Source: Campylobacter showae
Lineage (GTDB): Bacteria; Campylobacterota; Campylobacteria; Campylobacterales; Campylobacteraceae
Length of the DNA stretch: 64,000 nt
Reading direction: 5' to 3'
Assembly (NCBI RefSeq): GCF_900699785.1
Contig: NZ_LR535679.1
Span: 1,488,001 to 1,552,000 of the forward strand
Below the pieces are notes generated by a model. It searched no databases, was not told the origin of the DNA, and saw nothing but the letters and a program-made list of their open reading frames with translations. Positions within the stretch are counted from its first letter, which is position 1, and every line of letters begins with the position of its first letter. Of the stretch, positions 1 to 64,000 are shown piece by piece. The position numbers were made by a program, and so were the translations under genes.

Positions 1-344
1 CTGCCGGTTATATCCTTTACGGCGTAAGCGGGATTTTGGGGCTGGGGCTAGAGACAAACATGCTGCACGTCATCGCGCTAAACGGCATTATTTTTAGCAT
101 TATGCTTATCTTTAACATCGCGGGTTTGCGCCACAGCGGGCAGGAGCTTGAGTTTTTACGCCTTAGCAAGATCGCCTTTGCGCTTGTTATTGTCGCGGGC
201 GTTTGCAGGGGCTTTTTAGCTTACGTTTGGAGCGGATTTTACATCCATCTGCCGGCGACCTTTATCGCCGTAGCTTTCGCGCTTTGGTTTACCGATTTTT
301 ATAAAATTTTTAGAGATAACGAGTTTAGCGACGATCCGGAGTAG
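1..344 (+). CDS. NnrS-like multi-haem membrane protein, C-terminal end only
   Basis: The reading frame is open from the left edge, so the start lies outside the window; about 113 C-terminal residues are visible. They form four hydrophobic segments, and a His in an LHV..NG context is followed by a GLRHSG motif, which resembles the end of NnrS-family proteins (haem- and copper-containing inner-membrane proteins linked to nitric oxide stress). The tail after the last helix is short and charged (FYKIFRDNEFSDDPE). The neighbour is convergent, with only 4 bases between the two stop codons. The family call rests on this fragment alone; another polytopic membrane protein is possible. Confidence 0.55.
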   Translation, partial: AGYILYGVSGILGLGLETNMLHVIALNGIIFSIMLIFNIAGLRHSGQELEFLRLSKIAFALVIVAGVCRGFLAYVWSGFYIHLPATFIAVAFALWFTDFYKIFRDNEFSDDPE

Positions 345-348
345 GCGG

Positions 349-1473
349 CTAATCTAGCGTTCTTTTATACCTAGCGAGCGATATGGCCGTGCTAACGCAT
401 AAAAACGCCAAAATCGCGGCTAGATCGTAGTAAAAATCGCTAAGCTCGGCGCTTTTTAGCCAGACGCCTCTAATGATACGCAAAAAATGCGTCAGCGGAA
501 AGCACTCGCCGATAAATCGCGCCCACGCGGGCATCCCGTAAAAAGGAAACATAAACCCCGACAGCAGCATCGAAGGCAAAAAGAAAAAATAAGTCATCTG
601 CATCGCCTGCAGCTGGCTGCGAGCTAGCGTGCTAAAGGTAAAACCGACGCCCAAATTTGCAAGCATTAGCAAGGTGCAAGCCGTAAAAAGCGCTACCCAG
701 TCGCCGATAGGAGGCAACCCAAAAAGCAGCCTCGCTATCAACAAAAGAGCGCCTACTTGCAGGTAGGCTATGAGCAGGTAGGGTAAAATTTTGCCTATCA
801 TCACTTCGGCCGGGCGCAGAGGAGCGGCGAGGAGATTTTCCATCGTGCCGCGCTCAAACTCCCTCGTCACCGAGATGCTCGTTAGCAGGATCGTCGTTAG
901 CGTGAGCAAGATACCCATGAGTCCCGGGATGATCTGATAGCGCGTGAGTAGCTCGGGGTTGTAGCGGGAGTGTGCGCGTAGTTCAAATTCCGCCCTAGGC
1001 TGCGCGTAGCCGGGCTTATCTCTAGCTATAGCTTGCTCAAATGCCATTTGCAGCGCGGTCGCGGCGCCCGAGTTTGCCGAGGGGTCGGTGGCGTCGGTAG
1101 CGATTAAAATTTTAGGCGTTTGGCCTCGTATGAGGTCGCGTTCTAAATTCGGCGGAAAATATATAATAAACTGCGCCTCGCCGCTTTGCATCATGGCTTC
1201 GGCCCCGTCCGCGTCCGCGCCGACGTGTTTGACGTCGAAAAACTCCGTATTTTTCATCGCGCTAACTAGCGAGCGAGTGAGCTTGCCGCCGCCCTCGGCT
1301 ATCACTACGGCTGCTGGCAGGTGGCGCGGGTTGTTGTTTATCGCGTAACCAAAAAGCAGCATCAGCATCAGCGGCATCGCGATGATCATAGCTAGCGTCG
1401 CGCGGTCTCTTAAAATTTGACGAAATTCCTTTACTACCATCGCTGCGGTACGTGAAAACGAGATAAATTTCAT
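349..1473 (-). CDS. ABC-2 type transporter permease (YbhR/YhhJ-like)
   Basis: Inner-membrane subunit of an ABC exporter, 374 aa. The layout is that of the ABC-2 family: one helix near residues 27-45, a periplasmic domain of about 140 residues, then five or so hydrophobic helices in the C-terminal half. The family-typical cytoplasmic stretch REFERGTMENLLAAPL precedes the membrane block. It is the last gene of a minus-strand operon with a HlyD-type adaptor and an ATPase; 8 bases separate it from the ATPase gene. In E. coli the equivalent YbhGFSR/YhiI-type sets use two permeases; only one is seen here. The substrate cannot be told from sequence. Confidence 0.88.
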   Translation of the reverse strand: MKFISFSRTAAMVVKEFRQILRDRATLAMIIAMPLMLMLLFGYAINNNPRHLPAAVVIAEGGGKLTRSLVSAMKNTEFFDVKHVGADADGAEAMMQSGEAQFIIYFPPNLERDLIRGQTPKILIATDATDPSANSGAATALQMAFEQAIARDKPGYAQPRAEFELRAHSRYNPELLTRYQIIPGLMGILLTLTTILLTSISVTREFERGTMENLLAAPLRPAEVMIGKILPYLLIAYLQVGALLLIARLLFGLPPIGDWVALFTACTLLMLANLGVGFTFSTLARSQLQAMQMTYFFFLPSMLLSGFMFPFYGMPAWARFIGECFPLTHFLRIIRGVWLKSAELSDFYYDLAAILAFLCVSTAISLARYKRTLD

Positions 1474-1481
1474 CGCCGCTC

Positions 1482-2642
1482 CTAAAATCGCTCGTCTTTA
1501 TGAAGCTCTAGCAGGTGGATGAAAACATCCTCTAGGCTCGCTTTTATCGGTCTTAGGCTTAGCTCGTTTCGCGGTATTTCTAGGCTTTTAACCGCCTCTT
1601 GTAGCGCGCCCGCGTCCTTTGCGGTTACGTGATAGCCGTTACCAAAAGCCGAAACGCTAAGCGCGGAGTTTGATGCTAGTCGCCCGGCCGCCCAGCCGGC
1701 CGCGTCTCCGCTGAGCTCCCAGACGTTTAGATCGTAGCTAGCGATGATGTCTGACTGCGTGCCGCGTGCTAGGATCTTGCCGTAGGCGATGTAGATGAGC
1801 TCGCGGCAGCGCTCGGCCTCGTCCATGTAGTGCGTGGAGACTAGCACCGTGATGCCATCCTGGGCTAACTCGTGGATGATATCCCAAAATTCGCGCCTAG
1901 CCTTTGGATCTACGCCCGCCGTGGGCTCGTCGAGCAAAAGCAGCTCCGGGGCGTGCACGAGGCACATCGCAAGCGCCAGCCGCTGCTTCCAGCCGCCCGA
2001 TAATCTGCCTGCTAGGTGGTTTTGACGCGGGGCGAGATCTAGGCGATCTAGGATTTGATTTACGGCAGCTTTTTGGTTTTTGACCGCAAAGAGCCTAGCG
2101 ATAAATTCCAAATTTTCTCTCACGCTAAGATCGTCGTACCAGCCGAATTTTTGCGTCATATAGCCCGTTTTTAGGCGTATGGCTTCGCTTTGGTTGCGGA
2201 AATCATACCCTAGACAGCTGCCGCTACCGCCGTCTGCTTTTAAAAGGCCGCAAAGCATGCGTATAGTGGTCGTCTTGCCGCTACCGTTAGGTCCTAAAAA
2301 TCCGCACACGCTACCCTTTTTGACCCTGATGTCGATATCGTCCGTGATGATCTTTTTGCCAAATTTTTTGGTGAGGCCTCTAACGTCGATGGCGTAGTCG
2401 CCGCCCTGCGGCTTGGGACTTAAATTTGGAGTCAAATTTGAGCTATGGCTTGCGGTTAAATTTGCTGCGTTTGTCAAATTTGACGCTAAATTTGACCCGC
2501 TCAAATTTGATTTTCTTTCGGTCGGCGACGGAGCTTTGTCTATGCCGTAAATTTTATCGCCGCGTGCGTTTAAATTTTGCCCGAGCGAAATTTCGTCTAA
2601 ATTTAAGCGCCGAATTTGAGCGGAGATATTTTGCGCGTTCAC
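1482..2642 (-). CDS. ABC transporter ATP-binding protein with long N-terminal low-complexity extension
   Basis: Energises the exporter made with the neighbouring permease and adaptor. Walker A GPNGSGKTTT is near residues 117-126, the signature LSGGWKQR near 214-221, and Walker B LLLLDEP near 234-240, so the ATPase core starts only around residue 83. The first 82 residues are a low-complexity region rich in SNL and NLT, encoded by a run of AAATTT-containing words. I kept the GTG at 2642 because it overlaps the stop of the upstream adaptor gene as GTGA, which suggests translational coupling. No ATG lies between it and the core, but a later GTG or TTG start would remove the extension. Confidence 0.88.
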   Translation of the reverse strand: MNAQNISAQIRRLNLDEISLGQNLNARGDKIYGIDKAPSPTERKSNLSGSNLASNLTNAANLTASHSSNLTPNLSPKPQGGDYAIDVRGLTKKFGKKIITDDIDIRVKKGSVCGFLGPNGSGKTTTIRMLCGLLKADGGSGSCLGYDFRNQSEAIRLKTGYMTQKFGWYDDLSVRENLEFIARLFAVKNQKAAVNQILDRLDLAPRQNHLAGRLSGGWKQRLALAMCLVHAPELLLLDEPTAGVDPKARREFWDIIHELAQDGITVLVSTHYMDEAERCRELIYIAYGKILARGTQSDIIASYDLNVWELSGDAAGWAAGRLASNSALSVSAFGNGYHVTAKDAGALQEAVKSLEIPRNELSLRPIKASLEDVFIHLLELHKDERF

Positions 2643-3601
2643 GGCTCTAGCCTCGCTTTTATCGGTAGCGACGGGTGCAAGGCGGTTGCGTTGTTTTCGG
2701 GTACGGCTTCGACTAGATACACTAGCGTGCTTTGCGAGGTTTGGTTGTAGATGACGGGCGGGGCGTACTCGGGAGCGGACGCGATTTTGACGATGCGAGC
2801 GCTAAAGTCCGCGCATCCCTCGCAGCTCACGCGCGCTTTTTGCCCCTCGCGCAGGCCAGGCAGCGCGCCTGCGGGCACGAAAAATCTGATCTTGACCTCG
2901 CCCGGCGGCAGTAGAGATAGCACGGGCTGCGAGCTTTGGACGAACTCGCCCGTTTTATAAAATATATCTTCGACGAATCCGGATTTCGGCGCTAGGACGG
3001 CGGTTTGCTCCAGCCTCCACCGCGCGGCTCGCTCCTGCGCTTCGGCCGCTTTTATTTTTGCTTTTAGGCTTGTTATTTGTTCGATTCTAGCGGGCAAATT
3101 TGCGATCTTTAGCGCGGCGTTTAGCTCGCTAACCAGGGCGTTTGCGCGGTCAAATTCCGCCTTTGCGGCGTCAAATTCTTTTTGCGAAACGGCGTTTTTA
3201 GCTAGCAGCGACTTTGCGCGATCGTAGTTGGCCTCCGCTATCCAAAGCGCGGTCTTAGCTTGTTTTAGCTCGGCATTTATCCGCTCGATCTCCTCCGGGC
3301 GCTTGCCCGTGCTAAGGTCGGCTAGCTCGGCCTCTAGAGCTTCTATGTTAGCCTTTGCGGCGTCTAAATTTGCCAGCGCTTCGGCGCTCTCAATCTCAAA
3401 AAGCGGCTCGCCTTTTTGGACGACGACGCCCTCTTTGACGCTTAAATTTACGATCTGCCCGCTAACGCCAGGCGCCACGTAAAGATAATCTCCTTCGACG
3501 TAGCCGTTAAAAAACGCGCTCCGGCTTTCGTCCGCGCAGCCCGCAAAAATCAGGATAAAAAAGGCAAAAAACGCGTAAAATTTGCTCAAATTTAAACTCA
3601 T
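2639..3601 (-). CDS. HlyD-family periplasmic adaptor, lipoprotein
   Basis: Membrane-fusion protein of the ABC exporter, 320 aa. The N terminus is a hydrophobic signal ending in a lipobox (IFAGC), so the mature protein should be lipid-anchored at the Cys near residue 21. Next come the first half of a biotinyl/lipoyl-like domain (GQIVNLSVKEGVVVQKG), a long Ala/Glu/Lys-rich coiled-coil hairpin (about residues 75-195), the second lipoyl half, and a beta-barrel region. This order matches YbhG/YhiI-type HlyD proteins. A good ribosome-binding site (AAGGAGG) lies 5-6 bases before ATG. It is the first gene of the operon, with a promoter-like TATAAT upstream. Confidence 0.88.
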   Translation of the reverse strand: MSLNLSKFYAFFAFFILIFAGCADESRSAFFNGYVEGDYLYVAPGVSGQIVNLSVKEGVVVQKGEPLFEIESAEALANLDAAKANIEALEAELADLSTGKRPEEIERINAELKQAKTALWIAEANYDRAKSLLAKNAVSQKEFDAAKAEFDRANALVSELNAALKIANLPARIEQITSLKAKIKAAEAQERAARWRLEQTAVLAPKSGFVEDIFYKTGEFVQSSQPVLSLLPPGEVKIRFFVPAGALPGLREGQKARVSCEGCADFSARIVKIASAPEYAPPVIYNQTSQSTLVYLVEAVPENNATALHPSLPIKARLEP

Positions 3602-3632
3602 TTCGCCTCCTTAAAGCCGCTGTCTCATTAGC

Positions 3633-3638
3633 ATTATA
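3633..3638 (-). promoter_or_regulatory. Candidate -10 box for the HlyD-ATPase-permease operon
   Basis: A perfect TATAAT on the minus strand, about 32 bases before the ATG of the HlyD gene. Campylobacter sigma-70 promoters usually show this -10 box without a clear -35. The start site is inferred, not shown. Confidence 0.5.
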
Positions 3639-3741
3639 CTCCGCTTTGGTTAAATTTGGCTACATTTTAGGATGCCGCGCGGTACTCGGGAGGGAAATAC
3701 TATCGGAGCGCAGGCTTCGGATAGTGCAGCAGAAGTGGTGG

Positions 3742-3882
3742 TTTTTTATCTCTTTTTAGGAAAGAGTAATTTAAATTTGGAGCAAATCTATACGGCGATT
3801 TAGTATTTTTCGAGTTTGAAATTTTCCAGATGCGCTTTATAAGCACCATAAAAACGGCAACTCAAAAAAAGAGGATAAAAAA
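3742..3882. repeat. Long imperfect inverted repeat in the gap before the YceI gene
   Basis: Within the 371-base gap between the divergent HlyD and YceI genes, TTTTTTATC (3742-3750) pairs with GATAAAAAA (3874-3882). The pairing continues inward for seven more bases with one bulge. A smaller hairpin (ACTATC at 3699-3704 with GATAGT at 3720-3725) lies just before it. The rest of the gap holds the two promoters and no convincing gene. It could be a decayed relative of the larger hairpin elements elsewhere in the window, but the sequence match is weak. Confidence 0.4.
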
Positions 3883-3917
3883 TATCCGCTTTAAGCTTTC
3901 TTTGAAGAGCAAGATTA

Positions 3918-3923
3918 TATAAT
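3918..3923 (+). promoter_or_regulatory. Candidate -10 box for the YceI gene
   Basis: A TATAAT hexamer about 50 bases before the YceI start codon, in AT-rich DNA typical of Campylobacter promoters. No -35 consensus was required for this call. Confidence 0.5.
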
Positions 3924-3972
3924 TCTCATTTTAACGATAGTAGTTATTAATATTAAATATTGAGGAGAAGAA

Positions 3973-4518
3973 ATGAAAAAAATCATTTCAGGTGCGCTAG
4001 CCACGTCATTGCTGGCTGCTTCGGCATTTGCTTTTAGTGTAGATGGCAACCCTAGCGTCAAATTCGTTGGTTATAAGTTAGCTAACAAAACAGCCGTCGA
4101 GGGTACGTTTAAAGATCTTGGCTTTAAAAGCGCGGAAAACGCAAATTTTGCCGATTTTCTAAAAACCTTTGAGTTTAACATCGATCCTAAAAATATCGAT
4201 ACAAAGTTGCCCGATCGCGACAAACGTGTCGGTATGATCTTTGACGGCAACGCAATAACAGCTAAAATCGTATCCGTAAGCGGCGACGAAAAAGCGGGCG
4301 AAGCTGAAGTCGAAGTTAGCGTAAAAGGAAACTCAAAGTCTTACAAAACGCAGTATACGGTGGAAGATGGTAAACTAAAGGCTAAAATCGGCATTGACTT
4401 GTTGGCTGATTTGAAACTCAATGAGACATTTGAAAAATACGCGGCTTCAGCCAAGCCTTTTCATGGTGGCAAAAGCTATCCGGATGTAGAAATCTCACTC
4501 GAAGCTAAAATAAAATAA
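3973..4518 (+). CDS. YceI family periplasmic protein
   Basis: Predicted periplasmic lipid-binding protein of the YceI family, which folds as a lipocalin-like barrel and binds isoprenoid-type lipids; the cellular role is unknown in most species. The 181 aa product starts with a Sec signal peptide ending near AFA-FSVDG (cut about residue 20). The family features are the PSVKFVGYKLANKTAVEGTF opening, an internal DKRVGMIFD region and the closing DVEISLEAKI strand. AGGAGAAG precedes the ATG. It stands alone, with its own -10 box and a strong terminator after the stop. Confidence 0.88.
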   Translation: MKKIISGALATSLLAASAFAFSVDGNPSVKFVGYKLANKTAVEGTFKDLGFKSAENANFADFLKTFEFNIDPKNIDTKLPDRDKRVGMIFDGNAITAKIVSVSGDEKAGEAEVEVSVKGNSKSYKTQYTVEDGKLKAKIGIDLLADLKLNETFEKYAASAKPFHGGKSYPDVEISLEAKIK

Positions 4519-4523
4519 TCCTT

Positions 4524-4560
4524 AAATTCGGCGCTTAAAGATCTGCTTGCGCCGAATTTT
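4524..4560 (+). terminator. Rho-independent terminator after the YceI gene
   Basis: Perfect 11-bp stem AAATTCGGCGC (4524-4534) with GCGCCGAATTT (4549-4559), a 14-base loop, then a T-rich run. It starts 6 bases after the stop codon. Confidence 0.8.
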
Positions 4561-4613
4561 CTACTTTATTATTATTTTTTATTCCGTAATGCCGAAAAAT
4601 CGATAACTTAAGA

Positions 4614-4619
4614 TATAAT
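4614..4619 (+). promoter_or_regulatory. Candidate -10 box for the 161-aa membrane protein gene
   Basis: A perfect TATAAT 30 bases before the ATG at 4649, just after a T-rich stretch. It fits a short leader followed by the ribosome-binding site AAGGCG. Confidence 0.5.
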
Positions 4620-4648
4620 GAGCCGTAAAATTTAATTAAGGCGAAAAA

Positions 4649-5134
4649 ATGACGACGAAAGAAAATAAAAAAGGGGCGGTAAGCGCGCTATTTTTGGCGG
4701 TTGCGCTGTTTGCGGCGGGGTGTGCGGGATATTTTTATTACGGCATAGGCGGGACGGGCGTTTTTACGATGGTCGTTGCCGTGATCTGCGCCGTTTTTTG
4801 CGTGAAAAAGATATTTCAGGTTAGCTTTCTAAGCATCGATGACGACGGGTTTTTGGTGCAAAAAGGCGGCAAGAACGCCAAATTTTACTTTAAAGATATC
4901 GAAGAGATCGGCGTTCGTATGGTCGACGCCAAGCGCAAAATCGACGTTTTAAACGTGAGGTTTAAAAGAGGCAAACTAGACCGCGACGCGGCTGATGGCC
5001 TCATGCAGCCTATCGGCGACGATGACGCCGTGATATACGACAAATACGAGCTATCCAAGCACGAGGTTTTTAAAATTTTAAAGCAGAAATTTGAGGCGTT
5101 AAACGCGCAAAAAAGCGAAAATAAGAAAAAGTAA
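4649..5134 (+). CDS. Conserved-type inner-membrane protein with cytoplasmic PH-like domain, function unknown
   Basis: Not recognised by name. The 161 aa protein has two adjacent hydrophobic helices (about residues 9-30 and 34-54) joined by a Gly-rich turn. A soluble domain follows, starting with FLSIDDDGFLVQKGG and containing alternating strands, a final helix and a Lys-rich tail. Two N-terminal helices followed by a small beta domain resemble bacterial PH-domain membrane proteins (bPH type); this is a shape argument only. A Cys in the first helix (FAAGC) looks like a lipobox, but the hydrophobic continuation after it argues against a lipoprotein. It is convergent with the next gene. Confidence 0.7.
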   Translation: MTTKENKKGAVSALFLAVALFAAGCAGYFYYGIGGTGVFTMVVAVICAVFCVKKIFQVSFLSIDDDGFLVQKGGKNAKFYFKDIEEIGVRMVDAKRKIDVLNVRFKRGKLDRDAADGLMQPIGDDDAVIYDKYELSKHEVFKILKQKFEALNAQKSENKKK

Positions 5135-5233
5135 AATTTGGCTAGGCCCGCTGGAGTCAAATTTGATTTTTAGCTTTAGTGACCCAAATTTGCGAATTTG
5201 ACCGAAATTTGAGTCAAACCCGCAAGGCTAAAT

Positions 5234-6382
5234 TTATTTATTAAAATACGCCGCGAGCGCGCTTAGCCAAACAAACAGAGCTATTATCCAAGACATCGTC
5301 CACGGCGTACCCGCGGAAAACGCCGCAAGCATCGCACAAAAAACGGTAAAAAGTAAAAGGATGCCGCTGCCGTATTGCAACGAGCCTATGAGCGCAGCGG
5401 CCGAGCCTTTCATCTCCTGCGGCACGCTATCAAGAGCGGCGGCATTGGAGCAAGAAGCGATGATGCCGTTCATGCTAAAAACGAAAAACATCGGGATTAT
5501 CACGCCAAGAACTCCGCCCGTTTTGAAAAACGCAAACGCAAATAGCACGCCGGTAGCAAGCGCGGCAACGAGCGTGGAGACTATGAGCAGGCGGTTTAGC
5601 GCATAGCGCTTTACCAGCTTTTTATTTACGAAACTTAGCGCCATGACGCCCACGATGTTTATGCCGAATAAAAATCCGTAGTATTTGCTAGGAATGCCGA
5701 AATAATCGATATAGACAAAGCCCGTGATAAAGGCATAGACGGCTACGTAGAAAAACGTCACGCTAAGAGTGTAGCGCATAAATTTGGCATCTTGTAATAA
5801 TCTTAGATAGTTCCTAAAAGACGATACGATGGGCTTTGTGGAGCGCTTTTGCGACGGCAAGGTCTCCGGCAGAGAAAAAATCATCGCAAACATAATCGCG
5901 CTAGCTAGCGCCATCAGCCAAAATATCCCGTGCCAAGAGCCAAACTCCAGTATCGCGCCGCCCGGTAACGTACCCACTATCGGCGCTATCGCCATGATGA
6001 TAACCAGCGTAGAGAGCATCTGTGCGGCCTGCGAGCTACCGAAAAGATCGCTGCATTTTACGATTTTGGCCCGGCTTAACATCGGTCCTACGCACGCGCC
6101 CACGGCCTGAAACACGCGCCAGAACACTACGCTAGCCATATTGTCCGACATCGCGCATCCTACTGATCCGATCGCAAAGAGCGCCATACCGATAAAAAGC
6201 GGGATTTTACGCCCGATCCTATCGCTGATAGGCCCCCATACGAGCTGCGCTATAGCAAAGCCGATCAAAAAGCCCGTTATCGTGAGCTCCGCATCGCCGT
6301 GCAGCTGCCGCTCCATCGTAGGCATAGCAGGTAGATATACGTCCGTAGATAGCGATGTACAAGCCATGAGCGCGCTTAGCAC
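5234..6382 (-). CDS. Bcr/CflA-type MFS drug efflux pump, probably N-terminally interrupted
   Basis: Twelve-helix drug:H+ antiporter family. The protein opens with LSALMACTSLSTDVYLPAMP, the hallmark first helix of Bcr/CflA proteins, and has the MFS loop motif GPISDRIGRK after helix 2. As listed it starts at a GTG (6382) inside helix 1, with no good ribosome-binding site. A TTG at 6416-6418, preceded by AAAAGGAAAAA, is in the same frame and would give NSSKT, then TAA (6398-6400), then LSFLVVLSALMACT. The natural start thus appears cut by a stop at codon 7 where a Tyr codon would fit. The gene may be inactive, start internally, or contain a base error. Confidence 0.75.
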   Translation of the reverse strand: MLSALMACTSLSTDVYLPAMPTMERQLHGDAELTITGFLIGFAIAQLVWGPISDRIGRKIPLFIGMALFAIGSVGCAMSDNMASVVFWRVFQAVGACVGPMLSRAKIVKCSDLFGSSQAAQMLSTLVIIMAIAPIVGTLPGGAILEFGSWHGIFWLMALASAIMFAMIFSLPETLPSQKRSTKPIVSSFRNYLRLLQDAKFMRYTLSVTFFYVAVYAFITGFVYIDYFGIPSKYYGFLFGINIVGVMALSFVNKKLVKRYALNRLLIVSTLVAALATGVLFAFAFFKTGGVLGVIIPMFFVFSMNGIIASCSNAAALDSVPQEMKGSAAALIGSLQYGSGILLLFTVFCAMLAAFSAGTPWTMSWIIALFVWLSALAAYFNK

Positions 6383-6636
6383 GACTAAAAAAGATAGTTA
6401 AGTTTTTGAAGAGTTCAAATTTTTCCTTTTGTTGTTATTTGAGTGGGCGCAGGGTTTGCGCGACTGGAGATTGACAGCTTTAAATTTGCTCAAATTTGTT
6501 TTGATAAAATTGGCGCGATTATAGCTAAATTTAAACGCTTTTCGGCGCGGAAGCTTAAATTAAATTTGATGTAAAATTTGAATGCAGGTGGGAAAATTTA
6601 AGCTAGAAATTTAAACACGGTAGATCAAGGCGCAGT

Positions 6637-6738
6637 ATTTTTTCGCTAGACGCGGCAAATTTTACCTTGCGAATGAGGTGGGCTGTATGTCCCGTCGCAG
6701 TGAAGCAAGGTAAAATTTAACAAAGTATAGCGGAAAAA
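6637..6738. repeat. Large hairpin element with two-part stem (type 2, copy a)
   Basis: A perfect 14-bp inverted repeat, AAATTTTACCTTGC (6657-6670) with GCAAGGTAAAATTT (6705-6718), is enclosed by an outer pair TTTTTTCGCTA (6638-6648) and TAGCGGAAAAA (6728-6738). It lies in the 333-base gap after the stop of the saccharopine-dehydrogenase-like gene and before the MFS pump, both minus strand. It could end transcription of the upstream gene, but it is larger than a normal terminator. The 3' flank AAAAAGACAAGC recurs at the 12.3 kb hairpin. The rest of the gap is AAATTT-rich with no gene. Confidence 0.65.
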
Positions 6739-6751
6739 GACAAGCCTAAAT

Positions 6752-7963
6752 TTAGACTTCGTATCTTTCTCCGGGTTTCATCTCTATCATCTCCCACGGC
6801 AAGCCCTGCTTATTTAGCTCGTCCATGAAAGGTTTGGCGTCGAAATTTTCCATATTAAAGACGCCTTTTCCGCCCCAAATACCCTTTGCAACCATCATCG
6901 AGCCGATCATCGCAGGCACGCCCGTCGTGTAGCTCACGGCCTGCGCACCCGTCTCGGCGTAGCAAGCCTCGTGGTCGCAGACGTTATAGATATAGACTTG
7001 ACGCTCTTTACCGTCTTTTAAGCCGCGTATTACGCAGCCGATGTTGGTTTTACCCTTCGTGCGAGGGCCGAGGCTTGCAGGATCAGGCAGCAAGGTCTTT
7101 AGAAACTGTATCGGCACGATTTTTACGCCGTTATGCTCGACCTCGTCGATACGCAGCATGCCGACGTTTTCTAGGCATTTCATATGCGTGAGGTAGCTTT
7201 GTCCGAAGGTCATAAAAAAGCGGATTCGCTTTAGCCCCTTGATGTTTTTTACAAGGCTTTCTAGCTCCTCGTGGTAGAGCAGGTAGCTGTCTTTGACGCC
7301 CACTTTCGGATAGTCCCATTTGAACATTATTTCCATCGGCTCGGTCTCTTTCCACTCGCCGCGCTCCCAGTAGCGGCCTTTTGCGCTTACTTCGCGCAGG
7401 TTGATTTCTGGGTTGAAATTCGTCGCAAACGGATAGCCGTGATCGCCCGCGTTGCAGTCTAGGATGTCGATCTCGTGGATCTCGTCAAATAAATTTTGCT
7501 GTGCGTAGGTGCAAAATACGTTTGTCACGCCTGGATCAAAGCCGCTTCCCAGCAGCGCCATCGTGTTTGCGGCTTTAAACTCGCCGTCCTTCGCCCACTG
7601 CAGCTTGTATTCAAATTTGGCGGTATCGGGGTGCTCGTAGTTTGCGGTGTCGATGTATGGGATGCCGGCGCGAGAGCACGCGTCCATGAGCGTTAGGTCT
7701 TGGTACGGCAGCGCGACGTTTAGCAGTAGCTCGGCGCCCGTTTTTTTGATTAAATTTACGACCGCATCGGTGTCGTCCGCGTCGATCTGGGCGGTGCCAA
7801 TTTGCACGCCTAGGCGGTCTTTGATAAATTTAGCGATCGCGTCGCACTTGCTTTTGGTGCGGCTTGCTAATGTGATTTTTGTAAAAACGTCCGCGTTCAT
7901 CGCGCATTTTACGGTCGCGACTTGGCTCACGCCGCCCGCGCCTATGATTAAGATATTTGACAT
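6752..7963 (-). CDS. Carboxynorspermidine/carboxyspermidine dehydrogenase (saccharopine dehydrogenase family)
   Basis: Makes carboxyspermidine from putrescine and aspartate semialdehyde, the first step of the alternative spermidine route used by Campylobacter; the product is decarboxylated by NspC, encoded at about 18 kb here. The 403 aa protein opens with a Rossmann NAD(P)-binding motif (ILIIGAGGVSQV), followed by DACSRAGIPYIDTANYEHP and LLGSGFDPGVTN, typical of saccharopine dehydrogenase relatives. The C-terminal part has YTTGVPAMIGSMMVAKG. An AAGGAG site lies just before ATG. The presence of NspC makes this function more likely than lysine metabolism. Confidence 0.88.
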   Translation of the reverse strand: MSNILIIGAGGVSQVATVKCAMNADVFTKITLASRTKSKCDAIAKFIKDRLGVQIGTAQIDADDTDAVVNLIKKTGAELLLNVALPYQDLTLMDACSRAGIPYIDTANYEHPDTAKFEYKLQWAKDGEFKAANTMALLGSGFDPGVTNVFCTYAQQNLFDEIHEIDILDCNAGDHGYPFATNFNPEINLREVSAKGRYWERGEWKETEPMEIMFKWDYPKVGVKDSYLLYHEELESLVKNIKGLKRIRFFMTFGQSYLTHMKCLENVGMLRIDEVEHNGVKIVPIQFLKTLLPDPASLGPRTKGKTNIGCVIRGLKDGKERQVYIYNVCDHEACYAETGAQAVSYTTGVPAMIGSMMVAKGIWGGKGVFNMENFDAKPFMDELNKQGLPWEMIEMKPGERYEV

Positions 7964-8055
7964 TTTGGCTCCTTTAAATTTTAGTGATTTTATCCAAAGC
8001 TTATATAAAATTTGCTTTTAGTAGTTACAATAGCGCGAAATTTTAAAGGAATTTT

Positions 8056-8796
8056 ATGCGTAAAATTTTAATTTTTCTGCTACCGATTTGGCTATTTGGG
8101 ACGAGCTGCGAGGAGGCGATAGAGCTTAGCGCCGAAGAGTTTATTAAGCCCGACCGCAACGCCACGGCTACTGCGCTAGCGAGTGAAAGGGCGGTGCAAA
8201 TTTGCCTGGCTGAGTACGGCGAAGAGCATGAGAGCACGATCATAGCATTAAATAACTCGGGTAGCTTTTTTATGTTTGCGGGCGAGCCGCAAAAGGCGCT
8301 CGCAGCCTATGAGCGCTCGCTAAAAATTTTACAAAAAGGGCTCGGCAAAGAGCACAAAGCGCTAGCAAAGCCCTATCACGGCGTAGCTATCGCACAGTCG
8401 GCATTGGGGAGATACGATGAGGCGATAGCGAATTTCGGCGCAGCCATCAGATGCTACGAGCTAGGCGGCGAGAAGATGCAAAAAGATCTGATGAGCTGCT
8501 ACGCGGGGCTCGGCGATACGCTCTATAAAATGGGCGATTTTAATGGCGCATACGTAAAACATGCCGTTGCGTTTAGAATTTACGAAGAGGTTTTCGGCGC
8601 AGATAGCGTAAATTTACTGCGAGCCAAGTACTATGCGCTGATGGCTGGCGATCTAGCGGGACTCGGCAATAAAACGGAGGCGCTGCAAAACTACGAAAAA
8701 GCCCTTAAAGTCGCGAATAAAATTTTAGAAAAAAGCAGCGATAAACACGCAAAAAGCCTAAAAGCAGAGGTGGAAGCGAAGATAAAAGAGTTGTAA
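8056..8796 (+). CDS. Exported TPR-repeat protein (kinesin-light-chain-type repeats)
   Basis: A 246 aa protein with an N-terminal hydrophobic signal (MRKILIFLLPIWLFGTSC); the Cys could be a lipid site, but the residues before it are not a good lipobox. The body is made of tetratricopeptide repeats of about 40 residues, e.g. ALNNSGSFFMFAGEPQKALA, PYHGVAIAQSALGRYDEAIA, CYAGLGDTLYKMGDFNGA and YYALMAGDLAGLGNKTEAL. Such repeats bind other proteins; no catalytic motif is visible. The start is at ATG after AAAGGA, with a TACAAT -10-like box near 8026. The gene stands alone between two minus-strand genes. The partner is unknown. Confidence 0.8.
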   Translation: MRKILIFLLPIWLFGTSCEEAIELSAEEFIKPDRNATATALASERAVQICLAEYGEEHESTIIALNNSGSFFMFAGEPQKALAAYERSLKILQKGLGKEHKALAKPYHGVAIAQSALGRYDEAIANFGAAIRCYELGGEKMQKDLMSCYAGLGDTLYKMGDFNGAYVKHAVAFRIYEEVFGADSVNLLRAKYYALMAGDLAGLGNKTEALQNYEKALKVANKILEKSSDKHAKSLKAEVEAKIKEL

Positions 8797-8856
8797 ATTT
8801 AGCGATTGGATCTTGACGGGCTAAATTTGCGCCTCAAATTTGACTAAGCCGCTGCA

Positions 8857-10158
8857 CTACTCGGCGTTTAATCGCCTTGCTAAATTTGCCGCGCAAGCGA
8901 AAGCAAAATGCAGGTTGTACCCGCCAAGCATCCCCGTTACGTTTAAGACTTCACCGATAAAGTAAAGCCCGCTAGTGCCGCCACGGCCGCAGTTTGCGTC
9001 TAGCGCGTCCGTGTCTACGCCGCCTTTTGTGACTTCGGCTCGCTCGAAGCCAAACGTCCCCGCAGGCGCAAATTCGTAAGCAAAGAGCCGCGAGATTTTC
9101 GCCGCCTCGTCCGCCTTGTACTCGCCGTAAGGCTTGTCGCTAAGCCCCGCTGCGCGTAAAAACTCAAGCGTAAATCGCCTAGGTAGCGGCAGGATAGTGC
9201 TGAGCTGTTTTTTGCTTTTTTGCGCGGTTTCGATGCTAAAATTCGGGCAAAAATTTATGGCGATTAAACCTTTTTGCCAAAAAAGCGAAGCGTTTAGCAC
9301 GGCCGGGCCGCTTATGCCTTTGTGCGTGAAAAGTATGTCGCCCGCGAATTCTCGCGGCATTTTTGACTCGCGGTTTGCGGCGTTTTTGACGGCGTCTTTA
9401 CCCGCGCAGCCTACGCGGATGCGGGCGGGGAAGCAAACTCCGCTTAGATTTTTGAACCAAAACTCCTCTTTTTGCACGGTAAATCCCACGAGCGCGGGCG
9501 CGGGCGGGATGACTTTGATGCCGAAGCTTTGCGCTATTTCGTAGCCGATATCGCTAGCGCCTAGGCTTTTGTAGCTTAGTCCGCCGCTAGCTACGACGAG
9601 GTTTTTGGCGTAAAATTTATCTTCGTTTTCGGCGAGTACTTCAAAAATTTCAGTCTGCTTGGATGTAAAATTCTGCAAATTTTTGCTATCAAATTTTGCC
9701 TCTTCGGCAAAAGAGGCGTCCAAAATTTCGCCGTTTTCATCGGTCAAAATTTTCCTCGCGCCTTTTACGCAAACGCCGCAAAATATTTGCACGCCGTTTT
9801 GTCTAGCGCGTTTTAAAAGCACGCCCAAAACGTCTTTTGCGCCGCTTTCGCAGAAAAATTGGCTTTGTTTCTGCTCGTTAAATTTTAGCTCGCCGAAAAA
9901 ATTTAAAACGTCTTTGAAGTCTAGATTTTTTATGATATTTTTGACGAAATTTGCGTCGCCGAGGTAGTTTGACGCGTCTATGCGGCGGTTTGTGACGTTA
10001 CACCTGCCTCCGCCGCTAGCTAGGATTTTCTTGCCGGGAGTTGCGTTTTTTTCGAGTATGGCGACGCTTTTACCGCGTAAATTCGCCGCCAAAAATAGCC
10101 CCGCCGCGCCCGCTCCGATTATCAAAACGTCGTAAATTTTGCAAATTTTAGCCATCAT
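8857..10158 (-). CDS. HI0933/BaiN-like NAD(P)/FAD-dependent oxidoreductase
   Basis: A 433 aa flavoprotein of the family annotated as HI0933-like or YhiN/BaiN. An FAD-binding Rossmann motif (DVLIIGAGAAGLFLAANL) is at the N terminus, followed by the family signature KKILASGGGRCNVTN. At the C terminus are TKGGVDTDALD and the FAD-contacting FIGEVLNVTGMLGGYNLHFA. The middle part (about residues 190-370) is the inserted domain. The physiological substrate is not known for most members. Two adjacent ATG codons begin the frame; the first is used here. It is monocistronic, 38 bases downstream of the HutX-like gene on the same strand. Confidence 0.85.
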   Translation of the reverse strand: MMAKICKIYDVLIIGAGAAGLFLAANLRGKSVAILEKNATPGKKILASGGGRCNVTNRRIDASNYLGDANFVKNIIKNLDFKDVLNFFGELKFNEQKQSQFFCESGAKDVLGVLLKRARQNGVQIFCGVCVKGARKILTDENGEILDASFAEEAKFDSKNLQNFTSKQTEIFEVLAENEDKFYAKNLVVASGGLSYKSLGASDIGYEIAQSFGIKVIPPAPALVGFTVQKEEFWFKNLSGVCFPARIRVGCAGKDAVKNAANRESKMPREFAGDILFTHKGISGPAVLNASLFWQKGLIAINFCPNFSIETAQKSKKQLSTILPLPRRFTLEFLRAAGLSDKPYGEYKADEAAKISRLFAYEFAPAGTFGFERAEVTKGGVDTDALDANCGRGGTSGLYFIGEVLNVTGMLGGYNLHFAFACAANLARRLNAE

Positions 10159-10196
10159 AAAACCTTAAAATTTACGCGCGGCAAAGCTAGCTAAAA

Positions 10197-10691
10197 TCAA
10201 AAGCTGTTTTTTAGCGCTAGGAATTTTTGCTCTTGCACTTCGTCTAGTTTCATTTTTTCGTTGCGATTTACGAAAAGCTTAAAGATCACGTTGTGATTCG
10301 CGTCGTAAAAGTGCAGGCTGTGTCCGAGAAATCCCATAAATTTAGTACTCACAAAGCCGATGCTCGCGATAGATTCTTCTTTGAGGTGACCGCCCAAAAA
10401 GCCTGTTTTATCGGTGAAATTTAAAAACCCTTTCGCTTTTTTAGGCATAGGCACGCTAACCTTGATCTCGATGATAAACTCGGGCGTATTTTTGATAAAA
10501 AGCATCTCGCCCCAAGTGCTGACTTCTTCGAAAATTTTCATCAAATTTTCTGCGCCGACTTCCTTAAATTCGTCATCGCCGCGGTACTGCAAGATATCGT
10601 ATTCGCGTACGTTCAGCTGTTTGGCCGCATCGTAAACGGACATCTTTTTGTCCTCGAAAAGCTCGTCGATTTGTTTTTTTAGATCGCTCAT
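10197..10691 (-). CDS. HutX/HugX-like haem utilisation carrier protein
   Basis: A 164 aa soluble protein whose pattern fits the HutX/HuvX family of cytosolic haem carriers: a short helical N terminus, then LMKIFEEVSTWGEMLFI, a GFLNFTDKTGFLGGHLKEESI stretch, and SLHFYDANHNVIFKLFVNRNE near the end. These proteins take up or store haem in the cytoplasm after import. No haem-uptake genes are next to it. The start ATG follows AAAGGAC. I identify it from motif spacing, so the haem role is an inference. Confidence 0.65.
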   Translation of the reverse strand: MSDLKKQIDELFEDKKMSVYDAAKQLNVREYDILQYRGDDEFKEVGAENLMKIFEEVSTWGEMLFIKNTPEFIIEIKVSVPMPKKAKGFLNFTDKTGFLGGHLKEESIASIGFVSTKFMGFLGHSLHFYDANHNVIFKLFVNRNEKMKLDEVQEQKFLALKNSF

Positions 10692-10817
10692 TTTTGTCCT
10701 TTTTTGAAATTAGATTTTGATAATAGTATTTAAAAATAGCTAAAAATCGGCTAAATTTGAGTGCTGGCGGCACTGCGTTATCAAACTTGCGCAATTGCCT
10801 TAGTTTTAGCGCTCGGA

Positions 10818-10849
10818 GCGGACGGATCTAGCAAATTTTCGCCGTCCGC
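10818..10849 (-). terminator. Hairpin downstream of the YajR/CmeG-like MFS gene
   Basis: Perfect 8-bp stem GCGGACGG (10818-10825) with CCGTCCGC (10842-10849), 9 bases past the stop of the minus-strand MFS gene. It lacks a strong T run on that strand, so it may be a weak or Rho-assisted terminator. Confidence 0.45.
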
Positions 10850-10857
10850 AAAGCTCG

Positions 10858-12165
10858 CTACACGCCTAAAATTCGCTTTATTTCCGCCTCGTTAGTGAGC
10901 TTGGAGTTGTATTTTACGACGAGATTTTGTGCGTTTTTATAGCACTCCACGACGCCTTTTTGCTTCTCGATCTCGGCTAGATCGGCGTCCGTGTCAGACG
11001 GCAGATAGATATTTTTAAAGATATTGGGGTTATCTAGCCATTTTAGCGCGATCAGCCACATGACGCAAAGCACCGTCACGACGGCGGAAAGCGCGCTAAG
11101 GCCGTAAAATTTAAGCAAAGTACCGCCGCCTATGCCGCCGATAAAGCTTCCCATGTAGCCAAAGGCGTTAAAGATGCCTAAAACCGCGCCTTTTTGGCTT
11201 ACTTTGCTAAATTTGGACGCCATGGATTGCAGGATCGGTTCGTGCAGGTTAAAACCGATGAAAAATATAATCACGCCCGCGTAAAACAGCGGCTTGTGTC
11301 CGAGCGAGAGCGCGAAAAGTCCGTAGCAAACGACGAAAAGCGAGACGCCGATGACTAAAATTTGCTTTGTGATGCGCTTTGTTTCGCCGATCGCGCCGCC
11401 GATACCCATCGCGATAAAGCCAAACACCGTCGCGACCGAGTAGATGCCGCTGAGGTCTTTTTTATCCATGCCAAAATACTTCACGATAGCGATCGGAATC
11501 ACGATAAAGGCCGCAGACATCAGCATTTTTTGCATGAAGTTGCTGATGTTCATGAGTAGTAAATTTTTGTTTGAGAGTAGCTTTACGGCCGGCATTTTGG
11601 CCTGCGAGTGCGTAAATTTAGGCTCCTCGCCCACAGCCGTGTATAAAAGCACGATACAAACGACCGTAACCGCGATCGAGAGGTAAAAGAGGCTTGAAAG
11701 GCCGTATTTGGCGCTAAGTATCGGCGAAAGTATCATAGAAAGCGTAAAGCTAATGCCGATAAACGCGCCCATCATCGCCATCGCGTGTCCGCGCACTTCT
11801 TCTTTGGTCATGTCGCTCATAAGCGCGATCGCTACGGCTCCTATCGCGCCCGAGCCCTGGATAAATCTACCAAAAATCATCGTATAGATATCAGTCGCCA
11901 CGGCGCAGATCGCGGCTCCCACGATGAAAACCAGCAGTCCGATCAGCATAGAGTTTTTGCGCCCGAATCGGTCCGAGACGTAGCCGAAAACCACCTGAAA
12001 CGTGATCTGCGACATCGCGTAAACGCCGATAAGAACGCCGACTAGAAACTCGGTCGCCCCCTCAAGCTCAAGCGCGTAGACGCTGATAACGGGCAAAATG
12101 ATAAAGAGTCCGAAAAACCTGCTGCCGATGATAAAAGATAAGGGTAATGCGCTTTTTACTATCAT
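10858..12165 (-). CDS. MFS transporter, YajR/CmeG-like, with C-terminal cytosolic tail
   Basis: A 435 aa major facilitator protein with twelve predicted helices. The MFS motif A reads GYVSDRFGRKNSM after helix 2, and motif-B-like IFGRFIQGSGAIGAVAIALMSD is in helix 4. After the last helix there is a tail of about 65 residues (from about LPSDTDADLAEIEKQKG). Its spacing resembles the small ferredoxin-like domain at the end of E. coli YajR. The gene is divergent from rdgB; in C. jejuni the efflux pump gene cmeG (Cj1375) also lies next to the rdgB homologue, so orthology is plausible. The substrate is unknown. Confidence 0.82.
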   Translation of the reverse strand: MIVKSALPLSFIIGSRFFGLFIILPVISVYALELEGATEFLVGVLIGVYAMSQITFQVVFGYVSDRFGRKNSMLIGLLVFIVGAAICAVATDIYTMIFGRFIQGSGAIGAVAIALMSDMTKEEVRGHAMAMMGAFIGISFTLSMILSPILSAKYGLSSLFYLSIAVTVVCIVLLYTAVGEEPKFTHSQAKMPAVKLLSNKNLLLMNISNFMQKMLMSAAFIVIPIAIVKYFGMDKKDLSGIYSVATVFGFIAMGIGGAIGETKRITKQILVIGVSLFVVCYGLFALSLGHKPLFYAGVIIFFIGFNLHEPILQSMASKFSKVSQKGAVLGIFNAFGYMGSFIGGIGGGTLLKFYGLSALSAVVTVLCVMWLIALKWLDNPNIFKNIYLPSDTDADLAEIEKQKGVVECYKNAQNLVVKYNSKLTNEAEIKRILGV

Positions 12166-12268
12166 AAATTTTCCTTTTAAAGGAGTGATTTTACCCGAAT
12201 TTTGATAATACGTAAATTAAAGCCGAATTTGATAAAATGCGCGGATTAAAAAATAGCATAGCGAAGTG

Positions 12269-12368
12269 TTTTTGGATTATTTTTACGGTTGCGTAGATGA
12301 AATTTTGCGTAGGCTAGGCACGTAGCCTGTCTAGCGAAATTTTAGCAAGCTACGTAAAAAGAACCAAA
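12269..12368. repeat. Large imperfect hairpin element (type 2, copy b)
   Basis: Between the divergent MFS gene and rdgB. The outer arms TTTTTGG (12269-12275) and CCAAAAA pair, as do TTTTTACG (12280-12287) and CGTAAAAA. A central AGGCT/AGCCT hairpin (12311-12315 and 12323-12327) sits inside two AAATTTT boxes. The 3' flank AAAAAGACAAGC is the same as beside the 6.7 kb hairpin. Lying between divergent genes, it is not a simple terminator. It may form in the leader of rdgB, whose start follows 27 bases later. Confidence 0.55.
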
Positions 12369-12394
12369 AAGACAAGCTAGAAAAAGGAAAAATT

Positions 12395-13039
12395 TTGAAA
12401 ATAGTTTTAGCAACGTCAAACTCCGACAAAGTACGCGAAATAAAAGATTTTTTAAAAGATTACGAAATTTACGCACTGCGCGAAATTTGCGAGCCCTTTG
12501 AGATCGCCGAGGACGGCGCGACTTTTGCCGCAAACGCGCTAATCAAAGCTCGCGCCGTGCAGGCAAAACTACGCGAGCTAAATTTGGCGGACGAGTTTAT
12601 CGCGCTAAGCGACGATAGCGGCATCAGCGTGGAGGCTCTTGGCGGCAGGCCCGGGATTTATTCGGCGAGATTTAGCGATATGAACGAGCGCGGGCAGATA
12701 ACGGGCAAAAACGCGACCGATGCTAGCAACCGCGCAAAGCTGATCTCGGAGCTAAAGGCGCTAAATTTGACTAGCTCGCCCGCGTTTTACACCGCTTGTA
12801 TCGCGGTTAGCTCAAAGCTTGGCGACTTTACGGCGCACGGCTTTATGCATGGCACTGCGATAAACGAGGAGCGCGGTAGCAACGGCTTTGGTTACGACAG
12901 CCTCTTTATCCCCAAAGGCTTTACGCGCACGCTTGGCGAGCTAGATGAGGGCACAAAGCTAAAAATCTCACACCGCTCAAAGGGCCTTGGGCTCATAAAA
13001 TACGTGCTAAAGAGCCTTGAGGGGAAATTTGGGCGCTAA
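12395..13039 (+). CDS. rdgB: dITP/XTP pyrophosphatase (RdgB/HAM1)
   Basis: Hydrolyses non-canonical purine nucleoside triphosphates (ITP, dITP, XTP) to monophosphates, keeping deaminated bases out of DNA and RNA. The 214 aa protein has the family blocks in order: ATSNSDKVREIKDFL at the N terminus, FAANALIKA, LSDDSGISVEALGGRPGIYSARF, NGFGYDSLFIP, and the C-terminal SHRSKGLGL. AAAAAGG precedes the start; the codon is TTG at 12395. Length is normal for the family (about 200 aa). A single gene, divergent from the MFS pump. Confidence 0.93.
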   Translation: MKIVLATSNSDKVREIKDFLKDYEIYALREICEPFEIAEDGATFAANALIKARAVQAKLRELNLADEFIALSDDSGISVEALGGRPGIYSARFSDMNERGQITGKNATDASNRAKLISELKALNLTSSPAFYTACIAVSSKLGDFTAHGFMHGTAINEERGSNGFGYDSLFIPKGFTRTLGELDEGTKLKISHRSKGLGLIKYVLKSLEGKFGR

Positions 13040-13116
13040 GCTCGGAGCGAAAAAGAGAAAGCAAATTTGCGGGGCAAAAATCCGGCTAAATTTGCCGTCC
13101 CTTAACGCTAGCGCGG

Positions 13117-13122
13117 TATAAT
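13117..13122 (+). promoter_or_regulatory. Candidate -10 box for the HAD phosphatase gene
   Basis: A perfect TATAAT in GC-rich surroundings, 27 bases before the ATG at 13150. Confidence 0.5.
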
Positions 13123-13149
13123 CGCGCAAATTTAAAATTTGAGATAAAG

Positions 13150-13737
13150 ATGAATCTGGTTTTATTCGACTTTGACGGGACGATCACGCGCGATGATTCG
13201 CTGCTCGAGTTTATCGCCTACGTCGTGGGATTTAAGAAATTTTTTCGGGGGATTTTTTGGCTTTCGCCCGTTTTGATCGGCTATAAGCTAAAAATTTGCA
13301 GCAACAACTACGCTCGCAGGCGGCTGATGACGTACTTTTTCGCAGGTATGAGCGCGGATAAATTCGCTCAAATTTGTAAAAAATACTCAAACACGCACAT
13401 CGAGGATATCGTGAAATTTTCCGCGATGGCAAAGATCGCCGAGTATAAGGCAAACGGCGACAAGGTCGTGATCGTGACGGCATCGCTCGAGGACTGGCTG
13501 GCTCCGTGGTGTCAGGCGCAGGGGCTTGGGCTACTGGGCACTCGCATCAAGAAAAAGGGCGGCGTGATAACGGGCGAGATAGACGGCGCTAACTGCTACG
13601 GCGCGGAGAAGGTGCGCCGCGTGCGCGAGGCGTATGATACGGATGCCTTTGAGCGCGTGATAGCCTACGGCGACAGCAGGGGCGACAAGGAGATGCTGGA
13701 GTTTGCCGACGAGGCGCATTATAGGGCGTTTGAGTGA
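13150..13737 (+). CDS. HAD-IB family phosphatase (SerB-like)
   Basis: Haloacid-dehalogenase-type hydrolase, 195 aa. The nucleophile motif is FDFDGTITRDDS (residues 5-16), motif II is VVIVTASLEDW with a Ser/Thr pair, Lys follows in AEKVRRV, and the acidic motif is AYGDSRGDKEMLEFAD. The helical cap contains FLEYxVGFKKFFRGIFWL-type residues, as in HAD-IB proteins related to phosphoserine phosphatase. The true substrate cannot be read; the class includes phosphoserine, lysophosphatidate and phosphoethanolamine phosphatases. It is monocistronic with its own -10 box. Confidence 0.85.
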   Translation: MNLVLFDFDGTITRDDSLLEFIAYVVGFKKFFRGIFWLSPVLIGYKLKICSNNYARRRLMTYFFAGMSADKFAQICKKYSNTHIEDIVKFSAMAKIAEYKANGDKVVIVTASLEDWLAPWCQAQGLGLLGTRIKKKGGVITGEIDGANCYGAEKVRRVREAYDTDAFERVIAYGDSRGDKEMLEFADEAHYRAFE

Positions 13738-14156
13738 GGCGTCTATCGACTGCGAAAACTGCAAATTAGCCGTAAATTTAGAGGCTTTAAATTTGAGCAT
13801 TTATGCGGTAAAATTTAGCTCTAGCGCCTTTTGCGGCGCGGCAAATCGGCGCGCACTGGCTGAAATTTGGCGCCGGAATGTTTAAGCCAAATTTGCTAGG
13901 TGCTTTTTAGCTAAGCTTAAATTTGTTCGCCCTTGCCGTAACGGCTCCAAATTTATGCAGCTCATATAAATTGATCCGGCGCACGTTTAAACCGGGTCAG
14001 CGCAAATAAAAATAGCAAACTCGGCGCTATTTGTTTAGCTTAAATTTAGGCCGATTTACGACCTTTTCTTTGTGAGAATGCGCCACTCTTGTAGTTCAAA
14101 TTTGAGCGTTAAATTTACCCGCGATCGCAAAGCCGTACTCAAATTTAACCCCAAAT
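13738..14156. other. Intergenic region, 419 bases, AAATTT-rich, no gene seen
   Basis: Lies between convergent genes (HAD phosphatase and moeA). It contains many AAATTT words, including TCAAATTTGA near 14098, and short imperfect inverted repeats. No reading frame here has a ribosome-binding site or protein-like composition. Confidence 0.6.
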
Positions 14157-15353
14157 TTAAACCATTTTCAGCACTTCGACTATCTCGCCCTTTGCGATAA
14201 ATTCGGTCTCTTTTGGGATGATTAAAAGCGCGGCATCGTTTGTTAGGTTGTTTACGATCGCCGAGCTGCCGAGCTTCTTGCCGTCTAAATTTACGTAAAT
14301 TTTACCGTCACGATTTACTAAATTTACCGCCGTAAACTCCAAAAACGGTGAGCGCTTTTTGTAGTCCTCGTCCATGATCGCCGTGATTTTAGGCTCGCTA
14401 GCACCAAACCACGCGTTTAGCAGCACGCGCACGTAGAGCACGCACATCACCATCGCCGAGTACGGGAAGCCCGGCAGCGCGAATATATATTTTTCTCCAG
14501 CTTTTGCGACCTTGATGTGGCGGCCCGGTTTGATCGCGGCGCCGTCGATGATAATGTCGAAATTTTCGCCCAGCGCACCCTTGACGAAGTCGTAGTCGCC
14601 CATGCTGATGCCGCCCGTGGTGACGAGCACGTCGGCTGATTTTAGCGCGCGGACGATGGCGTCTTTTACGAGCTCGGCTCGGTCGCGCACTATCTCGCAC
14701 AGCACGGGTTCGCCGCCCATTTTGCGCACCATGGCCGCGATGCCTACGTGGTTTGAGCTGTGGATCTGCGCGGCGTTTTCTAGCGGCTCTCCGAGGTCTT
14801 TTATCTCGCTTCCCGTCGCTAGCACCGCGACTCGCGGCCGTACAAATACACTTACGTTAAAGATCCCAAGCTCTGCTAGCAGCGCGGTCTCGGCGTAGCC
14901 TATCGTCGCGCCTTTTTTGATTAGGATTTCGCCTTTTTTATAGCTTTCACCGACTTCGCGCACGGCAAAGCCCCTCGGCACGGGCTTTTTGATGAGGATC
15001 TTGCCGCCTGACACCTCGACGTTTTCGACCGGGATTAGCGTGTCGGTGCCCTCGCTCATTAGCGAGCCGGTGAAGGTTTTGACGCATTTTATACCTTCTA
15101 CCTTTAGCCCTTTGTCGCTGCCTGCGGGTAGGTCGGTGATGAGCTCGAGCTCGCTTAGGCCCTCTTGCCACGCAAACGCGTAGCCGTCCATCGCCGAGAC
15201 TGGACGCTCCGGGTAGTTATCCTGCGCCGCGATATCTACGGCGATACGGCGATCGAGTGCTTGCGTGAGAGTGACCTTTTCTACGCGGTCCCAGGGAGCC
15301 AGCGTAGAGTGCAAAATTTCAAGAGAGGCCTCGTAACTCATAAATTCTTTCAT
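14157..15353 (-). CDS. moeA: Molybdopterin molybdenumtransferase MoeA
   Basis: Inserts molybdate into adenylylated molybdopterin to give the active molybdenum cofactor. The 398 aa protein has the MoeA order: an N-terminal block with RPVSAMDGYAFAW, a ligation region with TGSLMSEGTDTLIPVENV, the MoaB-like domain with VLATGSEI, SSNHVGIAAMV and TTGGISMGDYDFVKGAL, then PGRHIKVAK and FALPGFPYSAMV. A C-terminal domain IV closes it. An AAAAAGGAT site precedes ATG. It clusters loosely with moaE, moaD and the mod operon, which supply the other steps. Likely client: formate dehydrogenase and other Mo enzymes. Confidence 0.95.
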   Translation of the reverse strand: MKEFMSYEASLEILHSTLAPWDRVEKVTLTQALDRRIAVDIAAQDNYPERPVSAMDGYAFAWQEGLSELELITDLPAGSDKGLKVEGIKCVKTFTGSLMSEGTDTLIPVENVEVSGGKILIKKPVPRGFAVREVGESYKKGEILIKKGATIGYAETALLAELGIFNVSVFVRPRVAVLATGSEIKDLGEPLENAAQIHSSNHVGIAAMVRKMGGEPVLCEIVRDRAELVKDAIVRALKSADVLVTTGGISMGDYDFVKGALGENFDIIIDGAAIKPGRHIKVAKAGEKYIFALPGFPYSAMVMCVLYVRVLLNAWFGASEPKITAIMDEDYKKRSPFLEFTAVNLVNRDGKIYVNLDGKKLGSSAIVNNLTNDAALLIIPKETEFIAKGEIVEVLKMV

Positions 15354-15379
15354 TTTTTATCCTTTTTGATTCCCCGGCT

Positions 15380-15495
15380 CGGCTGGATTTTAAATAGTTT
15401 TCGGCTAGGATACTCGGGTCACGGACGACCTGTCCGCTCCCGTCGTATCCGCCGCAAACTATTTAAACTACACACAATCCGTCTGGAATATTTCT
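15380..15495. repeat. Large hairpin element (type 1, copy 1)
   Basis: Left arm AAATAGTTTTCGGCTAGGATAC (15392-15413, read here as AAATAGTTT, GGC and GGATAC) pairs with GTATCC, GCC and AAACTATTT (15445-15464). An inner palindrome CGGAC/GTCCG sits in the loop. An outer GGAT/ATCC pair leads into the 3' flank CCGTCTGGAATATTT. The 3' flank and the loop are shared with the copy at 16.9 kb, and the flank with the copy at 36.4 kb. It sits between divergent moeA and yedE; the remaining 290 bases to yedE are AAATTT-rich and hold its promoter region (TAAAAT near 15738). Confidence 0.75.
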
Positions 15496-15789
15496 GCCGA
15501 TTTTACTAAATTTAATCGTAAATTATGCTAATAAAGCATAGAAGTTTAAAAACGCGCGAAGTTTAATATGTATGTGCAAGCCGAGGCAAAGCCGCTCCCG
15601 TCTAAAAAACGTAAATTTGAAAAGCCGAAAATATTAGCCAAACGTGCCGGCTTGGGTAAATTTTAAAATTCGGCCGAAATTTAAAGTTCGCGATTAATCT
15701 CCCGTCAAATTTTATTAATTTTTTATTTTAACATCAGTAAAATACAGCTTAAGAAATCGGGTCGATTTTACCTTTTCAAAGGACACTTC

Positions 15790-16857
15790 ATGAATTTTTC
15801 AAATTCAAAATGGTTTATCGTTTCAGGTGCGGCGCTCGGTGCTTTAGGCGCGCTACTTGTGTATTTCGGCAACCCCGGCAACATGGGCGTTTGCGCGGCT
15901 TGCTTTTTACGCGATACGGCGGGAGCGCTCGGCTTTCACCGCGCAGGAGTCGTGCAGTACGTGCGCCCGGAGATCATCGGGCTCATTTTGGGCGGCTTCT
16001 TAGCTAGCGTGCTTTGGACGAAGGAGTTTAGCGCGACCACGGGCTCGTCGCCTTTCGTGCGCTTTTTTCTAGGATTTTTCGCGATGATCGGCTGCCTCGT
16101 GTTTTTGGGCTGCCCGTGGAGAGCGTTTTTGCGTCTTGGCGGCGGCGATATGACGGCGGTTGCTGGAGTCGTCGGTATTTTTGCGGGCGTGTGCGCGGGC
16201 GTATTTTTCAAAAAGCTTGGCTACGGCCTCACGCACGAGACTAAAACCCAGGCCGCGATAGGCGTTTTGCCGACGGTTATGGGTATTTTGCTGCTTGCGT
16301 CGCTGGCTCTTGGACTGAAGCTTGGCGAAAACGGCGCGCTTTTTAGCTCCGCAAAAGGCCCGGGCTCCATGCATGCTCCTGTCCTGATCTCGCTTGGTTT
16401 TAGCATCGTCGTGGGCGCGCTAATGCACAAAAGCAAATTTTGTAGCGTCGGGGCGTTTGGTAGGCTTTTCAAAAAGGATTTCTCGATGTTTACGGGGATC
16501 ATCAGCATCGTGGTCTTTGCTAGCATCGTAAATTTAGCTCTCGGACAGTATAAATTCGGCTTTGAAGGCCAGCCTATCGCGCACAACGACGTGCTTTGGA
16601 ATTTCCTTAGCATGACGCTAGCAGGGCTTTGCTTTAGCCTGAGCGAAGGCTGCCCGGGCAAACATCTCGTGCAAATGGGCACAGGCAATCTAAGCTCGGT
16701 AATCTTCGTCATCGGTATGGCGGCGGGCGCGGCGGTAGCGCATAACTTCTTGCTTGCCAGCTCTCCGAGCGCCATAACGGCGGCGGCTCCGTGGGCGGTG
16801 GCGATGGGGTTTGTTTTTGCGGTTTATGTGGGATTTTTTCACAAAAAAGCCGCTTGA
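15790..16857 (+). CDS. yedE: YedE-type selenium-metabolism membrane transporter
   Basis: Polytopic membrane protein of the YeeE/YedE family, 355 aa with about ten helices; family members near selenium genes are taken to import or handle a selenium compound. Conserved small-residue and Cys motifs are present: GNMGVCAACFLRDTAG, FLGCPWRAFLRLGGGDM, KFCSVGAFGRLF and SEGCPGKHLVQMGTGN. Each Cys lies near a Gly/Pro turn, as in the thiosulfate-transporting relative YeeE. AAAGGA precedes the ATG. yedF and selD follow about 4 kb downstream, supporting a selenium role. Direct copies of a hairpin element lie on both sides of the gene. Confidence 0.88.
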   Translation: MNFSNSKWFIVSGAALGALGALLVYFGNPGNMGVCAACFLRDTAGALGFHRAGVVQYVRPEIIGLILGGFLASVLWTKEFSATTGSSPFVRFFLGFFAMIGCLVFLGCPWRAFLRLGGGDMTAVAGVVGIFAGVCAGVFFKKLGYGLTHETKTQAAIGVLPTVMGILLLASLALGLKLGENGALFSSAKGPGSMHAPVLISLGFSIVVGALMHKSKFCSVGAFGRLFKKDFSMFTGIISIVVFASIVNLALGQYKFGFEGQPIAHNDVLWNFLSMTLAGLCFSLSEGCPGKHLVQMGTGNLSSVIFVIGMAAGAAVAHNFLLASSPSAITAAAPWAVAMGFVFAVYVGFFHKKAA

Positions 16858-16864
16858 TTTCTCA

Positions 16865-16985
16865 TAAACGACGGATTTTAGAATAGTTTTTCTATACCCG
16901 CTTGGGTTACGGACGACGAGTCTGCGCCCTTGCGGGTAAGAAAAAATTATTTAAACTACGCCTATTCTGTCTTGAATATTTGTCG
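16865..16985. repeat. Large hairpin element (type 1, copy 2)
   Basis: GACGGAT (16870-16876) opens and ATTCTGTC (16964-16971) closes the outer stem. The middle stem is AATAGTTTTTC with GAAAAAATTATT, and the inner stem is TACCCGC with GCGGGTA (16932-16938). The loop shares GGGT-ACGGACGAC with copy 1. It begins right after the yedE stop, so it could also terminate yedE. Same orientation as copies 1 and 3. Confidence 0.75.
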
Positions 16986-17128
16986 TATATCTTAACTAAA
17001 TTTGTAAATTTGACATTTTCGCGGTGCGGGTCTGGGCGAGCGAAAGACGAAATGTTGAATTTTAAAATTTGATTTATATAAAAAGCGAGCTGGAATTTGC
17101 AAAATTTTGATAGCGATCGGGAGTAAAA

Positions 17129-17157
17129 GCGGGCTAAAACGTCATGGTCTAGCCCGC
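17129..17157 (-). terminator. Terminator for moaD-moaE
   Basis: Perfect 8-bp stem GCGGGCTA (17129-17136) with TAGCCCGC (17150-17157). Read on the minus strand it is followed by TTTTACT, giving the T run expected of an intrinsic terminator for the minus-strand moaE. Confidence 0.65.
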
Positions 17158-17194
17158 AAGAAATAAAGCTTTTATCTAAAAAGCTGTCAAATTT

Positions 17195-17220
17195 GCTCGG
17201 CGCGTATATTAAAGCCGAGC
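17195..17220 (-). terminator. Second hairpin just after moaE
   Basis: Perfect 7-bp stem GCTCGGC (17195-17201) with GCCGAGC (17214-17220), 9 bases beyond the moaE stop codon on the minus strand. No strong T run; it probably acts together with the hairpin at 17129. Confidence 0.5.
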
Positions 17221-17229
17221 CGAGTAAAT

Positions 17230-17664
17230 TTAGCCTAAAAGTCCGGCGCCTTTGATCGCTTGGCTGCGCTCTTTTGCATAGATGCGCTCGCCTCCTATGA
17301 CGTCGTATTTCCAGATCGGCGCGTTAGCCTTAAAGTCCTCTACAAACTCGTTTATCAGCCGCAAGGCGACCTTTCTTTGCGGGCTTACCACGCCTGCGAC
17401 GTAGGAGCTCTCGTGCACCGGCACGTCGCCTCGCGAATGCGCAAAAAGCACGTATGCGCCCAGATCCTTCGCCTTTTGCTCCCAGCCCGCTAGCCATTTG
17501 CGCAGGATCGGCTCGTAGATGTCAAAGCTAAGCGCGCTTATGCCGCCTTCCTCGCGCACGATGCCCGTAAACGTGATGAGAGCGCCGCAGTTTTTGTCCT
17601 TAAACTCGTCGTACCAGGCGTTTGTGATCGCCTTGGCGTCTAGGCTTCCTTCAAAAATCTGCAT
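17230..17664 (-). CDS. moaE: Molybdopterin synthase catalytic subunit MoaE
   Basis: Large subunit of molybdopterin synthase, 144 aa; with thiocarboxylated MoaD it adds two sulfurs to precursor Z. Family features: CGALITFTGIVREEGG near the start, LSFDIYEPI, VLFAHSRGDVPVHESSYVAGVVSPQR, and Lys-containing APIWKYDVIGGERIYAKE at the active site. Only one base separates it from moaD upstream, so they form a two-gene operon in the order moaD-moaE. Two hairpins after the stop probably end the transcript. Confidence 0.95.
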   Translation of the reverse strand: MQIFEGSLDAKAITNAWYDEFKDKNCGALITFTGIVREEGGISALSFDIYEPILRKWLAGWEQKAKDLGAYVLFAHSRGDVPVHESSYVAGVVSPQRKVALRLINEFVEDFKANAPIWKYDVIGGERIYAKERSQAIKGAGLLG

Positions 17665-17665
17665 A

Positions 17666-17887
17666 TTAACCTCCGCAAACCGGCGGTAAAATGGAAATTT
17701 TATCCCCGTCTTTTAGCGGCGCGTCAAGAGAGCTTGCGATCTCGTCGTTTACGGCGACGGCGCAGATTTTTAGCCACTCGCCGAGCTGCGCGTATTCGCC
17801 CAGTTTTTCTTTTACTTCGCTTAAATTTGCCGCTTCTAGCTTTAAATTATGCATCTTTATCGGGCCTAAAAACTCGATTTCTACCAT
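17666..17887 (-). CDS. moaD: Molybdopterin synthase sulfur carrier subunit MoaD
   Basis: Ubiquitin-like sulfur carrier, 73 aa, ending in the obligatory Gly-Gly (ILPPVCGG) that is adenylated and thiocarboxylated by MoeB/ThiF-type enzymes. A beta-grasp pattern is visible: VEIEFLGPIKMHNLKLE, a central helix with LGEYAQLGEWL, AVNDEI, and KDGDKISILPP. It is the first gene of the moaDE pair, divergent from nspC with about 90 bases between them. The size matches the family. Confidence 0.93.
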   Translation of the reverse strand: MVEIEFLGPIKMHNLKLEAANLSEVKEKLGEYAQLGEWLKICAVAVNDEIASSLDAPLKDGDKISILPPVCGG

Positions 17888-17978
17888 AAATTCGCCTTTG
17901 AAATTAAATTTTTTTCTTGATTTTACTTAAAAAAATATTTAGATATACTTACGCCAAATTTTTAACGAAAGAGCCGTA

Positions 17979-19118
17979 ATGAACGAAATATTAAGCAAAA
18001 TAAAAACGCCCGCCTACGTCTGCGAAGAGGCCAAGGTGCGCAAAAATCTTGAAATTCTAAAACGCGTCAAGGATGAAAGCGGCGCGAAAGTGCTAGTCGC
18101 CCTAAAAGGCTTTGCATTTAGCGGCGTGATGGGGCTTGTCGGCGAATACCTAGACGGCGCGACATGCAGCGGCCTGCACGAGGCTAAATTTGCCGCAAAA
18201 TACGCTCGAGGCGAGATTCATACGTATTCGCCCGCATTTAAAGACGAGGACATAGATGAGGTGCTAGCGCTCTCAAAGCACGTGGTTTTTAACTCCTTTG
18301 CGCAGTGGGCGAAATTTAAGCAAAAAGCCCTAGCCGCGGGCGTTACCTGCGGACTTCGCGTAAATCCGGAGCTCTCCGTCGCGCCGACTGACGCTTATAA
18401 CCCGTGCGGCAGGTATAGCCGCCTGGGCATCACTCGCGCAAATTTTGACGAAGACGCGCTTGATGGCATCACGGGACTGCATTTTCACGCGCTTTGCGAG
18501 GAGAGCGCGCAGAGTCTAGAGACCGTGCTGATGGCGTTTGAGGAGAAATTCGGCGAGTTTATCCTGCGCATGAAGTGGGTAAATTTCGGCGGCGGACATC
18601 ACGTGACAAAAGAGGGCTACGACGTGGATCTGCTCATAAATTTGATCAAAAACTTCCGCGCAAAATACGGCGTCGAGGTCTACATAGAGCCCGGCGAAGC
18701 GGTGGGCTGGCAGACGGGATTTTTAGCCGCTTCGGTGCTTGATTTCGTACAAAACGAAAAAACCATAGCCATCCTAGACGTCTCGGCCGAGGCGCATATG
18801 CCAGACACCGTGCTGATGCCCTACCGACCGGCGGTGCGAGGTGAGAGTAAGGGCGGTAAATTTATCTACCGTTTGGGCGGAAATACTTGTCTAGCGGGCG
18901 ATATCGTGGGGCTTGACGCGGGCGAACCGGAGTATAAATTTGACGCGCCGCTAAGCGTGGGCGATAAGGTGATATTTGAGGATCAGATCCACTACACGAT
19001 CGTGAAAAATACGACCTTTAACGGCATAAAGCTGCCTGATTTACTGCTTTTAAAAGAAAACGGCGTGCTTGTAACCGTGCGGGAATTCGGCTTTGAAGAG
19101 TACGAGAGGCGAAACTAA
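17979..19118 (+). CDS. nspC: Carboxynorspermidine/carboxyspermidine decarboxylase NspC
   Basis: PLP-dependent decarboxylase of the alanine-racemase fold; it converts carboxyspermidine to spermidine, completing the pathway begun by the dehydrogenase at 6752-7963. 379 aa. The PLP lysine lies in VLVALKGFAFSGVMGL (about residue 43). Other blocks are GATCSGLHEAKFAAKY, GLRVNPELSV, GLHFHALCE, WVNFGGGHHV and the catalytic EPGEAVGWQTGFL. A TATACT -10-like box lies near 17943, with GAAAGAGCC before ATG. The two pathway genes are 10 kb apart on opposite strands, not an operon. Confidence 0.93.
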   Translation: MNEILSKIKTPAYVCEEAKVRKNLEILKRVKDESGAKVLVALKGFAFSGVMGLVGEYLDGATCSGLHEAKFAAKYARGEIHTYSPAFKDEDIDEVLALSKHVVFNSFAQWAKFKQKALAAGVTCGLRVNPELSVAPTDAYNPCGRYSRLGITRANFDEDALDGITGLHFHALCEESAQSLETVLMAFEEKFGEFILRMKWVNFGGGHHVTKEGYDVDLLINLIKNFRAKYGVEVYIEPGEAVGWQTGFLAASVLDFVQNEKTIAILDVSAEAHMPDTVLMPYRPAVRGESKGGKFIYRLGGNTCLAGDIVGLDAGEPEYKFDAPLSVGDKVIFEDQIHYTIVKNTTFNGIKLPDLLLLKENGVLVTVREFGFEEYERRN

Positions 19119-19515
19119 ATTTGACGCCAGGAGCCGTGCCCTTTAGGGTGTAAATTTGGCATTTTGAGGCGCCGTTTTTGGCGATAAATTTAATCAAATT
19201 TTGCGGCGATCTTTTATTTGGCTTGCGCCTCGCGTGCGGGCTTGCTAAACCTGCACCTTTTTAGCGCTAAATTTAAAATTTGTATTATCGCTTGCCAAAT
19301 TTGTCGCAAATTTAATCCCAAACGAAGTTAAATTTAAGATAAATAAAATCTAGCTTATATAAATGAATTAATATAGCGGATTATAAATTTGACCCAGATT
19401 TTGATAAAAACGCGCCATAACCGCCCAAAAAAGCGATGTTTCGGCGCTAAGCTTGCATTACGTTATTTTTTGATATAATTTCACGAAAATCCGCGAAAAT
19501 TTAGCCTTTGGCTGG
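19119..19515. other. Intergenic region between nspC and fdhC, promoter at its end
   Basis: About 450 bases from the nspC stop to the fdhC start. It is AAATTT-rich and AT-rich near 19320-19400. No gene is convincing. Where the formate dehydrogenase catalytic genes would lie in many relatives there is nothing coding. In the fdhC leader a short open frame reads FSLWLDADHDELFKAENK and ends in TAG two bases before the fdhC ATG, but it lacks a start. Confidence 0.5.
19474..19479 (+). promoter_or_regulatory. Candidate -10 box for fdhC
   Basis: A perfect TATAAT after a TTATTTTTTG run, 90 bases before the fdhC ATG. It implies an untranslated leader of about 80 bases. Confidence 0.55.
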
Positions 19516-19569
19516 ATGCCGACCACGACGAGCTTTTTAAGGCGGAAAACAAAACCAAAGGGAGATAGC

Positions 19570-20517
19570 ATGACGAGAATTTTTAGTTTGCTTTCGGTTT
19601 TCGCCTGTTGGGCCTTCGCTATCGAGGCGAGTCCCAGCACGAACCAGTACCAGAGCAATATCTGGGCTGCTGGTAGAATCGAAAACATTAAGCCTTACGA
19701 AGACGGTTTGGGGCCGATTTTCACGTTTATTCAGGGCAACGACTACTTCGCGATAGCGGCTTTGTCGCTTATTTTGGCTGTTATCGGCGCGTTCGTTCTG
19801 CACTTTTTGATCATCGGACCGAAACACTTCAGCCACGACGGCAAAAAAGTCTATGCGTTTAATATGATAGAGCGCGTATCTCACGGCGCTGCGGCGATCG
19901 CATGGATAGTGCTCATACCGACTGGCGTCATCATGATGTGGGGCGCTGAGCTTGGCGGCGGCGCGTTTGTTAGATTTTGCAAGGACATCCACGGACTGGC
20001 TACTATTTTGTTTGCCGTTTCGGTGCCTCCGATGCTGATAGCTTGGACCGTGAGGATGCTGCCCGCGGTTTATGATATCAGATGGATGCTGATCGTCGGC
20101 GGATATCTCTCAAAGGTTAAACGTCCCGTACCTGCTGGCAAATTTAATGCCGGTCAAAAGGCGTGGTACTGGGTAGCTATCCCTGGCGGTATCGTGATGA
20201 TACTAACCGGCGCAGCTATGTTTTTCCTTGACTTTAGAACCCCTGACGTTGCAAGCTGGCTAGGCGTATCTCAGATCGAAGTTTTAAGAGCTTCTGCACT
20301 AGTTCATAACGTTCTCGGTATCGTTTGCGCAGTATTTTTCCTAGTACACATCTATATGGCGGCTATCGCGATACACGGCGCTATCTGGTCGATGATAACT
20401 GGCTACAAAGAAGAAGAAGAGGTTTACGTACTTCACCACTACTGGTATCAAGAGCTTATCTCTAAAAACAAAATCCCGGTATCTGAATACGAAAAAACTT
20501 ATCCAAAATTAAAATAA
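19570..20517 (+). CDS. fdhC: Formate dehydrogenase cytochrome b subunit FdhC (gamma)
   Basis: Membrane cytochrome b that takes electrons from the periplasmic formate dehydrogenase to quinone, 315 aa. The N-terminal signal-like helix is MTRIFSLLSVFACWAFA. Four membrane helices then carry the family's haem ligands, e.g. His in NMIERVSHGAAAIAW, in KDIHGLATILF, and in LVHNVLGIVCAVFFLVHIYMAAIAIHGA. I chose ATG 19570 because AAAGGGAG precedes it; an in-frame ATG at 19516 has no such site. The catalytic selenoprotein and iron-sulfur subunits are not in the window, unusual for this gene. Tandem terminators follow. Confidence 0.88.
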   Translation: MTRIFSLLSVFACWAFAIEASPSTNQYQSNIWAAGRIENIKPYEDGLGPIFTFIQGNDYFAIAALSLILAVIGAFVLHFLIIGPKHFSHDGKKVYAFNMIERVSHGAAAIAWIVLIPTGVIMMWGAELGGGAFVRFCKDIHGLATILFAVSVPPMLIAWTVRMLPAVYDIRWMLIVGGYLSKVKRPVPAGKFNAGQKAWYWVAIPGGIVMILTGAAMFFLDFRTPDVASWLGVSQIEVLRASALVHNVLGIVCAVFFLVHIYMAAIAIHGAIWSMITGYKEEEEVYVLHHYWYQELISKNKIPVSEYEKTYPKLK

Positions 20518-20578
20518 TAAAAAAGGAGAAATTTTTCTCCTTTTTACCTCAGAGGCGAGCCTGCAAGCCTCTTTTTTA
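20517..20578 (+). terminator. Tandem rho-independent terminators after fdhC
   Basis: The first hairpin pairs AAAAAGGAGAAA with TTTCTCCTTTTT, starting at the stop codon. The second pairs AGAGGC (20551-20556) with GCCTCT (20567-20572) and is followed by six T. They separate fdhC from yedF. Confidence 0.85.
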
Positions 20579-20653
20579 TACGAAATTTAAAATCTTTTAG
20601 ATAAAATTCCCACTAGACTTCAGGTTGAAGAGTAATAAATTTAAGGAAAAATC

Positions 20654-21250
20654 ATGCAAATCGATTGTAGAAATTTAGCTTGCCCTGAGCCGGTCATCAG
20701 AACTAAAAACGCGCTTGAAGGCTTAAAAAACGGCGAAAAGCTTGAGATTTTAGTAAATTCCATCGCTCCTAAAGAAAATATCAGCCGCTTTTTAAAAAAC
20801 CAAAACGTCGAATTTAGCGTTGAGCAAAACGGCGCCGAGACAAAAATCACCGCCGTTAAAGGCGAATCCAAACTTGAGCTAACGAATTTTGACGAATTTG
20901 TCTGTGAAATCACGCCAAAAACCAAAAAAACGGTCGTTTATTTAAACGAAGAATACGCCGGAAGCGGCGACGTGGGCGTTAGCTTGCTGGCTAAATTTCT
21001 AGGCGCGCTTTTGCAGGTGGAAAAACCGGAGTACGTCATTTGCGTAAATAACGCCGTCAAAATGACGACGAACCGCGCTCATCCTAGCTTTAAACCGCTT
21101 AAAGATTTAGAAGCTGCGGGCGTCAAAATTTTAAGTTGCGGCAGCTGCCTAGAGGCGTATAAACTCGTAAGCGACCTAAGCGTCGGCGAGATGTCAAACG
21201 CCTACGAAGTCATGCAAATTTTAACTACGCACGAGCAAATCAAACTATGA
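20654..21250 (+). CDS. yedF: Sulfurtransferase-like selenium metabolism protein YedF
   Basis: 198 aa in two parts. The first 75 residues are a TusA/SirA-like domain with the CPxP sulfur-carrier motif (DCRNLACPEPVIRTKNAL). The rest is a DsrE-like domain with GSGDVGVSLLAKFLGALL and a second conserved Cys pair in GVKILSCGSCLEAY. This fusion is the YedF selenium protein found next to selD, thought to deliver selenium (as a persulfide-like form) to selenophosphate synthetase. Its stop overlaps the selD ATG as ATGA, so the two are translationally coupled. A TAAAAT -10-like box is near 20600. Confidence 0.93.
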   Translation: MQIDCRNLACPEPVIRTKNALEGLKNGEKLEILVNSIAPKENISRFLKNQNVEFSVEQNGAETKITAVKGESKLELTNFDEFVCEITPKTKKTVVYLNEEYAGSGDVGVSLLAKFLGALLQVEKPEYVICVNNAVKMTTNRAHPSFKPLKDLEAAGVKILSCGSCLEAYKLVSDLSVGEMSNAYEVMQILTTHEQIKL

Positions 21251-22269
21251 TTTACAACGACAAACGTCTCACGAAATTCGTCCGAGCGGCGGGTTGAGCA
21301 GCCAAGCTTGACCCGTCGGGTCTAAACAAAACTATCGGCGATTTAAATTTAGCTCACCCAAATTTGCTCTCAAACATCGGCACAAACGAGGACGCGAGCG
21401 TCTTTAAGATCACGGACGACATTGCGCTCGTGCAGACGCTTGACTTTATCACGCCGGTGGCGGACGATCCGTTTATATTCGGTCAGATAGCGGCTGCAAA
21501 CAGCCTAAGCGACGTGTTTGCGATGGGCGGCAAGGTGCTAAACGCGCTAAATATCGTCGGTTTTGACAGTTGTAACCTAAACGGCGAAATTTTGGGCGAA
21601 ATTTTGCGCGGCGGACAGGATAAAGTCGCCGAGTGCGGTGGCGTGATCGTGGGCGGACACACGATAGAGACGCAGCAGATGTATTACGGCCTTAGCGTCA
21701 CGGGCGTCGTTTCGCCAAACTCCTTTTGGTCAAACAACGCCGCGCGAGAGGGCGATGCGCTCATACTTACAAAGCCGTTAGGAACGGGCATTTTAAGCAC
21801 GGCGATCAAGGCTGATTTGCTAAATTTGACCCAAATCGAGCAGGCCGTCGAGACGATGCGGCAGCTAAATTTCTATGCCGTGGATGTGCTAAAAGGCGTA
21901 AACGTAACGGCGGCGACCGACGTTACGGGGTTTGGATTTTTAGGACATTTAAGCGAAATGCTAAATGATAAAATCAGCTTTGAAATTTACCCTGATAACA
22001 TGCCCGTGATAGCAGCCGCGCGCGAGTTTGCCGATATGGGCATCATCCCCGAGGGTAGCTACAAAAACCGCGAATTTGCGTCCAAATTCGTTAGCGGCGA
22101 CGCTGATATCTTGCTTTACGACGCGCAGACTTCGGGCGGACTTTTGCTAGCCGTGCCGCAAAGCGAGGCAAATTTGGCTCTATCTCGTCTAAAAGAGGCT
22201 GGTTACGAGAGCTCGGCGGTCGTCGGCGTAGCTAAAAAACGCGGCGAATACGGCATAAATTTACGCTAG
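21247..22269 (+). CDS. selD: Selenide water dikinase SelD, selenocysteine-containing
   Basis: Makes selenophosphate from selenide and ATP, the selenium donor for Sec-tRNA. Read from ATG 21247 with the TGA at 21295-21297 taken as selenocysteine, the product is 340 aa, the normal family length. Codon 17 falls exactly where SelD has its catalytic Cys/Sec (AAG-U-AAKLDP; the Lys after it is also conserved). Downstream blocks fit: TDDIALVQTLDFITPV, AANSLSDVFAMGG, GGVIVGGHTIE, ATDVTGFGFLGHL, AQTSGGLLLAV. Annotation pipelines that treat TGA as stop would call a truncated gene from about 21364. It overlaps yedF by 4 bases. Confidence 0.95.
21295..21322 (+). promoter_or_regulatory. Selenocysteine UGA with downstream SECIS-like hairpin
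   Basis: TGA at 21295-21297 is followed, after 12 bases, by GACCC (21310-21314), the loop GTC, and GGGTC (21318-21322). This is a perfect 5-bp stem with GU in the loop, the base pair contacted by SelB in known bacterial SECIS elements. The spacing is about that of E. coli fdhF. tRNA-Sec is present in the same window. Confidence 0.85.
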
Positions 22270-22718
22270 GCGGCTTTAAATTTAAGCTTGCGAGCTTGGC
22301 GTAAATTTGACGGTCGTAAATTTGGTCAAATTTGAGATGGTTTAAAATCATCCGAAACGGCGGTCAAAAACAGCAAGCCTAATCAAATTTATTTGCTAAA
22401 ATCACTAAGCCGCCAAGTTCTCTAAATGTAAATTTAGTCAAATTTGAGGCGTTAAAATCCGAAAAGCCAAAATTCTTAAAAATAAAATTTAGTAAAATCT
22501 TGCAAAATAAAATCATAAATTTACAGCTAAGCTCGCCCTTAAAATTTGCAAATTTTACTATTTTATCGCGAGTTAAACTCGTCAAATTTCTAAAAATATC
22601 TCCCCAAATTTTAGAGCAATCTGCAATGTATTATCAAAAATATCTCAAGATTTAAGCAAGAATATAAAAGAATTAAATTAAAATCACAATCTAATATTAG
22701 TGAAATAAAGGAGACAAA
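22270..22718. other. Intergenic region, 449 bases, AAATTT-rich, no gene seen
   Basis: Follows selD and precedes dba. It contains two perfect TCAAATTTGA palindromes (near 22333 and 22437). A 68-codon minus-strand frame at 22379-22585 has no ribosome-binding site and looks like chance. The last 60 bases are AT-rich with a TAATATTAG box near 22690, likely the dba promoter. Confidence 0.6.
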
Positions 22719-22886
22719 ATGGAATTTTTATCGTTTCTCTTTCTGGCTATAGCCGTTTTTATAGCTTGGAAAAAGCCTGAAAAAGAGGGCTTAGCGTTTG
22801 GCGCATTTGCCGTGGGGACGGCGATTTGCTTTATCATGTTTTTCATCGCCAGCTGGACGTCCCTGCTGCCTTACGCGGCGTACTAG
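22719..22886 (+). CDS. dba: Dba, small membrane accessory protein of DsbI
   Basis: 55 aa, beginning MEFLSFLFLAIAVFIAWKKP and ending WTSLLPYAAY, with two hydrophobic helices around a short KKPEKEG loop. AAGGAG lies 5 bases before the ATG. Its stop is 9 bases before dsbI. In C. jejuni a small protein gene, dba, precedes dsbI in the same arrangement and is needed for DsbI production or function. I identify it from position, size and topology. It is short enough to be missed by gene callers. Confidence 0.8.
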   Translation: MEFLSFLFLAIAVFIAWKKPEKEGLAFGAFAVGTAICFIMFFIASWTSLLPYAAY

Positions 22887-22895
22887 GAGGGGCGG

Positions 22896-24443
22896 ATGAG
22901 TTTTTTTAACGAGAAAAATTTCGACTTCGTCATGGCCACCGCGGTCTTGCTCGTGCTTGCTATCCCAGTCGGTATCGCGAACATTTATCTTGGTTACTTC
23001 ATCGGCGAGGGCCCTTGCACGCTTTGCTGGTGGGAGCGCATCGGTATGGTCGTGGTCGGCGTCGCTGGTATCTTGATACTGCGCTACGGCCTAAAGGCGC
23101 GCTACATAGCTGCCGTGCTTTTTGGTGCTGCGTACGGCATTTTCATGACGCTTAGGCATGCGAGCTTTAGTTTATATAGAGACGTAGGTATGGGCTTTGG
23201 CGGCGATATATTCGGTGCGCATACTTATACTTGGGGCATTTTGGTGTACTGGATCGTGGTCGTAGCGATGGGACTTATGATGCTTTTTGCCAAAGATAAG
23301 GTCGTCTCGGGCGATATCTCGCGCGCCGATACCAGGGTCAAGCCTCTTAACGCGTATTCAAAATTCGTGATCGCTTTGAGCCTATTTGTCATCCTATCAA
23401 ATGCCGTTCAGGCGCTCATCTCGGCAGGTATCCCGCCGTATAGCGGCAAGGGCGATCCCGAGCGCATCAGTCTAAACAACACTTGGACCTCGGGAGTTTG
23501 GAAAAGGTTTGAAAAGCCGTTTTCATTCACCGGCGCAAACATCGTCGAGGATCCGTTTATAGCGGGCGAGCCAAAAGATATAAGCGTCAAATTTAACTCC
23601 GACCCAAGCGCCGGCGCGTTTACGAACGTGAAGCCTGCGCTTAGCGTGAAAAACAGCTTCCCGCTTCCTTTTGAGACAAAGGGAATTTTTGGCAAAGGCG
23701 TAACGAGCGGCCTAGCATATAACGCTAAAAACGATACTTTCGGCATCTCCAACACCGAAGGCGGCGTTTATTTTACGGACGCGAATTTTAAAGAGATCGC
23801 TCATGCTATCATCGACAAACCAAACGGCCGCAATATCAAAAAGGCCGTCGCATCGACCTTTGTCGGCGATATGCTGGTGACTACCGGCTTTAACAAAACG
23901 ACATTTGCCGTTAAGCCCGTGGAAAAAGTGGACGCGTATCACGAGTGGAGATATTTTAGAGAGAGCACCGGCGGGCTCGAGTCTGCGTGGAAGTTCGACC
24001 GCCCGGCGCTTTTAACGATAAGGGCGAAAAAACAATACGTCCTAACGCTCGCAAAAGACCCGCAAAGCACCTATATGTATATGATCACGGTGCCAAACGA
24101 GCGCGCTAAGAATATGATCCTCATCAAAGTCGATAGCAAGGATAAGATGCTAAGCGGCGAAACTATCGTGACATCAGGCCTCGCGCTAAAAGATAAACGC
24201 GACCTAAAAGACTACTACGTCACGGCTGGCGACGTCGCGGGCGGTAAATTTTTGGCATACTCCAAAAACTACAACACCTTGCTCGTGATCGACCTTGCGG
24301 ACGCGAAGGTAGTTGATGCCTACGCTATGCCGCAAATCGGCGATATCTCCGGACTAGCGGTAAAGGGCGGTAGCATCTACGCTCTAGCGCATAAGGACGG
24401 CAAAGCAAACGTCGTGGAGCTAAACAACCCTTTGGCACAGTAA
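22896..24443 (+). CDS. dsbI: DsbI, DsbB-like disulfide oxidase with C-terminal periplasmic propeller-like domain
   Basis: 515 aa. The first 165 residues form a DsbB-like membrane domain with the redox pair in EGPCTLCWWERIGMV (CxxC) and four or five helices. After another helix (about 155-173) the remainder, some 340 residues, is a soluble periplasmic domain with repeated beta motifs (e.g. SGLAYNAKNDTFGISNTEGGVYF, VVDAYAMPQIGDISGLAV), as in Campylobacter and Helicobacter DsbI. These proteins reoxidise a DsbA-like partner and pass electrons to quinone. Ribosome-binding site GGAGGGG. It forms an operon with dba. Confidence 0.9.
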   Translation: MSFFNEKNFDFVMATAVLLVLAIPVGIANIYLGYFIGEGPCTLCWWERIGMVVVGVAGILILRYGLKARYIAAVLFGAAYGIFMTLRHASFSLYRDVGMGFGGDIFGAHTYTWGILVYWIVVVAMGLMMLFAKDKVVSGDISRADTRVKPLNAYSKFVIALSLFVILSNAVQALISAGIPPYSGKGDPERISLNNTWTSGVWKRFEKPFSFTGANIVEDPFIAGEPKDISVKFNSDPSAGAFTNVKPALSVKNSFPLPFETKGIFGKGVTSGLAYNAKNDTFGISNTEGGVYFTDANFKEIAHAIIDKPNGRNIKKAVASTFVGDMLVTTGFNKTTFAVKPVEKVDAYHEWRYFRESTGGLESAWKFDRPALLTIRAKKQYVLTLAKDPQSTYMYMITVPNERAKNMILIKVDSKDKMLSGETIVTSGLALKDKRDLKDYYVTAGDVAGGKFLAYSKNYNTLLVIDLADAKVVDAYAMPQIGDISGLAVKGGSIYALAHKDGKANVVELNNPLAQ

Positions 24444-24560
24444 ATTTAGCCCAAACCAGCGCAAATCCGTCCGCTTTGCGCGGGCGAATTTTGATTGTTT
24501 ATATTTAAAGTCAGCCTTTTGTGCTGGCTACTAAATTTCTTTTAATTTACCTAACCGCTC

Positions 24561-24566
24561 TATAAT
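24561..24566 (+). promoter_or_regulatory. Candidate -10 box for the nitroreductase gene
   Basis: A perfect TATAAT 27 bases before the preferred ATG at 24593. Confidence 0.5.
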
Positions 24567-24592
24567 TTCAAAAATTTAACAAAGGAGATATG

Positions 24593-25222
24593 ATGAACTA
24601 TCTTGAAATTTTAAAATTTCGTCACGCTTGCAAAATTTTTGACGAGAGCAAAAAGATAAGTGCGGGCGAATTTGACTTTATCCTAGAGGCTGGCAGGCTA
24701 AGCCCAAGCTCGACTGGCCTTGAGCAGTGGGACTTTTTAGTCGTGCAAAACGAGGAGCTAAGGCAAAAAATCCGCGAATTCTCGTGGAATCAAGTGCAGA
24801 TCACATCTTGCTCGCATTTGGTGGTCGTCTTAGCAAAGGTCAAAGAGATAAAATTTGGCAGCAGCTATGTTGATAAAATGATCGCTAGACGCGCAGATAA
24901 AGAGCCTGAGATGATCGCTGCAAGGCAGAAATTTTATCACGACTTTTTGCTATCAAATTTCAAAAACGACGATGAGCTAACATTTCAGTGGTCGCACGAG
25001 CAGTGCATGATAGCTGCGACAAATATGATGAACGCAGCCGCGAGCCTTGGGATTGACAGCTGCCCGATCGAAGGCTTTGACAGGCATGCTTTAAATGAAA
25101 TTTTAGGGCTTGATGAGAGCGAGCAAAGAGTGGCTATCGTAGTGCCATTTGGCTACCGCGTCAAACCGCAGACTAAAAGATACCGCCGCGAACTAAGCGA
25201 CGTCGTGAAGTGGATTTACTAA
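24593..25222 (+). CDS. RdxA/NfsB-like nitroreductase family oxidoreductase
   Basis: FMN-dependent NAD(P)H oxidoreductase, 209 aa. N-terminal FRHACKIFDESKKI and EAGRLSPSSTGLEQWDFLVV carry the FMN-binding Arg and Ser residues. The middle part has HEQCMIAATNMMNAAASLGIDSCPIEGFD and the end has VAIVVPFGYRVKPQTKRYR. This pattern is shared with Helicobacter/Campylobacter RdxA (oxygen-insensitive nitroreductase). ATG codons lie at 24590 and 24593; I prefer the second because AAGGAG is then 5 bases upstream rather than 2. A single gene; the natural substrate is unknown. Confidence 0.88.
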   Translation: MNYLEILKFRHACKIFDESKKISAGEFDFILEAGRLSPSSTGLEQWDFLVVQNEELRQKIREFSWNQVQITSCSHLVVVLAKVKEIKFGSSYVDKMIARRADKEPEMIAARQKFYHDFLLSNFKNDDELTFQWSHEQCMIAATNMMNAAASLGIDSCPIEGFDRHALNEILGLDESEQRVAIVVPFGYRVKPQTKRYRRELSDVVKWIY

Positions 25223-25803
25223 ATTTAGTAACTACGTAAATTTAAAATTTAACTCAGTCGGCGCGAGCTAAATGTACTTTTGGCGTCGATCGAGTTTTAA
25301 ATTTGATTTTTGTTGCTCAAATTTATGCAAATTTATTTGCTAAGGCGACAAATCTACAGTTGTAGTACACACACCGCAGACGACGCGAAGGCGCCAAGCG
25401 CGGTTTGTATATACGTTTCTAGCAAATTTGACGATTTTGCGCCAAAGTTTTGCACCAAACCCCCGTTTGACAAGCGGTCGCGCAATCCAGAACGGACATA
25501 GTAAAATAGGGGTGGCGCCGAGGATTTGGATAATCGTCTAGGGCAAAAAACGGCCGCGCATATTTCGCGCGATATTTTATTTTATACGAGCGAGCATTTG
25601 GCTGCGCTGTACGTTGAAAGTCGGCGTAAACTAGTTGGGGCGTGCCCGTATTTATTTTGCGAACGGCTCGGCAAATTTGCTCAAATTTAAGACGCAAAAT
25701 TCGGCGAGATTTCAAATTTATAGATTCTACAAATTCCAAATTTTAAGAATTTCCGACCGTGAAAATTTACCGAGCTTGCAAATTTATCCAAACACAAATT
25801 CGG
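25223..25803. other. Intergenic region, 581 bases, no confident gene
   Basis: The longest non-coding stretch apart from the 62 kb region, between convergent genes (nitroreductase and patB). It has many AAATTT words. Several frames of 60-105 codons exist on both strands but lack ribosome-binding sites and protein-like composition. It may hold remains of a lost gene; I could not recognise any. Confidence 0.5.
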
Positions 25804-26910
25804 CTAAAAATTATCGCTCTGCCCGTTTAGTAGCTTGTCCACTACGTAGACGGCGATCTTTTTAGCGCCGTTCATGCTGATGTGCATACCGTCGTCCTTG
25901 CGTAGCGGCTTTTTGTCGGCGCCTTCTTTTAGATACTTGCCGTTATCGCAGATCGCGCCGCTGATGTCGATGTAGCGCGCGCCGTATTTTTGCGCGGCGT
26001 CCTTGTAGATCAGGTTTAGCGCCTTCATTTTTTTGTCGAATTTCTCGCTCTTCATGCACGGTACTCCCAGCCACACGACCTGCGCGCCGTGCTGCCCTGC
26101 GATCTCGTAGATCTCGGCGATCCTGCCCTCATAGGCCTCGCGCCACGCGTCGGTGCCAAAGTCCAGCGCCTGCTCGTCAAACGTGTAGCTATAAGCGTCG
26201 TTCGCGCCAAAAAGCGCGAATATCAGCAAATTTTGCGGGCGATTTTCTAAGCTTGCTAGCGCCGTCTTTAGCTCCTCACTCCAGTCGTAAAATTTCTTAT
26301 TGGTTAGTCCCGTGCTAGCTTTTGCCATATTTTTGATTGAGATTTTGCTCGTTTTTAGCGCGTTTTCAAAGCCCCAGCCAAAGCCTTGCATTATGGAGTC
26401 GCCTATCAAGATGACGCCCAAATTTTCGTTTAGCTCGATATCAAAAAACGCGGATTTGTTCGTTTTGCTCGGAGCGCTCGGCGTTAAATTTGAGGCTAGC
26501 GAGCCGTTTTTATCTAAATTTGAAACGGTTTTAGTAGGCGTTTGAACGCTTTGAGCCGTTAAATTTGCTTCTTTTACCGCGCCGATACTAGGCGTTAAAT
26601 TTTGCGCATTTTGGGCGTTTAAATTTGACGTTTCGGCTTGCGATACGGTTAAATTTTGCTCCGTTTTAGCGCTCGTTGCGGTCTGTTTTTTATCGCCCGA
26701 AAAAATACCCGTAAATTTATCAATAGCCGATTTTGCGCTTTGTAAGCCGTCCTCGGCGATGTTTATAAATTTATCGCTCAGCGCCATCGCGCGCTCGTCC
26801 GTGATGAAAAAATCCTTTTGATATTTGGCTTCGTAGTAGTTTGACAGCGGTCGCAAAAATAGCGCAATCAGTGTAAAAAACGCGAGAAATACCCCAAAAA
26901 ACGCTCTCAT
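25804..26910 (-). CDS. patB: PatB-like SGNH hydrolase-fold peptidoglycan O-acetyltransferase
   Basis: 368 aa, periplasmic, anchored by an N-terminal helix (residues 4-20). The catalytic domain begins near residue 160 with block I GDSIMQ (Ser in VILIGDSIMQGFGW), then FGANDAY (Gly-Asn block) and the C-terminal DGMHISMNGAKK (Asp/His). PatB moves acetyl groups, brought out by PatA, onto MurNAc. Residues 72-152 form a low-complexity linker rich in NLT and SNL. Two motifs in it, EQNLT and EANLT, match the bacterial N-glycosylation sequon. The start overlaps the patA stop (TAATG). Confidence 0.85.
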   Translation of the reverse strand: MRAFFGVFLAFFTLIALFLRPLSNYYEAKYQKDFFITDERAMALSDKFINIAEDGLQSAKSAIDKFTGIFSGDKKQTATSAKTEQNLTVSQAETSNLNAQNAQNLTPSIGAVKEANLTAQSVQTPTKTVSNLDKNGSLASNLTPSAPSKTNKSAFFDIELNENLGVILIGDSIMQGFGWGFENALKTSKISIKNMAKASTGLTNKKFYDWSEELKTALASLENRPQNLLIFALFGANDAYSYTFDEQALDFGTDAWREAYEGRIAEIYEIAGQHGAQVVWLGVPCMKSEKFDKKMKALNLIYKDAAQKYGARYIDISGAICDNGKYLKEGADKKPLRKDDGMHISMNGAKKIAVYVVDKLLNGQSDNF

Positions 26911-28244
26911 TAAAATCCTTGATATATAAAATTAGGCATACCAGACGGCATCAAAAAGTAAATAATTATCCCAAAAATCGCTAAAAAAACGGCTGAAAAA
27001 ATAACGTTTATATTCTCAAAAAATTTAACCAAAATCGGATAAACGTCAAGCGCGGCGTATAAAAATACAAAAGCAAAAACGCCCGCAAACAGCGCGCAAA
27101 TCGCAAGAAGCTCGCCGCCCGAGTTTCTAAAAATCGCCCCGATATAGCGCACCGCCCCCTCAAAATCCATCGTGAAAAAGACCCAAACCATACTCACGAA
27201 AATAAACGTAAAATATCGTCCAAGTATGGCCGAATTTGGCCATTTGCGCTCGTCGGTTAAGTTTAAAAACACGACGCCAAGGCCGTGGATGAGCCCCCAG
27301 AGTAAAAAGCTAAGTCCCGCACCGTGCCAGACGCCCGAGATCGCAAAGACTAGCATCACGTTTAGCTGCGTCTGCGCCTGCGTGCCGCGACTGCCTCCCA
27401 GCGGGAAATAGACGCACTCTTTAAAAAAATTCATAAGGCTGATGTGCCAATTTTGCCAGAAAATTTTTAAATTTCGCGCCGTAAAAGGACGGTTGAAGTT
27501 TTGTGGCAAAACAAAACCGCACATGAGTCCTAGCGCCGTCACGAAGTCCACGTAGCCGCTAAAATCGGCGTAAAGCAGCACGCTGTAGCCAAAAAGCGCG
27601 CCTAGAAGCTGCGAGGCGGGTAGGGTGGGTGCGGCAAAAACGGGATTAACTATCTCGAAAAGATGGTTTGCGACGATGAGTTTTTTAAAAAGCGCGGAGC
27701 ACAAAAGCGCGAATATGACGGGGCTAGCGCGAAAAACCTTGGGTGAATTTAGCGTCTCGAAAAAGGGCTTTGGTCGTAAAATCGGACCCGAAATAATCGC
27801 AGCAAAAAAGCTAAGAAAAATCAGCGTATCAATGTAGCCGGGCGCCTCTAGTTCGCCGTCTCGCACGGCCTTTAGCAACAAGATGCTCATAAACGAATAA
27901 AACGAAATGCCAAGCGGCAAAATGATGGTTTCTAGTCTCATGACGCCGAATTTGATCGTAAAATACCCGCCGTATTTAAAAAACGCAAGCGCGCAAAGCA
28001 CGAAAATAACGCCCGCAGCAAACGGAATCGCGGAGTCTTTGCTCTGAGCCGCCCTCACAAAAAGAAAAACCGCGGTACTAAAGATAAAATTTATGATTAA
28101 AAATTTAAGCCCGAACGATGCTAAAAACAGATAAGAAAAAGCGAGTAAAACGGCTTTTTGCAGGTGCGGGCGAGTGTTTAAAAAGTAATAAATCGGCCAA
28201 AAAATAAAAAAGCACAAGCCAAATTCTATGGAAAAAAGATTCAT
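26910..28244 (-). CDS. patA: PatA-like MBOAT O-acyltransferase
   Basis: 444 aa membrane-bound O-acyltransferase with ten or more helices. The family signature stretch is FNRPFTARNLKIFWQNWHISL followed by the invariant His in SGVWHGAGLSFLLWGLIHG; GGSRGT in the loop is also typical of AlgI/PatA proteins. It carries acetyl groups across the inner membrane. The patB gene directly downstream shows the pair acts on peptidoglycan rather than alginate, as in C. jejuni. An esterase (ape1) often accompanies them but is absent here. A -10 box TATAAT lies about 25 bases before the start. Confidence 0.88.
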   Translation of the reverse strand: MNLFSIEFGLCFFIFWPIYYFLNTRPHLQKAVLLAFSYLFLASFGLKFLIINFIFSTAVFLFVRAAQSKDSAIPFAAGVIFVLCALAFFKYGGYFTIKFGVMRLETIILPLGISFYSFMSILLLKAVRDGELEAPGYIDTLIFLSFFAAIISGPILRPKPFFETLNSPKVFRASPVIFALLCSALFKKLIVANHLFEIVNPVFAAPTLPASQLLGALFGYSVLLYADFSGYVDFVTALGLMCGFVLPQNFNRPFTARNLKIFWQNWHISLMNFFKECVYFPLGGSRGTQAQTQLNVMLVFAISGVWHGAGLSFLLWGLIHGLGVVFLNLTDERKWPNSAILGRYFTFIFVSMVWVFFTMDFEGAVRYIGAIFRNSGGELLAICALFAGVFAFVFLYAALDVYPILVKFFENINVIFSAVFLAIFGIIIYFLMPSGMPNFIYQGF

Positions 28245-28266
28245 ATCCCGCCTAAATTTTTGCGTA

Positions 28267-28272
28267 ATTATA
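28267..28272 (-). promoter_or_regulatory. Candidate -10 box for patA-patB
   Basis: A perfect TATAAT on the minus strand, 23 bases before the patA ATG, flanked by an A/T run. The leader would be short. Confidence 0.45.
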
Positions 28273-28461
28273 TAAAAAAATTATTTTGGGTTAGGTTAAA
28301 TTTACGTTTGACGGGAATTTAAAATTTGACTTGCGGTTTTGCTTGGACGGGTTTTAAATTCGGCGTCAAATTTGGGGCTTAAATCTGAGTTCAAACGGCT
28401 CAAATTCGCGTCCAAATTTGAGCCCTAAATCTCTCGCCCTCTTGCGTAAAATCAGCCAAAT

Positions 28462-28929
28462 TTAAAGCCGCTCTATCGTCGCTAGCACGTTTGCCGCGTC
28501 GTTTGCGGGCTCGGCTACGTCGTTAAATCTTTTTACGACTTCGCCGTTTTTGATGATCAGCGTTTGGCGGCGGTAAAATTTCTTGCCGTCGTTCGTGGTA
28601 AAAGTTTGCAAATTTAGCGGTGATTCTAGTTCGAAGTTTTCGTCGCTTAAAAAGATAAAATTCGCACCTACGCTTTGTTTAAACTCATTCATCTTTTCTA
28701 CGCTTTGGGAGCCGATGGCTATTAGCGTAAAGCCTGCGGATTCTAGCTTTGCAAGGTTTTCTTGGTAGGCTTTGCACTGAAGCGTGCAGCCGGTTAATCC
28801 CTTTAAATCCTTTAAATTTTCCGGTAAAAACTTCCCGCTCTCGCCCATTTTGGGATAGGTAAAAACGATGCAGTTTTTGCCGTCCGTTAGCTCGCTAAAT
28901 TTGACCGGATTTGCGTTTATGTCTTTCAT
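28462..28929 (-). CDS. Peroxiredoxin-like (Bcp-type) thiol peroxidase at the end of the mod operon
   Basis: 155 aa thioredoxin-fold protein. The order VFTYPKMGESG, then GLTGCTLQCKAYQENLAKL, GFTLIAIGSQSVEKMNEFKQ, FIFLSDENFEL and RRQTLIIKNGEV matches the peroxiredoxin core. Compared with Bcp (YPK..TPGCTxxAC) the Cys block lies about 20 residues further on, and the two Cys (48 and 52) are one residue closer together, so the mechanism may differ. The start overlaps the modB stop by 4 bases, making it part of the molybdate operon, which is not usual. Confidence 0.78.
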   Translation of the reverse strand: MKDINANPVKFSELTDGKNCIVFTYPKMGESGKFLPENLKDLKGLTGCTLQCKAYQENLAKLESAGFTLIAIGSQSVEKMNEFKQSVGANFIFLSDENFELESPLNLQTFTTNDGKKFYRRQTLIIKNGEVVKRFNDVAEPANDAANVLATIERL

Positions 28930-29600
28930 TGCGTCCTCTTTGCGTGTGAATTGTTGAAAAAATAGACTAAAAATAGCACCGCAAAGCTTATAAACAGCAT
29001 AATCGCCGAATAAACGTGCGCCTTTGTATAATCCATGAGCTCGACGGCCTCGTAGATAGCGATGCTAGCGACCTTAGTTTTGTCCCCCACGCTGCCGCCT
29101 ATCATCAGCACGACGCCAAACTCGCCCAAGGTATGCGCAAAACTCACTATGAGCGCGGTTAGAAGCGATGGTTTGATGTTTGGCAGAGCGACTCTAAAAA
29201 GCGTCTCCCATTTGCCTTTGCCCAGCGAGTAGCTCGCCTCAAAAAGGCTCTTCGGTAGGCTAGCAAATCCCGCCTGAAGCGGCTGAAACATAAAAGGCAG
29301 CGAGTAAATACAGCTAGCGATGATGAGGCCTGAAAAGTTAAAAACCAAGCGGATATCAAAGGTTTCCTCGAAAAATTTGCCCAAAAAGTTGTAAGGTGAG
29401 AGAAAAACAAGCAGGTAAAATCCAAGCACCGAAGGAGGTAGCACGAGAGGCAGCGAGATCACGGCCTCGAGCACGGGTTTAAATTTAAAACTCGCTCGGC
29501 TAAGCCAAAACGCAACCGGCAGCATGAGAAAAAACAGGATCGCAGTCGAAATAAAAGCAAGCTTTAGCGAGAGGTAAAAGGGCGTAAAATCGATATTCAT
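28926..29600 (-). CDS. modB: Molybdate ABC transporter permease ModB
   Basis: Inner-membrane channel of the molybdate importer, 224 aa with five or six helices. The ABC EAA loop is seen in SLGKGKWETLFRVALPNIKPSL. Other ModB landmarks are ISLPLVLPPSVLGFYLLV and SFAHTLGEFGVVLMIGGSVGDKTKVASIAIYEAVE. It overlaps modC upstream by 4 bases (ATGA-type coupling) and the peroxiredoxin gene downstream by 4 bases. Confidence 0.94.
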   Translation of the reverse strand: MNIDFTPFYLSLKLAFISTAILFFLMLPVAFWLSRASFKFKPVLEAVISLPLVLPPSVLGFYLLVFLSPYNFLGKFFEETFDIRLVFNFSGLIIASCIYSLPFMFQPLQAGFASLPKSLFEASYSLGKGKWETLFRVALPNIKPSLLTALIVSFAHTLGEFGVVLMIGGSVGDKTKVASIAIYEAVELMDYTKAHVYSAIMLFISFAVLFLVYFFNNSHAKRTQ

Positions 29601-30541
29601 TTTGGCTCGCTTTGCGCGTAAATCTCGGCGTTTCGCTCGTCAAATTTGCCTGATTTCGCACCGTAAAATTCGTTGTTTTCGCTACCGTTTTTTTGTAAAT
29701 TTAGCCCAAACGCCTTGGCGCTTATCGACGCTTCGTCGCCCGGTTTTAAATTTGCGGCTTCCGCGGCGCTTAGCGCTACTTCGCAAAGCTGCTGACCTAC
29801 GGAGACGACGGCTACGTAGATGGCGTCGCGTTTTGAGATTTCTAAAATTTTTGCCGGCAGGCTAAATTTCTGCGAGCCTCTGTGCCTCAAAAATATCTCG
29901 CCCGGGCCGCCTTCTTGCGCTATTTTGCCGTTTTCGAGCACGAAGACTTTGGACGCGAGTTTGTAGATCTCCGCGACGTCGTGGCTAACCAAAATCGTCG
30001 TCATATCAAACTCGGCGTGCACCTTAGCAAGGTAGTCTTGCAGCTTTTCGCGCATGGCGTTATCAAGCGCGGAGAGCGGCTCGTCGAGGAGTAAAATTTC
30101 TGGCTTTCGCATGAGAGCGCGGGCTAGGGCGGCGCGCTGCTTTTGACCGCCGGAGAGCTGCGAGATAGCGGCGTTTTCTAGCGAGCTCATCTCGACAAGA
30201 CCCAGCAGTTTGCGGGCTAAATTTACGTCGTTATTTGCAAAAAGCAGGTTTTTCATCACGTTCATATTCGGAAAAAGCGCGTAGTCTTGAAATAAAAACC
30301 CGATATTTCGGCTTTGGGGCGGTGTTAAGTTTTTGCCGTCAAATAGCGTCCGTCCGCCTGCTTTTATCGTTCCGCTATCAGGCGTTTCAAAGCCCGCGAT
30401 TAGGCGCAAAAGCGTCGTTTTGCCGCTACCGCTTTTGCCGTAGAGAGCGACGAATTCGCCCTTTTTTACGTTCAAATTTACGTCTAAATCAAATTTTCCG
30501 TTCGCGCCGTTTAGGCTTTTTATGCAGTTTAGTTCTATCAT
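29597..30541 (-). CDS. modC: Molybdate ABC transporter ATPase ModC
   Basis: 314 aa ATPase. Walker A GKSGSGKTTLLRLIAG lies near residue 35, the Q loop in IGFLFQDYALFPNM, the signature ISQLSGGQKQRAALARAL, Walker B ILLLDEPLSALD, and the H loop in TILVSHDVAEIY. After residue 225 comes a TOBE/Mop-like domain (RDAIYVAVVSVGQQLCEVALSAAEAANLKPGD), typical of ModC and related anion importers. The last 25 residues are variable. Coupled by short overlaps to the di-Mop gene and to modB. Confidence 0.94.
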   Translation of the reverse strand: MIELNCIKSLNGANGKFDLDVNLNVKKGEFVALYGKSGSGKTTLLRLIAGFETPDSGTIKAGGRTLFDGKNLTPPQSRNIGFLFQDYALFPNMNVMKNLLFANNDVNLARKLLGLVEMSSLENAAISQLSGGQKQRAALARALMRKPEILLLDEPLSALDNAMREKLQDYLAKVHAEFDMTTILVSHDVAEIYKLASKVFVLENGKIAQEGGPGEIFLRHRGSQKFSLPAKILEISKRDAIYVAVVSVGQQLCEVALSAAEAANLKPGDEASISAKAFGLNLQKNGSENNEFYGAKSGKFDERNAEIYAQSEPK

Positions 30542-30918
30542 GCGATGCAGAGCGAGGTTGCCTTGACGTAGGCGTAAATTTGATCGCCGAGCGCTAAATT
30601 TAGCCGCTTTAGCGATGCCGTGGAGATGATGCTTTCAAACTCAAACTCGCCCGCGTTTAGATGCAGCGAGCTTGTGATTTGTCCTTTTTGGATGTCTGAA
30701 ATTCGCGCTTTTATCTCGTTTGAAACAGAGCAGTTTAAAAGCGGGGAAGTAGCGACGAAGACGTCCGAGCTTTTAAAGCTTAGTCGAACCTCGTCGCCGA
30801 TTTTTAAATTTTGCAGATTTTCCAAGGATAGCATTTTTAGGCTCAAATTTTCGGCGCTAAACTCAAAAACACTAACGCCGTCATTTTGCTCTATCGCCGA
30901 AATTTTAGCCTTTATCAT
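30538..30918 (-). CDS. Di-Mop (TOBE-domain) molybdate-binding protein
   Basis: 126 aa made of two Mop/TOBE repeats (about residues 1-60 and 65-126), each with the pattern short strand, SLENLQNLKIGDEVRLSFKSSDVFVA or SLKRLNLALGDQIYAYVKATSLCIA. Mop proteins bind molybdate or tungstate in the cytoplasm and buffer it. A separate di-Mop gene inside a mod operon, in addition to the di-Mop region of ModE and the TOBE of ModC, is less common. Its ATG directly follows the modA stop, and it overlaps modC by 4 bases. Confidence 0.85.
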   Translation of the reverse strand: MIKAKISAIEQNDGVSVFEFSAENLSLKMLSLENLQNLKIGDEVRLSFKSSDVFVATSPLLNCSVSNEIKARISDIQKGQITSSLHLNAGEFEFESIISTASLKRLNLALGDQIYAYVKATSLCIA

Positions 30919-31665
30919 TTAGATGTTGTATCCGAATTTTCTAAAGATTTCCTTCGCGCGGTCGCTTCTGATGAAGTCGTAGAAAGCTTTTGCTTCAGGA
31001 TTGTTTTCGCCGTGTTTTAGGATAACCATGCCTTGGTCGATCGGAGTGTAAAGCGCAGGATCGATGAGGATAAAGTTTTTACCCTCTTTGTACTCGGCCA
31101 TTTTTTTATCATGCATTGCAGAAGCCGCGATAAATCCGACGTCAGCAGCGCTTAGAGCTTGGCTTAGAGCTTCGCCGATAGATTTTGCTAGGATGACGTT
31201 TTTCTCGACTTTATCATAGATGCCCGCTTTTTTTAGAGCTTCGATGCTAGCCTTACCGTACGGAGCGGTTTCAGGATTTGCGATCGCAATGGCTTTTAGG
31301 CCTTCTACCGCGTTTATGCCCTTAGCTAGATCGATATCTCTGATCGTAAATAGAGCAAGCGCGCCCTGGGCGTATACTACGGGCTGGGTTACGGCAAATT
31401 TGGTGTCGTATAGATCCTGGACGAATTTCATATTTGCAGCCATGAAAACGTCGGCAGGAGCGCCGTTTTTGACCTGGGTAGATAGCGCGCCGCTAGCTCC
31501 TAGAGTGACGGTTACTTTGGTATCGGGGTTTGATTTAGCAAACTCCGCTTTTAGCTCGTCAAACGCGTAAGTGACGTTTGCTGCGGCAAATACGTTGATC
31601 TCACCCGCGTTTAGATGAAAAGCCGCGAGAGCCGCGACGACTAACGAAAAAAATGTTTTTTTCAT
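30919..31665 (-). CDS. modA: Molybdate-binding periplasmic protein ModA
   Basis: 248 aa with a Sec signal (MKKTFFSLVVAALAAFHLNA) and a mature part starting GEINVFAAANVTYAFDELK. Substrate-loop motifs include TVTLGASGALSTQVKNGAPADVFMAA (Ser and Ala contacts) and IAIANPETAPYGKASIEALKKAG, with VDVG-like DVGFIAASA. These match ModA/WtpA-type tetrahedral oxyanion binders; molybdate versus tungstate cannot be told. It is the second gene of the operon, after the damaged modE, which ends 3 bases upstream. Confidence 0.93.
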   Translation of the reverse strand: MKKTFFSLVVAALAAFHLNAGEINVFAAANVTYAFDELKAEFAKSNPDTKVTVTLGASGALSTQVKNGAPADVFMAANMKFVQDLYDTKFAVTQPVVYAQGALALFTIRDIDLAKGINAVEGLKAIAIANPETAPYGKASIEALKKAGIYDKVEKNVILAKSIGEALSQALSAADVGFIAASAMHDKKMAEYKEGKNFILIDPALYTPIDQGMVILKHGENNPEAKAFYDFIRSDRAKEIFRKFGYNI

Positions 31666-31667
31666 TT

Positions 31668-32449
31668 TTATACTCCTATTATGATTTGACTTGCTTTGAT
31701 TATAGCGGTGAGCTCGTCGCCCACGCCGATGCGCATTTGCATCGCGCTTTCTTTGGTGATGATAGAGGTTATCGTCTGATGATTGCTGATTTCTAGTACG
31801 ATTTCGGCGTTTACGGAGCCGATTTTAGCCTCGATAACGCGTCCTTTTAGTAAATTTGCCGCGCTTAGTTTTAGATTTTCCTCTTTTGCGAGCATTACGC
31901 TTGGGGCTTTAAAGATAAATACAACCTTTTTGCCGACTTTTAAATTTAGATTTTTTTCAGACTCGACCGTGACGTTAGCACGTAAAATTTCGCCGTTTGA
32001 GAGTTTGGCGCTGATTTGCGAATTTACCGCGCCCGTTTTTACGTCCGTGATCTCGCAGCTTAGTTGATTTCGCGCGCTTAGACTCATGCTCATGCGCTGT
32101 AAATTTAAAATTTCGTTCGTATCGACGTTTATATTTGAACAAACTTTTTCTAAAAATATCTTTTGGCTCTCTAGCATCGCGTCGTATAGCGCGATCATCT
32201 TTTTGCCGTATGGCGTGAGCTCCGAGCCGCTGTTTTTCTTGTTGCCTTCGGCTCTTGCGATTAGCGTTCGTCCGAGCGGTTATTTAGCGCGTCCAGGCTA
32301 TCCCATGCGTTTTTGTACGAGATGCCGACGTACTCGGCGGCTTTGGTTATGCTTTTGGTGTGTTCTACGGCCTTTAAAAGCTCTATATGTTTAGCCAACA
32401 CCGATACGCCGCTATCTAAAAATAGCTCTAAACTAACGTCTGCTTTCAT
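31668..32449 (-). pseudogene. modE: ModE molybdate-responsive regulator, split by a one-base frameshift
   Basis: The N-terminal part (32261-32449) is the ModE winged-helix DNA-binding domain: ELLKAVEHTKSITKAAEYVGISYKNAWDSLDALNN. It runs into a stop after RSDER. The other frame continues from LIARAEGNKKNSGSELTPYGKKM into 176 residues with two Mop repeats, the ModE effector domain. Adding one base (C on the coding strand) near 32265-32267 turns GAA-CGC-TAA into GAA-CCG-CTA-ATC, i.e. E-P-L-I-A-R, which is the family sequence. So either ModE is inactivated and the mod operon is deregulated, or there is a sequencing error. A start inside the second frame would give an effector domain without DNA binding. 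Confidence 0.9.
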
Positions 32450-32632
32450 GAAAATCCCCCAAATTCTATCAATATAAAAAAATAATTTGCTAGAAAGTAT
32501 ATTTAAATATATATGAAAAATAACTTAAAGAAACTTCGTAATACCTGGCATTTTGAAATTTATAAATTTAAAAGCTACATTGAGATAAAATCTCAGGTTA
32601 CTGCCTTTGCAGACTTGAAATTCGGAGATTTG

Positions 32633-33334
32633 ATGAGAAAATTTTTACTCTCTTTTTTGCTTTTTTTTAGTTGCGTTTTTGCTGAACAAACGCAAGAAAA
32701 GAGCGAATTTGACGACGAATTTACCCAGCCTAGCGAGATTTTCGATCCGCTTAGCGGCTATAATAGAATGATGACGGGGTTTAACGATTTTATGTACGTA
32801 AACGCCATCCACCCCGCGATAAAAGGCTATAACTACATAGTGCCCGAGGCCGCAAGAACCGCTGCTGGAAACTTTTTTGACAACCTTTTATATCCCGTTC
32901 GCTTCGTAAATAATCTCTTGCAGTTTAAATTTAGCGAGGCTGGGGAGGAGACGCTGAGATTTTTGGCAAATACGATTATCGGTTTTGGCGGGCTAACCGA
33001 CGGCGCGAAATACTACAATCTGCAACGCCACGACGAGGACTTCGGTCAGACGCTAGGCTACTGGGGCGTAGGTAGCGGATTTCACGTGGTGCTGCCGTTT
33101 ATCGGACCGTCAAATTTACGCGATATCGTCGGTCTAGTCGGCGATTATTATCTCGATCCTATCAGTTACGTAAAGCCTGCGCTAGACTCCTTTGCTATAA
33201 AAACATTCCGTCAGGGCAATCTTTTGTCCTTACACCCAGACGCTTACGACAAGCTTAAAAAAGACGCGATCGACCTGTATCCGTTTCTACGAGATGCCTA
33301 CGAACAGCGCCGCAACCACTTAATAAAGGAATAA
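32633..33334 (+). CDS. mlaA: MlaA/VacJ-type outer-membrane lipid transport protein
   Basis: 233 aa from ATG 32633, chosen because GGAG is 6 bases upstream and a signal peptide (MRKFLLSFLLFFSCVFA) follows at once; the frame is open further back without a signal. MlaA hallmarks: FDPLSGYNRMMTGFNDFMY, PEAARTAAGNFFDNLLYPVRFVNNLLQFKF, FGGLTDGAKYYNLQRHDEDFGQTLGYWGVGSGFHVVLPF and RDIVGLVGDYYLDP. MlaA removes misplaced phospholipids from the outer leaflet. A Cys in the signal is not in a clear lipobox. First gene of a three-gene operon with an MlaC-like protein and an RND permease. Confidence 0.9.
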   Translation: MRKFLLSFLLFFSCVFAEQTQEKSEFDDEFTQPSEIFDPLSGYNRMMTGFNDFMYVNAIHPAIKGYNYIVPEAARTAAGNFFDNLLYPVRFVNNLLQFKFSEAGEETLRFLANTIIGFGGLTDGAKYYNLQRHDEDFGQTLGYWGVGSGFHVVLPFIGPSNLRDIVGLVGDYYLDPISYVKPALDSFAIKTFRQGNLLSLHPDAYDKLKKDAIDLYPFLRDAYEQRRNHLIKE

Positions 33335-33335
33335 A

Positions 33336-33923
33336 ATGAAATTTTTAAAAATCATCCTACTTGCGCTTTTTAGCGCGGTTAGCCTCTTTGCGATCAGCGA
33401 GGAGCAGATAAAACCTACGATGCAAAAAACGACGCAAGACGCCATCGAAGTGCTAAAAAACGCAAATTTGAGCAAAGACGAGAAAATAAGTAAAATTTTC
33501 GCCGTTTTTGATCCGTATTTCGACTACGAGCAGATGTCAAAGATCGCTCTAAACAAGCGCTACAATAACCTAAGCGCCGATCAAAAGGTCAAATTTAACA
33601 AAGCTTTTGAAGAGAGATTAAAGTCAAGCTACGTCGATAAGCTTTTAAGCTACAAAAACCAAACTATAAATTTTAAAGACGTAACAAAACCGAACGAAAA
33701 TCGCTACTTTCTAAACGCAGATTTAGTCGGTGAGGACGGCAAAAACTACGGCTTTACGTACAAATTTTATAACGCCAAAGAGCGCGGCTGGCTCATCTAC
33801 GACGTCGAAATTTTAGGCGTTAGCATTATCCAGACCTACCGCAGCCAGTTTGACAGCCTTATGGAAAACGAGAGTTTTGAAAATTTGCTTAGCAAGCTAA
33901 ACTCCGTCCAAGCTCCGCAATAA
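33336..33923 (+). CDS. mlaC: MlaC/HpnM-type periplasmic lipid carrier
   Basis: 195 aa of the Tgt2/MlaC family. A Sec signal (MKFLKIILLALFSAVSLFA) precedes a mature protein with KISKIFAVFDPYFDYEQMSKIALNKRYNNL, KVKFNKAFEERLKSSYVDKLLSYKNQ, GFTYKFYNAKERGWLIYDVEILGVSIIQTYRSQF. The last motif is the family signature. It ferries lipids between membranes. It starts 2 bases after mlaA and is followed 8 bases later by the RND gene, a grouping that also resembles hopanoid transport pairs HpnM/HpnN. Confidence 0.9.
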   Translation: MKFLKIILLALFSAVSLFAISEEQIKPTMQKTTQDAIEVLKNANLSKDEKISKIFAVFDPYFDYEQMSKIALNKRYNNLSADQKVKFNKAFEERLKSSYVDKLLSYKNQTINFKDVTKPNENRYFLNADLVGEDGKNYGFTYKFYNAKERGWLIYDVEILGVSIIQTYRSQFDSLMENESFENLLSKLNSVQAPQ

Positions 33924-33930
33924 GGCGCTG

Positions 33931-36390
33931 ATGAAGCGGATTTTTAAATTTATCGTCAACTTTCCAAAAATCGTTATCGCGGGCGTGCTAGCCGCGACGC
34001 TATTTTTTGGATATTTTAGCGGCAAGCTCGAGGTGGACGCGTCTACCGAGACGCTGCTACTTGAAAACGATAAAGATCTAGCCGTCTTTAGAGACGTTTT
34101 TAAACGCTACGTTAGCCCAAACTACCTAGTCATCGCATACACGCCAAAAGACGATCTGCTCGCGCCCTCTACGCTTGAAAAGATAGAAAATTTAAGCCGC
34201 GAACTTGAAAAGAACGAGCTTGTTTCAAACGTCATTTCGGTACTGAACATCCCGCTGCTTCAAAGCGGAACTAACGATCTTGGCGAGTTGGTTAAGCACG
34301 TACCAAGCCTTATCGATGCCGATATAAACAAAACCTTGGTGCGACGCGAGTTCGCGGATAGTCCGCTATATACGAACAACCTCGTTAGTCGCGATCTAAA
34401 AACTACGGCAATCGTGCTAAATTTAAAGACCGACGAAAAGTATCAAAGCATACTAAACGAGCGAAACGCTCTGCTAAACGCCAAGCTTGACGGCAACATC
34501 ACAAGCGAGCAAAAACAGCGTCTAAGCGCCGTAAATGCGCAGTTTAAGGCTCACCGCGACGAAGCGCGTATAAAAGAGCACGCAGCGATCGAGCAGATCC
34601 GCGAGACGATAGCGAAATTCGGCGGAGGCGAGAGTCTGTTTTTAGGCGGGGCAAATATGATCGCCGATGATATGGTGAGCTTCGTGCGCTCGGATCTTGC
34701 GACCTACGGCATCAGCGTGACGTTGCTTTTGATCTTTTGTCTTTGGCTGTTTTTTAGACAGATTCGCCACATCGTTATGCCGATTTTTATCTGCGTGATT
34801 AGCGTTATTTGGGCGAGCGGACTGTTTGGGTTTTTCGGTTGGGAGATCACGGTGATTAGCTCAAACTACATCGCCCTTCAGCTCATCATCACCATCTCCG
34901 TCGTCATTCACCTGATCGTGAGCTACCGCGAGTTTTGCATCACAAAGCCGCATCTTAGCAACCGTCAGCTAGTCTATCTCACGCTGCGCGATAAGGCCAG
35001 TCCGTCGTTTTTTGCGATATTTACGACCGTTATCGGCTTTTTGTCGCTTGCGCTTTCCGATATCAAGCCTATCATAATGCTAGGCATCATGATGAGCGCG
35101 TCGATCTCTATCTCGCTAGCGCTCGCGTTTTTGCTATTTGGCTCCGCGATGGCGCTGATGCCAAAGCTCGCTCCCGTTAGGACGTTTGAGGATAAATTTA
35201 GCTTTACCAAGCACTGCGCCACGTTTGCGCTAAATCATAGCCGCGCCGTTTATGCCATTAGCCTTGCGGTGCTTATTTTCGGGCTTTACGGCATCTCAAA
35301 GCTAAAAGTCGAAAACAGCTTTATAAGCTATTTTAAAGATACGACCGAAATCCACAAAGGCATGCAGGTGATCGATACGAAGCTGGGCGGCACGGTGCCG
35401 GTCGATATATTGATCAAATTTAACAAGCCTAAATTTGAGCAAAGCGCGGCCAAAAACGAGCCTAAAGACGAATTTGACGACGAATTTGCCGCTAGCGCGA
35501 ACGAGGATAAGTATTGGTTTAATCAGCATAAAATCGACGTCGCGAAAAAGGTGCATAACTATCTAGAAAATAAGCGCTTCGTCGGGCACGCCAGCAGCCT
35601 AAACACCGTCGTAAAGATCGTCGAGCGCATCACGCAAAAGCCCGCCGACGGCCTCATGCTCTCGATCCTATACGAACAGATCCCGCAAAAATACAAAGAC
35701 ATCATCCTAAGCCCATACGTAAGCATAAAAGATAACGAGCTTCGATTTACCGCGCGAACTCTTGATAGCGACGACGCGCTACGCAGGGACGAGTTTTTGC
35801 GCGAGCTTAGAACCGATATCGCAAATTTGATCGCAAACGACAACGCTAGCGTGCAAGTTAGCGGCGCGATGGTGCTTTATAACAATCTCCTTCAAAGCCT
35901 CATCGCCTCGCAGGTGGATTCTTTTGGTTTCGTGATCTTGTCGCTTTTTATCGTTTTTTGCATTATTTTTAAAAGCATTAAGCTTGCCGCCATCGCCATC
36001 ACGTCAAATTTGATCCCGCTTTGCGCGGTATTTGGCGTCATGGGCGTGATGGGTATCCCGCTTGATATCATGAGCATTACGATAGCGGCTATCAGCATAG
36101 GCATCGGCGTGGACGACATCATCCACTACATCCACCGCCTAAAAATCGAGCTTCGTGGCAAAAACGTCGCCGAGTCGATCAAGGCCTCGCACGCAAGCAT
36201 CGGCTACGCGATGTACTACACCTCGTTTGCGATCATCCTGGGCTTTAGCATAATGGTGACTAGCAACTTTATCCCGACGATATATTTCGGACTTTTGACC
36301 GATCTTGTTATGATAATGATGTTGCTGGGAGCGCTGGTGCTGCTGCCGACGCTAATCAAAACCTTTTACCGGCCTAGAATTCCCCGCTGA
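33931..36390 (+). CDS. RND/MMPL-family membrane transporter (HpnN-like)
   Basis: 819 aa. A helix at residues 9-28 is followed by a periplasmic domain (about 30-245), a block of five helices (about 250-400), a second periplasmic domain after SLKVEN-type start (about 455-640), and another five-helix block to the C terminus. GD-containing helix motifs are weak, but ITIAAISIGIGVDDIIHYIHRL (Asp pair in helix) is the proton-relay segment of MMPL/HpnN proteins. The operon with MlaA and MlaC-like genes suggests lipid movement rather than drug efflux. C. jejuni has the same trio (Cj1371-Cj1373). Confidence 0.85.
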   Translation: MKRIFKFIVNFPKIVIAGVLAATLFFGYFSGKLEVDASTETLLLENDKDLAVFRDVFKRYVSPNYLVIAYTPKDDLLAPSTLEKIENLSRELEKNELVSNVISVLNIPLLQSGTNDLGELVKHVPSLIDADINKTLVRREFADSPLYTNNLVSRDLKTTAIVLNLKTDEKYQSILNERNALLNAKLDGNITSEQKQRLSAVNAQFKAHRDEARIKEHAAIEQIRETIAKFGGGESLFLGGANMIADDMVSFVRSDLATYGISVTLLLIFCLWLFFRQIRHIVMPIFICVISVIWASGLFGFFGWEITVISSNYIALQLIITISVVIHLIVSYREFCITKPHLSNRQLVYLTLRDKASPSFFAIFTTVIGFLSLALSDIKPIIMLGIMMSASISISLALAFLLFGSAMALMPKLAPVRTFEDKFSFTKHCATFALNHSRAVYAISLAVLIFGLYGISKLKVENSFISYFKDTTEIHKGMQVIDTKLGGTVPVDILIKFNKPKFEQSAAKNEPKDEFDDEFAASANEDKYWFNQHKIDVAKKVHNYLENKRFVGHASSLNTVVKIVERITQKPADGLMLSILYEQIPQKYKDIILSPYVSIKDNELRFTARTLDSDDALRRDEFLRELRTDIANLIANDNASVQVSGAMVLYNNLLQSLIASQVDSFGFVILSLFIVFCIIFKSIKLAAIAITSNLIPLCAVFGVMGVMGIPLDIMSITIAAISIGIGVDDIIHYIHRLKIELRGKNVAESIKASHASIGYAMYYTSFAIILGFSIMVTSNFIPTIYFGLLTDLVMIMMLLGALVLLPTLIKTFYRPRIPR

Positions 36391-36399
36391 TTCCCCGTA

Positions 36400-36516
36400 A
36401 ACGACGGATTTCTAATAATTTTTGGCTAGGGTGCTCAATCATGTATTTTATATACACTCATATCGCACCCGCCAAAAATTATTAAAACTACGCCTATTCC
36501 GTCTGGAATATTTGTC
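36400..36516. repeat. Large hairpin element (type 1, copy 3)
   Basis: GACGGAT (36403-36409) and ATTCCGTC (36496-36503) close the outer stem. AATAATTTTTGGC pairs with GCCAAAAATTATT, and GGGTGC (36429-36434) with GCACCC (36465-36470). The 3' flank ACTACGCCTATTC-GTCT-GAATATTTGTC is almost identical to copy 2. The loop is AT-rich and different from copies 1 and 2. It follows the RND gene stop by 13 bases, between convergent genes, so it may terminate both. Confidence 0.75.
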
Positions 36517-36613
36517 TTGCGTTTTGCTAAATTTGTAAATTTGACTGCATAAATTTAAAACGTACTGCATAGGCCTGAGTGCTTCAAATTTAACTCAAAT
36601 TTGAAGGAGAAAA

Positions 36614-37222
36614 CTACTCTTTCATGACCTTAAGAAAAGAGTAAACGTCTCTCACGCCGTCGATGTGCTTGGCGTACCAGATCGCGTGTTTTTCCTGCTC
36701 GATATCGGTGATGATGCCCGTAAATACGACGTTGCATTGCACTACGCTTACTCTCACGCTTGTGCCGCTGATTATGCTATCTTTAAAAAAGCTGTTTTTT
36801 AGTTTTAGCATTATGGCGAGGTTGCTTTCGCATTCGCCGCCGTCGCTAGGAAAGCGAATATAAGTGTAAATTTTACTCACGCCGTCGGTGTTTTTAGCTA
36901 AGTCTACGAGCTTGGTTTTATGCTCGGCGTCAGGCACCACGCCGATGAGATACACGTCGCCGTAAAAGCTCTCGACATCCACGTTTAGGTTGCTAAGCCC
37001 GCTTGAGGCTAAAATTTTAGTCTGGATTTTCGTTTTTATAAATTTATCTTTCGTTATCGAATAGATACCGCGCTCGTCTTTGCTGATCTGGTAGGCGTCG
37101 TAGACGTTTATGCCCGTTAGCGGCGTCACCGTCGTAAAGAGCTCGAGGCAACCGCCAAGGAAAAAAATCGGCGAGAAAATGATAAGGTTTTTTAAAAAAA
37201 ATCGCGCAAATAGCTTTTTCAT
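36614..37222 (-). CDS. BON-domain lipoprotein
   Basis: 202 aa. The N-terminal signal ends in a lipobox (FFLGGCLELF), so it is lipid-anchored. Two BON domains follow: the first around IQTKILASSGLSNLNVDVESFYGDVYLIGVVPDAEHK (about 70-120), the second around LKNSFFKDSIISGTSVRVSVVQCNVVFTGIITD (about 138-190). Each has the Gly-containing strand pair of the family. BON lipoproteins such as DolP sit in the outer membrane and support envelope integrity. It is divergent from tRNA-Sec and convergent with the RND gene. Confidence 0.85.
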   Translation of the reverse strand: MKKLFARFFLKNLIIFSPIFFLGGCLELFTTVTPLTGINVYDAYQISKDERGIYSITKDKFIKTKIQTKILASSGLSNLNVDVESFYGDVYLIGVVPDAEHKTKLVDLAKNTDGVSKIYTYIRFPSDGGECESNLAIMLKLKNSFFKDSIISGTSVRVSVVQCNVVFTGIITDIEQEKHAIWYAKHIDGVRDVYSFLKVMKE

Positions 37223-37286
37223 CGCCGACCTATAAAATTTTCTCCAAATACTATAGAAATCAAACTAAAATTTATATAAAATTAGC

Positions 37287-37292
37287 TATAAT
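37287..37292 (+). promoter_or_regulatory. Candidate -10 box for tRNA-Sec
   Basis: A perfect TATAAT 22 bases before the 5' end of the tRNA, in AT-rich DNA after the divergent BON gene. Confidence 0.55.
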
Positions 37293-37314
37293 CGCGCTCA
37301 TCATCCAACGACGC

Positions 37315-37412
37315 GGAGGATAAAGCGATCTGGTGGCGCTCGCGGACTTCAAATCCGATGGCGGGGCGGTTGACCGCTTCGCGGGGAGTTCGATTCTCTC
37401 ATCCTCTCGCCA
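37315..37412 (+). tRNA. selC: tRNA-Sec (anticodon UCA)
   Basis: Selenocysteine tRNA of about 98 bases. The anticodon arm reads CGGA-CTTCAAA-TCCG with anticodon TCA. The D arm has the long stem typical of tRNA-Sec (AGCG..TGGTGG-CGCT), and the variable arm is long (GCGGGGCGGTTGACCGCTTCGC). The T arm is GGGAG-TTCGATT-CTCTC, and the gene encodes 3' GCCA. The acceptor pairs GGAGGAT with ATCCTCT for seven pairs, including one G-U at the end. The eighth pair usual for bacterial tRNA-Sec is not clear at the outer end, so the 5' boundary could be off by one. Confidence 0.95.
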
Positions 37413-37494
37413 AACTTCTACGTTTATTATCTTAAAACAAGCAAAATTCAGCTACAATAAGCCGTTTATATTAAATTAATTTAAGGTTTTTCTT

Positions 37495-39743
37495 TTGGCT
37501 AATTCATCCGCCTCTAAATTTCCTCTCGCACGCGCCGTTTTAGGCAGGGTATACGTGGTGCTTTTTGCTACCGCCGTATTTCTGATATGCGCTGCTAGCT
37601 TTGGGTTAAATTTAAAATTTGAAGGCGTAAAAGAGGATATTTACGCTGCGAATTCTAACTTTAAAATTTTCCTCAAAGAGCGCGCCTCAATCATAAATAA
37701 CGAGCTAAGGCTCATCGAAATCTACATCGACGCGCCCGAATTTGACGCAAACGTTATTTTCGACTTTGCTGTAAAAAATAATAATGAATACATGGCCTTT
37801 TTCGTCGTAAACGAACGCGGCGAGATAGAGTTTGTCAGCGATGAAAATTTGCGCGATACGTACTCCGCCTTTTTCCTATCAAAGCCTTGGGAAAACGAGC
37901 CTGAGGATAAAATTTTAAGATCAGAGTTTATGTTTGACAAAAGCGACGTACCGACGAGACTCGTCGCAAAAAAGATGAAAAACGGCAAAATGGTGGTTAC
38001 GCTCATACGCTTTACGGCGATTTACGAGGAGTTTGCGCGCGGATACGAGAGGATCGGCGTAAATTCGTTCGCGATAGACAAAAGCGGTAGAATCGTATTT
38101 CACCAAAACCCCGAGCTAGTTTTAGAGCGCAAAAACATCTTTGATCTTTACGACGTGGACGTTGATTATCTAGACAGCGACGAAGTAAAATTTGCAAATT
38201 TAGGCTCGCTAAATAGCGAGATTTATTATATCCAAAGAGTTCCCGGGATCGGTTTGGCCGTGGTTTCAAGCTATTCTATGGGTAAATTCGTAAAAGAAAA
38301 TTTAATATTTTTACTAATCTGCGTCGCATTTTTGGCCGCGGGCGCTATTTTTACGATTCGTTACGTCAAATTCGTCAAAAACTCCGTCATAAAGCCCGTT
38401 TTATCTATCAAAAATTTAGTCGCAAAAGCCGGCGACGGCGAGGAGATCAAGACCTACGCAAAATTCGGCTCGGTAGAGGAATTTGATCAAATCTCGGACG
38501 AGATCGTCAAATTTTACAGAGATTTCGGCGAGAAAAAGGCGAAATTTGAGGAGTACTCGCGCAAATTCGGATTTTTGTTTGAAAAGGGACCTTTTGTCTT
38601 ACTCTTAATTGACGCAAAAAGCGGCAAGATCGTCGAAGCAAGCGCGAGGGCGTGCGAGTTTTACGGATTTAGTGAGGAGGCTATAAAAAGCAAAAATTTA
38701 GCCGAGCTAAACGCGTCAAATTTGACCGATATGAAAACGCTACAAGAAGACGAAGGCGAAATTTACGAAACGAACCATTTTGTCGCGGGCGGCGAGATAA
38801 AACAGGTGCGCATCTACAAGCAAAACTACGAGCTATCTAATGGCGAAAAGATCGGCTTTTGCGTCGTAAAAGACATTACGAAGAGCAATACTCTAAAGAA
38901 AAACGCGCAAAAACAAAGCGAGATAGACGCCCATTCACCGCTGTTTAGCGTAGTTTGGAAGGACCGCTTTATAGGCGATATATCAAGCGTTTCGGACAAT
39001 ATCGAGCGCGCGCTGGGATACAAAAAAAGCGAAATATTTTCAAAAGAATTTGAGTTTAAAAACATCATCCATCCAGACGACCGAGATAGGCTTGCGAACG
39101 AATTTAATATCAAATTTAGTCTATTTAACGCGGCTTCGCTCAAAAAAGAGAACGAGTCGCTACAGTCTTGCAGGCTGATAAGGAAAAATCTAGAGGTCAT
39201 AAACTGCAGCGTATTTATCAAATTTATCTCAAAAGACGGCAGAACCGTGGACGAGGTGATCGGGTACTTCATAGAGAGCAAGCTGGCAGCAAATTTGACC
39301 GCAAAAACCGGCATGGAGATAGCGCGACTAAACGATAGCAAAGAGTACGCGTATAAAAATACCATTTTAAGTCTATTTGCAAACGCGCAAGAAGCCGTCG
39401 CCGTAGTCGGGCTAGACGGAGTATTTTTAGACGCTAACGAAGCCTTTTGCAAGATGAGCGGCTACTCCAAAGAAGAAGCCATCGGCAAGCCGTCGAATTT
39501 ACTAAAATCAGGCGTGCACAACGCTAAATTTTACGAGCACATGTGGCAAAGTTTGCTAACGAAGGGCTTTTACAGCAGAGAAATTTACAACAAGCGCAAA
39601 AACGGCGAAATTTATCTCGAGCAGCTTGACATCGCGACCGTTTATAGCGGCTCAAAGCCTAGCTACTTCGTGGCGGCGTTTCACGAGCTGCCGTGGAGAG
39701 AGCCGGAGGCGAACACTGACGAATCAAAAGCAAAGGAGCAAGA

Positions 39744-39747
<4 letters not shown>
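37495..39747 (+). CDS. Membrane-bound sensor with Cache-like and PAS domains, no output domain
   Basis: 750 aa, TTG start after AAGG. A helix (about residues 17-37) and a second helix (about 265-285) enclose a periplasmic domain of some 225 residues resembling dCache sensors (FFVVNERGEIEFVSDENLRD; FAIDKSGRIVFHQNPELVL). A HAMP-like linker and at least three PAS domains follow (about 355-465, 470-600, 615-735; the last has GLDGVFLDANEAFCKMSGYSKEEAIGKP). I see no histidine kinase, GGDEF, EAL or methyl-accepting domain after them. It could signal through a partner protein. hisZ starts 4 bases inside its end. Confidence 0.8.
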
Positions 39748-41860
<2,113 letters not shown>

Positions 41861-41861
41861 G

Positions 41862-42290
41862 ATGAAAAGCAAATTTACGCAAATCGTAAATATAAAAAAG
41901 CGAAATTTAGACAAAATCGAGCTAAATTTGGCAAGAACCAGAAACGAAGCGGCGATGATAGAGGGCTTCATAGCGCAGGCCGCCGAGCAAATTTCAAAAT
42001 TTGAAATGCCCTCAAGCGGCTCTGCGGCCGATCTACGCGGTTCGCTAGAGCTTTTGGGCGCTATGCGGCGAGAAAAAAATCTGCTAACCGAGCGGCTAGA
42101 GCTAACGAAAAAAAGCATCGCGCACCTCGAGCGGCAGTACAAGGCGGCCAATCTAGAGTACGAAAAGATGAAATACCTGCAAACCCAGGACTTTAGCGCG
42201 CAAATAGAAAAGATAAAAAAGGCCGAAGCGGCGGCTCTGGACGAGTTTGCGACGATGAATTTTACTAGGCAAAAAGAGGCGAAGGCTTGA
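41862..42290 (+). CDS. FliJ-like coiled-coil flagellar export protein
   Basis: 142 aa, almost entirely alpha-helical coiled coil, starting MKSKFTQIVNIKKRNLDKIE and rich in Lys, Glu and Ala. Shape, length and position before the MotE-like gene fit FliJ, the general chaperone/stalk component of the flagellar type III export ATPase. There is no diagnostic motif, so the name rests on architecture and gene order. The stop overlaps the next start. Confidence 0.65.
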   Translation: MKSKFTQIVNIKKRNLDKIELNLARTRNEAAMIEGFIAQAAEQISKFEMPSSGSAADLRGSLELLGAMRREKNLLTERLELTKKSIAHLERQYKAANLEYEKMKYLQTQDFSAQIEKIKKAEAAALDEFATMNFTRQKEAKA

Positions 42291-42916
42291 AAAAATTTTT
42301 GATTTTACTAACTTTAAATTTATGTGTTTGGGGAGCAAGCGACGCAAATGTTCAAAGCCCGGCGCAAAGCGGCTTTAAGATCCCGGTGGACTGCGTTTCG
42401 ATATTTGAAACCAGAAAAGACGAGCTAAAAAGAGAGCTTGTCAAAATAGACGAAGCAAGGCAGGCTTTGGAGGCTTTTAGAGCGAGTTCGGCGGCGCTTT
42501 TTGAGGAGCGAAACGCCAAGCTAGCCGTCAAAGAGGCCGAGATAAACGCAACTCTAGCCCGCGCGCAAGAGGAAAAAAAGCAAACCGAGCAGCTGCTAAA
42601 GAAAAACGAGGAAATCGTAAAAGAGCTAAAAGCGATGACTAGCGACAAGGTCGGCGAGACCTACGGCAAGATGAAAGATCAAGCCGCCGCCGACGTGCTA
42701 AGCGCGATGGATAGGGCGGATGCGGCTAGTATCATGTACTCGCTAAGCCCTAAAAAAATCTCCGCGATAATGGCTAAAATGGAGCCTACCGCAGCGTCTG
42801 AAATCACGCTTTTAATCAAGCAAGGCCCGCCGTTTATAAAGGCTGAGAAAAACGTAACGCAAGAAGTCTCTCCGACTTCGCCCGACGGTCCGGCGGGTAA
42901 TCTGCTAAATTTATAA
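42287..42916 (+). CDS. MotE-like periplasmic flagellar protein (PDP/MgtE-N-like)
   Basis: 209 aa. A signal sequence (MKKFLILLTLNLCVWGAS) is followed by a long coiled coil (about residues 45-120) and a C-terminal helical domain VLSAMDRADAASIMYSLSPKKISAIMAKMEPTAASEI, like the MgtE N-terminal domain in MotE chaperones of the flagellar stator or switch. The C. jejuni counterpart in this position (Cj1496c) is, to my knowledge, a glycoprotein affecting invasion. Here the sequon E-K-N-V-T lies near residue 187, matching the D/E-X-N-X-S/T rule. Coupled to the FliJ-like gene. Confidence 0.75.
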   Translation: MKKFLILLTLNLCVWGASDANVQSPAQSGFKIPVDCVSIFETRKDELKRELVKIDEARQALEAFRASSAALFEERNAKLAVKEAEINATLARAQEEKKQTEQLLKKNEEIVKELKAMTSDKVGETYGKMKDQAAADVLSAMDRADAASIMYSLSPKKISAIMAKMEPTAASEITLLIKQGPPFIKAEKNVTQEVSPTSPDGPAGNLLNL

Positions 42917-43231
42917 ATTTGGGCTATAGCGCTCTAAATTTAGCTTGGCTTGCGTCTAAATTTGAGCTCAAATTTGCGCGGGTAATGCAAAAGCTAAATT
43001 TAGCCTTTGGCGGTCAAATTTGACTCCAAAGGCTAAATTTTATTGCCGTCAAATTTAACGCTAAAGCTCAAATTTAACTAGCGCCCAGTCTCAAAAGCAT
43101 TTTTATCCGCGCCTCAAATTTTGCTTCAAATTTTACCAAAAACAAACGCTTGCCAAAACAAAAATGCCGTGAGATTTTAGGTATTTCTTACCAAATTTTG
43201 GTTAAAATCAAGCCCAAAAAGAGAGGTAAAA
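42917..43231. repeat. Array of AAATTT-centred words in the gap after the motE-like gene
   Basis: In the first 170 of 315 bases there are about nine AAATTT words, several extended to GCTAAATTTAGC, TCAAATTTGA or CTCAAATTT, in both orientations. A local inverted repeat (GGCTAAATTT with AAATTTAGCC) can form. The rest is AT-rich and probably holds the promoter of the DUF507-carA pair. No gene. Confidence 0.6.
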
Positions 43232-43783
43232 ATGCGTATAAAACTCCCACACACACCCTACATCGCGCACAAAATCGCTATTGATTTATTAAAGTCCGGA
43301 TTCGTAAATTTAACGCGCGGAGTAGAGCCCGTAGCGGCATGCGCGAAAGAAATTTTAGATAACGATTTACAAAAAGAAAAAGCTCTTGAAGAGCGCGTAA
43401 ACGAGGTGCTCGCCGAGAACGAAGACGATATGGAGAGCATGCAAGTCGATAGAAAAAATATGTTTTGGCTCGTAAAAAAGAAACTCGCCAAAGAGTACGG
43501 CGTGATACTTACGTACGAAGACCGCTTTAGCAACGTCGCCCACCTCGTGCTTGAAAGCGCTTGGAAAAAGGGACTCATCGACTACACGGTCTCCGAAAAC
43601 CGTATCAAAAACATCATCTACGGCTCGATCGAAGACTATCTAAAAACGTATGAAATTTTACAAGACGTGGTCATCGACAAGATCGACGGCTACAAGCGCA
43701 AACTGATCCCGGGCACCGAGGAGTACGACATCGTATTTGAGCGGCTGTACGAGGACGAGCTAAGAAAACGAGGCATGCTGTGA
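43232..43783 (+). CDS. DUF507 family protein
   Basis: 183 aa soluble, highly charged protein. It opens MRIKLPHTPYIAHKIAIDLLKSGFV and has many acidic heptads (EERVNEVLAENEDDMESMQ). A second half holds KKLAKEYGVILTYEDRFSNVAHLVLESAW and a C-terminal VFERLYEDELRKRGML. This matches DUF507 proteins found next to carA in epsilonproteobacteria. The role is not known. AGAGAGG precedes ATG; the stop overlaps the carA start by 4 bases, suggesting co-expression with carbamoyl-phosphate synthesis. Confidence 0.85.
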   Translation: MRIKLPHTPYIAHKIAIDLLKSGFVNLTRGVEPVAACAKEILDNDLQKEKALEERVNEVLAENEDDMESMQVDRKNMFWLVKKKLAKEYGVILTYEDRFSNVAHLVLESAWKKGLIDYTVSENRIKNIIYGSIEDYLKTYEILQDVVIDKIDGYKRKLIPGTEEYDIVFERLYEDELRKRGML

Positions 43784-44898
43784 GAGCTTATATCTACCTT
43801 GAAAACGGCGTTTTTTTGCAGGCTAAGGCCTTTGGCGCGAGCGGTACGGCTAGCGGCGAAATGGTCTTTAATACAAGCCTAACCGGCTATCAAGAGATTA
43901 TGAGCGATCCTAGCTATGCGGGGCAGTTTATCGTCTTTACGATGCCCGAGATCGGTATAGTAGGCGTAAACGAAGACGATATGGAGAGCGCCAAAATCCA
44001 CGCTAGCGGCGTTTTGATGAGGGATTTTAACTCTACCGCGTCAAATTTCCGCTCACAAAAAAGCTTGGAAGAATTTTTCAAAGAGCAAGGTAAATTCGGC
44101 GTTTACGACATCGACACGAGATTTTTAACCAAGATGCTACGCGATAACGGTGCGTTACATGCAGTGATCTCGACTGAAATTTCAGACGAAAAAGAGCTAA
44201 AAAAACTGCTCGAAAACTCGCCTAGAATCTCGGAGATAAACTACGTCGCAAAGGTGAGCACGGAGCAAATTTACGTTCACGAAAACGGCGCCTGGGATCA
44301 CGTGAGCAAAGCCTACTCTGCGCTAAAATCAAACGGCAAAAAGATCGCCGTCATCGACTACGGCGTGAAGCGAAACATCCTAAACGAGCTTTGCGAAATG
44401 GGCCTTGAGACGCAAATTTATCCGCACGACGTGCAAGCAGACGAGCTCATCGCCAAATTTAACAAAGGCGAGATAAACGGCGTGTTTCTCTCAAACGGCC
44501 CTGGCGAACCAAAAGCTCTAAAAAACGAGATCGCACAGATAAAAAAACTGATCGAGGCGAGGGTGCCGATTTTTGGCATTTGCCTAGGCCATCAGCTGCT
44601 TAGCAATGCATTCGGCTTTGAAACGTACAAGCTAAAATTCGGTCAGCACGGCGCAAATCACCCGGTTTTAAATTTGCAAACCAAAGCAGTCGAGATAACG
44701 GCGCAAAACCACAACTACAACGTTCCCGAGGAGATCGCGCAGGTCGCCCATATCACGCATAGAAATCTTTTCGACGGCACGATCGAGGGCGTGAGATACA
44801 AGGATTATCCGGTATTTTCGGTGCAGCATCACCCCGAGGCTAGCGGCGGGCCGAGCGAGAGCAAGTATATCTTTAAACAATTTTTAGAAATTTTATAG
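43780..44898 (+). CDS. carA: Carbamoyl-phosphate synthase small subunit CarA
   Basis: Glutamine amidotransferase subunit that feeds ammonia to CarB for pyrimidine and arginine synthesis. 372 aa. N-terminal domain: GEMVFNTSLTGYQEIMSDPSYAGQ. Class I amidotransferase domain: nucleophile Cys in IFGICLGHQLL, GANHPV and QNHNYNV, with the catalytic His-Glu in SVQHHPEASGGP. The start overlaps the DUF507 stop. carB is not adjacent. Confidence 0.97.
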   Translation: MRAYIYLENGVFLQAKAFGASGTASGEMVFNTSLTGYQEIMSDPSYAGQFIVFTMPEIGIVGVNEDDMESAKIHASGVLMRDFNSTASNFRSQKSLEEFFKEQGKFGVYDIDTRFLTKMLRDNGALHAVISTEISDEKELKKLLENSPRISEINYVAKVSTEQIYVHENGAWDHVSKAYSALKSNGKKIAVIDYGVKRNILNELCEMGLETQIYPHDVQADELIAKFNKGEINGVFLSNGPGEPKALKNEIAQIKKLIEARVPIFGICLGHQLLSNAFGFETYKLKFGQHGANHPVLNLQTKAVEITAQNHNYNVPEEIAQVAHITHRNLFDGTIEGVRYKDYPVFSVQHHPEASGGPSESKYIFKQFLEIL

Positions 44899-45004
44899 TT
44901 GCTAGTCGCGGTCGAATTTGAGCAAATTTTAGAGCTAAATTTGCGGATCAAATTTGGCTCCATCGCGGCTAAAATTTACAAATGAAATCTATCGGTCAAA
45001 TTTA

Positions 45005-45676
45005 ATGAGCGACGCGGAGTTTGTTTCGATTTTGAGCGTCGCGGCGCTTAGCTCAGTGGGCCACTGCGCGGGTATGTGCGGCGGTTTTGCTATCGTGCTC
45101 GCGCGGTTTTTGAGCGGCAAAGGTAAATTTTTTAGCGCAGCGATGATAGCGGGATATAACCTGGCTAGAATTTGCGCTTATATGCTGCTTGGCTTTATTT
45201 TCGGGTCGTTTGGCGGCGTATTTACGCTATCTCTTGCGGCGCGAGGCTACTTGTTTTTTACCGTCGGCGTTTTTACGGCGGTTTTGGGCGCGGCGCTCAT
45301 TAGGCGCGGGACGCTACTTAATTTTATCGAGAAAAACGCATTTTTATCCAAAATTTTAAACGAAAAAATGAAAGCCGCGATCGCCAAAAATAGCGTGCTT
45401 GGGTTTTTAACGCTCGGATTTTTAAACGGACTGCTGCCGTGCGGGGTAGTTTATTATTTTTTAGCTTTGGCCTTAGCTAGCGGCAGCGGCGCAAAGGGCG
45501 TAGCCATCGCCGCGACTTTCGGCGCGGTTAGCTTTTTTGCGATGAGCTTTTACGCGCTGGTTTTAAAGGTCGTGAGCGAAAAATTTAAAAAATACGCGCT
45601 AAATTTAAGCGGGGCGGCAATAATAATTTACGGAATTTACCTGGCTTTTATAGGATTTACGGCGAGCAATGGATAA
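45005..45676 (+). CDS. SafE/UreH-2-type membrane protein
   Basis: 223 aa with six helices. The opening GHCAGMCGGFAIVLARFL is the metal- or redox-type motif of the UreH-2/SafE group, and a second motif GFLNGLLPCGVVYYFLALA is its repeat. Related proteins are annotated as sulfite exporters or copper/cytochrome assembly factors; the nearby cbb3 oxidase would suit the latter, but this is inference. I chose ATG 45005; the frame is open back to a TTG at 44954 with no better ribosome-binding site. It overlaps the histidine kinase gene by 8 bases. Confidence 0.75.
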   Translation: MSDAEFVSILSVAALSSVGHCAGMCGGFAIVLARFLSGKGKFFSAAMIAGYNLARICAYMLLGFIFGSFGGVFTLSLAARGYLFFTVGVFTAVLGAALIRRGTLLNFIEKNAFLSKILNEKMKAAIAKNSVLGFLTLGFLNGLLPCGVVYYFLALALASGSGAKGVAIAATFGAVSFFAMSFYALVLKVVSEKFKKYALNLSGAAIIIYGIYLAFIGFTASNG

Positions 45677-46886
45677 CATCAAAGCAAGATTCAGGCAGTA
45701 TCAAGAGGCTATCGAGGCTAGTAATATCGTCTCAAAGACCGATACTAACGGCACTATCACCTTCGTAAACGACGAGTTTTGTAAGATGTCGGGCTTTACG
45801 CGCGAGGAGCTAATCGGTGCAAATCACAACATCGTGCGACATCCTGAAGTGCCAAAGGACGTTTACGCGCGGCTTTGGGAGACGATTTTAGCCAAAAAAG
45901 TGCACAAAGGCACGATAAGAAACCGTACCAAAGACGGCCGCGACGTCTATCTAAACACGACTATCATCCCGATTTTAAATTTAAGCGGCGAGATCGAGGA
46001 ATTTCTTGCGATCAGGTACGACGTGACGGACGTGATAAATCTCAACAACGAGCTTGAAAAGACGAAAAAAGAGCTGTTAAATTTAAATGAAAATCTCGAA
46101 AACAGGGTCGCCGAGCAGACGGCAGAGCTCGTAAATTTAAACCAAAATCTAGAAAATTTGGTAAAGGCCGAGATCAAGAAAAACGAGGAAAAGACCAAAA
46201 TGCTCTTTTTGCAGTCGCGTCTAGCCTCGATGGGCGAGATGATCGCAAACATCGCTCACCAGTGGCGTCAGCCGCTAAACGAGCTTAGTATTACGCTTTT
46301 TAAACTAAAAGAGGGCGTCAAGACAAACGAGAAATTCGAGGCCGGCTACGAGCACGCAAAGCGCGTGATAAAGGGCATGTCGCAAACGATCGAGGATTTT
46401 AGAAACTTTTTTAGCGTCGAGCGCGAGAGGGAGGCTTTCTTGCCCTCGGCTGCGGTAGAAAACGCGCTAAAGATGGTGCAGGGAACCTACGAAAAAGAGG
46501 GCATAGACGTAAATTTGGAGCTAAAAAGCGAGGGGCAAATTTACGGTTTTGAGTCGCAGCTTTGTCAGGCCGTGATTATCCTGCTTTCTAACGCCAAAGA
46601 TGCGCTGGCAAATAAAAAAAGCGATAAAAAAGTAACGCTAACGTTAGAAACAAAGGATAAATTTGCTATCATAAGAGTAACGGATAATGCAGGAGGCATA
46701 AAAGAGGAGATAATGGACAAGATTTTTGAGCCTTATTTTACCACCAAGCACCCGAGCGTAGGCACCGGTATCGGCCTATATATGCTAAAAAGCATAGCTA
46801 AAAATCACGGCGGAAGCGCCGGCGCTAAAAACGTAAAATTTGGAGCGGAATTTGAGATAAAACTGCCGCTAAAGGATGGAAAATGA
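45669..46886 (+). CDS. Cytosolic PAS-domain histidine kinase, BumS-like
   Basis: 405 aa, no membrane helix. A PAS domain (about residues 10-125; TNGTITFVNDEFCKMSGFTREELIGANHNIVRHPEVP) precedes a coiled coil (125-180). The H box is MIANIAHQWRQPLNELS with His near 197. The ATPase domain has the N box AVIILLSNAKDAL, G1 DNAGGI and G2 GTGIGLYML. It is coupled to the response regulator gene by a 4-base overlap. The same pair in C. jejuni (Cj1492c/Cj1491c) has been named BumSR, a butyrate-responsive system; I apply this by gene order only. Confidence 0.88.
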   Translation: MDNIKARFRQYQEAIEASNIVSKTDTNGTITFVNDEFCKMSGFTREELIGANHNIVRHPEVPKDVYARLWETILAKKVHKGTIRNRTKDGRDVYLNTTIIPILNLSGEIEEFLAIRYDVTDVINLNNELEKTKKELLNLNENLENRVAEQTAELVNLNQNLENLVKAEIKKNEEKTKMLFLQSRLASMGEMIANIAHQWRQPLNELSITLFKLKEGVKTNEKFEAGYEHAKRVIKGMSQTIEDFRNFFSVEREREAFLPSAAVENALKMVQGTYEKEGIDVNLELKSEGQIYGFESQLCQAVIILLSNAKDALANKKSDKKVTLTLETKDKFAIIRVTDNAGGIKEEIMDKIFEPYFTTKHPSVGTGIGLYMLKSIAKNHGGSAGAKNVKFGAEFEIKLPLKDGK

Positions 46887-47560
46887 AAAATTTTAAAGAG
46901 CTAACGCTACTGCTAGTCGAGGACGAGGATAGCATAAGGGAGTCGATGCAAGAGGTTTTCGGCGGCGTATTTCAAAAGGTTATTTCGGCCTCAAACGGCG
47001 ACGAAGGTCTTAAGAAATTTAAAAAATTTAGCCCCGATATCGTAATAGCCGACATCATGATGCCTATCATGGACGGACTTGAGATGTCAAGGCAGATAAA
47101 AGAGTTCTCAAAAAACACGCCAGTAGTGATCCTAAGCGCATATAGCGAAAAGGAAAAGCTGCTAAAAGCTATCGACGTGGGTATCGATAAATACGTGATC
47201 AAGCCTATCGACATGGACGAGCTTTTCGTCGTGCTGGAGCAGATCGTAAAAACCAAAATCATAGGTGCCGATATCATCGAGATTTCTGGCGGATATTCGT
47301 TTAATCAAACCAAAAAAGTGCTCGTAAAAAACGGCGTCGAGATCGCGCTAACCAAAAAAGAGCTGGCCTTTATCTCGCTTTTAGTTAAGCGCATAGGTAC
47401 GCTCGTTTTAACCGAGGAGATCAGAAACGTGGTGTGGTTTGGCGAAAAGGTAAACGATCCGGCCGTTAGAACATTTATCAAGCGAATACGCGATAAAGTG
47501 GGCGCCGGTCTCATCAAAAATTCGCCGGGTCTGGGTTATAAAATCGAGCTGAAAAAGTAA
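46883..47560 (+). CDS. OmpR-type response regulator, BumR-like
   Basis: 225 aa. Receiver domain: acidic pair in LLVEDEDSIRE, phospho-acceptor Asp near residue 57 in IVIADIMMPIMDG, Ser/Thr position in VVILSAYSEK, Lys in KYVIKPID. DNA-binding winged helix from about 140: LTKKELAFISLLVKRIGTLVLTEEIRNVVW and TFIKRIRDKVGAGLIKNSPGLGYKI. Partner of the kinase just upstream. Its targets cannot be inferred; the cbb3 operon starts 98 bases downstream. Confidence 0.92.
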   Translation: MKNFKELTLLLVEDEDSIRESMQEVFGGVFQKVISASNGDEGLKKFKKFSPDIVIADIMMPIMDGLEMSRQIKEFSKNTPVVILSAYSEKEKLLKAIDVGIDKYVIKPIDMDELFVVLEQIVKTKIIGADIIEISGGYSFNQTKKVLVKNGVEIALTKKELAFISLLVKRIGTLVLTEEIRNVVWFGEKVNDPAVRTFIKRIRDKVGAGLIKNSPGLGYKIELKK

Positions 47561-47658
47561 AATTTAAAGTAGCGTAAATTTAAAACGATTAAGCGATTTT
47601 GCGCTTAAATTTTAGTAAAATAACATTTTCGTAATAAAATAAACAAAGGAGGATATCG

Positions 47659-49140
47659 ATGCGACTAGACAGGGCGCTAAGCTACGACTACACGGTCGCC
47701 AAGTATTTTATGTTCGCGACGATACTGTTTGGGATAGTCGGCATGGGCATAGGCGTGCTGATAGCCTTTCAGATGGCATATCCCGATCTAAACTATCTCG
47801 CGGGCGAATACGGCACCTTTAGCCGCCTAAGACCGCTGCACACGGCGGGCGTGATATTCGGATTCATGCTTTCGGGCGTATTTGCGACGTGGTACTACAT
47901 CGGACAGAGGGTTTTGAAGGTCTCGATGAGCGAGTCGCCGTTTTTGATGACGGTGGGCAAGCTACACTTTTGGATATATATGCTGGTTATGGCAGGCGGC
48001 GTGTTTAGCCTACTTGCGGGCGTTAGCACGTCAAAAGAATACGCCGAGCTAGAGTGGCCGCTAGATATCGGCGTGGTCGTGCTTTGGGTACTTTGGGGCG
48101 TTAGTATATTCGGCCTTATCGGTATCCGCCGCGAGAGGACGCTTTATATTTCGGTTTGGTATTTTATCGCGACGTTTCTGGGTATCGCGATGCTTTATTT
48201 GTTTAACAACATGGCCGTGCCGACTAAGTTGGTTTCCGGCTACGGCAACTGGTGGCACTCGGTCTCGATGTATGCCGGAGCTAACGACGCGCTAGTGCAG
48301 TGGTGGTACGGGCATAACGCCGTGGCGTTTGTGTTTACCGTGCCGATAATCGCTCAAATTTACTATTTCCTTCCTAAAGAGAGCGGTCAGCCGATATTTT
48401 CTTACAAGCTTTCGATTTTCTCGTTTTGGAGTCTCATGTTTCTTTACCTTTGGGCGGGCGGACACCATCTGATCTACTCTGCGGTGCCTGATTGGATGCA
48501 GACGATGGGCTCGGTCTTTTCGGTGGTTTTGATACTGCCGTCTTGGGGTTCGGCGATAAATATGCTTCTAACGATGCGCGGCGAGTGGCAGCAGCTTAGA
48601 GAAAATCCTCTTATCAAATTTATGATTTTAGGCTCGACGTTTTATATGTTTTCTACTCTTGAAGGGCCGATTTTAGCGATAAAGTCCGTAAATGCTCTAG
48701 CCCACTTTACCGACTGGGTGCCGGGTCACGTGCACGACGGTACGCTAGGCTGGGTCGGCTTTATGACGATGGCGGCGCTTTATCACATGACGCCTCGCGT
48801 ATTTAAACGCGAAATTTACTCAAAATCCTTGATGGAAACCCAGTTTTGGATACAGACTATCGGCATAGTGCTTTACTTTTCCTCGATGTGGATCGCGGGC
48901 ATCACTCAGGGTATGATGTGGCGCGCGACGGACGAATACGGAAATTTAGCCTACTCGTTTATCGATACGGTGATAAATATCGTGCCGTACTACTGGATCA
49001 GAGCCGTAGGCGGACTACTCTATCTGCTTGGATTTTTTATATTTGTTTATAATATCTACAAGAGTTTTGGCGCCAAAGCGCTCGTAAAAGAGCCGCTAAG
49101 CGCGAGTCCTGCGGGCGTAAAGGAGGTTGCTAATGTTTAG
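47659..49140 (+). CDS. ccoN: Cytochrome c oxidase cbb3 subunit I CcoN
   Basis: Catalytic subunit of the high-affinity terminal oxidase, 493 aa with about twelve helices. Haem and copper ligands are visible: RPLHTAGVIFGFM, WWYGHNAVAFVFTVP (CuB His), GGHHLIYSAVPDWMQ (His pair) and FTDWVPGHVHDGTLGWVG (haem His). AAAGGAGG precedes the ATG. First gene of ccoNOQP; it overlaps ccoO by 8 bases. It is the sole oxygen-reducing cytochrome oxidase of this type expected in Campylobacter and adapts it to low oxygen. Confidence 0.97.
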   Translation: MRLDRALSYDYTVAKYFMFATILFGIVGMGIGVLIAFQMAYPDLNYLAGEYGTFSRLRPLHTAGVIFGFMLSGVFATWYYIGQRVLKVSMSESPFLMTVGKLHFWIYMLVMAGGVFSLLAGVSTSKEYAELEWPLDIGVVVLWVLWGVSIFGLIGIRRERTLYISVWYFIATFLGIAMLYLFNNMAVPTKLVSGYGNWWHSVSMYAGANDALVQWWYGHNAVAFVFTVPIIAQIYYFLPKESGQPIFSYKLSIFSFWSLMFLYLWAGGHHLIYSAVPDWMQTMGSVFSVVLILPSWGSAINMLLTMRGEWQQLRENPLIKFMILGSTFYMFSTLEGPILAIKSVNALAHFTDWVPGHVHDGTLGWVGFMTMAALYHMTPRVFKREIYSKSLMETQFWIQTIGIVLYFSSMWIAGITQGMMWRATDEYGNLAYSFIDTVINIVPYYWIRAVGGLLYLLGFFIFVYNIYKSFGAKALVKEPLSASPAGVKEVANV

Positions 49141-49798
49141 TTGGTTAGAAAAAAATCCCTTCTTTTTCGCGGTTATGGTTTTTATATTTATCGCCTATGC
49201 GGGCGTGATCGAGATTTTGCCTGATTTTGCCAACAGAGCTAGGCCGCTTGAGGGCACCAAGCCGCCGACGGTTTTACAGCTTGCGGGCAAACACGTGTAT
49301 ATGAAAGATAGCTGTAACGCCTGCCATACGCAGCAAATTCGCCCTTTTAAGGCCGAGACCGATAGATACGGCATGTATTCGCTTAGCGGCGAGTATGCGT
49401 TTGACCGCCCGCATCTTTGGGGGTCAAAGAGAACCGGCCCCGACCTTTGGCGCGTGGGTAACTACCGCACCACTGACTGGCACGAAAATCATATGAAAGA
49501 GCCGACCTCCGTGGTGCCGGGCTCTATAATGCCTGCTTACAAGCATCACTTTAGCAACAACGCCGATATCGAGACGGCATACGGCGAGGCGGTAACGACG
49601 AAAAAGGTATTTGGCGTACCGTACGACGTAGAGGGTATGCCAAGACTAGGCACCTACGAGGAGGCTCAAGCAGCGGTCAAAGAAGAAGCCGCCGCTATAG
49701 TTGAGGAGATGAAGGACGAGGAGGTCAAAAAGGCCTTTGAGCGCGGAGAGATCCGCGAGATAGTGGCGCTCATCGCCTATCTAAATAGCTTAAAATAG
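49133..49798 (+). CDS. ccoO: Cytochrome c oxidase cbb3 subunit II CcoO
   Basis: 221 aa membrane-anchored monohaem cytochrome c. A single helix (about residues 9-27) is followed by the haem motif CNACH at 61-65 and the distal Met in VVPGSIMPAYKH. I placed the start at ATG 49133 because AGGAGG lies 6 bases before it. The C-terminal part has a Glu/Lys-rich helix (AAVKEEAAAIVEEMKDEEVKKAFERGE). Passes electrons from CcoP to CcoN. Confidence 0.96.
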   Translation: MFSWLEKNPFFFAVMVFIFIAYAGVIEILPDFANRARPLEGTKPPTVLQLAGKHVYMKDSCNACHTQQIRPFKAETDRYGMYSLSGEYAFDRPHLWGSKRTGPDLWRVGNYRTTDWHENHMKEPTSVVPGSIMPAYKHHFSNNADIETAYGEAVTTKKVFGVPYDVEGMPRLGTYEEAQAAVKEEAAAIVEEMKDEEVKKAFERGEIREIVALIAYLNSLK

Positions 49799-49806
49799 GC
49801 AAATTT

Positions 49807-50028
49807 ATGGATGCGCAGACTCTAAGAGATATCCAAGGATACGGAGCTTTTATCTTTCTAGCCGTGTGCGCCGCGCTTCTTTACGGATACTATTTTCATC
49901 TTTATAGATCCGAAAAGAGCGGCAGGCGAAACTACGAAAGATACTCCGACCTCGCCCTAAAAGACGGTATCGACGAGGAAATTTTAGAGTCTGCGTCCAT
50001 AGAGCAAAACGCTAAAAAGGAAAAATAA
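49807..50028 (+). CDS. ccoQ: cbb3 oxidase small subunit CcoQ
   Basis: 73 aa with one helix (about residues 13-31; GAFIFLAVCAALLYGYYFHLY) and a charged cytoplasmic tail. CcoQ stabilises the CcoNOP complex. It lies between ccoO and ccoP; the stop shares one base with the ccoP start (TAATG). Confidence 0.9.
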   Translation: MDAQTLRDIQGYGAFIFLAVCAALLYGYYFHLYRSEKSGRRNYERYSDLALKDGIDEEILESASIEQNAKKEK

Positions 50029-50888
50029 TGCAATGGTTTAATTTAGAAGATAACGTAAATTTACTGGGGCTTATCGGAGCTATTGCTATCGTTTTAGCCA
50101 CGGTTTTCGTCGTGAGTCGCTTGGTCGGGCAGATGAAGGTAGCAAAACCTAAGGCCCAGCTAAGCGAGCATAGCTGGGACGGCATAGGCGAGTACAAAAA
50201 TCCCGTACCGCTGGGCTGGGCGATAGTTTACGCGATATGCATCGTCTGGGCCTTGTGGTATATGATCGCCGGCTATCCGGTAAACTCCTACTCGCAAATC
50301 GGCGAATACAACGAAGAAGTCGCCGCCGCAAACGCTAAATTTGAAAAACGCTTCGCAAACGTGGACGCCAAGACGCTTCACGCTATGGGCGAGAGCCTAT
50401 TTTTAGTGCAGTGTTCCTCCTGCCACGGTATAACCGGCGACGGTATAAACGGCAAGGCGGCAGACCTCTCCAAGTGGGGTAGCGAAGAGGGGATATTTGA
50501 TACGATAATAAACGGCTCAAAAGGCCTTGAGTACCCGATGGGCGAGATGCCTGCGGGTATGGCTGACGAGGAGGGCGCAAAGGCGATCGCGGCCTACATA
50601 GCTAAAGAAATTTCGGGCATAAAAAAGACTAAAAACGAAAATTTGGTAGAAACGGGCAAGGAGCTTTTTGCTACCTGCGCGGCGTGCCACGGCGAGGACG
50701 GCAAAGGCATGGAGGGCAACTCTCCCGATCTATCTAAATACGGCACGGCCGAGTTTGTCGAGGACGTATTGCAGCGCGGGAAAAAGGGCGCTATCGGTAC
50801 GATGCCTAAATTTAGCGACGGCAGGCTAAACGCCTTGCAGCAAAAAGCCGTCGGCGAGTACGTCATCTCGCTTTCTAAAGGAGAATAA
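50028..50888 (+). CDS. ccoP: Cytochrome c oxidase cbb3 subunit III CcoP
   Basis: 286 aa dihaem cytochrome c. Two N-terminal helices (about 11-30 and 63-82) are followed by haem motifs CSSCH (129-133) and CAACH (217-221). Distal Met candidates lie in EMPAGM and TIGTMPKF. It accepts electrons from soluble cytochrome c and hands them to CcoO. It ends directly before the DUF4006 gene. Confidence 0.96.
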   Translation: MQWFNLEDNVNLLGLIGAIAIVLATVFVVSRLVGQMKVAKPKAQLSEHSWDGIGEYKNPVPLGWAIVYAICIVWALWYMIAGYPVNSYSQIGEYNEEVAAANAKFEKRFANVDAKTLHAMGESLFLVQCSSCHGITGDGINGKAADLSKWGSEEGIFDTIINGSKGLEYPMGEMPAGMADEEGAKAIAAYIAKEISGIKKTKNENLVETGKELFATCAACHGEDGKGMEGNSPDLSKYGTAEFVEDVLQRGKKGAIGTMPKFSDGRLNALQQKAVGEYVISLSKGE

Positions 50889-51098
50889 ATGGAAAACACG
50901 AATCGAAACGTTTTCGGCCTCCACGGCGCGACGGGGTTGCTCATCGCGACCGGGCTGCTGCTAGCGATCCTAGCGACGCTCACGTACTACGCGATCAAGC
51001 TCCAGCAAGAAGTCGCGCAAAAGCCATACACGCTAAACGCCTCCGAGCTAAAGATGAAGAGCGCGGATAACGCCAAGCAAGTGCGCGTGAAGGAGTAA
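50889..51098 (+). CDS. DUF4006 small membrane protein of the cbb3 operon
   Basis: 69 aa with one helix (about residues 12-34; ATGLLIATGLLLAILATLTYYAI), short N terminus MENTNRNVFGLHG and a hydrophilic tail. DUF4006 proteins are found after ccoP in epsilonproteobacteria and are presumed oxidase accessory proteins. Its ATG abuts the ccoP stop, and AAAGGAG lies inside the ccoP end. Confidence 0.85.
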   Translation: MENTNRNVFGLHGATGLLIATGLLLAILATLTYYAIKLQQEVAQKPYTLNASELKMKSADNAKQVRVKE

Positions 51099-51100
51099 TC

Positions 51101-51202
51101 ATGCAAGCGGTTTTAGAAAAAATTATCGTCGCCGGCCTCATCGCGACCGCCATTATCGCGGCGTGGGCGGTGCTAACGCCAAATCACCTTTTTGTGGGAT
51201 GA
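51101..51202 (+). CDS. Very small membrane protein (33 aa) in the cbb3 operon
   Basis: MQAVLEKIIVAGLIATAIIA is followed by AWAVLTPNHLFVG and a stop: one helix and almost nothing else. AAGGAG lies 5 bases before the ATG, and the gene starts 2 bases after the DUF4006 stop, so expression is likely. I do not recognise a family; size and place suggest an oxidase assembly or stability peptide. Short enough to be missed in most annotations. Confidence 0.6.
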   Translation: MQAVLEKIIVAGLIATAIIAAWAVLTPNHLFVG

Positions 51203-51308
51203 AATTTGATAAATCAAAGAGCGCAGACCTTGTCGCTCTTTTTCAAATTTTACGCTTAAATCCTAGCGGCTCGCTTTGTATTTTGCGCGAAAATACGCGA
51301 CTTGGCCG

Positions 51309-51983
51309 ATGAAAATTATAAATTACGCTCGCTCAAATTTAACTATCCTTTGTCATTTTCTCGCGCTCAAATTTGCAAATTTGACCCGCGTCTTTTTTAT
51401 CTTTTTGCTTTTTATTTTTTACGGTGCGGCGACTTTGCAGGGCTCAAATTTGCCCCGCGAGATAGTTTTAGTAAATCAAAGCATCCTAAGCCCGGCCGTA
51501 AGCGAGAAAATCGCGGTTTTAGGTGAGGAGCTAGCGAGTAAAAGCGGCGTGTTTGCAGGGGTCGCGGTTTATGAGAGCTTGGATGGCAAAACGCTAAAAG
51601 AAGCCGCCGCGCAGTTAAATTTAACCCCGCCTTACGCACTTTTGATGCTTGCTAAAGCGGGGCATAAGGTGGAAATTTTTGCCGACTCCGAGACGCTTAA
51701 GCTTTTTGATAAAGAGAAAATTTTAAGCCCGTATCCAAGCTCCGGCTCTATTTTGCCGATACTAGCGTCCAAAAACGGCAAAGATATCTTTAACGCCGCC
51801 GTGCTAAACGGCTACGCGGATCTTGCCGAACAGATCGCCGCGAGCAAGGGCGTGAGCTTGCAAAACGCTATCGGCAGCCAAAACCGCCTGACGCTAGATG
51901 CGTTTAGGATTTTTATCTACGGCTCTATCGCTCTCGTCGTTTGCGTCGCCGCGTTTAGAAAATTTAGGAGGAAAAATGGCTAA
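51309..51983 (+). CDS. TPM-like membrane protein beside the cbb3 operon
   Basis: 224 aa from ATG 51309 (the frame is open back to 51276). An N-terminal helix (about 25-45) is followed by a periplasmic domain starting NLPREIVLVNQSILSPAVSEKIAVLGEELASKSGVFAGVAVYESL, whose strand-helix pattern resembles TPM (Psb32-like) domains. A second helix (about 200-216) and a short basic tail follow. The domain call is an inference from pattern. The neighbours suggest a part in oxidase maturation; the same position in C. jejuni holds a conserved gene. It overlaps the fixH-like gene by 8 bases. Confidence 0.65.
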   Translation: MKIINYARSNLTILCHFLALKFANLTRVFFIFLLFIFYGAATLQGSNLPREIVLVNQSILSPAVSEKIAVLGEELASKSGVFAGVAVYESLDGKTLKEAAAQLNLTPPYALLMLAKAGHKVEIFADSETLKLFDKEKILSPYPSSGSILPILASKNGKDIFNAAVLNGYADLAEQIAASKGVSLQNAIGSQNRLTLDAFRIFIYGSIALVVCVAAFRKFRRKNG

Positions 51984-52446
51984 AAACTACTGGCCTCACG
52001 CTATCGTTATCTCGCTTATTTTGATAGTCGCCTCCTGCGTAGCGACCATCATTCTGGCCGTCAAAAACCCCGTGGAGATGGACGAGTTTTACTTCGAGCG
52101 CTACCAAAACGTCGATGAAAATATAAACGAGATCGAGGCTAGCCAGCGCAGATTTGACGCCAGATACGCTCTTAAATTTGAGCCCGAATTTGACGGGCTA
52201 AACGGGTATTTTAAGATCGCCGCCATGCCAAAAAACGGCTCGGTAGTGTCAAATTTTACGCACGAGATTTTACTAACTAGACCCGCGACGAACGAGCAAA
52301 ATCAAAATTTAAACGCCAAATTCGATGGGCAAATTTTAAAAACGCAGCCCGTAACTCTCCCCAAAAAAGGCAAATGGCAAATTTTGCTAAAAATATCCGA
52401 CGCAAACGACACGGGCTTTTATAAATTTAGCTTCGAAGCGCGCTAG
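51976..52446 (+). CDS. FixH-like cbb3 oxidase accessory protein
   Basis: 156 aa from ATG 51976, chosen for AGGAGG 6 bases upstream. A helix (about residues 8-29; HAIVISLILIVASCVATIILA) is followed by a periplasmic beta-sandwich-like domain with VEMDEFYFERYQNVDENINEIEASQRRFDARY and a closing KGKWQILLKISDANDTGFYKFSFEA. This matches the FixH/CcoG-associated family, which helps copper loading of the cbb3 oxidase. Last gene of the oxidase cluster. Confidence 0.75.
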   Translation: MAKNYWPHAIVISLILIVASCVATIILAVKNPVEMDEFYFERYQNVDENINEIEASQRRFDARYALKFEPEFDGLNGYFKIAAMPKNGSVVSNFTHEILLTRPATNEQNQNLNAKFDGQILKTQPVTLPKKGKWQILLKISDANDTGFYKFSFEAR

Positions 52447-52504
52447 TTTTCTTTGATTTTCAGCCGCTCTGGGTTATTATTGCGCCAAAAAACAAAGAGC
52501 CTCT

Positions 52505-55060
52505 ATGCAAAATTTAGACAAACTTTATATCTTTACCAACTCGCGAAAGATCCGCGAATTTAACGCGAAATTTCAAAACGAACTCGTGCCAAAGGCCATG
52601 ACGATAGCGCAGTTTGAGCAAAAAGCCGTGCTGGTGCCTGGGCGCTTTGAGGCGGACGAGGCGTACGCGCTGGTGCTGATGCAGCGAGCCTGCGCTAGCG
52701 TGAGAGAGGCCTCCGAGCGGCTGCGTATCCCGTCCGAGTTTTTTGCTTTTTTGAAAAACAACGACTATCTTTTTAGCTTTTTTAAGGAGCTCGCCATCAG
52801 CAAAAAGAGCGTGGCGGATCTGAAATTTAGCGATATTTACGCCGATTACGAGGAGCATCTGGGTATCCTCGAGGCGGTGCTTGCGCGATATAAGGAGCTA
52901 CTCGCGGCCGAAAATCTATACGACGGCATCGCGCTACCTGAAATTTACCGGCTAAACGGCGGGTTTGTGAGGGAATTTCGCGAGATTTATCTTGAGGTGG
53001 ACGGCTTTTTGAGTGAATTTGAATGGGAGCTATTTGGCGAGATCGCAAAGCTAACGACGCTAAAAATCATCTTTCAAACCAGTAAATTTAACAAAAAACT
53101 GTTCCTAAAACTAGCCGAAATTTCGGGCATTGACGCGAGCGAGTTTAGTCTATACGGCGAATTTGAGCTAAATTTGAGCTTGCGCGAGCTAAAAAAAACG
53201 GGCGCCGTGCGCAAAAATCCGCTCGTTTTAAAAAGAAGCTTTAGCGCTAGAAGCTTGCAGGCGGCCTACGCGATGGCAAAGGCTAGCGAGTTTGTCGCAG
53301 GTGGCATCAAGCCCGAAAACATCGCCGTTATCTTGCCCGATGAGAGCTTTGCCGAGATCTTGCGCCTGCATGACCGCGGTAAGATGTTTAACTTTGCGAT
53401 GGGCGAGAGCTTCACGCGAACGCGATTTTTTCAAATTTTAAAGTGCGTAGTAACCGCGATAAACGACAAAATCCGCGTAAATTTGAGCGAGGATAACTAC
53501 GCGAATTTTAACGAATTCGAGTTTAATCTGCACGAGCTGGGCGCTGGCCCCGAGCTATTTGCTAAATTTAAAAACGGTTTTGAAGCGCCTTGCTCGTTTG
53601 AGGATTTTAGGGCGCTTATGGAGGAGATTTTGGCGCTTGAGAGCGACCCAGCCGCTGCGCAAAAAGCGCGCGAGGAGCTATTTTACGCACAGAGTTTAGT
53701 GCGATATTTTAGCTTTACGCTGCGTCAAATTTGTGAGATATTTTTGATAAAGCTAGCGCGCTTAAGGCTTGATCACGTAGGCGGCGGCAAGATCGGCGTG
53801 ATGGGCGTTTTGGAGAGTCGCGGACTTAAATTTGAGGGCGTCATAGTGCTTGATTTTAACGACGATTTGGTGCCAAAGCGCAGCGTAAACGAGATGTTTT
53901 TAAGCTCGCGCGTGCGCCAAAAGGCGGGGCTCATCGGCTACGTAGACCGCGAAAATTTGCAGAGATTTTACTACGAGAGCCTAATCGGCGGCGCGAAAAA
54001 AGTGGCGATATGCTACGCGGCAAACGAGGAGAAAATCGCATCGAGATTTCTCGGCGAATTTAACGCCGTGGAGGATGCGAGATTTAGCGACGAGAGCTAT
54101 GCGGCGCTGTTTAACGGCGAATTTGACGGTGAGATAAACACGCATCTTGACGAAAAGAACGAGGTTAAGTCGGGACAAGCAAAAACCGCCAAAGAGCGGA
54201 GTTTGTTTGAATTTGACGCGCAGGGTGAGCTAGATTCTGGCGTAAATTCTACCGATAAATTTGACGAAAACGCCGCGCAAAACGAAACGCCGAGCGAAAA
54301 TCCGCAAGCGCTAAATTTTATAAAATTTACTCGAAAAACGCCCGCAAAACCTAAAATTTTCGAGCAAGACATCATCGTCAAGCACGATTTTTTCGCTATC
54401 CCGCTCTCTTTTAGCAGGCTAAACACCTATTTGCAGTGCCCGCGGCGGTATTATTACAGATATATCCTGGGCGTAAAGCCGCCCGTGATGCCGCAAACCG
54501 CGTCCGCGGCGGACTTGGGTAACTCGCTACACAGGGCGCTTTTTGAGTATTATTCTAAATTCGATCGATTTGACCTCGCTAAATTTGAAACGGTGCTAAG
54601 AGAGCTAAACACGCCGCCGTTAGAGCGCGAGATAACGATGATAAAGATGGAAAAATTTAAGGCCGTAGAGGACGCGAGATATGAGGCGGGATGGCGCGTG
54701 CAGGGGCTCGAAAAAGAGCTTGATAGCGTGTTTGCAGGCGTGCGCATAACCGGCAAAATCGACCGCATAGACGTGTGCGGCGGCGAGCTAGCGGTGATTG
54801 ACTATAAAAGCGGGAAATTTGACGCCAAATCCTTGCAACTGCCCTTTTACGAGGCGCTCGTTGGTAGGCCTTGCGAGGGGTATTTTTACGATCTTAAAGA
54901 TAATATGAACTTGGTGGCCGGCGAGGCTAGCACGGAGGCGCTTGCAGAGGCGATCGAGCAGCTAAAATCCATAAACGACACGCCGATAAATTTCGGGGAG
55001 GCAAAGGGCGCGATGAGCGAATACGAAGACTATAAAATTTTAGTGAAAGGCGAGCTATGA
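52505..55060 (+). CDS. addB: AddB-like nuclease/inactivated helicase subunit
   Basis: 851 aa partner of AddA in double-strand break repair. The N-terminal half is a degenerate helicase (no Walker A; GKIGVMGVLESRGLKFEGVIVLDFNDDLVPKR is the motif V-like part). The C-terminal third is a PD-(D/E)XK nuclease: SFSRLNTYLQCPRRYYYRYIL with iron-sulfur-type Cys, LGNSLHRALFEYY, and the catalytic GGELAVIDYKSGKFD. Between them, about residues 540-615, lies a low-complexity acidic linker. Overlaps addA by 4 bases. Confidence 0.85.
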   Translation: MQNLDKLYIFTNSRKIREFNAKFQNELVPKAMTIAQFEQKAVLVPGRFEADEAYALVLMQRACASVREASERLRIPSEFFAFLKNNDYLFSFFKELAISKKSVADLKFSDIYADYEEHLGILEAVLARYKELLAAENLYDGIALPEIYRLNGGFVREFREIYLEVDGFLSEFEWELFGEIAKLTTLKIIFQTSKFNKKLFLKLAEISGIDASEFSLYGEFELNLSLRELKKTGAVRKNPLVLKRSFSARSLQAAYAMAKASEFVAGGIKPENIAVILPDESFAEILRLHDRGKMFNFAMGESFTRTRFFQILKCVVTAINDKIRVNLSEDNYANFNEFEFNLHELGAGPELFAKFKNGFEAPCSFEDFRALMEEILALESDPAAAQKAREELFYAQSLVRYFSFTLRQICEIFLIKLARLRLDHVGGGKIGVMGVLESRGLKFEGVIVLDFNDDLVPKRSVNEMFLSSRVRQKAGLIGYVDRENLQRFYYESLIGGAKKVAICYAANEEKIASRFLGEFNAVEDARFSDESYAALFNGEFDGEINTHLDEKNEVKSGQAKTAKERSLFEFDAQGELDSGVNSTDKFDENAAQNETPSENPQALNFIKFTRKTPAKPKIFEQDIIVKHDFFAIPLSFSRLNTYLQCPRRYYYRYILGVKPPVMPQTASAADLGNSLHRALFEYYSKFDRFDLAKFETVLRELNTPPLEREITMIKMEKFKAVEDARYEAGWRVQGLEKELDSVFAGVRITGKIDRIDVCGGELAVIDYKSGKFDAKSLQLPFYEALVGRPCEGYFYDLKDNMNLVAGEASTEALAEAIEQLKSINDTPINFGEAKGAMSEYEDYKILVKGEL

Positions 55061-57852
55061 AGCCGTTTTTGGCCCTCGAGGCGAGTGCGGGCAGCGGCAA
55101 GACCTTTGCGCTTAGCGTGCGTTTTATCGCGATTTTGCTATCAGGCGCCGACGCGCGCGAGATCATGGCGCTGACCTTCACCAAAAAGGCCGCTAATGAG
55201 ATGAAAGAGCGCATCGTGCAGACCTTTTTGCGGCTCGAGGAAAAGGGCGCGGAGCTAGCCGAGCTAGAGCAAATTTTGGGCGTGGGCAGGGATGAAATTT
55301 TAGCTATGCGCGACGCGCGGGCGACGCATTTTTTAGAAAGCGATCTAAAAATCGGCACGTTTGACTCGTTTTTTGTGGGCATCTTGCGCAGCTTTTGCTT
55401 AAATTTGGGGTTAAGCGCGGATTTTGAAGTGAGCGAAAATTTAAACGAGCTACAGCGGGGCGAGTTTGTAGCGAGCGTGAGCAAGGATATGCGGCTACTA
55501 AAAGTGCTTGCGAATTTGATAGCGACGGCCGAGCGCAGTCAGAGTACCTTTTTTGAGAGCTTGGAGATGTTTTACGAAAATTTCGGCGAGCTTAAAAGCA
55601 GCGAAAATGCGGCGTTTCCAAACGAAAGCGGCGTTGCAGAAGCGCTAAAAAATATGCGCGAATACGTCCTAGCTAGAGGCGGCGGCAAAGACGCGCAAAG
55701 CGCCGTAAAAGATGGCAGTCCGAGCGAAATATTGGCTCGCTCGTTTATGTCGCGCTCGAGCCTTGATTATCGTACGTTTTCTAAAATTTATACGCCGGAG
55801 CTTGACGGGATGTTTTTTGAGTTAAAAGCACGGCTAAAGCGCTATTTTGATGCGCTGGAGGAGTATAAAATCGCCGAGCTGGCTAGATTTTTAAAAATCT
55901 ATAAAGAGTGCAAAATCTCGCTAAATAAAAGGCTAAATTCGCTCGCCTTTAGCGATGTGACGCGCCTAGTTTACGAGCTTTTAAGGGGTGGCGAGACGGA
56001 CGCGCAGATGCTTTATTTTAGGCTCGACGGGCGCATAAATCACCTGCTCATCGACGAGTTTCAAGACACCAACGTCGCGCAGTACGAGATCATGCGTCCG
56101 CTCATCGAAGAAATCGTCGCCGGATACGGACAAAACGGGCTTGGCAGCTTTTTTTACGTCGGCGACGTAAAGCAGAGTATTTACCGTTTTCGCGGCGGCA
56201 AAAGGGAGCTTTTCGGCAAGCTGATGCGAGATTTTCCGCAGATCAAAGCGCAAAATTTGGAGGTAAATTACCGCAGTAAAAAGGCGCTGGTTAGATTTAC
56301 GAACGCCGTGTTTGCGGACAAGATCGAAAATTTTAAACCGCAAAGAACGCCACAAAAAGAGGGCGAGCGGGTAAATTTGGTAGGGCAGATGCCGTACTTT
56401 GAGGCACAGGAGGACGATCTTGGCTTCGTGCGGGTAAGTAGCGGCGATGATGTGGCGTTAGAGGCGGTACAGCAGGTTAAATTTCTCCTGCAAAAAGGGG
56501 TTTGCGAGGACGATATCACCGTGCTTTGCTGGAAAAACGACGATATAAATAAAATCTCAAATTTACTGAGCGAGGCGGGCGTAAAAAGCGTGAGCGAGGG
56601 CGTGACGGCGCTGCTAGCAAGCAAAAATGCGCGCGCAGTAGCGGAATACGCTAAATTTTGTCTATTCGGCGAGAGAATTTACAAGCTAAATACCGAGGCG
56701 ATCCTGGACGTAAACGCCGTAAAACTAAGCGTAAATCCGCAAAAATCGGCGCTTGAAAGCCTGCACTATCTAGCGGGCAGACTCGGCGTAGATATGAGCG
56801 ACGCGGACGTTTTGCGACTACTTGAGCTAGCGCAGCCGTATTCAAATTTGACCGAGTTTGTCTACAATCTTGATAGATTTGAAGCTAAAGCGAGCGCAAA
56901 AAGCGGCGAGGGCGTGAAAATCATGACCGTGCACAAGTCAAAGGGGCTGGAGTTTGAAAACGTGATCGTGTGCGATAAAATGGGCGCCGGACGGCATGAC
57001 GGGTCAAATTTCATCGCAGAATATGACGCGGATACGGGCTCCTGGCAGGTGCGACACAACGTCAAAAAGCAGTGCATCGACGAGGATTTTGCAAAGCTAA
57101 AAGAAAAAGCGGCGCGGCTCGAGCGCGAAGAGGATATGAACAAGCTCTACGTCGCGCTAACGCGGGCGATTGGCGGGCTAATCATCGTTAAAAAAACGGG
57201 CGCAAACGGCAGAAATCCGAGCTTTTTTGAGGCGTATGAGAGTAACGGCGAGGTTATAGAGTATCTTGATTTGATTGATTTTAGCTTCGGCGAGCCTACG
57301 CCTAGCAAGGCACGAAATTTGACGTCAGCGAGCAAATTTGAACCTATAGAGCTAGTTCAAATTTCAAAGCAAATCGTAGACGAAACGCCAAAATCCGAGA
57401 GCAAAAATCAAAAGGCGATTTATCTTGGTTTGGCGCTACACTATCTGCTCGAGATGGCGGAAAAATTCGACGAGAGTTCGCTAAAAACGGCGCAAATTTC
57501 GATGCGAAACGCTTTTCATAAATTTTTGGACGAGGGCGAGTTGGATGAAATTTACGCGCGCGGGCTAAATTTGATAAACGAGCCTAAATTTAAGCAAATG
57601 ACGCAAGCAAAAAGGGTGTTTAAAGAGCAGCCTTTGCGCTTTGAGGGCATGCTAAAGCAACTTGATCTGCTCTGTTTGGACGAAACCCAAATCTGCGTGA
57701 TCGACTATAAAACGAGCGATAAAAATATAGATGAAAATATCGCGCAGGTTGAGGAGTACAAAAAAATACTGGCTCAAATTTATCCGAATTTGAGCGTGAG
57801 AGCGGCGATATTTTACGCTTTGCGGGACCAAATTCGAAGCATTGATATTTAA
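55057..57852 (+). CDS. addA: AddA-like helicase-nuclease (RecB-like)
   Basis: 931 aa UvrD/Rep-family helicase with C-terminal nuclease. Motif I ASAGSGKTFALSVRF, Ia LTFTKKAANEMKER, II LLIDEFQDTN, III FYVGDVKQSIYRFRGG, IV VNYRSKKALVRFTN, V IMTVHKSKGLEFENVIV, VI KLYVALTRAIGG. The nuclease block CVIDYKTSDKNID lies near residue 885. With AddB it resects double-strand ends and loads RecA. Shorter than B. subtilis AddA but normal for Campylobacter. rplM follows 75 bases later with its own promoter. Confidence 0.92.
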   Translation: MKPFLALEASAGSGKTFALSVRFIAILLSGADAREIMALTFTKKAANEMKERIVQTFLRLEEKGAELAELEQILGVGRDEILAMRDARATHFLESDLKIGTFDSFFVGILRSFCLNLGLSADFEVSENLNELQRGEFVASVSKDMRLLKVLANLIATAERSQSTFFESLEMFYENFGELKSSENAAFPNESGVAEALKNMREYVLARGGGKDAQSAVKDGSPSEILARSFMSRSSLDYRTFSKIYTPELDGMFFELKARLKRYFDALEEYKIAELARFLKIYKECKISLNKRLNSLAFSDVTRLVYELLRGGETDAQMLYFRLDGRINHLLIDEFQDTNVAQYEIMRPLIEEIVAGYGQNGLGSFFYVGDVKQSIYRFRGGKRELFGKLMRDFPQIKAQNLEVNYRSKKALVRFTNAVFADKIENFKPQRTPQKEGERVNLVGQMPYFEAQEDDLGFVRVSSGDDVALEAVQQVKFLLQKGVCEDDITVLCWKNDDINKISNLLSEAGVKSVSEGVTALLASKNARAVAEYAKFCLFGERIYKLNTEAILDVNAVKLSVNPQKSALESLHYLAGRLGVDMSDADVLRLLELAQPYSNLTEFVYNLDRFEAKASAKSGEGVKIMTVHKSKGLEFENVIVCDKMGAGRHDGSNFIAEYDADTGSWQVRHNVKKQCIDEDFAKLKEKAARLEREEDMNKLYVALTRAIGGLIIVKKTGANGRNPSFFEAYESNGEVIEYLDLIDFSFGEPTPSKARNLTSASKFEPIELVQISKQIVDETPKSESKNQKAIYLGLALHYLLEMAEKFDESSLKTAQISMRNAFHKFLDEGELDEIYARGLNLINEPKFKQMTQAKRVFKEQPLRFEGMLKQLDLLCLDETQICVIDYKTSDKNIDENIAQVEEYKKILAQIYPNLSVRAAIFYALRDQIRSIDI

Positions 57853-57891
57853 ATATAGCTTAAATTAAGCTACTTGTAAGGTGCATTTGAA

Positions 57892-57897
57892 TACAAT
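57892..57897 (+). promoter_or_regulatory. Candidate -10 box for rplM-rpsI
   Basis: TACAAT 31 bases before the rplM ATG, in the 75-base gap after addA. A second promoter inside addA cannot be excluded. Confidence 0.4.
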
Positions 57898-57927
57898 CAC
57901 GACTTAAAATTATCTAAAGGGTAAGAA

Positions 57928-58356
57928 ATGACGAAAATAACAAAACCAAACGAAGTGGAGCGCGAGTGGATCGTGCTTGACGCGGCAGGCAAGCGTTTTG
58001 GTAGATTGCTAACCGAGGTAGCTACGCTGCTTCGCGGTAAGCATAAACCAAATTTCACTCCGAATGTCGATTGCGGCGATTACGTTATCATAATCAACGC
58101 TTCTAAAGCCGAATTTACGGGCAACAATAAAGCTGAGCAAAAGCTTTATCACCGCCATTCAGGGTATTTCGGTAGCACGAAGAGCGAGAAATTCGGCGAG
58201 CTTTTAGCTGACAAACCTGAAAAACTGTTCAAGCTAGCCGTTCGCGGAATGCTTCCAAAAACAAAACTCGGCAGAGAGATGATAAAAAAACTAAAAGTTT
58301 ACGCCGGCAGCGAGCATCCGCATACGGCTCAAATAGCTAAAAAAGAAGGAAAATAA
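57928..58356 (+). CDS. rplM: 50S ribosomal protein L13
   Basis: 142 aa. Typical L13 blocks: [58 protein letters not shown] and [38 protein letters not shown] precedes ATG. Followed 2 bases later by rpsI, the conserved pair. Codon use is more AT-rich and regular than in the neighbours, as expected for a highly expressed gene. Confidence 0.98.
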
Positions 58357-58358
58357 TC

Positions 58359-58748
58359 ATGGCGAAAGTTTATGCAACCGGTAAAAGAAAAACTGCCGTA
58401 GCAAAAGTCTGGCTAAAACCGGGCAGCGGTAAAATTTTAGTAAACGGACTTGATCTAAACACTTGGCTGGGCGGACACGAGGCTATTAAGCTAAAAGTAG
58501 TTCAGCCTTTGCTTTTAACAAAACAAGAGAGTTCCGTAGACGTAACCGCAACGACTCTAGGCGGCGGATACTCTGCTCAGGCTGATGCGCTAAGGCACGG
58601 CATTTCAAGAGCATTGGCTCTATTTGACGCCGACTTTAGAGCAACACTAAAACCAAAAGGCCTACTAACTCGCGACTCACGCGTCGTTGAGCGTAAGAAA
58701 TTCGGTAGAAGAAAAGCTAGAAGAAGCCCGCAATTCTCTAAACGCTAA
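58359..58748 (+). CDS. rpsI: 30S ribosomal protein S9
   Basis: 129 aa. Opening [27 protein letters not shown], central [27 protein letters not shown], and the invariant C terminus [18 protein letters not shown] reaching the P-site tRNA. AAGGAA precedes the ATG. Ends the rplM operon; a hairpin follows. Confidence 0.98.
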
Positions 58749-58780
58749 TAGTTTTTGGGGTAGCGCGAATTTAAGGTGCA

Positions 58781-58822
58781 TTGATATTTGCGGTTGGTTT
58801 TTTGTAAACTCGCAAATATCAA
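58781..58822 (+). terminator. Perfect 12-bp inverted repeat after rpsI
   Basis: TTGATATTTGCG (58781-58792) pairs exactly with CGCAAATATCAA (58811-58822) around an 18-base T-rich loop. There is no T run after it on the plus strand, so it may be a weak terminator or an RNA-stabilising hairpin between rpsI and cadF. Confidence 0.55.
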
Positions 58823-58890
58823 ATGTTTAAACGAAATTTATAATTTTTGTGTTATCATTGAAACATACATTTCACTTGAAAGGATTTTCT

Positions 58891-59892
58891 ATGAAAAAGA
58901 TTGCTATTGCTTTAGTTGCTGCTACAGCTCTTTTTGCTGCTGATTCAGCTTACAAATATGAATTAACTCCAACCATCGGCGGAGTTCATCCTGAGGGTAA
59001 CCTTGGAATGAACGATCAAGCTGCTATCGGTTTAAGACTTGGTAGAAACCTTGAGAATTTCTTCATCAACCAAGTAGAGCTAGGTTTTAGCCATGCAGAT
59101 AAGGTTAGAGAGTACGGCGTAAAAGGCAAAGCTACTAGATATTTCGTAAATGCCATCAAAGATTTCGGTATCACTGACAATCTTTCACTTTATGGATTAC
59201 TAGGTGCTGGATATGAGGATGTTTCAAAAAGATTCGTTAAAAATGACGACGGCGGCTTCGGTCAATACGGTCTTGGTTTAAGATACCAAATCACCGACAA
59301 CTTTGCGTTGCGTGCTGAAGCTGTTGATGCTATCAAATTTAACCACGGAGATCACAATCTATTCTATACTCTAGGTTTTGCAGTAGGTTTTGCTCCTAAA
59401 AACGCTCCTGTAGTTGCAGAAGCTCCAAAAGTTGAGCCTGCTCCTGCTCCTGTTAGCCTTGACGATGACAATGACGGCGTTTTAAACGATGTCGATCAAT
59501 GCCCAAATACACCGGCAGGCGTAGTGGTTGACGAGACTGGATGCGAGAAGGTTATCGTTCTTAGAGATATCGGCGTAAACTTCGCATTCGATAGCTACAA
59601 AATAACTCCAAAATATCTTGAGGAGATCAAAAAAGTAGCTAACTTTATGGGTGAAAATCCAGGTTACCGCGTAGTTCTAAGCGGACATACAGATAGCGTA
59701 GGCGCTGAGGCTTACAACCAAAAACTATCTGAAAAAAGAGCAAACGCAGTTGCTAAAGCTCTTGAAGAGCTTGGCGTAAGCGCAGACAAGATCACATCTA
59801 TCGGATATGGCGAGCTTAAACCTATCGCTTCAAACAAAACAAAAGAAGGACGCGCTGAAAATAGACGCGTTGAAGCTAGATTTAACAAATAA
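58891..59892 (+). CDS. cadF: CadF-like OmpA-family outer-membrane adhesin
   Basis: 333 aa. Signal peptide MKKIAIALVAATALFA, then an eight-strand OmpA-type barrel (about 20-168), a Pro/Ala-rich hinge (VAEAPKVEPAPAPVS), a calcium-type repeat DDDNDGVLNDVDQCPNTPAG, and the OmpA peptidoglycan-binding domain (VVLSGHTDSVG, LSEKRANAVAKAL, NRRVEARF). C. jejuni CadF binds fibronectin through FRLS; the matching loop here reads RYQITDNFALR, so FRLS is missing. I chose ATG 58891 (AAAGGA upstream, signal peptide at once). Gene order matches the cadF locus. Codon use suggests high expression. Confidence 0.9.
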   Translation: MKKIAIALVAATALFAADSAYKYELTPTIGGVHPEGNLGMNDQAAIGLRLGRNLENFFINQVELGFSHADKVREYGVKGKATRYFVNAIKDFGITDNLSLYGLLGAGYEDVSKRFVKNDDGGFGQYGLGLRYQITDNFALRAEAVDAIKFNHGDHNLFYTLGFAVGFAPKNAPVVAEAPKVEPAPAPVSLDDDNDGVLNDVDQCPNTPAGVVVDETGCEKVIVLRDIGVNFAFDSYKITPKYLEEIKKVANFMGENPGYRVVLSGHTDSVGAEAYNQKLSEKRANAVAKALEELGVSADKITSIGYGELKPIASNKTKEGRAENRRVEARFNK

Positions 59893-59913
59893 TTAGCCTA
59901 GCTTAATTAATGC

Positions 59914-60696
59914 ATGGACGAGATTAAATTCGAACTTATTTGGTCGTTAATCTCGTCCTATTCTTTAAAAATTTTAGGCTCTATCACCATATTGCTTATC
60001 GGCAAATGGCTAGTAGCTAAAATCTCAAATCTTATATCAAAATTAATCATTTCCTCTCGACTTGACGAAACTCTTTCGAATTTTTTGCTAAATATCATCA
60101 AAACGCTTCTTATGGCTTTCGTAATCATAGCTGCGATTGCAAATTTGGGCGTCGAGACGTCTATGTTCGTTGCTGCGCTAGGTGCCATCGGTCTTGCTAT
60201 CGGTATGGCGTTTAAGGATACTTTTTCAAACATCGGCGCAGGATTTTTGATAATATTTTTTAGGCCGTTTAAACTCAAAGACCACATCGAAGTCGCAGGC
60301 GTGCAAGGCGCGGTCAAAGAAATCAATATGTTTAGCACTGTTTTGCGTACGACCGATCACAAAACCATCATTATCCCAAACGGACGTATCATAAGTAGCA
60401 ATATAATAAACTTCTCAAAAGAGGGCACTAGGCGGGTTGAGCTCGTATTCTCCATAGATTATAAAGACGATTTAAAGCTTGCAAAAGAGATTATTTTAAA
60501 CCTAGCTGACAAAAACAAAAAGATCCTAAAAGAGCCAAAGCCATTCGTCGGCGTCGGAAGTTTGGGTGAAAATAGCGTAAATTTGACCGCTAGATTTTGG
60601 TGCGCGAGCAGTGATTTTTCGGATGTGCAGTTTGCTATTCTAGAAAGCGTCAAGCTCGCATTTGACGCTAAAGGCATCTCTATACCGTCGCCGTAG
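59914..60696 (+). CDS. MscS-type mechanosensitive channel
   Basis: 260 aa small-conductance channel. Three helices (about 15-35, 60-80, 85-110); the pore helix is ETSMFVAALGAIGLAIGMAFKDTFSNIGAGFLI with the Gly/Ala spacing of MscS TM3. A beta domain (FKLKDHIEVAGVQGAVKEINMFSTVLRTTDHKTIIIPNGRI) and the alpha-beta C-terminal domain follow. It releases solutes on osmotic downshock. It lies 22 bases after cadF with no terminator between, so some read-through is likely. Confidence 0.92.
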   Translation: MDEIKFELIWSLISSYSLKILGSITILLIGKWLVAKISNLISKLIISSRLDETLSNFLLNIIKTLLMAFVIIAAIANLGVETSMFVAALGAIGLAIGMAFKDTFSNIGAGFLIIFFRPFKLKDHIEVAGVQGAVKEINMFSTVLRTTDHKTIIIPNGRIISSNIINFSKEGTRRVELVFSIDYKDDLKLAKEIILNLADKNKKILKEPKPFVGVGSLGENSVNLTARFWCASSDFSDVQFAILESVKLAFDAKGISIPSP

Positions 60697-61124
60697 CTTA
60701 GCATCCGCTATCAAGACAAAAGACAAGACTAGCAAATTTAATCACTCGGTTTTCTTGTATATTTTATACTTATTTGCTTGTATGGTTGATAGGTTAAATT
60801 TAACCTGCAATTCCGTGCTGTTAAATTTGTGTAAAAGTATATAACTATCATAAATTTTGCCTGCAATATTTTAAACAGTATCCTTACATAAAAGTTAAAT
60901 TTGACATCATGGTATTTTAAGAAAACCGTAATTTCAGTACCTAGCCTACAATAAGGTAAAACGAAATAAAAACCCATAATGATTAAAATTTGAAATTTTG
61001 AAAAGCCGACTTAAGGCAAATTTTAAAATACAAAAAGTAAAATCAAAGTTTATTAAATTGTAAATTTGACGCGAAAATGCCGTCAAATTTGCTATATCAC
61101 AATCAAAAAAACGAAAGAAGCAAG
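60697..61124. other. Intergenic region, 428 bases, AT-rich, no gene seen
   Basis: Between the MscS gene and the HAD phosphatase. A local inverted repeat GGTTAAATTTAACC lies near 60790-60805. A 79-codon minus-strand frame (60738-60977) has no ribosome-binding site and an odd Tyr/Phe/Lys-rich composition, so I do not call it. Confidence 0.55.
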
Positions 61125-61775
61125 ATGAAAAAAACCATACTTTTTGACCTAGACGGTACGCTTATCGACTCGACGCCTGCGATCCTTGATGGATTTGGCG
61201 CGGCGTTTCGTGCTCACGGCGAGCCTGATCCAAAGCCCGAAGCGGTCAAGGCTCTAGTCGGCCATCCTCTTGACGTCATGTTTGCCGGACTTGGCGCGCC
61301 GACGCAGCTAATGCCTGATTATATCGCCGCGTATAAGGCACGTTATGAGCAGATTTTTTTGGAGCAAACATCGTTGCTTGATGGCGCGGCGGGCGCGTTG
61401 GCGCTTGCTAGCGAGGTTGCGGACGTGGGCGTCGTGACGACGAAAACGTCGAAATTTTCGGTCATTTTGCTTGAGCACTTGGGCGTTATGAGATTTATCA
61501 AAACCGTGATCGGCAGAGACGACGTCGTAAATCCGAAGCCCGACCCTGAGCCCATAAATAGGGCTCTTGAGCGCCTAGGCAACACAAGCGCGCAAGATAA
61601 GGCGAACGCCTTTATGATCGGCGATACGACGATGGATCTGGAGGCAGCGAAGCGTGCGGGCATCGCTGGCGTCGGGCTAGTTTGCGGCTATGGCAATGAG
61701 GCTGATTTGCGCGGGCACTCAAATTTGATCTTTAAAAACGCATTCGAGGCGGTTAAATTTATAGCGGGTAGATGA
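61125..61775 (+). CDS. HAD-family phosphatase, phosphoglycolate phosphatase-like
   Basis: 216 aa from ATG 61125 (AAAGAAG upstream). Motif I FDLDGTLIDSTPAILDGFGAAF, cap helix region with LVGHPLDVMFAGLG, motif II VGVVTTKTSKFS, Lys in NPKPDPEPINRAL, and motif IV AFMIGDTTMDLEAAKRAGIAGVGLVCGYG. It matches Gph/PpaX-like HADs and lies where C. jejuni has Cj1477c. Substrate not certain. Confidence 0.88.
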   Translation: MKKTILFDLDGTLIDSTPAILDGFGAAFRAHGEPDPKPEAVKALVGHPLDVMFAGLGAPTQLMPDYIAAYKARYEQIFLEQTSLLDGAAGALALASEVADVGVVTTKTSKFSVILLEHLGVMRFIKTVIGRDDVVNPKPDPEPINRALERLGNTSAQDKANAFMIGDTTMDLEAAKRAGIAGVGLVCGYGNEADLRGHSNLIFKNAFEAVKFIAGR

Positions 61776-61876
61776 GGCTGGGCTGATAATTTAGAATTTT
61801 AGCATCGATCAAAACCTATAGTTAGCTCGCTAAACGGCTATTTTTAGTGTTTGTTTGAGTTGTTAAATTTAATAAT

Positions 61877-62128
61877 TTATAAAACGCAGCGACAAGCATA
61901 ACGAGTTAAATTTAAATCAACTTTGTCGCAAGGACCAGGGCAAAAAGGCAAATTTGACCTGCCGATGCGCTCCCTTTTTTCAAGGGACTCAATCGCATTG
62001 TTTGCATTAAGATAAACGCCGTCAAAATCCGTATCCAAGACTTTAAACGACTCATCACTCAGGTAGGCGTAAAGCACAACTAGGCGTTCGTGACCGAGAT
62101 AGCTCGTATGTAGCCGATAGCGGCTCAT
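61877..62128 (-). CDS. Hypothetical small protein, 83 aa
   Basis: Not recognised. It starts MSRYRLHTSYLGHERLVVLY and the first 50 residues look protein-like (YLSDESFKVLDTDFDGVYLN); the last 30 are Cys/Arg-rich and less convincing. There is only a weak purine stretch before the ATG, but the start overlaps a TGA ending an upstream open frame (ATGA), as in coupled genes. The neighbouring frames look damaged, so this may also be a remnant. In C. jejuni nothing lies between the neighbouring genes. Confidence 0.4.
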   Translation of the reverse strand: MSRYRLHTSYLGHERLVVLYAYLSDESFKVLDTDFDGVYLNANNAIESLEKRERIGRSNLPFCPGPCDKVDLNLTRYACRCVL

Positions 62129-62333
62129 TTTTCTGCTAAGCCGTCTTTAACAATAACCTCAATCCTGTTTTGAGCGATGATGATAAAACCGTATCGCGAG
62201 ATAGCAATGACGAAGCAACGTATCTTCTTGCGCTAACCTATCGTAAATTTTGCTTCGTTCGTGATTTTTCATTCGCTGCGGCATAAAAGCATAAGACGAA
62301 AATCGCGGCTAACGCAGATAAAATTTTATACAT
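62125..62333 (-). other. Cluster of short overlapping frames, possible decayed gene
   Basis: Reading the minus strand from ATG 62333 gives a hydrophobic signal-like peptide of 31 aa (MYKILSALAAIFVLCFYAAA) ending in TAG at 62238-62240. A second frame starts inside it at 62272 and gives 37 aa (MKNHERSKIYDRLAQEDTLL...) to 62159. A third frame reads FVIAISRYGFIIIAQNRIEV and on to TGA at 62125-62127, overlapping the next ATG. Three protein-like stretches in three frames suggest a small exported protein broken by frameshifts, or tiny nested genes. Confidence 0.35.
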
Positions 62334-62482
62334 AGCTTCTTCGTTTTTAAAATTTATAGTTTAAACTTGAGCGATTTTTAAAATCGGCCGCCAAAACAAA
62401 TTTAGGGCTTTAGATTATTAAATTTAGGCTTTTTTGAAAATGTAAAAGCGGTGGATTAATGATAGATTTTGGAATTTAGCTC

Positions 62483-62488
62483 TATAAT
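62483..62488 (+). promoter_or_regulatory. Candidate -10 box for nifJ
   Basis: A perfect TATAAT 41 bases before the ATG at 62530. The stretch 62334-62529 is otherwise non-coding and AT-rich. Confidence 0.5.
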
Positions 62489-62520
62489 AAAAGATTTTTA
62501 AAAAACATAAGAAAATTTAA

Positions 62521-64000
<1,480 letters not shown>

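Follow-up and report, generated by a model that had tools for sequence, protein, structure and literature searches.

The window, the 64,000-nt stretch of Campylobacter showae DNA analyzed here, carries three copies of a dispersed hairpin element and a diverged fourth one (Table 1). The sequence-only reading had reported the three copies, and they are real: the stems it quoted, the flanks and the loop common to copies 1 and 2 are all present in the sequence. The true limits are wider than those first given, with lengths of 127–128 nt, and the reading had missed both the fourth element and the fact that the constrained fold lies on the opposite strand. Element 2 sits directly on the TGA of a gene of the sulphur-transport family (yedE-like; 15790–16857, plus strand) and element 3 on that of an MMPL-family gene (33931–36390, plus strand). 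In both, the stop codon shares its A with the left end of the ATTCCCC kind, which reads ATTCCCC in copies 1 and 3 and ATTTCTC in copy 2; the right ends of all three are GTCTKGAATATTT. Element 1 departs from the usual position behind a stop codon and lies in a gene leader, the 3' end of its minus-strand fold falling 13–15 nt ahead of the start codon of moeA (14157–15353, minus strand). The fourth element follows directly on the stop codon of a saccharopine-dehydrogenase-like gene (6752–7963, minus strand), and its arms resemble those of 20 other loci in the genus. A selenocysteine tRNA gene (37314–37408), the only match at gathering score in an Rfam scan of the window, lies 0.8 kb past copy 3, and the yedE-like transporter gene precedes copy 2; a selenocysteine link was dropped because copies elsewhere have unrelated neighbors.

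Table 1. Elements in the window and their variable hairpins.
Feature	Coordinates	Strand of fold	Remarks
Diverged fourth element	6619..6752	plus	subfamily II arms; R3 match, E 9.9e-6
Element 1	15369..15496	minus (constrained fold)	site S1, hairpin type A
Variable hairpin of element 1	15390..15470 (approximate)	minus	core within two substitutions of the ERIC core pattern
Element 2	16857..16984	minus	site S2, hairpin type D
Variable hairpin of element 2	16880..16954 (approximate)	minus	
Element 3	36390..36516	minus	site S3
Variable hairpin of element 3	36412..36486 (approximate)	minus	different tip

All three copies fold far better than shuffled sequences (z = -5.63, -6.05 and -6.06 for copies 1, 2 and 3; 0 of 200 shuffles as good in each case), as tested on stretches slightly shorter than the true limits. 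Elements 1 and 3 fold better on the minus strand than on the gene-sense strand; against the family trend, element 2 folds better on the plus strand (-40.1 vs. -33.6 on the minus strand). A covariance model built from 19 copies (R1) scored the three at E = 9.8e-21, 1.4e-20 and 1.9e-20, all three being members of its training set, and returned one other match in the window, at E = 5.3.

Anatomy was determined from an alignment of 63 copies, read on the minus-type strand. From 111 elements, 12 truncated or rearranged ones were removed; 64 of the remaining 99 passed an 88% identity filter and one aberrant copy was left out. Mutual information, computed with no structure assumed, recovered a short inner helix along with the long and tip stems. 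In the RNAalifold structure, 84.5% of cells pair, compared with 51.1% and 48.4% when the partners are slid by one base, and the covariation score is 0.564 against 0.202 and 0.189 (0 of 500 shuffles as high), a comparison that favors the structure over its slid versions, as it was derived from the same 63 sequences. The count of pairs that change on both sides (35 of 41) says little, since shuffles give nearly as many (mean 32.6; 54 of 500 reach 35). The element is a rod with conserved ends, made of a terminal stem (four to five pairs in most copies), small conserved loops, a long stem with almost no fixed letters, a conserved collar and a short tip, and its pairing is constrained on one strand. 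Of the side boxes described below, the window's subfamily has only an AGGCGTAG-like one. The compensatory change proposed in the sequence-only reading holds pair by pair in the wider family; among the three window copies, whole hairpin types differ, not single compensated pairs.

Were both strands equally constrained, G-T and A-C mismatches would be equally frequent among broken pairs. On the gene-sense strand of the 111 elements, single stem mismatches were 9 G-T against 74 A-C, or 9 against 54 when counted by distinct context (100 contexts of all mismatch kinds); here, as in the sets below, copies are not independent. An A-C on the gene-sense strand is a G-T on the other, so the other strand is the constrained fold. 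The same bias was found, on the folded strand, in 21 distant elements (52 G-T vs. 1 A-C; 40 vs. 1 by context), in 30 loci retrieved with a sequence pattern (61 vs. 3) and in 14 ERIC-type copies from E. coli and from IMG/VR records with unchecked hosts (8 vs. 1). For the distant sets the search model or pattern was that of the folded strand, which somewhat favors the bias, whereas the 111 elements were mostly found with a model of the opposite strand. A protein-binding cruciform, one of the three readings first offered, would constrain both strands alike and is disfavored by so strand-specific a bias. Between orthologous copies of the same hairpin type (23 pairs, not independent), Watson-Crick pairs were exchanged with G-U in 42 cases and with A-C in 17, and seven double changes were compensated; taking one pair per site, G-U was favored 25 to 12 (hand count). 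Constraint in place exists, and it is weaker than in the standing collection of copies.

Seven sites, three of them in the window, are common to sister species. Their left flanks are 81–98% identical in all 54 orthologous pairs, and the hairpin falls below 70% identity in 33 of these, some of which involve truncated, interrupted or badly delimited copies; restricted to intact copies, 17 of 38 pairs are swapped (hand count). Conversely, 11 pairs of hairpins at different sites are at least 95% identical, with flank identities of 15–58%. Empty sites in sister strains had been suggested as a check: at S4–S6 in five close genomes we found no clean empty site from which a target duplication could be read. 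S4 went undetected in G006, S6 is reduced to a remnant in G059, and the S5 copies of G001, G006 and G059 are altered or decayed. Over the 330 nt read at S4 and S5 in G021, a more distant genome, no element could be seen. Insertion thus looks old, and exchange and decay recent. At S2 in three genomes (L064 in G022, L065 in G006 and L062 in G059), a second dispersed repeat, GC-rich (CTTCGCGCAAAGCGCTCGTTACGAG...), separates the left end from the hairpin.

In a covariance-model search of related genomes, another check suggested from the sequence, R1 gave matches in 10 of the 48 genomes searched in the window's genus: seven copies in G022, six each in G001 and G006, five each in G059 and G060, four in G021, and one each in G004, G012, G015 and G017. 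In a neighboring genus, copies occur in 9 of 14 genomes, with 22 in G252, 19 in G343 and 12 in G345. BLAST with copy 3 against 41 related genomes matched five, one of which (G033) was dropped for lack of an element at the locus; a pattern match in Poseidonibacter (L059) was dropped for lack of an R1 match. A Campylobacter model, R2, matched 18 of 398 Campylobacterales genomes. Many R2 loci have the collar GGAGC-tip-GTGAC, and loci lie at the stop codons of rplS, fusA, purB, ilvC and others (names assigned by eye from translations). A third model, R3, built from 14 Campylobacterales copies picked by eye for the core and a CAAGG box, matched at least 40 of the 48 genus genomes, with a highest count of at least 17 copies. 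The 20 R3 loci of the genus that were read by eye all have similar arms, with GGAGC and GTGAC in 13 and a variant in seven. R3 matches recur in threes with equal scores in G004, G021 and G024, and with equal spacing too in G004 and G021, as if tied to a three-copy locus such as the rRNA operon. In the assembly of C. showae CC57C, the element lies no more than 200 bases from a contig end on six contigs (L053–L058), and short-read assemblies of this species therefore probably break at the repeat.

The folded strand is antisense to the adjoining gene, and placement is mostly just behind stop codons: 76 of the 111 elements begin no more than 40 nt from the stop codon of a gene that points toward them, 16 lie within the same distance of a diverging gene's start codon, 17 are at a greater distance and two have no called gene on that side (open frames of at least 70 codons, orthologs counted separately). 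In G252 the figure is 21 of 22, with 11 elements on each chromosome strand (hand count; origin not located). Of its 21 host genes, 20 were scanned and 19 had a Pfam family, with no best family recurring; they include DNA polymerase A, DnaB, RNase HII, ThyX, the small chain of RNR and BipA. In G252 and G343, convergent genes enclose elements arranged as inverted, tail-to-tail pairs; such pairs are also present in G340, G341 and G346, with the second element standing before a gene start. At one further locus (L166, 2311–3054), three tandem elements follow an apparent cytochrome c gene. Relatives are also found in phage-like surroundings. In G336 (L172, G336:C1:657000-676900), five to six elements, some with the outer stem AGATTTT/AAAATCT, lie between gene blocks of a Mu-like prophage (tape measure, major head, portal, terminase, DNA transposition protein); in G345 two lie between apparent tail genes (by eye), and one IMG/VR record holds six elements at E up to 0.005 in 35.9 kb. 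A prophage stretch had no match in a phage collection. In viral scans, three patterns matched no contig and one matched two stretches of a single contig; the ERIC core pattern matched 34 stretches, several of them in seemingly coding or unrelated sequence.

Strand bias and placement would both suit antisense small RNA genes kept by selection, whose transcript from the folded strand acts on or protects the 3' end of the neighboring gene. The seven compensated double changes between orthologous copies also speak for such genes, as do a promoter-like match (15550–15522, minus strand) just upstream of the folded strand of copy 1 and V_AS5 (RF02818), a family typed as antisense that scores below its cut-off on the folded strand of E. 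coli ERIC. However, sigma-70 promoter-like matches are as frequent in shuffled sequence (2 vs. 1.9; 0 vs. 0.6), a -10-like stretch that is promising in two clades is not kept in others (by eye), copies at S5 and S6 have decayed in sister species, and the host genes are unrelated. We regard small RNA genes as a possible but rather doubtful reading. The position right behind stop codons, in gene orientation, would also suit intrinsic terminators or 3'-end stabilizers of the upstream gene, and one small terminator-like match (15374–15386) lies inside copy 1. Yet the main hairpins of the three copies gave no match to a GC stem followed by a T run, terminator-like matches numbered 7 against 3.9 expected (SD 2.1) in 15300–17100 and 0 against 0.4 in 36300–36700, and the A-C mismatches fall on the mRNA strand, the wrong strand for this role, which makes it improbable.

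Two recombination-based readings fare worse. The geometry of a hairpin behind a stop codon, folded on one strand and with a variable center, is that of attC-like sites of a putative integron, and tandem copies occur in G345:C14. The neighbors, however, are unrelated core genes in an order conserved across species, for which integron-like gene cassettes were rejected, and the attC core sequence was not seen in the conserved ends; this reading is very unlikely. Least credible are REPIN-type elements moved by a RAYT (Y1) transposase: REPINs too show compensatory changes in the hairpin spacer (excerpts of PMC3116915), but Y1_Tnp (PF01797) had no match in any of the 48 genus genomes in a search within the genus, a control set being positive in 5 of 14, so that a strict REP/RAYT origin, as first suggested, is largely refuted for this genus.

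The reading that fits best connects these elements to the enterobacterial repeat ERIC. The pattern GGAGCKTACN{2,9}GTAMGTGAC, present in 33 of 398 Campylobacterales genomes and 13 of 87 genera (reversed control, 0), constitutes the ERIC core; an excerpt of PMC3696847 prints both primers for ERIC. A query made of the ERIC core hits 5375 of 5426 E. coli genomes, at a median of 6 places. Among 30 pattern loci of Campylobacterales, AAGGCR lies upstream in 11 (shuffles: mean 1.1, maximum 5), AACGCM downstream in six (mean 1.0, maximum 4) and both in five (mean 0.05, maximum 2), figures that flatter the link, as the boxes were picked post hoc; similar positions in E. coli ERIC hold AAGGCGA and AACGCAG. 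Judged by these motifs, the bridging subfamily combines the core of ERIC (GGAGC-tip-GTGAC) with its two side boxes. R3 was run on 14 of the 36 ERIC-type loci available and matched every one, the E. coli pair at E = 4e-6 and 1.9e-5 and the other twelve at 3.3e-16 to 0.025, part of this score being built in by the choice of R3 copies for ERIC-type features. It also matched nine of nine distant loci and five of eight subfamily I loci (L099, 1.8e-6; L091, 4.7e-5). With E up to 10, it gave two matches in the whole 64-kb window, the fourth element and copy 3 (0.0026), which argues against a model that takes any hairpin.

Copies 1 and 2 of the window gave no R3 match at E up to 10. R2 matched two of 13 Arcobacter-type loci below 1e-3 (L213, 1.4e-5; L216, 1.1e-4) and none of 12 ERIC-type loci, and even with E allowed up to 10 it did not hit the E. 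coli pair. The link from the window copies to ERIC is therefore transitive: the three copies appear tied to ERIC through intermediates, and may or may not be ERIC in the strict sense. The hairpin core of element 1, on its minus strand, corresponds to the ERIC core pattern within two substitutions, the only such copy in the window.

We conclude that the elements are probably ERIC-like, non-autonomous, MITE-type interspersed repeats of about 128 bp in Campylobacterales, and we have fair confidence that they work like ERIC. The MITE-like option was thus the best fitting of the three first offered, with structure kept on one strand, and the statement that no known feature type explains the elements was too strong: ERIC does, with differences. 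They occupy old fixed sites with hairpin types that differ between sister species, and have relatives between Mu-like prophage genes. The elements would have spread long ago and would now mainly exchange hairpins by short conversion tracts between copies. Their fold may be checked chiefly when a single strand of one polarity, RNA or single-stranded DNA, is copied, and more weakly in place; we infer checking at copying from the constraint in place being weaker than in the standing collection. A broader proposal is tentative, and we would not call it probable: ERIC may be part of an ancient, one-strand-folded superfamily of at least two phyla, copied via an RNA or single-stranded DNA intermediate of fixed polarity that rewrites hairpins at old sites behind stop codons, with selection keeping the intermediate, not the chromosomal copy, foldable. 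A second phylum with diverged stems brings the comparative power that the near-identical enterobacterial copies lack, and the Campylobacterales copies reveal the folded strand, the fixed loops and the positions of copies. What copies ERIC, and as which molecule, becomes testable. ERIC-PCR typing of Arcobacter and Campylobacter may also be affected.

Among known systems, REP/REPIN elements are likewise small palindromic repeats with compensated spacer stems (excerpts of PMC3116915); the Campylobacter elements differ in being longer, in having the ERIC core and in lacking a Y1 transposase match in the 48 genus genomes. No Rfam family matched the element loci tested at its cut-off. V_AS5 (Vibrio RNA AS5) matches E. 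coli ERIC over its whole length at 46.4 bits, below the cut-off of 96, and did not match the Campylobacterales loci tested. In excerpts of the literature, ERIC is described as a 127-bp repeat, known since 1990–91, that is co-transcribed with its neighbors in Yersinia, affects the stability of the upstream transcript depending on orientation, and has a 7-bp terminal inverted repeat, TA ends and a target duplication (PMC2229807); its range is given as Enterobacteriaceae and Vibrionaceae (PMC10969869), and no mover is named in the excerpts of either paper. Among the titles and abstract openings searched, several of them from papers on ERIC-PCR of Arcobacter and few from subscription journals, none reported genuine ERIC in this phylum. 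The elements described here share with ERIC/IRU a length of about 127 bp, a long imperfect palindrome, dispersed multi-copy occurrence between genes, the G-T bias on the same strand and, in the bridging subfamily, the core GGAGC-tip-GTGAC and the AAGGCG and AACGC side boxes. They differ in host (Campylobacterales, against the two families named in PMC10969869), which is a matter of range and not of anatomy, in their stems of nearly free sequence, in a terminal stem of ATTCC/GGAAT or AGATTTT/AAAATCT, and in stricter placement, the 3' end of the fold lying within 40 nt of the stop codon of the facing gene in 23 of the 29 Campylobacterales pattern loci where a gene was called there, compared with 6 of 16 ERIC-type loci.
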